Virus record (IMG/VR): IMGVR_UViG_3300025133_000600
Coordinates: 1 to 23,676 of that record
DNA from: a virus
DNA: 23,676 nt
Reading direction: 5' to 3' (one strand)
Both the position numbers and the translations under genes were made by a program. The notes under the pieces are model-generated. The model made no database searches. It was not told where the DNA came from and worked only from the letters and a program-made list of their open reading frames with translations. Shown piece after piece: positions 1-23,676 of the stretch (position 1 is the first letter of the stretch; each line of letters opens with the position of its first letter).

Positions 1-1260
1 TATGGTACTGAATGGGATTATAAAAGATTCTTAAAGGAAACTAGAGAAGTTGGTTCAGATGGTGCTATACCATGTTATACAGGTTTCCATCCCCATATGT
101 TAGGTGGTGATAATTACGCTTTTGTAAAAATGGACGGGGATAAGGCAGTAGACATCCAAGAAAAAAAACCATTCACCAACGATAAAATGTCAGAACTAGC
201 CTCTAATGGGACTTACTATTTTAAAAACGGTAAGATAGTTAAAAAATATTTTAAAGAACTAATTGCTAAGGATATTAATCTTAACGGAGAATATTATGTT
301 AGTTTAGTTTATAAATTATTAATGGAAGACAATTTATTAGTCACAACATTTTTAATAGATAAGATGTTACAATGGGGTACACCTTACGACCTTAGAATTT
401 ATAATTCTTGGTCTAAATATTTCAATAATTTAACAATTAAACAAGAAAAAGTTTTTAACCCAAAAAACACTACTTTAATTTTACCGATGGCGGGTAAAGG
501 AAGTAGGTTTGGTGATGAAGGATATATATTACCCAAACCCCTGTTGGACATAAATGATAAACCAATGATTATTCAAGCGGTGGACTGTCTACCGGAATCA
601 GATAATAACCTTTTTATTTGTTTGGGTGAACATATAAAGGACTTTGGGGTGGATTTGACCTTAAAACAAACATATAAGAATTGTGACGTTGTTTCGTTAG
701 ATGAAACAACTGAAGGTCAGGCGTGTACTTGTAAGATTGGTATCGAGGAATGTGGTGTAGATTTAGAATCGCCCATACTAATTTCTGCTTGTGATAATGG
801 TGTGTACTACGATTCTGAAAAATATTTAAAATTACTTAACGATGAAAGTGTAGATATAATAGTGTGGTCTTTTAGAAATAACCAATCCAGTGAAAATAAC
901 CCTAATGCGTATGCATGGTTAGACGTTGACGGTGAAGGATCAATCAAACACGTTTCATGTAAAAACTTTATTTATGATGACCCTCTCACTACTCACGCTA
1001 TTATAGGAACTATGTTTTTTAGAAAATCTAAATACTTTATAGATGGGTTAAAACAAAACACTATAAAAAATATTAGAACAAATAACGAATTCTATGTTGA
1101 TGACGTTTTGAACCAAAATATTGAGTCTGGACTTAATGTTAAAGTTTTTGAGGTTGAGAACTATATCTGTTGGGGCACCCCTGACGATTATAAAACTTAC
1201 CAGTACTGGTGTGAATTTTTTAATAGCTGTTTATGGCATCCGTACACCAAATATAACTAA
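1..1260 (+). CDS. Tandem-domain sugar nucleotidyltransferase (5' end outside window)
   Basis: The frame is open to the first base, so the true start lies upstream. The ATG at 97 is internal, because conserved-looking sequence precedes it. Two nucleotidyltransferase (RmlA/GlmU-like) units sit in tandem. The first is represented only by its C-terminal half (about 1-430). The second starts near 469 with the nucleotide-binding signature GKGSRF (493-510) and a PKPL motif (532-543), followed by an ACDN segment that probably supplies the metal-binding Asp. Both units end in the same way, with a WGTP motif at 373-384 and again at 1171-1182. Such enzymes join a sugar-1-phosphate to an NTP. The substrate cannot be read from sequence. 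The neighbouring gmd and fcl make a GDP-mannose- or fucose-related role plausible (inference). The stop is 30 bases before gmd. Confidence 0.85.
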   Translation, partial: YGTEWDYKRFLKETREVGSDGAIPCYTGFHPHMLGGDNYAFVKMDGDKAVDIQEKKPFTNDKMSELASNGTYYFKNGKIVKKYFKELIAKDINLNGEYYVSLVYKLLMEDNLLVTTFLIDKMLQWGTPYDLRIYNSWSKYFNNLTIKQEKVFNPKNTTLILPMAGKGSRFGDEGYILPKPLLDINDKPMIIQAVDCLPESDNNLFICLGEHIKDFGVDLTLKQTYKNCDVVSLDETTEGQACTCKIGIEECGVDLESPILISACDNGVYYDSEKYLKLLNDESVDIIVWSFRNNQSSENNPNAYAWLDVDGEGSIKHVSCKNFIYDDPLTTHAIIGTMFFRKSKYFIDGLKQNTIKNIRTNNEFYVDDVLNQNIESGLNVKVFEVENYICWGTPDDYKTYQYWCEFFNSCLWHPYTKYN

Positions 1261-1290
1261 TAATAATGATAACCTATTTAACTTTTTAAT

Positions 1291-2271
1291 ATGTCGAAAG
1301 TAGCACTAATTACCGGTATAAATGGTCAAGATGGTTCTTATTTATCTGAATTTCTGTTAGAGAAAGGTTATGAGGTTTGGGGTATACTAAAAAGAAATTC
1401 TGTTGCTGAAAACCAAACTGGTAGAATACCTGATAACATATTTAAAAAACTAAATCTTGTTTATGGGGATGTATCTGATATGTCATCTCTCATAAGTGTA
1501 ATACAAAAAAGTAACCCAGATGAGATTTATAATTTAGCGGCACAATCACATGTTAGGATTAGCTTCGATCAACCAATATATACGTCTCAAATTACTGGTT
1601 TGGGTACACTAAACTTATTGGAGTCGGTAAGACTTGTATCAAAAGATATTAAAATATATCAAGCAAGCTCTTCAGAGATGTTTGGTAATAATATAGATGA
1701 AGATGGGTATCAAAGAGAGACAACACCAATGAACCCTGTGTCGCCATATGGTTGCGCAAAAGTATTTTCATATAATATATGTAGAAACTATAGAAATTCT
1801 TATAATATGTTTATATCTAATGGTATATTATTCAATCATGAGTCTCCAAGAAGAGGAACTAATTTTGTAACTAATAAAGTTGTTAAAGAGGCGGTTAAAA
1901 TTAAATTAGGGTTATCCAACGAGTTAAAGTTAGGTAATTTGGACGCCACTAGAGATTGGGGTCACGCTAAAGATTATATTAAAGCAATGTGGTTGATATT
2001 ACAACATAATAAACCAGATGATTTTGTTTGTGCTACTAACATATCACATTCTGTAAGAGATCTTGTTGAGTACGTTTTTACTAAATTAAAATTGAGTATA
2101 GACGATTATGTTAAAATAGATAAAAAATATATGAGGCCCGAAGAGTTAAAAAACTTAAAGGGTGACTACTCAAAAATAAAAAGTATATTAGGTTGGCAAC
2201 CAGAATATACATTTGAAACTATGTTAGATGAAATGATCACATATTGGGAAAATTATTATGGTAGAAATTAA
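1291..2271 (+). CDS. gmd: GDP-mannose 4,6-dehydratase
   Basis: This enzyme converts GDP-D-mannose to GDP-4-keto-6-deoxymannose, the first step to GDP-L-fucose and other GDP-deoxyhexoses. It is an extended short-chain dehydrogenase of 326 residues, near the usual family length. The N-terminal Rossmann motif GINGQDG is at residues 9-15, the SSSEMFG active-site segment at 126-132, and the catalytic YxxxK at Tyr153/Lys157. The substrate loop FNHESPRRG at 181-189 is characteristic of GMD. The start is the ATG directly before the Rossmann strand. The 3' end overlaps the next gene by 14 bases, implying coupled expression of the two pathway enzymes. Related genes occur in marine T4-like phages. Confidence 0.95.
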   Translation: MSKVALITGINGQDGSYLSEFLLEKGYEVWGILKRNSVAENQTGRIPDNIFKKLNLVYGDVSDMSSLISVIQKSNPDEIYNLAAQSHVRISFDQPIYTSQITGLGTLNLLESVRLVSKDIKIYQASSSEMFGNNIDEDGYQRETTPMNPVSPYGCAKVFSYNICRNYRNSYNMFISNGILFNHESPRRGTNFVTNKVVKEAVKIKLGLSNELKLGNLDATRDWGHAKDYIKAMWLILQHNKPDDFVCATNISHSVRDLVEYVFTKLKLSIDDYVKIDKKYMRPEELKNLKGDYSKIKSILGWQPEYTFETMLDEMITYWENYYGRN

Positions 2272-3205
2272 AGAAAAAACACTTATAACTGGTGGTAGTG
2301 GTTTGGTTGGATCACAATTTAATGGTAATGTAATTAGTTTGTCATCAAAAGACTGTGACCTAAGAAGCGGTGATAAAACCAATGATTTATTTAGACATCT
2401 AACAAAAAAATATGATAATCTAAAGTCTGTAATACATTGTGCCGGCAGAGTAGGTGGGTTAGGTGGTAATATGAATCACAAAGGAAGCTTCTTTTATGAT
2501 AATATTATGATAAATACCAATGTTATCGAATCATCAAGAATATATGGAATAGAAAATATGATTTGCTTCCTTTCCACATGTGTTTTTCCAGATAATGTAG
2601 TTTACCCACTAACAGAAAAAAAAGTTCATCTTGGTCCTCCACATAAAAGTAATGACGCATATGCGTATGCTAAGAGAATGGCTGATGTCCAAATTAGAGC
2701 ATACAAAGAACAATACGGATTACAATATTGTAGTGTTATACCATCTAACATTTATGGGCCTAATGACCTATTTGATATCGATAATGGGCATGTAGTGCCA
2801 GCTCTATTATCCAAATGTTATGAGGCTAGAGAAAATAACACAGATTTCATTGTTTGGGGTAGTGGTAAACCTCTAAGAGAGTTTATATATTCAGAAGATG
2901 TTGCTAAACTAACATATGGTATTTTAGAGAACTATTCAGATTGTGACTCTGTCATATTAAGTACTTCTGAAGAAATATCCATTATGGATATTGTTGACGT
3001 TATAGTTAAAGAAATAAACTTTAAAGGTAGTGTTATTTTCGACTCCTCAAAACCAGATGGACAGTATAGAAAACCCAGTGATAATTCAAAACTAAAATCA
3101 CTATTCCCAAATTTTAAATTCACACCAATAGAAGACGGTATTAAACATACGGTATCTTGGTTTGAACAAAATGTTGATACCAAAAGAGATAAAATATTCT
3201 TATAG
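2258..3205 (+). CDS. fcl: GDP-L-fucose synthase (epimerase/reductase)
   Basis: This enzyme converts GDP-4-keto-6-deoxymannose to GDP-L-fucose by 3,5-epimerisation and NADPH reduction, completing the step begun by gmd. The 315-residue protein has the Rossmann motif TGGSGLVG at 11-18. The catalytic residues of the E. coli enzyme are all apparent: Ser106 and Cys108 in LSTCVFP, Tyr135/Lys139 in YAYAK, and His178 in GHVVPALL. The SNIYGPND segment is typical of the family. The ATG at 2258 lies inside the end of gmd and immediately precedes the Rossmann strand, so the 14-base overlap looks genuine. It is the last gene before a probable late-type promoter and phoH. Confidence 0.95.
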   Translation: MVEIKEKTLITGGSGLVGSQFNGNVISLSSKDCDLRSGDKTNDLFRHLTKKYDNLKSVIHCAGRVGGLGGNMNHKGSFFYDNIMINTNVIESSRIYGIENMICFLSTCVFPDNVVYPLTEKKVHLGPPHKSNDAYAYAKRMADVQIRAYKEQYGLQYCSVIPSNIYGPNDLFDIDNGHVVPALLSKCYEARENNTDFIVWGSGKPLREFIYSEDVAKLTYGILENYSDCDSVILSTSEEISIMDIVDVIVKEINFKGSVIFDSSKPDGQYRKPSDNSKLKSLFPNFKFTPIEDGIKHTVSWFEQNVDTKRDKIFL

Positions 3206-3230
3206 TAATAAAATTTATCTTATTTTGGAA

Positions 3231-3238
3231 TATTTATT
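3231..3238 (+). promoter_or_regulatory. Candidate phage late promoter element upstream of phoH
   Basis: The sense-strand motif TATTTATT lies in the 65-base gap between fcl and phoH, 32 bases before the phoH start codon. It matches the TATTTAT(A/T/C) element found before several other genes in this window. Its function as a promoter is inferred only from recurrence and position. Confidence 0.35.
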
Positions 3239-3270
3239 GTTAGAACAAACTATAGTTTTAATAGCAATAT

Positions 3271-4131
3271 ATGAGTAGAAAAAAGTTATCCCTTGAAGAA
3301 CAAAGTGAATACTACGGTATTCTTCAAGAAATGCAGAAGAGGAAAGATAATTTTATCGACCTTATCCGAGTCAACATTAAATGTAAATCTGAGAACCAAA
3401 AAAAATTAGTTAAACTAATACGTGAAAAAGAAGTGGTTATCTGTTCAGGGTTGGCTGGAGTCGGTAAGACATACCTAGCTTGTGCCGAAGCACTTAGGTT
3501 AGTAAAGAATAACGCCAAATACCAAAAGATTGTTATTGTTAAATCTGTAACAACGTTAAAGAACGAGGAGATTGGATTCCTAAAAGGTGATTTACAAGAA
3601 AAGATGGCTCCGTTTATGTTTTCGTTCTTTCATAACTTTGAGAAGTTGATTGGTAAAGAATTAACCAATAAACTACGATATGAGGGTGTCATTGAGGAGC
3701 TACCAATTGCCTATATGAGAGGCATAAATTTAGATAACTCTATCATCATCATAGATGAGGCTCAGAACATCACAATAGACAACATAAGGACAATACTCAC
3801 CAGACTCGGGAAAGACTCTAAGATGATCTTTTTGGGGGACAGAAAGCAGGTAGATATGAGGAATCGGCAAGAAAGTGCTTTAGACTTCCTTTTAGTAGAA
3901 TTCCAACACATAATAGAGATAGGTGTTATAGTTTTGGACCATAACGATGTTGTAAGAAACCCTTTAATTAAAAAGATTGAGGAAGTATTTGATAGGTTAG
4001 AGGAGAAGGAACAAAATAAACCTATGCCGTCTGGACAAACCCAAAATAGAGTAATCAAAAAGAGGACACCTGATAGAACATTAAAAGCTAGGTGGTTAAG
4101 ACTTAAACGTAAAATAAAAAAACAATTCTAA
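3271..4131 (+). CDS. phoH: PhoH-like P-loop ATPase
   Basis: This is a PhoH-family NTPase of 286 residues. The Walker A motif GLAGVGKT is at residues 60-67, the Walker B motif IIIIDEAQN at 158-166, and a conserved LGDRKQVD segment begins near 188. The order and spacing match the helicase-like PhoH domain. The domain fills roughly residues 40-230. The C-terminal tail (about 235-286) is short and strongly basic, perhaps for nucleic-acid binding. PhoH genes are common in environmental tailed phages and in Bacteroidota. Proposed roles are RNA metabolism or phosphate stress, but the phage function is unsettled. A candidate promoter lies 32 bases upstream, suggesting separate expression from the sugar genes. 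Confidence 0.93.
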   Translation: MSRKKLSLEEQSEYYGILQEMQKRKDNFIDLIRVNIKCKSENQKKLVKLIREKEVVICSGLAGVGKTYLACAEALRLVKNNAKYQKIVIVKSVTTLKNEEIGFLKGDLQEKMAPFMFSFFHNFEKLIGKELTNKLRYEGVIEELPIAYMRGINLDNSIIIIDEAQNITIDNIRTILTRLGKDSKMIFLGDRKQVDMRNRQESALDFLLVEFQHIIEIGVIVLDHNDVVRNPLIKKIEEVFDRLEEKEQNKPMPSGQTQNRVIKKRTPDRTLKARWLRLKRKIKKQF

Positions 4132-4180
4132 TCTTTATTTTATAACCTATTAGTTTATATTTTACTTAAATCTTCTTATT

Positions 4181-4783
4181 ATGGTTGTAGGCATTGATTT
4201 AAATGATGTTATCAGAGATTTTACGGGTAAACTTGGGTTAGTAGTTGAAAAATATTTGGAAAGAGAGGTTCCGGATAAGTTGGAGACGTATAACCTTGTT
4301 GATGAATATGGGTTCACTGGTGGCACAGAAGAATTAAATAGTTTTTTATATATTGAAGCCTCATTAGAGATTTTTGGTCATGCATCAGAAAAAGAAAGGA
4401 ATATAACACAAAAAATTATAAATCTAAATGATCACCTATATGATACTGGTGATACCCTACTTATAATAAGTAAGGAATTGAATATGTCAAAACCGGCAAC
4501 ATACTTTTTCTTATCAAAAACAATTGCTAAAGTAAACAACATAAAATTTGTTAGAACAGAAGAAGAATACTGGGATCATGTGGATATACTAATAACTGCA
4601 AATCCTATTATATTAGACAACAAACCCGAAGATAAGATATCAATAAAGCAAATATATTCATATAATAAAGATTGTGAGTCTGATTACACCATAAATGGTT
4701 TCGACGAGGTTGTTGAAGATGACTACGCTTTATTATATAAAGCATCAAAAACAAAGACCATTGGGTTTACAGAGATAGAATGA
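4181..4783 (+). CDS. HAD-superfamily-like protein (nucleotidase-like), uncertain activity
   Basis: The 200-residue protein opens with GIDLNDVIRDF, which resembles motif I of HAD phosphatases (DxDxT/V). The first Asp (Asp6) is kept, but the second position is Asn8. Later segments fit the HAD order: a strand ending in Ser97 (LLIISKE), a possible Lys113, and a DILITANP segment at 135-142 in place of the terminal acidic motif. The layout resembles small 5'-nucleotidase-type HADs. The Asn substitution would remove the usual general acid/base, so it may be catalytically altered or have become a binding protein. Its stop overlaps the next start as ATGA, indicating translational coupling. The family call is made by eye. 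Confidence 0.5.
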   Translation: MVVGIDLNDVIRDFTGKLGLVVEKYLEREVPDKLETYNLVDEYGFTGGTEELNSFLYIEASLEIFGHASEKERNITQKIINLNDHLYDTGDTLLIISKELNMSKPATYFFLSKTIAKVNNIKFVRTEEEYWDHVDILITANPIILDNKPEDKISIKQIYSYNKDCESDYTINGFDEVVEDDYALLYKASKTKTIGFTEIE

Positions 4784-5103
4784 ATTACGAATTGTTAGAT
4801 ATAGGTGGTAAACTTTACTTTATTGATCTGAAGAGTATATATGAAGCCGTTAAAGTCCCTAATGAAGGTGTTGTTAGGGATAACAAAGGCAACATAATAA
4901 GAGCCGATAGAGAAATCGATATTTCCAGATGGGAGGTTGTCAAAACAATGATTGAAATCGTATTAACGCCAGAAGCTGAGATTGACGATAGGATGGGGTT
5001 TATTGGTTTAAATAACAGTGTTAGCGTACCATTCAAAGTTGCGTTTAATACATTAATAATGTATGGTATCTTAAAAGAGATTCACTATGGAGAACAAAAT
5101 TGA
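4780..5103 (+). CDS. Hypothetical protein
   Basis: A 107-residue protein that I do not recognise. It is mixed alpha/beta with no evident signal peptide or membrane segment. It begins at the ATGA overlap with the HAD-like gene and overlaps the following glycosyltransferase gene by 17 bases, so the three genes look like one translationally coupled unit. Reading through the overlaps with intact frames supports it being real. No function is proposed. Confidence 0.7.
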   Translation: MNYELLDIGGKLYFIDLKSIYEAVKVPNEGVVRDNKGNIIRADREIDISRWEVVKTMIEIVLTPEAEIDDRMGFIGLNNSVSVPFKVAFNTLIMYGILKEIHYGEQN

Positions 5104-6193
5104 AAACATTAAAAATGGTTTAGAAAACCTAAAAAACAATAATTATAAAATATATTACTTCGTTCCAGATACAAAAGGGAATGCAATTGCATCTGTTGCC
5201 AACACATATGAACATGTGAAGATATTACGTGAAAATGGAATAGACGCTTGTTTATTACACGAAAAGAATGATTATCTATTATACGGTGACGATAAAGGAA
5301 GTGGTATCGCCGATTGGTTGGGTGAAGAATATGCCAAACTACCACATTATAGTGTAGAAAAAAATGAGGTCAACGTTGGACTGGGAGATTTCGTAGTAAT
5401 ACCTGAAATATTCTCCAATGTTATGGAATCCACAATTAACTTCCCAGCAAAAAGAATAGTATTTGCACAATCGTATGATTATATATTAGAGATATTAGAT
5501 TTTGGTAAAAGCTGGAAAGATTATGGTATCACAGATGTTATCACAACTAGCGGATCATTATCCAACCAAATAAAAGGATTATTTGGGGAATTAAACATAC
5601 ACACAATACCATGTGCAATATCAGATAAATTTACTAAATCTGATATACCTAAAAAACCATATATTGCAATACACACTAGGGGTGGCGAAAAAACTAGCAG
5701 AATTATAAAGTCTTTCTTTTTAAAATACCCCCAATTTAGATGGATTACATTCAGAGACATGAAAAGTATGAGTGTACAAGAGTTTGCCGATGAATTAAAA
5801 GATTGTTGTTTGGCTGTTTGGGTTGATGACATTTCTAGTTTCGGTACATTCCCTTTAGAATGTTTCAAAACTGGTGTCCCCGTTATTGGTGTTGTACCTA
5901 ATTTGGTACCTGAATGGTTAAAAGGTGAAGGTGACACAATCAAAGAAAATGGTATATGGACAAATAATGTATTACAGATACCAGATCTAATAAACATAGC
6001 GTTTAAGTCTTGGATGGAAGATAACATACCAGAATCCATTTATAAAAACATGGAAGACTCTGTTAAATTATACACACCTAATTTGATGAATACTGTGTTA
6101 GTGTCTTACTATAAGAATCTAATCAAAGAAAGGCAAGCTGAACTATCATCCATACTAATAAACGAAGAAAAACAACAACCTGTTGTATCATAA
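5087..6193 (+). CDS. GT-B-type glycosyltransferase
   Basis: A 368-residue protein with a two-Rossmann GT-B layout. The N-terminal domain (about 20-175) begins KIYYFVPDTKG and contains an EHVKILRENGIDACLLH segment typical of GT4-like acceptor domains. The C-terminal domain (about 188-340) contains SSFGTFPLECFKTGVPVIG, the usual donor-sugar-binding region, with Glu258 in the conserved position. It probably transfers a sugar from a nucleotide donor. Two genes that make GDP-fucose lie nearby, but neither donor nor acceptor can be named from sequence. The gene starts inside the preceding gene. It is followed after 21 bases by a second, GT-A-like gene. Confidence 0.78.
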   Translation: MENKIENIKNGLENLKNNNYKIYYFVPDTKGNAIASVANTYEHVKILRENGIDACLLHEKNDYLLYGDDKGSGIADWLGEEYAKLPHYSVEKNEVNVGLGDFVVIPEIFSNVMESTINFPAKRIVFAQSYDYILEILDFGKSWKDYGITDVITTSGSLSNQIKGLFGELNIHTIPCAISDKFTKSDIPKKPYIAIHTRGGEKTSRIIKSFFLKYPQFRWITFRDMKSMSVQEFADELKDCCLAVWVDDISSFGTFPLECFKTGVPVIGVVPNLVPEWLKGEGDTIKENGIWTNNVLQIPDLINIAFKSWMEDNIPESIYKNMEDSVKLYTPNLMNTVLVSYYKNLIKERQAELSSILINEEKQQPVVS

Positions 6194-6214
6194 TAAAAAT
6201 ATAAAACCGATAAA

Positions 6215-6988
6215 ATGAATAATATAACACTTATAATACCGGTTCATTCTATAGATAATGGGTTGGACAAATTATTAGATAAAGCCGTTAAAAGCGTAGA
6301 AGATTCTATAGTTAAACCAGATAGTTTAATTATTGTTCACGCAAAAAACGCTAAGATAAAGAAACAAGTATCTGGGTATAAAATTCCTGATGTTGACATC
6401 AAACTAATTGAGAACTCTGGAGACACCTCATTCCAAGTACAACTAAACTTAGGTGTGGAAAATGTAACCACAACTTATTTTTCTTATTTAGCAATGGATG
6501 ATGAAGTATCTAAGATATGGTTTAAGAACGTAGTAAATAATATAAAATATGAACAAGATGCTGCTTGCTTCCTACCAATAAATGTTGAGACCGATATGAA
6601 CGATAATTTTATTGGTTTCACTAACGAGATTGCTTGGGCAACTGGTTTCTCAGATAAGCAAGGGTATTTGGATAACAACGCTGTTCTAAACTACTTCAAC
6701 CTAACTTTTGATGGTATGGTTATCAAAAAAGAAGTTTACGATGAGATAGGTGGTATTAAATCTAATATTAAACTAACATTTATTATAGAATTCTTTTTAC
6801 GTTTAACGTATAACGATTATCAAGTTAAAGTAATACCAAAAATAGGTTATAAACACACCAATCAAAGAGAAGGATCTCTATTTGTTGAATATAAGAAAAC
6901 CATAGGTGGGGAAGAATCCCAATTCTGGTTAAAGACGGCAAAAAAAGAGTACTTCTTCACTGAAGATAGAGAAATAACGGCATATTAA
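6215..6988 (+). CDS. GT-A (family 2-like) glycosyltransferase
   Basis: A 257-residue protein starting with the beta-strand NNITLIIPV that opens GT2-type domains. An AMDDE segment at 93-97 matches the DxD-like motif that binds the metal and nucleotide sugar. A basic and aromatic C-terminal half follows. It is near the minimum size for a single GT-A domain, with no membrane segment, so it should be cytoplasmic. It probably works with the adjacent GT-B enzyme in building or attaching a glycan. The acceptor is unknown and could be a virion protein, DNA or a host surface polymer. The next gene follows after only nine bases. Confidence 0.72.
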   Translation: MNNITLIIPVHSIDNGLDKLLDKAVKSVEDSIVKPDSLIIVHAKNAKIKKQVSGYKIPDVDIKLIENSGDTSFQVQLNLGVENVTTTYFSYLAMDDEVSKIWFKNVVNNIKYEQDAACFLPINVETDMNDNFIGFTNEIAWATGFSDKQGYLDNNAVLNYFNLTFDGMVIKKEVYDEIGGIKSNIKLTFIIEFFLRLTYNDYQVKVIPKIGYKHTNQREGSLFVEYKKTIGGEESQFWLKTAKKEYFFTEDREITAY

Positions 6989-6997
6989 ATAAAGTAC

Positions 6998-7711
6998 ATG
7001 GCAAGGAAAAAGACCACAAACATGTATTTTGGGCCCGAACAAGAGGAGGCAGTTATTAGATTTTTAGGAGAAGAAGATCCTGATGTGAGAAATAAAATCT
7101 ATTATCACCATCTAATGCATCCTTTAAACAAAATGATCGAGTCCATAATCAGACGTTATAAGTTATATCGCAAAGATATAGCTTTTGAAGATGTTCACGC
7201 TGATACTCTTTCATTTTTGATCACAAAATTCGATAAATTTAAACCAGAAAAGGGTAAGAAGTCTTACTCTTTTTTTGGTACTATATGTAAGAACTATTTA
7301 TTGGGGCAACTTATAAAGTACGATAAGATGTCCAAGATAAATTTATCATACGAAGATGTTTACACACATGTGAATAACAGAGACGATATGATTTATTATA
7401 TCGATAATTACGAAGTTAAATTAGATTCTTTAATGGGTGATATAATATTGGGTATTAAAGAAGAACTTATAACGGGTAATTTAAATGAAAATGAGGTTAA
7501 AGTTGGTCATGCCATAGTAACCATATTCGAAAATTGGGAAACTCTATTCGAAAAGGTAGATAGTGGTAACAAATACGCAAAAAATCTAATATTATCGTAT
7601 GTTAGAGATCTAACTGGGTTATCAACAAAAGATATTAGATTATCAATGAGGAAATTCAAAAAGATGTATTTCTTCATCAAAGACGATAAAATCAACAAAG
7701 GGCTATTATAA
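6998..7711 (+). CDS. 55: Late-transcription sigma factor, gp55-like
   Basis: A 237-residue protein whose middle part (about 45-110) resembles sigma-70 region 2. It has a helix with IIRRYKLY, then an acidic FEDVHADTLSFLITKFDKF stretch, then SYSFFGTICKNYLLGQLIKYDK, which matches the core-binding and promoter-melting helices of sigma factors. In T4, gp55 is a reduced sigma factor of 185 residues that directs RNA polymerase to late promoters. The size, the lack of an obvious region 4, and the T4-type head genes in the same window favour the gp55 role. If correct, it should recognise the TATTTAT-type elements described here. An ECF-like sigma of other origin is the alternative. Confidence 0.72.
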   Translation: MARKKTTNMYFGPEQEEAVIRFLGEEDPDVRNKIYYHHLMHPLNKMIESIIRRYKLYRKDIAFEDVHADTLSFLITKFDKFKPEKGKKSYSFFGTICKNYLLGQLIKYDKMSKINLSYEDVYTHVNNRDDMIYYIDNYEVKLDSLMGDIILGIKEELITGNLNENEVKVGHAIVTIFENWETLFEKVDSGNKYAKNLILSYVRDLTGLSTKDIRLSMRKFKKMYFFIKDDKINKGLL

Positions 7712-7725
7712 ACTTACCTCACAAA

Positions 7726-7733
7726 TATTTATC
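7726..7733 (+). promoter_or_regulatory. Candidate phage late promoter element
   Basis: The sense-strand motif TATTTATC lies in the 36-base gap after the sigma gene, 14 bases before the next start codon. It is followed by an A-rich stretch. It is assigned by recurrence of the motif before other genes, and initiation here would give a very short leader. Confidence 0.35.
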
Positions 7734-7747
7734 TAAAAAGAAGTATT

Positions 7748-8119
7748 ATGAGAGGAAGACCAAAGAAGAAGAAAATTGAGCTAAACTCAGAGAGTTTGGT
7801 GTCACTGATGCAAGAGATATATAATGATTGTACAGAACAAAGAAAAAGAGCTCTAACAGATATCAATGAACGTAAAGCCATGGCTGAGATGGATAACACT
7901 ACAGACATATACCAAGTTGGTAAAGTAAACAACGAATCTCTTAAACTAATTGACTCAGTTATTGAGAAAAAATTATCGTTAGTTAAATTACAATCACAAT
8001 TGATGGACACCAATGATGGCGAATCATCTGCTGGGTTCTTATCTGATAACGATAAAGAACTACTTAGAGATATTGTTAAAGAGCAAGAACAAAAGAATAA
8101 CATAAAATATGATATCTAA
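7748..8119 (+). CDS. Small charged protein with AT-hook-like N-terminus
   Basis: A 123-residue, mostly helical and highly charged protein that I do not assign to a family. The N-terminus RGRPKKKK (residues 2-9) has the GRP core and basic flanks of an AT-hook, which suggests binding to the minor groove of AT-rich DNA. The rest is rich in Lys, Glu and Leu with coiled-coil character. It follows the sigma gene, after a candidate late promoter, and precedes a probable structural run by three bases. It could be a late-transcription accessory protein, a virion DNA-binding protein or a small structural component. None can be decided from sequence. Confidence 0.65.
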   Translation: MRGRPKKKKIELNSESLVSLMQEIYNDCTEQRKRALTDINERKAMAEMDNTTDIYQVGKVNNESLKLIDSVIEKKLSLVKLQSQLMDTNDGESSAGFLSDNDKELLRDIVKEQEQKNNIKYDI

Positions 8120-8122
8120 ATA

Positions 8123-9754
8123 ATGTCCGAAACTAAAAAAGTAAAAGAGTTTTTCAATAATAAATTAGATGCAGTAAAAGCTGTTATTGACACACCCAAA
8201 GCTAAGAAAACCATTTCTTTTTTAAGGGCAGTTATGACAAGTGGTAGGCTTAGTGGTAAAGACTTACTTGAGTTTCTATTAGAGATAGTATCTAAAGACA
8301 CTTCGGAAAAAATCAATAAAGGGATAACAAAAGCTAAAGATATTAAAAACAGAGTTAAAAACTCACCAAGCGAAAATGAGATAAGGGATCATCTTAAAGA
8401 AAAAAGAACACAACTTAAAGAAAATATTGGTGAGAATATGCCTCCACAATTAAAAGTTATTGTTGGTATCATACTAACGTCGGTAGCGTCATTATCAATA
8501 TTGGTTAAAAAAGCAGTATATTGTTTATTCCCTTGTGATATGTACCCAAAACTTCCTGACTTTCTTATTACTAATGGTATAAACATACCAGTTAATTATA
8601 TGGACTTCTTTGATATGTTTACTTATGACCCTGACAGTAATGAAGGTAAGATGATGTATAACTCTTTAAGGTCTAACCCTAATGGTGATATGAACACCGC
8701 ATTATTTAACACAATACAGAATGGTACTGGACAATGGAAAACATTTTTTGATTTCACTTACATAGAAAGTGGTGGATATACGATCCCTTCACAATTTCCT
8801 AACTCTTTAAATGCCGACACTGTGTGGCAATTAGATGTTATAAACATAAAAGTACAACAAAGTTGGCAAAATAAGTCTTTAAATAAATTTATGGGTGACT
8901 TATTAAACTCCATGACTTTATTTAGTATGAAACAATTATTTGCAGATACACTAAGTATAATATTTAATTCATTTCATAACGCCAAATCTGATGTTGTTGT
9001 TGCGGCACAAGCAAAATTAAATGCAATTAGAAACAAACAAGCGGTTTTAATGTTTATAGATAAAATACAGTCATGGGATGACGATAGTGAAATGGAAATA
9101 GATAATAGTTTCTTTGAATTTAATTCTGAACAACTAAATGAGTTAGAAGAAAATGTGGAGAAGAGAAAAAGAGGTATTATGACTTTTGAAGATTGTGAAA
9201 ATTTAGATGTTAAAGTAGATTTCAACGATATGGAAGGTATGATATTAGAGTTCGAAGAAGCACCCACATTTAAAGAACAAAAGAAAGTGTTAGAAGATTC
9301 TTTCACTTATATGTTGGAGAACAGTGATGGTGATTTCAACAACAGTAACTGGTTGGCTCAACAAATACAATTAGTGTTGGCGTTTTTAAAGGCGTTTATA
9401 AAGGCGATGATATTACAACTAATATCACCAAAAATGGTATTGTATTTTTACACTTATTTATATCTAAGAGAAGGTGGTAATTTAAAAGCTTTTATTGAAA
9501 ATCCTGCCAACATAAAAAAACCAAAAATTATTGAATTTTTAGAGAAGTTAAAACAACCAATAATTGATTTAATAAAAGGTGTTATATTTGGTTATTTCAT
9601 ATATTTTATATTAAAAAAATTAGTCATACCATTCGTTAAAAAATTAGTATCTGGTTTCATATCGTTATTAAAAAAAGAAAAGCGTGAGGCTGATAAACAG
9701 GTGTTGGAATCTATAATGTTACCTCCAACAATAAGTCAATTAAAAGGATCATAA
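8123..9754 (+). CDS. Large protein with hydrophobic segments, probably virion-associated
   Basis: A 543-residue protein of unrecognised family. The N-terminal 100 residues are charged and helical. A hydrophobic segment spans about 111-128 (VIVGIILTSVASLSILV). A central soluble region (about 140-400) is rich in Asn, Asp and aromatic residues. The C-terminal 140 residues carry hydrophobic stretches near 418-450 and 490-515 interspersed with Lys. There is no N-terminal signal peptide. It is flanked by three-base and one-base gaps in a run that leads to a baseplate-like gene, so a structural or membrane-contacting tail role is inferred from context only. A membrane-active injection protein is one possibility. 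Confidence 0.7.
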   Translation: MSETKKVKEFFNNKLDAVKAVIDTPKAKKTISFLRAVMTSGRLSGKDLLEFLLEIVSKDTSEKINKGITKAKDIKNRVKNSPSENEIRDHLKEKRTQLKENIGENMPPQLKVIVGIILTSVASLSILVKKAVYCLFPCDMYPKLPDFLITNGINIPVNYMDFFDMFTYDPDSNEGKMMYNSLRSNPNGDMNTALFNTIQNGTGQWKTFFDFTYIESGGYTIPSQFPNSLNADTVWQLDVINIKVQQSWQNKSLNKFMGDLLNSMTLFSMKQLFADTLSIIFNSFHNAKSDVVVAAQAKLNAIRNKQAVLMFIDKIQSWDDDSEMEIDNSFFEFNSEQLNELEENVEKRKRGIMTFEDCENLDVKVDFNDMEGMILEFEEAPTFKEQKKVLEDSFTYMLENSDGDFNNSNWLAQQIQLVLAFLKAFIKAMILQLISPKMVLYFYTYLYLREGGNLKAFIENPANIKKPKIIEFLEKLKQPIIDLIKGVIFGYFIYFILKKLVIPFVKKLVSGFISLLKKEKREADKQVLESIMLPPTISQLKGS

Positions 9755-9755
9755 A

Positions 9756-10283
9756 ATGGGATTTAAAGATAAATTAAAAAGTTCGGCATTAAATATTGAT
9801 GAGGCAAAAGTAGATGATTTAAAAAACCATCTAAAAAATAAGGTAATAAACATAGATAACATTGACCCATGTTCTGATAACCCCTTTAATGTATCGTTTA
9901 AAGATGTTTTAAAGGAGTTACAACAATTGTTTACTATAATGTTCCCTAACACACCTATTATCTCAGCAACAAATGTTTATTTTGGTAATAAAAAAAAGGG
10001 TGGGATGTCGGAAGCTAGAGAGACTGCAAAATATTTAGAACATATGAAAGGTTTAGGTGTAACCATAGATGCTTTTGAGGATGGGACACCAAACATATTC
10101 GCACAATCAGTTTTCAAAAAAAATGAAATTAGAAATGAGGAGTATAGAAAAAATATGAAGGTAACTATGGCTCTGAGGGCTGGAGGTTTAATATTTAAAG
10201 GTGTTGGAGCTTCTGCGGCAGGGCCGGTAGATGTTACAGGGCAAAACATAAATTTTCCTTTAGGTTATGGGGGTGTTGAATAG
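9756..10283 (+). CDS. Hypothetical protein in structural gene run
   Basis: A 175-residue protein of unknown family. The first 45 residues are helical and charged. A middle segment contains FTIMFPNTP and ISATNVYFGNKKKGG. The C-terminus is rich in Gly and Ala (GLIFKGVGASAAGPVDVTG) and could be an extended or assembly-dependent tail. Its start is one base after the previous stop, and its last 17 bases overlap the next gene, so it is tightly coupled to its neighbours. Context suggests a virion or assembly protein. No domain is recognisable. Confidence 0.7.
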   Translation: MGFKDKLKSSALNIDEAKVDDLKNHLKNKVINIDNIDPCSDNPFNVSFKDVLKELQQLFTIMFPNTPIISATNVYFGNKKKGGMSEARETAKYLEHMKGLGVTIDAFEDGTPNIFAQSVFKKNEIRNEEYRKNMKVTMALRAGGLIFKGVGASAAGPVDVTGQNINFPLGYGGVE

Positions 10284-10458
10284 AAAAGAAAAATTAGAAG
10301 AGAAGTCAAACAATCAGATATTGGTTGAGATGAGAGAAATGCGTTTGGAGCATGACTCCATCAAAGAATCTATGATGAAGAGTTTAACAGAACTTGAAAA
10401 AATAGAAAAGAAATATGATGACTTTAATAAAGAGTTATATAATAGGTTAAAAGTTTAA
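10267..10458 (+). CDS. Small coiled-coil protein
   Basis: A 63-residue protein, almost entirely charged helix with heptad-like spacing of Leu, Ile and Met from about residue 18 to 60, so a coiled coil is likely. It starts inside the end of the preceding gene (17-base overlap) and ends five bases before the next start, filling the space between two coding regions in a tightly packed run. This arrangement supports a real gene despite its size. Its function is unknown. It may be a small structural or chaperone-like component of the tail module. Confidence 0.6.
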   Translation: MGVLNRKEKLEEKSNNQILVEMREMRLEHDSIKESMMKSLTELEKIEKKYDDFNKELYNRLKV

Positions 10459-10462
10459 AGTT

Positions 10463-11734
10463 ATGGCTAAGTTATACCCAACTAAAGATCCAAGTCATGG
10501 TTTATTTCTACTTTATGACGGTTATGTCACACAAGTAGGTGATGAGCACGATGATTCTGTTATCTACACTAGAACCAGTATGGATGAATCTGACCCTCTT
10601 GGTGAACCAACATACGCCTTACAACCGGTAAAATATTTCCACGCTTTACCTAAAGTACATGATAGGGTATTTGTTATATTAAAAGAATACACACAAGAAG
10701 GTGGAACTTCTCAAAAGAAGATGAAGAGGTATTGGATGGGGCCAATTGAGCCTCAGTGGGAAACATTAGAGACGGGATCATACGATTCTAAGTTTGGTTT
10801 AGAGCCTGACAACCCAGATGGTCGTAAGCTAAACAAAAATATAAACAAAGACAAAAGAAATAAGGGTGTTTACCCAAGTAAAGAAGAAGTTGCGGTACAT
10901 AAAGGTAATACCGATATAACCCTATCAACACAAACGATAAACATAAGGGCAGGTAAATTTGTATTTGGTGATGTTACTAAATCTAAGTTAAATACTGAAA
11001 ATCAAGGTGTTATAAACATAAAATATGGTAGTAGTAAGTTAAAAGAAGATGAACAGACTGAGATTATCAATAAGATAGTCTATTCTGATCCTGAATATAC
11101 AATATTTGCCGAAGTACAAGAAATAAACGACAGATTATTCGGTTATATGACTGTAACCAAAAATTCTGATAGTAGTGAAGTGGAGGAGACATCAACAACA
11201 AAAACGCCTTTGTTATTTGTAAAATCACACAAAAGAAATCTTCTCATCAAAAGGATAAGAGATTATCTAAGAGTTTATAAAAGAAGATATAATAAATGGA
11301 GTTTTAATAGTAGTGAATCTGAATTCATAGGGGATAAGAAATTCTTTGATGGTTATATGACTACAATACAAGAGGAAATACCTAAACGATGGGAAGAACT
11401 AACAAGTATTGTTGAAACTGATAAGGGTGGTTCGGTAATCAATGTAATGGCAAATAGAATAAACCTATTTAGTTATGACGGATTAAAACACTACAATGAT
11501 GTATTGAATAGTGATAAAGAAATCGATATGGATCTTCAGAGAAAAATAAACAAAGAATTACAATCCATAGTTTATGGTGAAAGGTTATTGGAATTCCTTA
11601 AATTAGTTAAAATGTATATAACAACACACATACATCCGTTTCATGGAATGCCACCAATACAGGATCAATCCGTTATTAAAATAAACGAATTTAATTTAGA
11701 TGGCCTTCTAAATAAAAATATTAAAACAAACTAG
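10463..11734 (+). CDS. Candidate baseplate hub/spike-type virion protein
   Basis: A 423-residue protein. The region about 50-100, with KVHDRVFVILKEY and KRYWMGPIEP, looks like the OB-fold seen at the start of phage baseplate hub/spike proteins (T4 gp5, VgrG). A beta-rich segment follows (ITLSTQTINIRAGKFVFG, about 150-170), and similar strands recur near 325-340. Near the C-terminus, His389, His391 and His394 form HIHPFHGMPP, similar to the HxH metal-binding motif near spike tips. No lysozyme domain is visible, unlike T4 gp5. The assignment rests on pattern recognition and should be treated as tentative. It is followed by a candidate promoter and a beta-rich protein. Confidence 0.5.
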   Translation: MAKLYPTKDPSHGLFLLYDGYVTQVGDEHDDSVIYTRTSMDESDPLGEPTYALQPVKYFHALPKVHDRVFVILKEYTQEGGTSQKKMKRYWMGPIEPQWETLETGSYDSKFGLEPDNPDGRKLNKNINKDKRNKGVYPSKEEVAVHKGNTDITLSTQTINIRAGKFVFGDVTKSKLNTENQGVINIKYGSSKLKEDEQTEIINKIVYSDPEYTIFAEVQEINDRLFGYMTVTKNSDSSEVEETSTTKTPLLFVKSHKRNLLIKRIRDYLRVYKRRYNKWSFNSSESEFIGDKKFFDGYMTTIQEEIPKRWEELTSIVETDKGGSVINVMANRINLFSYDGLKHYNDVLNSDKEIDMDLQRKINKELQSIVYGERLLEFLKLVKMYITTHIHPFHGMPPIQDQSVIKINEFNLDGLLNKNIKTN

Positions 11735-11735
11735 A

Positions 11736-11743
11736 TATTTATA
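11736..11743 (+). promoter_or_regulatory. Candidate phage late promoter element
   Basis: The motif TATTTATA, with an A before it, starts two bases after the preceding stop codon and lies 12 bases before the next ATG. An A-rich segment follows. It is an exact match to the commonest form of the recurrent element in this window. Confidence 0.4.
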
Positions 11744-11755
11744 GTAAAACAAAGT

Positions 11756-13174
11756 ATGAAAATCAGGACTTATTTCGATAAAGATACACTTATTGTTAAA
11801 AATACATTAACAAACTTGGGTAAAAACCCAGTGGCTGAATTATATCATGGTGGCGCAACTGGAGATACACAATACACAAGATTTTTATTTCATTTTAGTG
11901 AGGCAGATTTAGTGACCAAATATACTAACGGAGAAATAGGTGATTTAAGTAAAGTCACACATACTTTAAAAATGAGAAATACTATTCATGGTGATACTTC
12001 GTTAGAAAACTTTGGTAAATTTGTAAATAAAAAAAGAAATTCTTCTTTTGATTTAATATGTTTTAGGATTACTGGTGGTACTTGGGATGAAGGAGTTGGT
12101 TTTGATTATAACGATACTACATCACCAATACCAAATAGTGCTTTCTCAACATTAGGTGCTAATTGGATAAGTAAAAGAAATGGTATTGATTGGGCTCAAC
12201 CAGGTTTTTATACTGGGACCACAACAACACAAATAAGCAAACAAACCTTTGATGTTGGTAGTGAAGATTTATCTATGGATATAACCAGTGAGGTAAATGA
12301 TATAATAACTGGTGGGACAACAAATTATGGTTATGGTATTGCATATGAAAGAGATGATGAGTTACAATCTACATCTGAGTTATTATATACCGCATTATTT
12401 ACCAGACACACACAAACATTCTTTGAACCTTATATTGAAACTGTTTATAACAATACAATAAAAGATGATAGAGAACAATTCTTTAAAAACAAAACAAATA
12501 AACTATACCTTTATGCTAATTTAAAAGGTTCTCCAACAAACCTAACTAATAGTGGTGGTGTTAAAATAAAACCAGCTTGTAACGTTTATAACGCTGCTGG
12601 TACTTTATTTTCTGCTTTTACACCATCACAAGTTGTACAAGAGTCTAAAGGTGTTTATTCTATAACACTAAGTGCTAGTTCTACTTACACAGGTGCGTAT
12701 TTAACAGACACATGGACAGGTATGACATTTGGTGATATCTCAGTACCTAACAAGAGTTTAAAGACATTCCCTATAGTTGCAACAGATTACTATAATGTTG
12801 GTGATGATGACATGTTACCAAAACAATACGGATTTTCCGTTGTTGGTGTCAGACAATCAGAAAAGATTAAAAGAGGTGACAAAAGAAAGGTTAGAGTGAG
12901 TGCGAGAGTACCATATACTGTTGACCAATCTGAAATTGTTGATGGTATACACTATAGGTTATACATCAAACAAGGTAACAACCAAATAAATGTTATTGAT
13001 TGGACAGAATGTAATAGATCCCCAAAACACAATTACTTCATATTAGACACATCATGGATGATACCTGAAATGTATTACTTAGATATTAAAGTAAATTCCA
13101 ACCAGGAAGTTAGAAACTACGGTGAAAACCTAAGATTCGAAATAGTGTCAAACGCTGAAGAGAATACCAAGTAA
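11756..13174 (+). CDS. Beta-rich virion surface protein with DNRLRE-like domain
   Basis: A 472-residue protein, mostly beta-strand with many Thr, Ser, Gly and Asn residues. The N-terminal 240 residues resemble DNRLRE-type domains of bacterial and phage surface proteins: a strand with RFLFHFSEADL, a long loop with an ICFRITGGTWDEGVGFDYND segment broken by further strands, and a later SMDITSEVNDII stretch. The remaining region looks like one or more Ig-like sandwiches. It has no signal peptide. It is the last gene of the plus-strand structural run and stands just before a terminator. A tail fibre, baseplate ornament or capsid decoration role is plausible. The DNRLRE match is by eye. Confidence 0.55.
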   Translation: MKIRTYFDKDTLIVKNTLTNLGKNPVAELYHGGATGDTQYTRFLFHFSEADLVTKYTNGEIGDLSKVTHTLKMRNTIHGDTSLENFGKFVNKKRNSSFDLICFRITGGTWDEGVGFDYNDTTSPIPNSAFSTLGANWISKRNGIDWAQPGFYTGTTTTQISKQTFDVGSEDLSMDITSEVNDIITGGTTNYGYGIAYERDDELQSTSELLYTALFTRHTQTFFEPYIETVYNNTIKDDREQFFKNKTNKLYLYANLKGSPTNLTNSGGVKIKPACNVYNAAGTLFSAFTPSQVVQESKGVYSITLSASSTYTGAYLTDTWTGMTFGDISVPNKSLKTFPIVATDYYNVGDDDMLPKQYGFSVVGVRQSEKIKRGDKRKVRVSARVPYTVDQSEIVDGIHYRLYIKQGNNQINVIDWTECNRSPKHNYFILDTSWMIPEMYYLDIKVNSNQEVRNYGENLRFEIVSNAEENTK

Positions 13175-13201
13175 GTTTACTAAAAAAAAATAATATAAAC
13201 T

Positions 13202-13231
13202 AACCACAGCATTTATCGTTGTGGTTTTTTT
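13202..13231 (+). terminator. Rho-independent terminator of the plus-strand structural run
   Basis: A nine-base-pair stem (13202-13210 with 13218-13226, one G-U pair) closes a seven-base loop and runs straight into a T tract to 13231. It lies 27 bases after the stop of the beta-rich protein gene. Confidence 0.85.
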
Positions 13232-13246
13232 ATGCGCATAAAAAAA
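13225..13246. repeat. Perfect 22-bp palindrome between convergent terminators
   Basis: Six T, then the ten-base palindrome TATGCGCATA, then six A make a perfect inverted repeat. It joins the T tract of the plus-strand terminator to the A run that serves as T tract for the minus-strand terminator, so the two signals share sequence and can form a third hairpin on either strand. Confidence 0.85.
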
Positions 13247-13267
13247 GGGGACACCTAAGTATCCCCT
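13240..13267 (-). terminator. Rho-independent terminator downstream of gp23
   Basis: Read on the minus strand, a six-base-pair stem (AGGGGA with TCCCCT; 13262-13267 with 13246-13251) and a ten-base loop are followed by seven T. It lies 23 bases after the gp23 stop codon and faces the plus-strand terminator. Confidence 0.82.
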
Positions 13268-13290
13268 GATTTCTTTAAACAAGATATTGA

Positions 13291-14883
13291 TTATTTCAAC
13301 AAACCAGTTCCAAAAGAGAACACGTTGTCAACTTTGATCTTACCGTAGAATCTGGCGTTAACCATTTTCTTAGCATATCTTGTCATAATTCCTTTCACTG
13401 GAGCGAAAGTGAATGGGTTGTACATAGTTGGCGTAAGTTGTAACGGCACGTAAGGTGCGTATACATAACCAGTGTCCAACATAGATTTACCTTTGTGACC
13501 AACCAATATAGTATTAGCTGGAGCGTAAGGATCTCTATATACTTGATATCTACCACCTAATGACCCTATTTTCTCAATACCCATATTGTATTGATCTTGT
13601 TCTGAATCGGCGTTAGAAACGTGGAAATACTCTAAATCGTCAAAAATTGCAGATACTTCTGAAGATACAACGATGAAGTTAGCACCACCTCTAAGTGTAG
13701 ATTTATGAATTTGAGCAGAAATCTGATTGATTTTTGTAATCAATGTTTGATTCCAGTCTTTTTGAGTGTAACTATAAGCTGCTGAACCACCTGCTTCAGT
13801 TTTCCAACCCTCATAATTCCATTTAGCAGACCAAGCGGCACCACTTCTAAGATCTCTAAGGATTTCCCTATCGATTTCAGCGGCAACTTGTTCTGAAAGT
13901 AAAGCTGTTAATTCAGCCTCAGCATCGATGTTGTGGAATGCACTAACATCTTGTGCTAATTCTGGAGACCAGCTAGCTCTCAATTTCCTTTCTGTTACAG
14001 AAACAGTAACGTCCTGCATTTCAAAAGTAACTTCAGCCATTGAAGTTTCCATCTCAAGAGAATTATATGTGTTCCAAGTTACAGTATATGCATCAGTTTT
14101 TACATTAGCGGAATATCCACCGTTAGCAGAAGGAACTGTTAAATCAACAGTAATTCTCATATAATTAGATGCTGAATCTAAACCAGCTAAACCTTTACCA
14201 TATGCTGGCAATTCAACTGCGAATCCGTCTCTACTTCCACCGATAGCTATTGAAGATAAAAATTCTTCAGAATCCATCTCATGTCCATCAGGACCTGTAA
14301 GTTTACCCTGACTAGTTGATGTAAATCCTGTCATATCAAAAGATACGCCACCAAGTGCAACACCGTTTACTGTAACATCACTAGGATTATTTAATGATGG
14401 GTTGATAATTTGTGAGTTAGTAGACGAAACACTACCTTTAGATCTATCATATAAACCATCCTCATAGTACTCATCATACAAACTCTTAGTACCATAAGAA
14501 CCTGTACCAGCAGTCAAAGAATTATTAGCACCACCATCAATATGTCCAGTACTTACTTTAGGTACAAAGTAAAATAATTTACCAATCGGCATGTTCAAAG
14601 CTTGAACAGACACGATATCGTTAGCCAATAATTTAGAGAATACTCTCCTTACTATTGGGAATACAACTGTTTCGAAAGCACCAGAGCCACTAGCTTCAGC
14701 GTTCTCGTTCAACATTGTAGAAGCTTGGTTTTCATATAATTGAGCGATATTCTCTCTTACATGTCCTTTCAAGCCGTCTAAGAATCCAAGACCTTCCCAT
14801 TTTGAGATGGTATTGCTTCTTACTTGTCTCATGTGGTCTAAGTTAGTATTACCAACTTTACCACTATTTAATAAATGTCCCAT
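13291..14883 (-). CDS. 23: Major capsid protein, gp23-like
   Basis: The 530-residue protein forms the hexamers of the T4-type head. The segment around residues 70-110 (VFPIVRRVFSKLLANDIVSVQ, shown here as its two halves VFPIVRRVF and LANDIVSVQ, followed by MPIGKLFYFVPK) is the signature of gp23 homologues. The length is close to T4 gp23 (521). The N-terminal 60 residues look like the cleaved propeptide, with LNE (58-60) matching the L/I-x-E cleavage rule of the gp21 protease encoded nearby. The start ATG is preceded by an A-rich leader with no Shine-Dalgarno sequence. It lies 34 bases after gp22 and is probably co-transcribed with it. No gene 24 vertex paralogue follows it here, and transcription ends at a strong terminator. 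Confidence 0.95.
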   Translation of the reverse strand: MGHLLNSGKVGNTNLDHMRQVRSNTISKWEGLGFLDGLKGHVRENIAQLYENQASTMLNENAEASGSGAFETVVFPIVRRVFSKLLANDIVSVQALNMPIGKLFYFVPKVSTGHIDGGANNSLTAGTGSYGTKSLYDEYYEDGLYDRSKGSVSSTNSQIINPSLNNPSDVTVNGVALGGVSFDMTGFTSTSQGKLTGPDGHEMDSEEFLSSIAIGGSRDGFAVELPAYGKGLAGLDSASNYMRITVDLTVPSANGGYSANVKTDAYTVTWNTYNSLEMETSMAEVTFEMQDVTVSVTERKLRASWSPELAQDVSAFHNIDAEAELTALLSEQVAAEIDREILRDLRSGAAWSAKWNYEGWKTEAGGSAAYSYTQKDWNQTLITKINQISAQIHKSTLRGGANFIVVSSEVSAIFDDLEYFHVSNADSEQDQYNMGIEKIGSLGGRYQVYRDPYAPANTILVGHKGKSMLDTGYVYAPYVPLQLTPTMYNPFTFAPVKGIMTRYAKKMVNARFYGKIKVDNVFSFGTGLLK

Positions 14884-14917
14884 TTTTTATAAATGTTTAA
14901 TTTAAATTATTATTATA

Positions 14918-16198
14918 TTAGCATCTACCAATTCTATCCATCAACGATTTGATGGCGTTTACTTGTGGATCAACATACGCTGTTGACTCATTCAAGTTAG
15001 CAGAGCCTTGTGTCACAGTCTTATTGACACTCTCGTCAATAGTTTCAACAACACTCTTATTTTCGTTCAATTCATTACAAATTGACTTATATAACCCCTT
15101 AGAGCCCTTTAAGGATTCAACTAGGTCGAATCTTTTAAGAATACTAAGCTTTTCTTTCTTAGAAGTCGAATGTTCTGTAAACAACCTTGTTGCGTACGCT
15201 AAGTTTGAGTTAAAAACTGCTACCTCATTCAACTTATTTCTGAAAACTTTAAGAGCTTCCTTATATTCTCCATTTTTGGATTTAAGGTTCTCCATCTCAG
15301 AAATTAGAACTTTATATTCATCAGATTTGGTTATTGTAGATTTACCTTTTTTACTTTCGTCAACAGCAATGTGTGAAGGAGCAGATCTAGGTTTGCTCAA
15401 TCCACCTTTTCCATGAGATTTCCCATTTCCAAGAGTTCTTGAACCTTCCTCAACTGCATCTTCTTCTTCATTTGTTTCGTCAACCTCAGTAACTTCTTCA
15501 GTTTTCTCATCAACTTTGTCTTCTTCTGTAATCTCTTCAGTTTCCTCAGTGATTTCTTCAGTTTCCTCAGTGATTTCTTCTGATTCGTCAAAAACTATTT
15601 CGTAAATAGGTTCTTCTTCATCCATTTCTTCAGTAGATTCATCATTTTCGGATTCTCCTACACCTTTAACAATGTATTCAGCACCAGTTTCTTTGTCAGA
15701 GATTTCAACTCCATCGTCAGTTTTAACAACAACGATTTCATCAGAATCACTCATGTCCTTAAATATTTTAAGTACATCGTCATCACTAGCATCTGTTAAA
15801 TCCAATTCATCCTCACCAGCGTCAGGATCTCCTAACATTTCTGGTTCTGGAAGTTCGGGCATTTCTAAATCCACACCTTCTTCATCTTCAGGAGCTTCAA
15901 GATCTTCGATCTCGTCACCACCTTCAATATCTGCAGGCATTTCAATGTCCATGTCCATGTCCTTGTTACCTTCTTCGTCGTCTTCCAAATCAGCTAAGTC
16001 TAGCTGTTCTTCTACGTTTCCGGTCTTACTCAAATCGTTCTCTTCGATAGTATCTTCTTTTAAAGATTCTTTCACTAAATTGCCAATTTCTTGCTTAAAT
16101 GTTGTAGCAAGTATTTCTTTCGTATTGCTTTTAAGAGCCTCTTCGATTTGTTTCGCTTCTAATAAAGCTTCTTCTAGTATTGATTTCTTTTCGGCCAT
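14918..16198 (-). CDS. 22: Prohead core scaffold, gp22-like
   Basis: The 426-residue protein lies between the protease and capsid genes, as gene 22 does in T4. Residues about 50-260 are extremely acidic (Glu/Asp runs with Met, Pro and Leu) and include a tandem EITEETE repeat. A short basic Gly/Ser linker follows (about 265-290), then a helical, coiled-coil-like C-terminal half containing NLAYATRLFTEHSTSKKEK, typical of T4-type scaffolds. The scaffold forms the inner core on which gp23 assembles and is then degraded. Many L/I-x-E tripeptides give gp21 cleavage sites. It is longer than T4 gp22 (269), mainly through the acidic region. A candidate promoter and a 5' hairpin lie upstream. Confidence 0.85.
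   Translation of the reverse strand: MAEKKSILEEALLEAKQIEEALKSNTKEILATTFKQEIGNLVKESLKEDTIEENDLSKTGNVEEQLDLADLEDDEEGNKDMDMDIEMPADIEGGDEIEDLEAPEDEEGVDLEMPELPEPEMLGDPDAGEDELDLTDASDDDVLKIFKDMSDSDEIVVVKTDDGVEISDKETGAEYIVKGVGESENDESTEEMDEEEPIYEIVFDESEEITEETEEITEETEEITEEDKVDEKTEEVTEVDETNEEEDAVEEGSRTLGNGKSHGKGGLSKPRSAPSHIAVDESKKGKSTITKSDEYKVLISEMENLKSKNGEYKEALKVFRNKLNEVAVFNSNLAYATRLFTEHSTSKKEKLSILKRFDLVESLKGSKGLYKSICNELNENKSVVETIDESVNKTVTQGSANLNESTAYVDPQVNAIKSLMDRIGRC
15531..15587 (-). repeat. 22: 21-bp in-frame tandem repeat inside gp22
   Basis: Two copies of a 21-base unit (15531-15551 and 15552-15572), differing by one base, are followed by a partial third. The unit encodes EITEETE on the minus strand. 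It expands the acidic region of the scaffold in frame, consistent with slippage or unequal exchange. Confidence 0.85.
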
Positions 16199-16240
16199 TT
16201 TATCAATTATTTTAATATTATTATTACCTTAATAGGTTTA

Positions 16241-16263
16241 TGCGGTGGACATGTGTCCCCGCA
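16241..16263 (-). promoter_or_regulatory. Strong hairpin in gp22 leader, probably at the 5' end of the mRNA
   Basis: Five pairs (16241-16245 with 16259-16263) and four to five further pairs (16247-16251 with 16254-16258) form a GC-rich stem with a single bulged base. On the minus strand it starts eight bases after the TATTTATA element and lies 42 bases before the gp22 start. A transcript from that element would begin at or near the stem. On the plus strand the same stem is followed by eight T and would act as a terminator of antisense transcription. Confidence 0.65.
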
Positions 16264-16271
16264 CTTTTTTT

Positions 16272-16279
16272 TATAAATA
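16272..16279 (-). promoter_or_regulatory. Candidate late promoter element for gp22-gp23
   Basis: TATTTATA on the minus strand lies 73 bases before the gp22 start, between the terminator after gp21 and the leader hairpin. It is followed by an unbroken A run. Its place after a terminator makes it the clearest candidate for an independent promoter of the abundant scaffold and capsid messages. Confidence 0.5.
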
Positions 16280-16292
16280 TGTGTGATTGTAC

Positions 16293-16318
16293 AAAAACGT
16301 TGTTTTTTTAACGTTTTT
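16293..16318 (-). terminator. Terminator after gp21
   Basis: A perfect nine-base-pair stem (AAAAACGTT with AACGTTTTT) around an eight-base loop ends in a run of five T on the minus strand. It begins two bases after the gp21 stop codon. The AT-rich stem is modest, so partial read-through into gp22 is likely. Confidence 0.6.
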
Positions 16319-16320
16319 CT

Positions 16321-17004
16321 TTATTTTAGGAAATCATCTAAACCGTCTGTTAAAAGCTTAGAATCATCTTTTTGTTCACTCTCTACAAAAGGTCTGGCTT
16401 CTTCCTCACTTTTGAATATCCAAGAACCTGGTGTTGAAGGGGCTGTAACCACATCCCAACATATCAATTCGAAGTCATCTTGAACTATATTTTTACCGTT
16501 TTTCTTCTTTAAAGAACCAACACCTCTTGATGATACACCAAGTCTAATACCTTTTCTTATTAAATTAGCTATATTATCACCTTGACAAGATATAATACCC
16601 TTTGTAACGTAGCCCGGTGACATAAGAACCTCTATCTTTCCCATAACGGTGTTGGTTTCCCACCAAGTTTCTAATACGTTGTGTGATACTCTATCGACGG
16701 CAATAATAGAGGACTCTGGATGGTCAGCTTCACCTATTGCTCTTTTCTCTTTAATAAGTTGTTGGTATTTTTCTAATTCTCTTTGTAGTATTTCTCTTTC
16801 GTATATTCTACCATTTCTATTCTCTACATTACACTTCTGTAATACTGCAGTTAAAACTAACGGTTCTGATATAACCTGTTCTCCTCTTTCTAGTTTGGAC
16901 ATTTCAGTGATAAACCTTCTGTTATCTCTAGGATCAATATAACCAGCGTCATATTCTACTAATAACCCCTTTTTCCCGTATTCTCCAGGTCTGATAATTT
17001 TCAT
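16321..17004 (-). CDS. 21: Prohead core protease, gp21-like
   Basis: The 227-residue serine protease (MEROPS S80 type) degrades the scaffold and trims capsid proteins before packaging. The catalytic His95 is in GEADHPESS, and the catalytic Ser is in GVSSRGVGSL (Ser158 or Ser159). A downstream acidic residue (Asp184 in CWDVVTAPS) may be part of the active site. The length is close to T4 gp21 (212). The N-terminus begins at the ATG preceding KIIRPGEYG, with a candidate promoter 12 bases upstream. It lies in the T4-like order before gp22 and gp23 and is followed by a terminator. Confidence 0.93.
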   Translation of the reverse strand: MKIIRPGEYGKKGLLVEYDAGYIDPRDNRRFITEMSKLERGEQVISEPLVLTAVLQKCNVENRNGRIYEREILQRELEKYQQLIKEKRAIGEADHPESSIIAVDRVSHNVLETWWETNTVMGKIEVLMSPGYVTKGIISCQGDNIANLIRKGIRLGVSSRGVGSLKKKNGKNIVQDDFELICWDVVTAPSTPGSWIFKSEEEARPFVESEQKDDSKLLTDGLDDFLK

Positions 17005-17016
17005 ATTAGATTTTTA

Positions 17017-17024
17017 AATAAATA
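17017..17024 (-). promoter_or_regulatory. Candidate late promoter element for gp21
   Basis: TATTTATT on the minus strand, preceded by A and followed by an A-rich stretch, lies in the 39-base gap between the 146-residue gene and gp21, 12 bases before the gp21 start. Confidence 0.4.
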
Positions 17025-17043
17025 TAACCGGGATTGGAAAGTA

Positions 17044-17484
17044 TTACACTTTCTTTAGGTGAAAGCTGAAATCATCGTTTGTTTCCAGAACATCATGAAG
17101 TATTTTCCCACATAACACTTCTAACTCATCTTTCATCTCTGATGAGTTCACTGGTAACATTTTCTTTTGGAACATTACGGCTTCACAACACATAAAACTT
17201 CTTTTGTCGTTTGATATACCTGATGAACGTAAGTCTAGATCCACAATGGTTGATTTTGTTTTAAACAATGACCCATCTAAATTAGTAAAAAGACTTTGTC
17301 TAACGTCTCTTCTAATTTTATTGATTTTGTTTTCGTAATTCTTTTTATCTTCTACTTCGAATATTGGTTCTCCCCAAGTTGAAATATTGATATAAACAGA
17401 TTTTGGGTTCTTGTTATCCACAGTCCCAACACTTGTTTTATAATTGTGATTTAATGTTAAATTTAATTCTTTCCCTCTTTTCAT
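17044..17484 (-). CDS. Hypothetical protein between portal and protease
   Basis: A 146-residue protein that I do not recognise. It appears mixed alpha/beta: strands near 6-40 (LNLTLNHNYKTSV, SVYINISTWGEPIFEVE), a basic helix (NKINKIRRDVRQSLF), then a strand and helices rich in Cys and Met. There is no signal peptide or membrane segment. It stands between a 259-residue unknown and gp21, roughly where T4 has small core genes 67 and 68, but sequence similarity to those is not evident. A Bacteroidota-type promoter may lie just upstream, which would set it apart from its neighbours in timing. Confidence 0.7.
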   Translation of the reverse strand: MKRGKELNLTLNHNYKTSVGTVDNKNPKSVYINISTWGEPIFEVEDKKNYENKINKIRRDVRQSLFTNLDGSLFKTKSTIVDLDLRSSGISNDKRSFMCCEAVMFQKKMLPVNSSEMKDELEVLCGKILHDVLETNDDFSFHLKKV

Positions 17485-17519
17485 AGTAATATATAGTTAT
17501 ATTATCATTATTTATATGA

Positions 17520-17551
17520 CAAATATACTAAATAGTGGGCGAAAAGTCAAT
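17520..17551 (-). promoter_or_regulatory. Candidate host-type (Bacteroidota) promoter
   Basis: On the minus strand, ATTG (17548-17551) is followed after 20 bases by TATATTTG (17520-17527). This matches the Bacteroidota primary-sigma pattern of TTTG near -33 and TAnnTTTG near -7 in both sequence and spacing. The predicted start lies about 30 bases before the 146-residue gene. Each half occurs by chance often in AT-rich DNA, so the support comes from spacing plus intergenic position. Confidence 0.4.
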
Positions 17552-17554
17552 TGG

Positions 17555-18334
17555 TTACTTTTGTATTAGATCTAACCTTAGAGTATTTAGTTTTACTATG
17601 TTGTTTGTGTATTCATCAGTGGAAAAATTAAAGTTTAATAATTTCTCTTTAACTTCTAATAATTTTTCTTTTGTGTCTACGTCTGATGTTTCTGTTAGAC
17701 GAGTGTTTACTAATGTGATATTTTCGTTAATTAAATTTGTGTGTAACTCTTTCTTTTCTTCTGGGCTTCCTTTGATAACTGTTTTGACAATCTTTTTCTC
17801 TCCTTCTGCCAATTCGGAGTATTTTCTATTGTATTTATTTGCCGCCAGTTTCGATATTAGTGATAATGGAACTTGAGCTCCAACCCAATCAACTTTATTT
17901 ACAGAATCATCTTTATTCACTAATAGATGATCTTTAATTGTGTTGAAGGATTCATGAATCTCTTCTATTTTCGTTACATCATCCTCATTTATAATGACAT
18001 CTATGAATTTCCATAACTCGTTTGTAGACTCAATAACTTCAATGTTGTTTTCTTTTAATAGATTAGTTAATTTTAGGTTGCATTTCTTTATGTTGTTTAA
18101 ACCTAATTTTTCAATTAGTCTAATATTTGTTTTAATATATTCTCTAGCCTCATCTGGTGTGTCAAAACTTCTTTTAGTGAGATTTTCATACATAAAATAC
18201 TGAGCCTTTAATGGTTTCTCAGTTTTTAATAATTTAAAAAATTCTTTTATAATTTTTTTCTTGGTAGTGTCTTTGGTTACTACGTGATCATACACTAATG
18301 AATCCAACGTTGATTTTAAGCTGCTAAAAGTCAT
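17555..18334 (-). CDS. Hypothetical helical protein between portal and protease
   Basis: A 259-residue, Lys- and Glu-rich, predominantly helical protein with no recognised domain, signal or membrane segment. A short less charged stretch (VDWVGAQVPLSLISKLAANKYNRKY, given here only as its core WVGAQVPLSLI) falls at about 150-160. Position after gp20 and before gp21 corresponds to T4 genes 67/68, which encode prohead core proteins, so a minor core or head-assembly role is possible (inference from order only). A TATTTATA element lies 17 bases upstream of its start. Confidence 0.7.
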   Translation of the reverse strand: MTFSSLKSTLDSLVYDHVVTKDTTKKKIIKEFFKLLKTEKPLKAQYFMYENLTKRSFDTPDEAREYIKTNIRLIEKLGLNNIKKCNLKLTNLLKENNIEVIESTNELWKFIDVIINEDDVTKIEEIHESFNTIKDHLLVNKDDSVNKVDWVGAQVPLSLISKLAANKYNRKYSELAEGEKKIVKTVIKGSPEEKKELHTNLINENITLVNTRLTETSDVDTKEKLLEVKEKLLNFNFSTDEYTNNIVKLNTLRLDLIQK

Positions 18335-18351
18335 AATATTGCGTTCTTTAT

Positions 18352-18359
18352 TATAAATA
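18352..18359 (-). promoter_or_regulatory. Candidate late promoter element
   Basis: An exact TATTTATA on the minus strand, preceded by G, lies in the 42-base gap after the portal gene and 17 bases before the start of the 259-residue gene. Confidence 0.42.
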
Positions 18360-18376
18360 CTCTCGTTTTATTAAAA

Positions 18377-20302
18377 TTATTCCACTAGGTCGTCAATATG
18401 TTTGATCATATCACCTATTTTTCGTTTTTGTTCCTCATTTTCTAGTTCTATATTAGGGGAACTACCGTCACTCGGTGCGGCCATCTCTATATTCTCAGTA
18501 AGTCTATCAAAATACTTTTTAGTATACTTTTTCTTTTTGTTTTGTAAATCCTCTTTAATTATGTTTTTCTTCTTCTCTATTGTCTCTGCTAATGGTTCTT
18601 CACCACCTTCAGCGGGTGCTTCTTCACCACCCTCTACTGGTGGTATATCCATTCCTCCACCACCACCTTCAGCACCAAAGTCTGGCCCAGCACCTAATGT
18701 ATCTTCAGGTTCTAATACCTCACCACTCGGTGCTGCACCTGCAGGTTCTTCTTCACCATATATTTTATCAATCTTATCGAAGATACCAGATTTTTTAATA
18801 ACAGTTGCCGTTTGTTCTAATTCAGCAGCAGCTGCTTTCTCTATTCTTTGTTGTTCAAGATCCAATTTAATCTCATCATCGGACATCCCTAATATCTCTC
18901 TTTTTGCTTTAGTCATAGACATTGAAGCAAAACCATTACCAGCATCTGAAACAGCATCTCTAAATAATGTCACCTTAGATTGTAAGTGTTCCATCTTTAA
19001 CATCTCAGCTTGAGTAGAAGGGTTATTTAATACTAACGAAAAGTTATCCAACTCATCTTCTAACCCCAACATATATAAATGTATGATTGCGATTTTATTT
19101 AATTCTTGTAACATCGCTTGTTGAACTCTATTCACAGAACGAGCAAATCTCACATCTTGTAATGCTAAGTTCTTACCTTCACCCGTTGCTTCCTCGAATC
19201 CTAAGAACGTTTTAGGTATTCTAAGAGCGGCAAATAATTTCTTTTGTAGGTATTCCACATCGGCAATCTCAGATAGATTGGCAGCACCAGGTAATGTATC
19301 AATAGGGCTATTGGCGTTTGGATCCCTAACAGGGATGAAATAATCTTGGTCTTGTGCCAATTGATTATAACGAGTATCAATTTGTCCAGTTGCTTGATCA
19401 ATAACAGGTGTCCTCTTAAATCTATTGGCAACTTGTTGTACATATTGCTCTACATCGGCATCATCGATGTTACCAACAAATATCTTAAATATACGTCTTT
19501 CTGGCGCTCTGGTAACCCTATATATCAACATAGCGTCTTCAGATAACAATAACTGTTTCCAAATTCTTCTAGCTTTCTCTAATATGGATGTACCATAAGG
19601 TAATCTTCTATCGTCACCTAATAAACGGAAATGGGCTATCTGCCATGAATTGAATTCATATTCTTTAGATTTCCAAATAAATTTTAATCCCGGTAATTTA
19701 GGGTCTTCTTCTGTAGGCTCTAAATGTTTTCTTCTTACATTATCAAACAATTCTCCCTCTCTTCTTTCCATATCAATGTTAGGTAATTGTTTAACACCAA
19801 TAATACCGTCATCATTATCAATTTGTAAATAAAGAAAATTATCACCATATTTACAAATATTCCTAACCCATGCCGGTAAAGAAGTGTTTATGTCTAATCT
19901 TTTATTGAAAAGAGTATCTAATATGTTTTTAACTCTTTGACTCTCAGAATATATTTTAAGTATCTTACCACTTTCATCTGGTGTTGTAGATTCTTCCATA
20001 AAGATATCTAAGGCAGCTGCAATTTCAGGATAAAATTCCATAGCTTCAAAATCCGTATAAGATGCCAATCTTGTTGTTTCGTAATTTACAGCTTGTTGGT
20101 ACAACTCGCTGTCAACTTTCATCCATTGATTCTTAAGGTATAAACCTTGTTGTCTTTCTAGCTTTTCTTTATCGTAAGCTTCTTTGGACTTTGTCGTAAG
20201 TAACTCCTTTTTTATGTTGTATGTGGACTTTGTTTTTGGACCCTCAGGACCGAATAACCTTGTCAATCTCTGCCATACTGTATAATTCTTTTCTTGAGCC
20301 AT
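18377..20302 (-). CDS. 20: Portal vertex protein, gp20-like
   Basis: The 641-residue protein forms the dodecameric portal through which DNA is packaged and to which the tail joins. The region about 80-520 shows the T4-type portal pattern, including EIAAALDIFMEES, NICKYGDNFLYLQ, PYGTSILEKARRIWKQLLL and a RAPERRIFKIFVGN strand (gp20 wing, stem and clip). The C-terminal 110 residues add a Gly/Pro/Glu-rich low-complexity linker (near 545-585), a Lys-rich segment, and an acidic end. T4 gp20 has 524 residues, so this tail accounts for most of the extra length. It lies after terminase, with several promoter-like elements in the 82-base gap between them. Confidence 0.93.
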   Translation of the reverse strand: MAQEKNYTVWQRLTRLFGPEGPKTKSTYNIKKELLTTKSKEAYDKEKLERQQGLYLKNQWMKVDSELYQQAVNYETTRLASYTDFEAMEFYPEIAAALDIFMEESTTPDESGKILKIYSESQRVKNILDTLFNKRLDINTSLPAWVRNICKYGDNFLYLQIDNDDGIIGVKQLPNIDMERREGELFDNVRRKHLEPTEEDPKLPGLKFIWKSKEYEFNSWQIAHFRLLGDDRRLPYGTSILEKARRIWKQLLLSEDAMLIYRVTRAPERRIFKIFVGNIDDADVEQYVQQVANRFKRTPVIDQATGQIDTRYNQLAQDQDYFIPVRDPNANSPIDTLPGAANLSEIADVEYLQKKLFAALRIPKTFLGFEEATGEGKNLALQDVRFARSVNRVQQAMLQELNKIAIIHLYMLGLEDELDNFSLVLNNPSTQAEMLKMEHLQSKVTLFRDAVSDAGNGFASMSMTKAKREILGMSDDEIKLDLEQQRIEKAAAAELEQTATVIKKSGIFDKIDKIYGEEEPAGAAPSGEVLEPEDTLGAGPDFGAEGGGGGMDIPPVEGGEEAPAEGGEEPLAETIEKKKNIIKEDLQNKKKKYTKKYFDRLTENIEMAAPSDGSSPNIELENEEQKRKIGDMIKHIDDLVE

Positions 20303-20321
20303 AAAATTTGTTTAACCTAAA

Positions 20322-20372
20322 TATAAATACTAATGTCTATAAATAAACAAAAGATAGTTTTATTAATAAATA
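20322..20372 (-). promoter_or_regulatory. Cluster of three candidate late promoter elements before portal gene
   Basis: On the minus strand, TATTTATT (20365-20372), TATTTATA (20338-20345) and TATTTATA (20322-20329) occur within 51 bases of the gap between terminase and portal genes. The nearest is 19 bases before the portal start, a spacing similar to the elements before other genes. Confidence 0.45.
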
Positions 20373-20384
20373 TGCCGACTTTTT

Positions 20385-22055
20385 TTAACGTAATAACCAA
20401 AAATGTTCGCTATTGGGAATATCGGGATTATGTGTGGGTGGTTTATAGTCTTTTTGTTGTGTTGGATCTGTTGTAACACCCCAAGCATTTAACATAGCTT
20501 TTGTTTGTTTATTTAGTTTTTCTAAGTTTTTAAATGATGTTTGTAATACCCACAAAGACATTGCTAATGCCATTATTAAATCATCATGATATCCAACCAT
20601 ATGATCTGGTCTCCCATTCTTATAGATAAATGTTTTAAACTCAGAAAGTAATCTACTTGAACGAATGATAATCTCGTTTTGTCTTATACATCTCTCCATC
20701 TCCGCAATCATATTCAAACGATTTGCACCAACATTAAATCCTGGTATTTTATTATTCTTTTTATATCCACTTAAATCTTTTCTTTGTGCCAATACTCTAC
20801 TTCTTGGGTCATCATAGTGTAGGTACTTATATTCCATTTCCAAAAGTTTGAGGACTGTTGCAACACCCATGCCACCAGTAATATCAATAACGGTGTATGC
20901 TTCATACTTACCTCCCCATTCATAAACCAACTCACCCAAAGCATCTGGTGGTAACTTACCTTGATACTCCATAACTTGGTCGCCAGTTGTAAAATCAATA
21001 ACTAACATTGATGAGAAATCTTCACCGTCACCTCTACTTACGTCAACACCCATAATATATTGATGTCCTTGTATTGGTTGTTCCCATACCCATATATTAT
21101 TATCGAAACCTGAAGTACCCATAGGTGATTTCTGATTAAATGTTTCATGATGAGCAATATATTCTTCATCAATAACATTACCTCCTGAACCAACAAATGA
21201 AACATCCAATTCTTGTGCTATCATCTTCTCATTACCATTCATCTGTCTACACATGTTGTCATACCAATGAGAATGTGGTTTATAACCATCTTTGATCATC
21301 TTATCATAGCCATCGTGTTCATATTTCTCTTCTTTTATGATTTCCTCACCTTTGTGCCATTCTAAACCCTCATTATATCGTGGATCTTGATACCACCTCA
21401 TTTCAACAATATTAAAATTGTTTCTACCATTTTTTGCCCCATCATATGTTTTATAGTATAATGGGTCTAATCCGTTTGGTGTTGATAATAACGATATGTT
21501 ACCACCAGTACCAATAGCAGCTAATGCTGTAGTAAACACTTTTTCTCCCCTTTCAATAAATGCCGCTTCATCCATTACTAAGAACGTAGGTGTAAAACCT
21601 CTTAAAGCGTCTGTTGATGTTGCAAGTGCTTTACATTCAGATTTAGTACTTAAAATGATATTTTTCTTTGAGTCGGTCTCAAACTTTAGTCCCATCCAAT
21701 CAGGGAATTGTTTAAGGAATTCTTTTACTTTCTTTAATATCTCTTGTGATAAGTCTTGTTTGTTTGCCAAAATCAGAACTTTCTCAGGGTTAGAAGAATC
21801 GGCAAAAGCCATTTTCCAAGCCAAATAAGCGGCAGTTGTTGTTGATACACCAGCTTGTCGTGGTTTTGCAATTATATTTGAACGATGTGTTTGGTAGGCG
21901 TGTATTATCTCCTTTTGTTTGAGAAATAGTTTAAATGGGACATACCCATTCTGTGTCTTATCGAATGTCTCAAAGAAATGTTCTATACAGTAGATTGGAT
22001 CCGAAAGGCACTTCGCATAAATTGCCAGTTGTTCTCTTTTAGTCATATTACCCAT
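20385..22055 (-). CDS. 17: Terminase large subunit, gp17-like
   Basis: The 556-residue packaging motor combines an N-terminal ATPase and a C-terminal nuclease. The Walker A-like motif is KPRQAGVST (64-72), the Walker B is LVMDEAAF (159-166), and the coupling motif is LLSTPNG (189-195). The nuclease domain has Asp338 in GVDVSRGDGEDF, Asp391 in VIDITGG, and the Asp491/Asp492 pair in GYHDDLIMALAMS. These form the metal-binding RNase H-like site. The length is a little below T4 gp17 (610). Two ATGs nine bases apart could serve as the start (22055 or 22046), and the first is used here. It lies 15 bases after an unrecognised gene in the small-terminase position. Confidence 0.95.
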   Translation of the reverse strand: MGNMTKREQLAIYAKCLSDPIYCIEHFFETFDKTQNGYVPFKLFLKQKEIIHAYQTHRSNIIAKPRQAGVSTTTAAYLAWKMAFADSSNPEKVLILANKQDLSQEILKKVKEFLKQFPDWMGLKFETDSKKNIILSTKSECKALATSTDALRGFTPTFLVMDEAAFIERGEKVFTTALAAIGTGGNISLLSTPNGLDPLYYKTYDGAKNGRNNFNIVEMRWYQDPRYNEGLEWHKGEEIIKEEKYEHDGYDKMIKDGYKPHSHWYDNMCRQMNGNEKMIAQELDVSFVGSGGNVIDEEYIAHHETFNQKSPMGTSGFDNNIWVWEQPIQGHQYIMGVDVSRGDGEDFSSMLVIDFTTGDQVMEYQGKLPPDALGELVYEWGGKYEAYTVIDITGGMGVATVLKLLEMEYKYLHYDDPRSRVLAQRKDLSGYKKNNKIPGFNVGANRLNMIAEMERCIRQNEIIIRSSRLLSEFKTFIYKNGRPDHMVGYHDDLIMALAMSLWVLQTSFKNLEKLNKQTKAMLNAWGVTTDPTQQKDYKPPTHNPDIPNSEHFWLLR

Positions 22056-22070
22056 TTATTATAAGTATAT

Positions 22071-22718
22071 CTAAAATGACCCCACAGTTGATGGTCCCCA
22101 GCTGAACCAACCCAATTTGATTAGTTTCCCTTCAACCCAAGCGTCATAATTGGGTCCTAATTTATACTCATAAGTTTTTTTGTCAATGGCAACAATTTCA
22201 GATCTTTTAGCTGTGGCAAAGAAATCAGATAAATATCCCTTATTAAATGGGGCATAACCAAATCTATTTAGAAAGTTCTTTCTTGTTTTGGGGATTGTTG
22301 TTGGTTCTTGTATAAAGTTTGTTAGTTTAAGAATCAACCTACTTTTCTTTTTATCGTTGAAGGTATAAGAGCTACGGTCTCCCCACAATACAAATCCTTT
22401 ATCCGTTAAAAATTTCCTTATATCTTGGTATGTGTCAGGTGCATGTGTATATGCGTATTGTGCCGCATTTGCAACCTTTTGTGGGTCTTTTGTTCTTTCC
22501 CAGATATCAATAGCTTTATCCATATAGTAATAGGACGCAATATCTTCGATTTCACTATTATCACCCAATATAGCTTCTATATCATCACGAAGTCTGTGGT
22601 CTGACCACCATTCTTTACCATACTTCCTAGTGAGTAGTTTATCTATCTTCTCATATTCTTTGACTTTCTCAGACCTCTCTAACTGTTCTTGTACGATATT
22701 TTTGATTTGCTCTTTCAT
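22071..22718 (-). CDS. Unknown protein directly upstream of terminase large subunit
   Basis: A 215-residue protein that I do not recognise. The N-terminus is a charged helix (about 1-35) with possible coiled-coil character. The middle (about 50-110) is helical. The C-terminal part (about 115-215) contains GFVLWGDRSSYTFNDKKKS and a YAPFNKGYLSDFF segment that could be a winged-helix-like DNA-binding fold. In T4 the gene immediately before 17 is the small terminase 16, so that role is possible by position only. Its start codon shares a base with the preceding stop (TAATG), indicating translational coupling. Confidence 0.7.
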   Translation of the reverse strand: MKEQIKNIVQEQLERSEKVKEYEKIDKLLTRKYGKEWWSDHRLRDDIEAILGDNSEIEDIASYYYMDKAIDIWERTKDPQKVANAAQYAYTHAPDTYQDIRKFLTDKGFVLWGDRSSYTFNDKKKSRLILKLTNFIQEPTTIPKTRKNFLNRFGYAPFNKGYLSDFFATAKRSEIVAIDKKTYEYKLGPNYDAWVEGKLIKLGWFSWGPSTVGSF

Positions 22719-23676
22719 TAAAATCCAAGATCACTTAAATCGATATCATCGATTTCGTCTGGACCGAAAGGTAAATCAGGGTTCATTTTCTCTAAAGCCT
22801 CTTCAGCATCAAAACTACCATGTTCTTCTCTAATTTTCTTAGCGATAACATCTAGTTCTCTTTTACCTTTTGGTGTTCCAGCGAAAACTTCTTTCATAAA
22901 CGAATGGAACTCTTTTGCCGGCATCTTTGCCAATTCGTAATATAAATAATATCTTAAATCCCAATCATCGTCACCAATTGCTTCGGTAAACTTTTCCCAT
23001 AAACCAGGACCTAATCTTAAATCCCACATCTCAGCATTTAAATGTTCTGATTTATCAAGTATATGTTGTGCTCTATTTGAATCTTCAGGTAATGAATGAG
23101 AGTTCATTATCTCAAACACCCCTTTAATTAGTTCGTGTACTAACACTGGGAATATCCACGCTTTTGCAACAATTTTTGGTTTCTCTTCATCATTCTTAGG
23201 TTTTTTAACCTCCACCTTACCAGCGGTTTGCATTCCGCCACCTCCAGCTTGAACTGCACTGTCTGGAACCATCCAATACATAATATCGGCAATTGGCATT
23301 ATCCTACTATATAAATCAACTAATCTTGGCGTACCCTCGCCAGATCTAAGAAAATCATCTATTGGTGTAAATTCGGTAAATCTCCCACCTTTAGCCTCAA
23401 CCTGTTTTTTTTGTAATTCATCCAATTTCTCCGCCATTGTGTGATACATATAATGCCCTTTCTTTGACGCCCCTTGTTGTAGAGATTGTAGTAACTGATA
23501 TTTCTTTGCTTCAGCATCCAGTTCTTCTCTATCCTCCAAAGAATCCGGTTCAAACTCACAATCCTCACATGGTTCATCTTGAAATCCTTCGTTATCGATA
23601 TTCCTTGTCAACATAGACTCAAAATCAATTGTATCGTCATCCAATTGAAATTCTTGTTTAACCAATTTAACAGCTA
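22718..23676 (-). CDS. Unknown protein, N-terminus outside window
   Basis: The frame is open to the right edge of the window, so the gene continues beyond it. The TTG at 23663-23665 should not be taken as the start. At least 315 residues are visible. An acidic region with CEDCEFEPD lies near the N-terminal side, then a helical region, a Gly-rich loop (AVQAGGGGMQTAG), and a helical segment with KAWIFPVLVHELIKGVFEIM followed by WDLR motifs. The C-terminus is acidic (DEIDDIDLSDLGF). No family is recognised. It is coupled to the next gene by TAATG and belongs to the head/packaging operon. A structural or packaging-related role is only suggested by context. Confidence 0.7.
   Translation of the reverse strand, partial: AVKLVKQEFQLDDDTIDFESMLTRNIDNEGFQDEPCEDCEFEPDSLEDREELDAEAKKYQLLQSLQQGASKKGHYMYHTMAEKLDELQKKQVEAKGGRFTEFTPIDDFLRSGEGTPRLVDLYSRIMPIADIMYWMVPDSAVQAGGGGMQTAGKVEVKKPKNDEEKPKIVAKAWIFPVLVHELIKGVFEIMNSHSLPEDSNRAQHILDKSEHLNAEMWDLRLGPGLWEKFTEAIGDDDWDLRYYLYYELAKMPAKEFHSFMKEVFAGTPKGKRELDVIAKKIREEHGSFDAEEALEKMNPDLPFGPDEIDDIDLSDLGF

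Follow-up and report, generated by a model that had tools for sequence, protein, structure and literature searches.

Late promoters of phage T4 consist of a single -10 element, TATAAATA, with no conserved -35 element; they belong to the gp55/gp33/gp45 system, start transcription about one helical turn downstream and are active late. The sigma-A promoter of the Bacteroidota has two elements, a -33 TTG and a -7 TAnnTTTG. Variants of the T4 late consensus have been reported from Aeromonas phage Aeh1 and others, showing that drift of the consensus is possible within the superfamily (PMC2988020). Phage RM378 and the Far-T4 phages form a distant T4 branch, and in Far-T4 contigs Roux et al. (2015) did not detect the T4 transcription-regulation core genes and left the transcription pattern open (PMC4360716).

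Here we analysed a viral sequence of 23,676 bases comprising the entire IMG/VR record IMGVR_UViG_3300025133_000600 (hereafter the window), in which a preliminary description had pointed to TATTTAT as a candidate late promoter. That proposal was well supported by sense-strand enrichment, positional conservation, a bias towards virion genes, neighbouring terminators and leader hairpins, and a gp55-family sigma factor. We take TATTTAT to be the late promoter, made up of a -10 element alone, of a Far-T4-like lineage and the gp55-family sigma to be its reader, with a probability of roughly 0.83. It very probably switches on virion genes late in a large group of T4-like phages that includes Flavobacterium phages. 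In the papers searched, TATTTAT is not described as a promoter of phages, late or otherwise.

As in T4, a lone -10-like element with no -35 stands before virion genes on both strands, and the phage encodes a gp55-family sigma. Read in the same direction, the T4 TATAAAT and TATTTAT differ only in their two central bases (AA to TT), which makes it unnecessary to frame the motif, as had been done, as the reverse complement of TATAAATA. When the two are aligned A(-12), A(-8) and T(-7) are shared, the lineage described here departing from T4 at -10/-9 whilst Aeh1 departs at -13/-12 (PMC2988020). We argue strongly that TATTTAT works like a single-element, sigma-dependent late promoter, and less strongly that it belongs to the T4 system, since the T4 consensus is not matched here and no T4-type clamp was found in immuto, Mel-JY01 or RM378.

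TATTTAT copies in the window

The window, probably a piece of a larger genome, carries plus-strand genes that include two sugar epimerases, phoH, a glycosyltransferase and the gp55-like sigma, and a T4-type head module on the minus strand (capsid, putative scaffold, protease, two unknown genes, portal and terminase). By portal, its nearest named relatives are Mel-JY01 and Flavobacterium phage immuto; portal similarity also ties it, more distantly, to RM378. The recorded host of phage Mel-JY01 is Microcystis. The features considered are given below, with distances running from the end of the TATTTAT core to the start codon.

3231..3237, plus strand: copy before phoH, 33 nt, with good flanks; doubtful as a promoter
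6998..7711, plus strand: gp55-family sigma gene, proposed promoter reader (Sigma70_r2, PHROG 234 and T4 gp55 matches)
7726..7732, plus strand: likely late promoter before g7748, the first gene past the sigma gene, 15 nt
11736..11742, plus strand: likely late promoter before g11756, 13 nt; best flank score in the window
13291..14883, minus strand: major capsid protein gene (PHROG 138, 3.8e-67)
14918..16198, minus strand: putative scaffold gene, between protease and capsid
16240..16264, minus strand: predicted leader hairpin, its 5' arm located 8 nt past the core
16273..16279, minus strand: likely late promoter of the scaffold-capsid operon, 74 nt; the leader hairpin follows
17018..17024, minus strand: likely late promoter before the head maturation protease gene, 13 nt
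17520..17550, minus strand: putative host-type promoter TTGAC-N18-TATATTTG before g17044, read from sequence
18353..18359, minus strand: likely late promoter before g17555, 18 nt
20323..20329, minus strand: copy closest to the portal gene, 20 nt
20339..20345, minus strand: third pre-portal copy, 36 nt, with background-like flanks; probably incidental
20366..20372, minus strand: second strong pre-portal copy, 63 nt; its flanks score at the 90th percentile among sites of the conserved set

The scaffold gene was so named from its position and acidic composition. All nine copies listed in the preliminary description proved to be intergenic, sense-oriented and correctly placed; the distance of 12-32 bases to a start codon that it gave for most of them applies to five and not to the rest, the phoH copy at 33 nt lying just outside. 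In the sense gaps (759 noncoding bases) nine copies compare with 1.44 expected, a number reached by none of 1000 shuffles, and only one antisense intergenic copy is present, at 17509. The total for the whole window was not enriched (17 vs 15.7 expected), so the signal is carried by position and strand. This agrees with the earlier remark that position matters because the motif also occurs within genes: beyond those named there, coding copies exist at 969, 2516 on the minus strand, 7295, 17832, and 22235 and 22948 on the minus strand, and the one placed near 9450 in fact lies at 9455. TATTTAT ranked first among all 7-mers in the sense upstream pieces of the window, and the enrichment is thus independent of the choice of motif in the preliminary description. 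The copies at 7726, 11736, 16279, 17024 and 18359 are likely promoters, as is the portal leader (20329 and/or 20372); those at 3231 and 20345 are doubtful.

Enrichment, consensus and gene classes in relatives

Relatives were collected by a capsid-alignment search (80 loci) and a sigma-alignment search (79 loci), with genes called by a simple ORF script. In the sense upstream pieces of the 80 capsid loci TATTTAT was the most over-represented 7-mer, with 390 copies; a second-order Markov model predicts 76, and the antisense count was 106. Given the common ancestry of the loci, neither these counts nor the orthologue counts below are independent events. As a positive control, the same script applied to the T4 late region returned TATAAATA as the top 8-mer. 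The sole strongly enriched, sense-biased single-base variant, in both locus sets, was TACTTAT (63 vs 17). Sense copies are further distinguished by an A before the core (-1, 72%), a W after it and AAA from 4 nt past the core (A at +11 to +13 in approximately 70%), features lacking from other copies, giving the extended motif A-TATTTAT-W-NNN-AAA. No -35 consensus was seen in the profile of 403 sense copies. We weighed a weak G/T-rich signal, approximately 13-22 nt before the motif, as a possible -35 element and rejected it, because the 3' arms and T-runs of terminators account for it.

The whole-genome enrichment and strand bias called for earlier were both found in two complete genomes. With gene classes assigned by hand from the annotation, the motif lay within 70 nt of 13/43 virion and lysis genes of immuto vs 2/37 replication and metabolism genes (P=0.004), and of 10/35 vs 1/25, respectively, in Mel-JY01 (P=0.015). 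The labels 'early' and 'late' used here are drawn from gene function.

The gp55-family sigma as candidate reader

Genes for a gp55-family sigma are present in the window, immuto, Mel-JY01 and many relatives. Pfam Sigma70_r2 was matched by 34 of 54 family members (best 3.1e-05), the match of the window protein itself (E=0.0021) falling under the Pfam cut-off, and PHROG 234, 'late sigma', by 22 of the 54 (best 8.8e-07), with no PHROG match for the window protein. Its best PDB sequence match was T4 gp55 (7d7c; E=0.011, or 0.12 with a larger profile). An AlphaFold model, for which two rows from the phage collection were left out of the input, had a mean pLDDT of 85.6 and a pTM of 0.46. Foldseek matches to this model were all weak (best E=0.044), those at the top being mostly RNA polymerase sigma chains, and hence we claim no more than a sigma-like fold. 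The protein is approximately 50 residues longer than T4 gp55; its extra C-terminal part is all-helical in the model and helix-turn-helix-like by eye, with no Pfam match, and the Pfam search of the sigma gave no region 4 match. To the 'gp55-like sigma' of the preliminary description it should be added that the protein is only distantly related to T4 gp55 and carries this additional part.

In the T4 structure bases -12, -9 and -8 enter gp55 pockets (PMC7892883). The lining of the A(-12) pocket is mostly kept in the sigma family, and among the pocket residues L54 (to I), R57 (R in 37/54), F86 (F/Y) and Y97 (Y/F) are mostly retained. The -9 pocket residues are replaced (N13 by G/T, H95 by Y/F), which fits the change from A to T at -9, whilst T99, the T4 contact to A(-8), has become G/S although base -8 is unchanged, a substitution that this scheme leaves unexplained. 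F at position 95 is also found in cyanophage S-WAM1. This pairing of a changed -10 element with changed gp55 pocket residues makes promoter-sigma co-evolution directly testable. Of the acidic residues that bind RNA polymerase (E70, D74 and E77), the first two are mostly D/E and the third is S or N.

In the mechanism we propose, the extended TATTTAT would act as a sense-strand -10 element without a conserved -35 partner, and RNA polymerase carrying the phage gp55-family sigma would probably open the DNA there. From these patterns we infer that transcription initiates there, that it does so late and that this sigma recognises the element, the link between sigma and motif being suggested by their co-occurrence. 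As gp55-like recognition is argued from co-occurrence and the similarity to T4 gp55 is weak, TATTTAT might be a true late promoter with another reader, i.e. a phage-remodelled host sigma or a different phage sigma. We regard this as unlikely, since the gp55-like protein is the sole recognisable sigma in the window, its family has Sigma70_r2 and late-sigma PHROG matches, and the aromatic residues of the promoter pocket are conserved.

Conservation gene by gene, terminators and leaders

When only genes preceded by 30 or more noncoding bases were counted, the motif was found before all orthologues of the scaffold gene (67/67), g11756 (28/28), g7748 (25/25) and g17555 (16/16), and before 44/45 of the protease gene. 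It was found before part of the portal (29/44) and terminase (17/24) orthologues; about a third of these lack the exact core, which counts against the late-promoter explanation. Despite comparable gaps it was nearly absent before capsid (2/54; median gap 32 nt), g17044 (3/49), phoH (3/26, so that the copy in the window is not conserved), g4181 (3/34) and g5087 (0/20). Capsid would be internal to a scaffold-capsid operon driven by the copy at 16279, without a promoter of its own.

A terminator-like site precedes 89 of 401 sense copies; the figures are 7 of 83 for other copies (P=0.004) and 21 of 294 for control genes (P=3e-8). The T-runs of these sites are concentrated 16-20 nt ahead of the motif. 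Of 52 long leaders, 17 had a predicted strong stem, compared with 9% of shuffles, and in 13 of these 17 the stem starts 4-10 nt after the motif. The hairpin predicted in the scaffold leader of the window recurs at the same position in those of immuto and Mel-JY01, hairpins are also predicted in other relatives, and a covarying leader RNA in relatives likewise starts downstream of the motif; searching phages at the DNA level with the scaffold-protease region gave no matches. Terminators just upstream and leader hairpins 4-10 nt downstream indicate that the motif marks transcription starts. A start approximately 6-8 nt past the motif, its exact position being an estimate, would fit the terminators, the hairpins and the variable distances to the start codon. 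Initiation there would provide virion genes with short leaders and the scaffold-capsid operon with longer, often hairpin-capped ones.

A signal acting at the RNA level near start codons, e.g. a translation enhancer or an RNase cleavage site, would suit a motif that often lies 10-24 nt before the start codon in AT-rich leaders, but is very unlikely given that this distance ranges from 4 to 114 nt, that terminators adjoin the motif on its upstream side and hairpins come after it at an almost constant offset, and that a host-type promoter takes the place of the motif at g17044. Moreover, the motif is missing ahead of capsid, although the gap there would accommodate it and this gene should rank with the most highly expressed virion genes.

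Host-type promoters and the remaining alternatives

g17044 sits within the head module yet has a host-type TTGAC...TAnnTT instead of TATTTAT. Among its orthologues TTGAC was found in 34/49 (2 of them antisense) and the complete TTGAC-N-TAnnTT in 22. In the early region of immuto genes are preceded by another two-part element, AGTTGC-N~20-TATATTTAGG, consistent with host-type early promoters. Elements similar to the Bacteroidota sigma-A promoter are thus found in these phages at early genes and g17044; they differ from TATTTAT in having two parts, another sequence and another class of gene. In the proposed scheme early genes would be served by such TTG/TAnnTTT promoters.

It is highly improbable that TATTTAT is itself a version of the housekeeping promoter of the Bacteroidota. 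Both are AT-rich and TATATTTAGG in the immuto early promoters resembles TATTTAT, but the TTG and TAnnTTTG combination, present at g17044 in the window, is absent at TATTTAT sites, the profile has no -33 TTG, many sites lack the TA where TAnnTTTG needs both bases, and the two promoter classes mark different genes. Hardly credible is a reading of the copies as T4-type TATAAATA promoters on the opposite strand that make antisense transcripts. Although TATTTATA is the exact reverse complement of TATAAATA, the terminators, leader hairpins, start distance and A-rich flank are all organised in the sense direction, and sense TATAAAT in the relatives was at background (111 vs 105 expected). Chance in AT-rich gaps, with which the whole-window count would agree, can be dismissed, as composition-matched shuffles, Markov models and antisense counts leave the excess unexplained and the relatives already refute it.

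The T4-type clamp and phage RM378

A T4-type clamp (PHROG 223) was absent at E<=0.1 from the complete genomes of immuto, Mel-JY01 and RM378, whilst the positive controls T4 (3e-86) and S-WAM1 (6e-59) were recovered; these three phages may possess a highly diverged clamp. We suggest tentatively, as a possibility we do not favour, a T4-like branch in which the late promoter has become TATTTAT, the gp55-family sigma is longer and possibly two-domain, and there is no T4-type clamp. If so, late expression in that branch would not be coupled to replication in the T4 manner. The findings raise the question of how general the T4 sliding-clamp coupling is. For Far-T4-like phages they also supply a defined late promoter together with a candidate sigma, and a rule by which late genes can be annotated when nothing but the sequence is at hand.

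The placement of this lineage with the Far-T4 phages would follow from its relationship to RM378. The sigma of RM378 belongs to another family, PHROG 1740. We found no literature report of a gene-start motif in RM378, where TTATTTAA(A) occurs at gene starts on both strands (34 TATTTAA vs 2.25 expected); it has TATTTA in common with the motif described here, its last base being A rather than T.

Elements accompanying TATTTAT at gene starts

TACTTAT was the only strongly enriched single-base variant of TATTTAT, the proposed late promoter (63 versus 17.4 expected, the two locus sets taken together), and in the loci collected by sigma alignment it frequently lay within CTTTACTTATA. It may be a lineage-specific form of the promoter. 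In the relatives' loci a structured leader RNA of ~110 nt was also found, with three helices and compensatory changes at 13 of 20 pairs, in most copies placed downstream of TATTTAT and preceding a gene family with KSRLKVY...LRPGQRVFLDRF. No copy of this RNA was found in the window, and Rfam gave it no match at E<=0.1.

Upstream regions of L101-L166 (relatives' loci): TACTTAT enrichment
L089:2313-2427, plus strand: structured leader RNA; also L095, L075, L066, L082, L051, L039, L040
L124, L109, L055, L068, L129, L027, L025, L121: further matches to the leader RNA
Window 17520-17550, minus strand: host-type promoter TTGAC-N18-TATATTTG, upstream of g17044
Window 13190-13265: a pair of hairpins in the gap separating the convergent gene blocks; they are probably terminators placed back to back

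The gene g17044 is embedded within the head module, and TTGAC is kept upstream of it in 34 of 49 orthologues, a conservation which suggests early or constitutive expression.

Repeated elements and sliding clamp in named relatives

In the Rhodothermus phage RM378 (L015, L186, L187) TTATTTAA(A) lies directly upstream of genes on both strands, and looks like that phage's own gene-start promoter; TATTTAA occurs 34 times there (2.25 expected). The 60-77 kb region of the Flavobacterium phage immuto (L012) carries ~20 near-identical early elements, AGTTGCY-N-TATATTTAGGTATCAATAAT, preceding small unknown genes. In Mel-JY01 (L014, L017-L019) both CTTGCATA (nine copies, 0.05 expected) and a second repeated element, CAACCTAACA, are found upstream of genes. 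No gp45-type sliding clamp was detected in the immuto, Mel-JY01 and RM378 genomes (L011, L014 and L015 respectively), although clamp-loader genes are annotated in Mel-JY01. The recorded host of Mel-JY01, Microcystis, is unexpected since this phage resembles a Flavobacterium phage.
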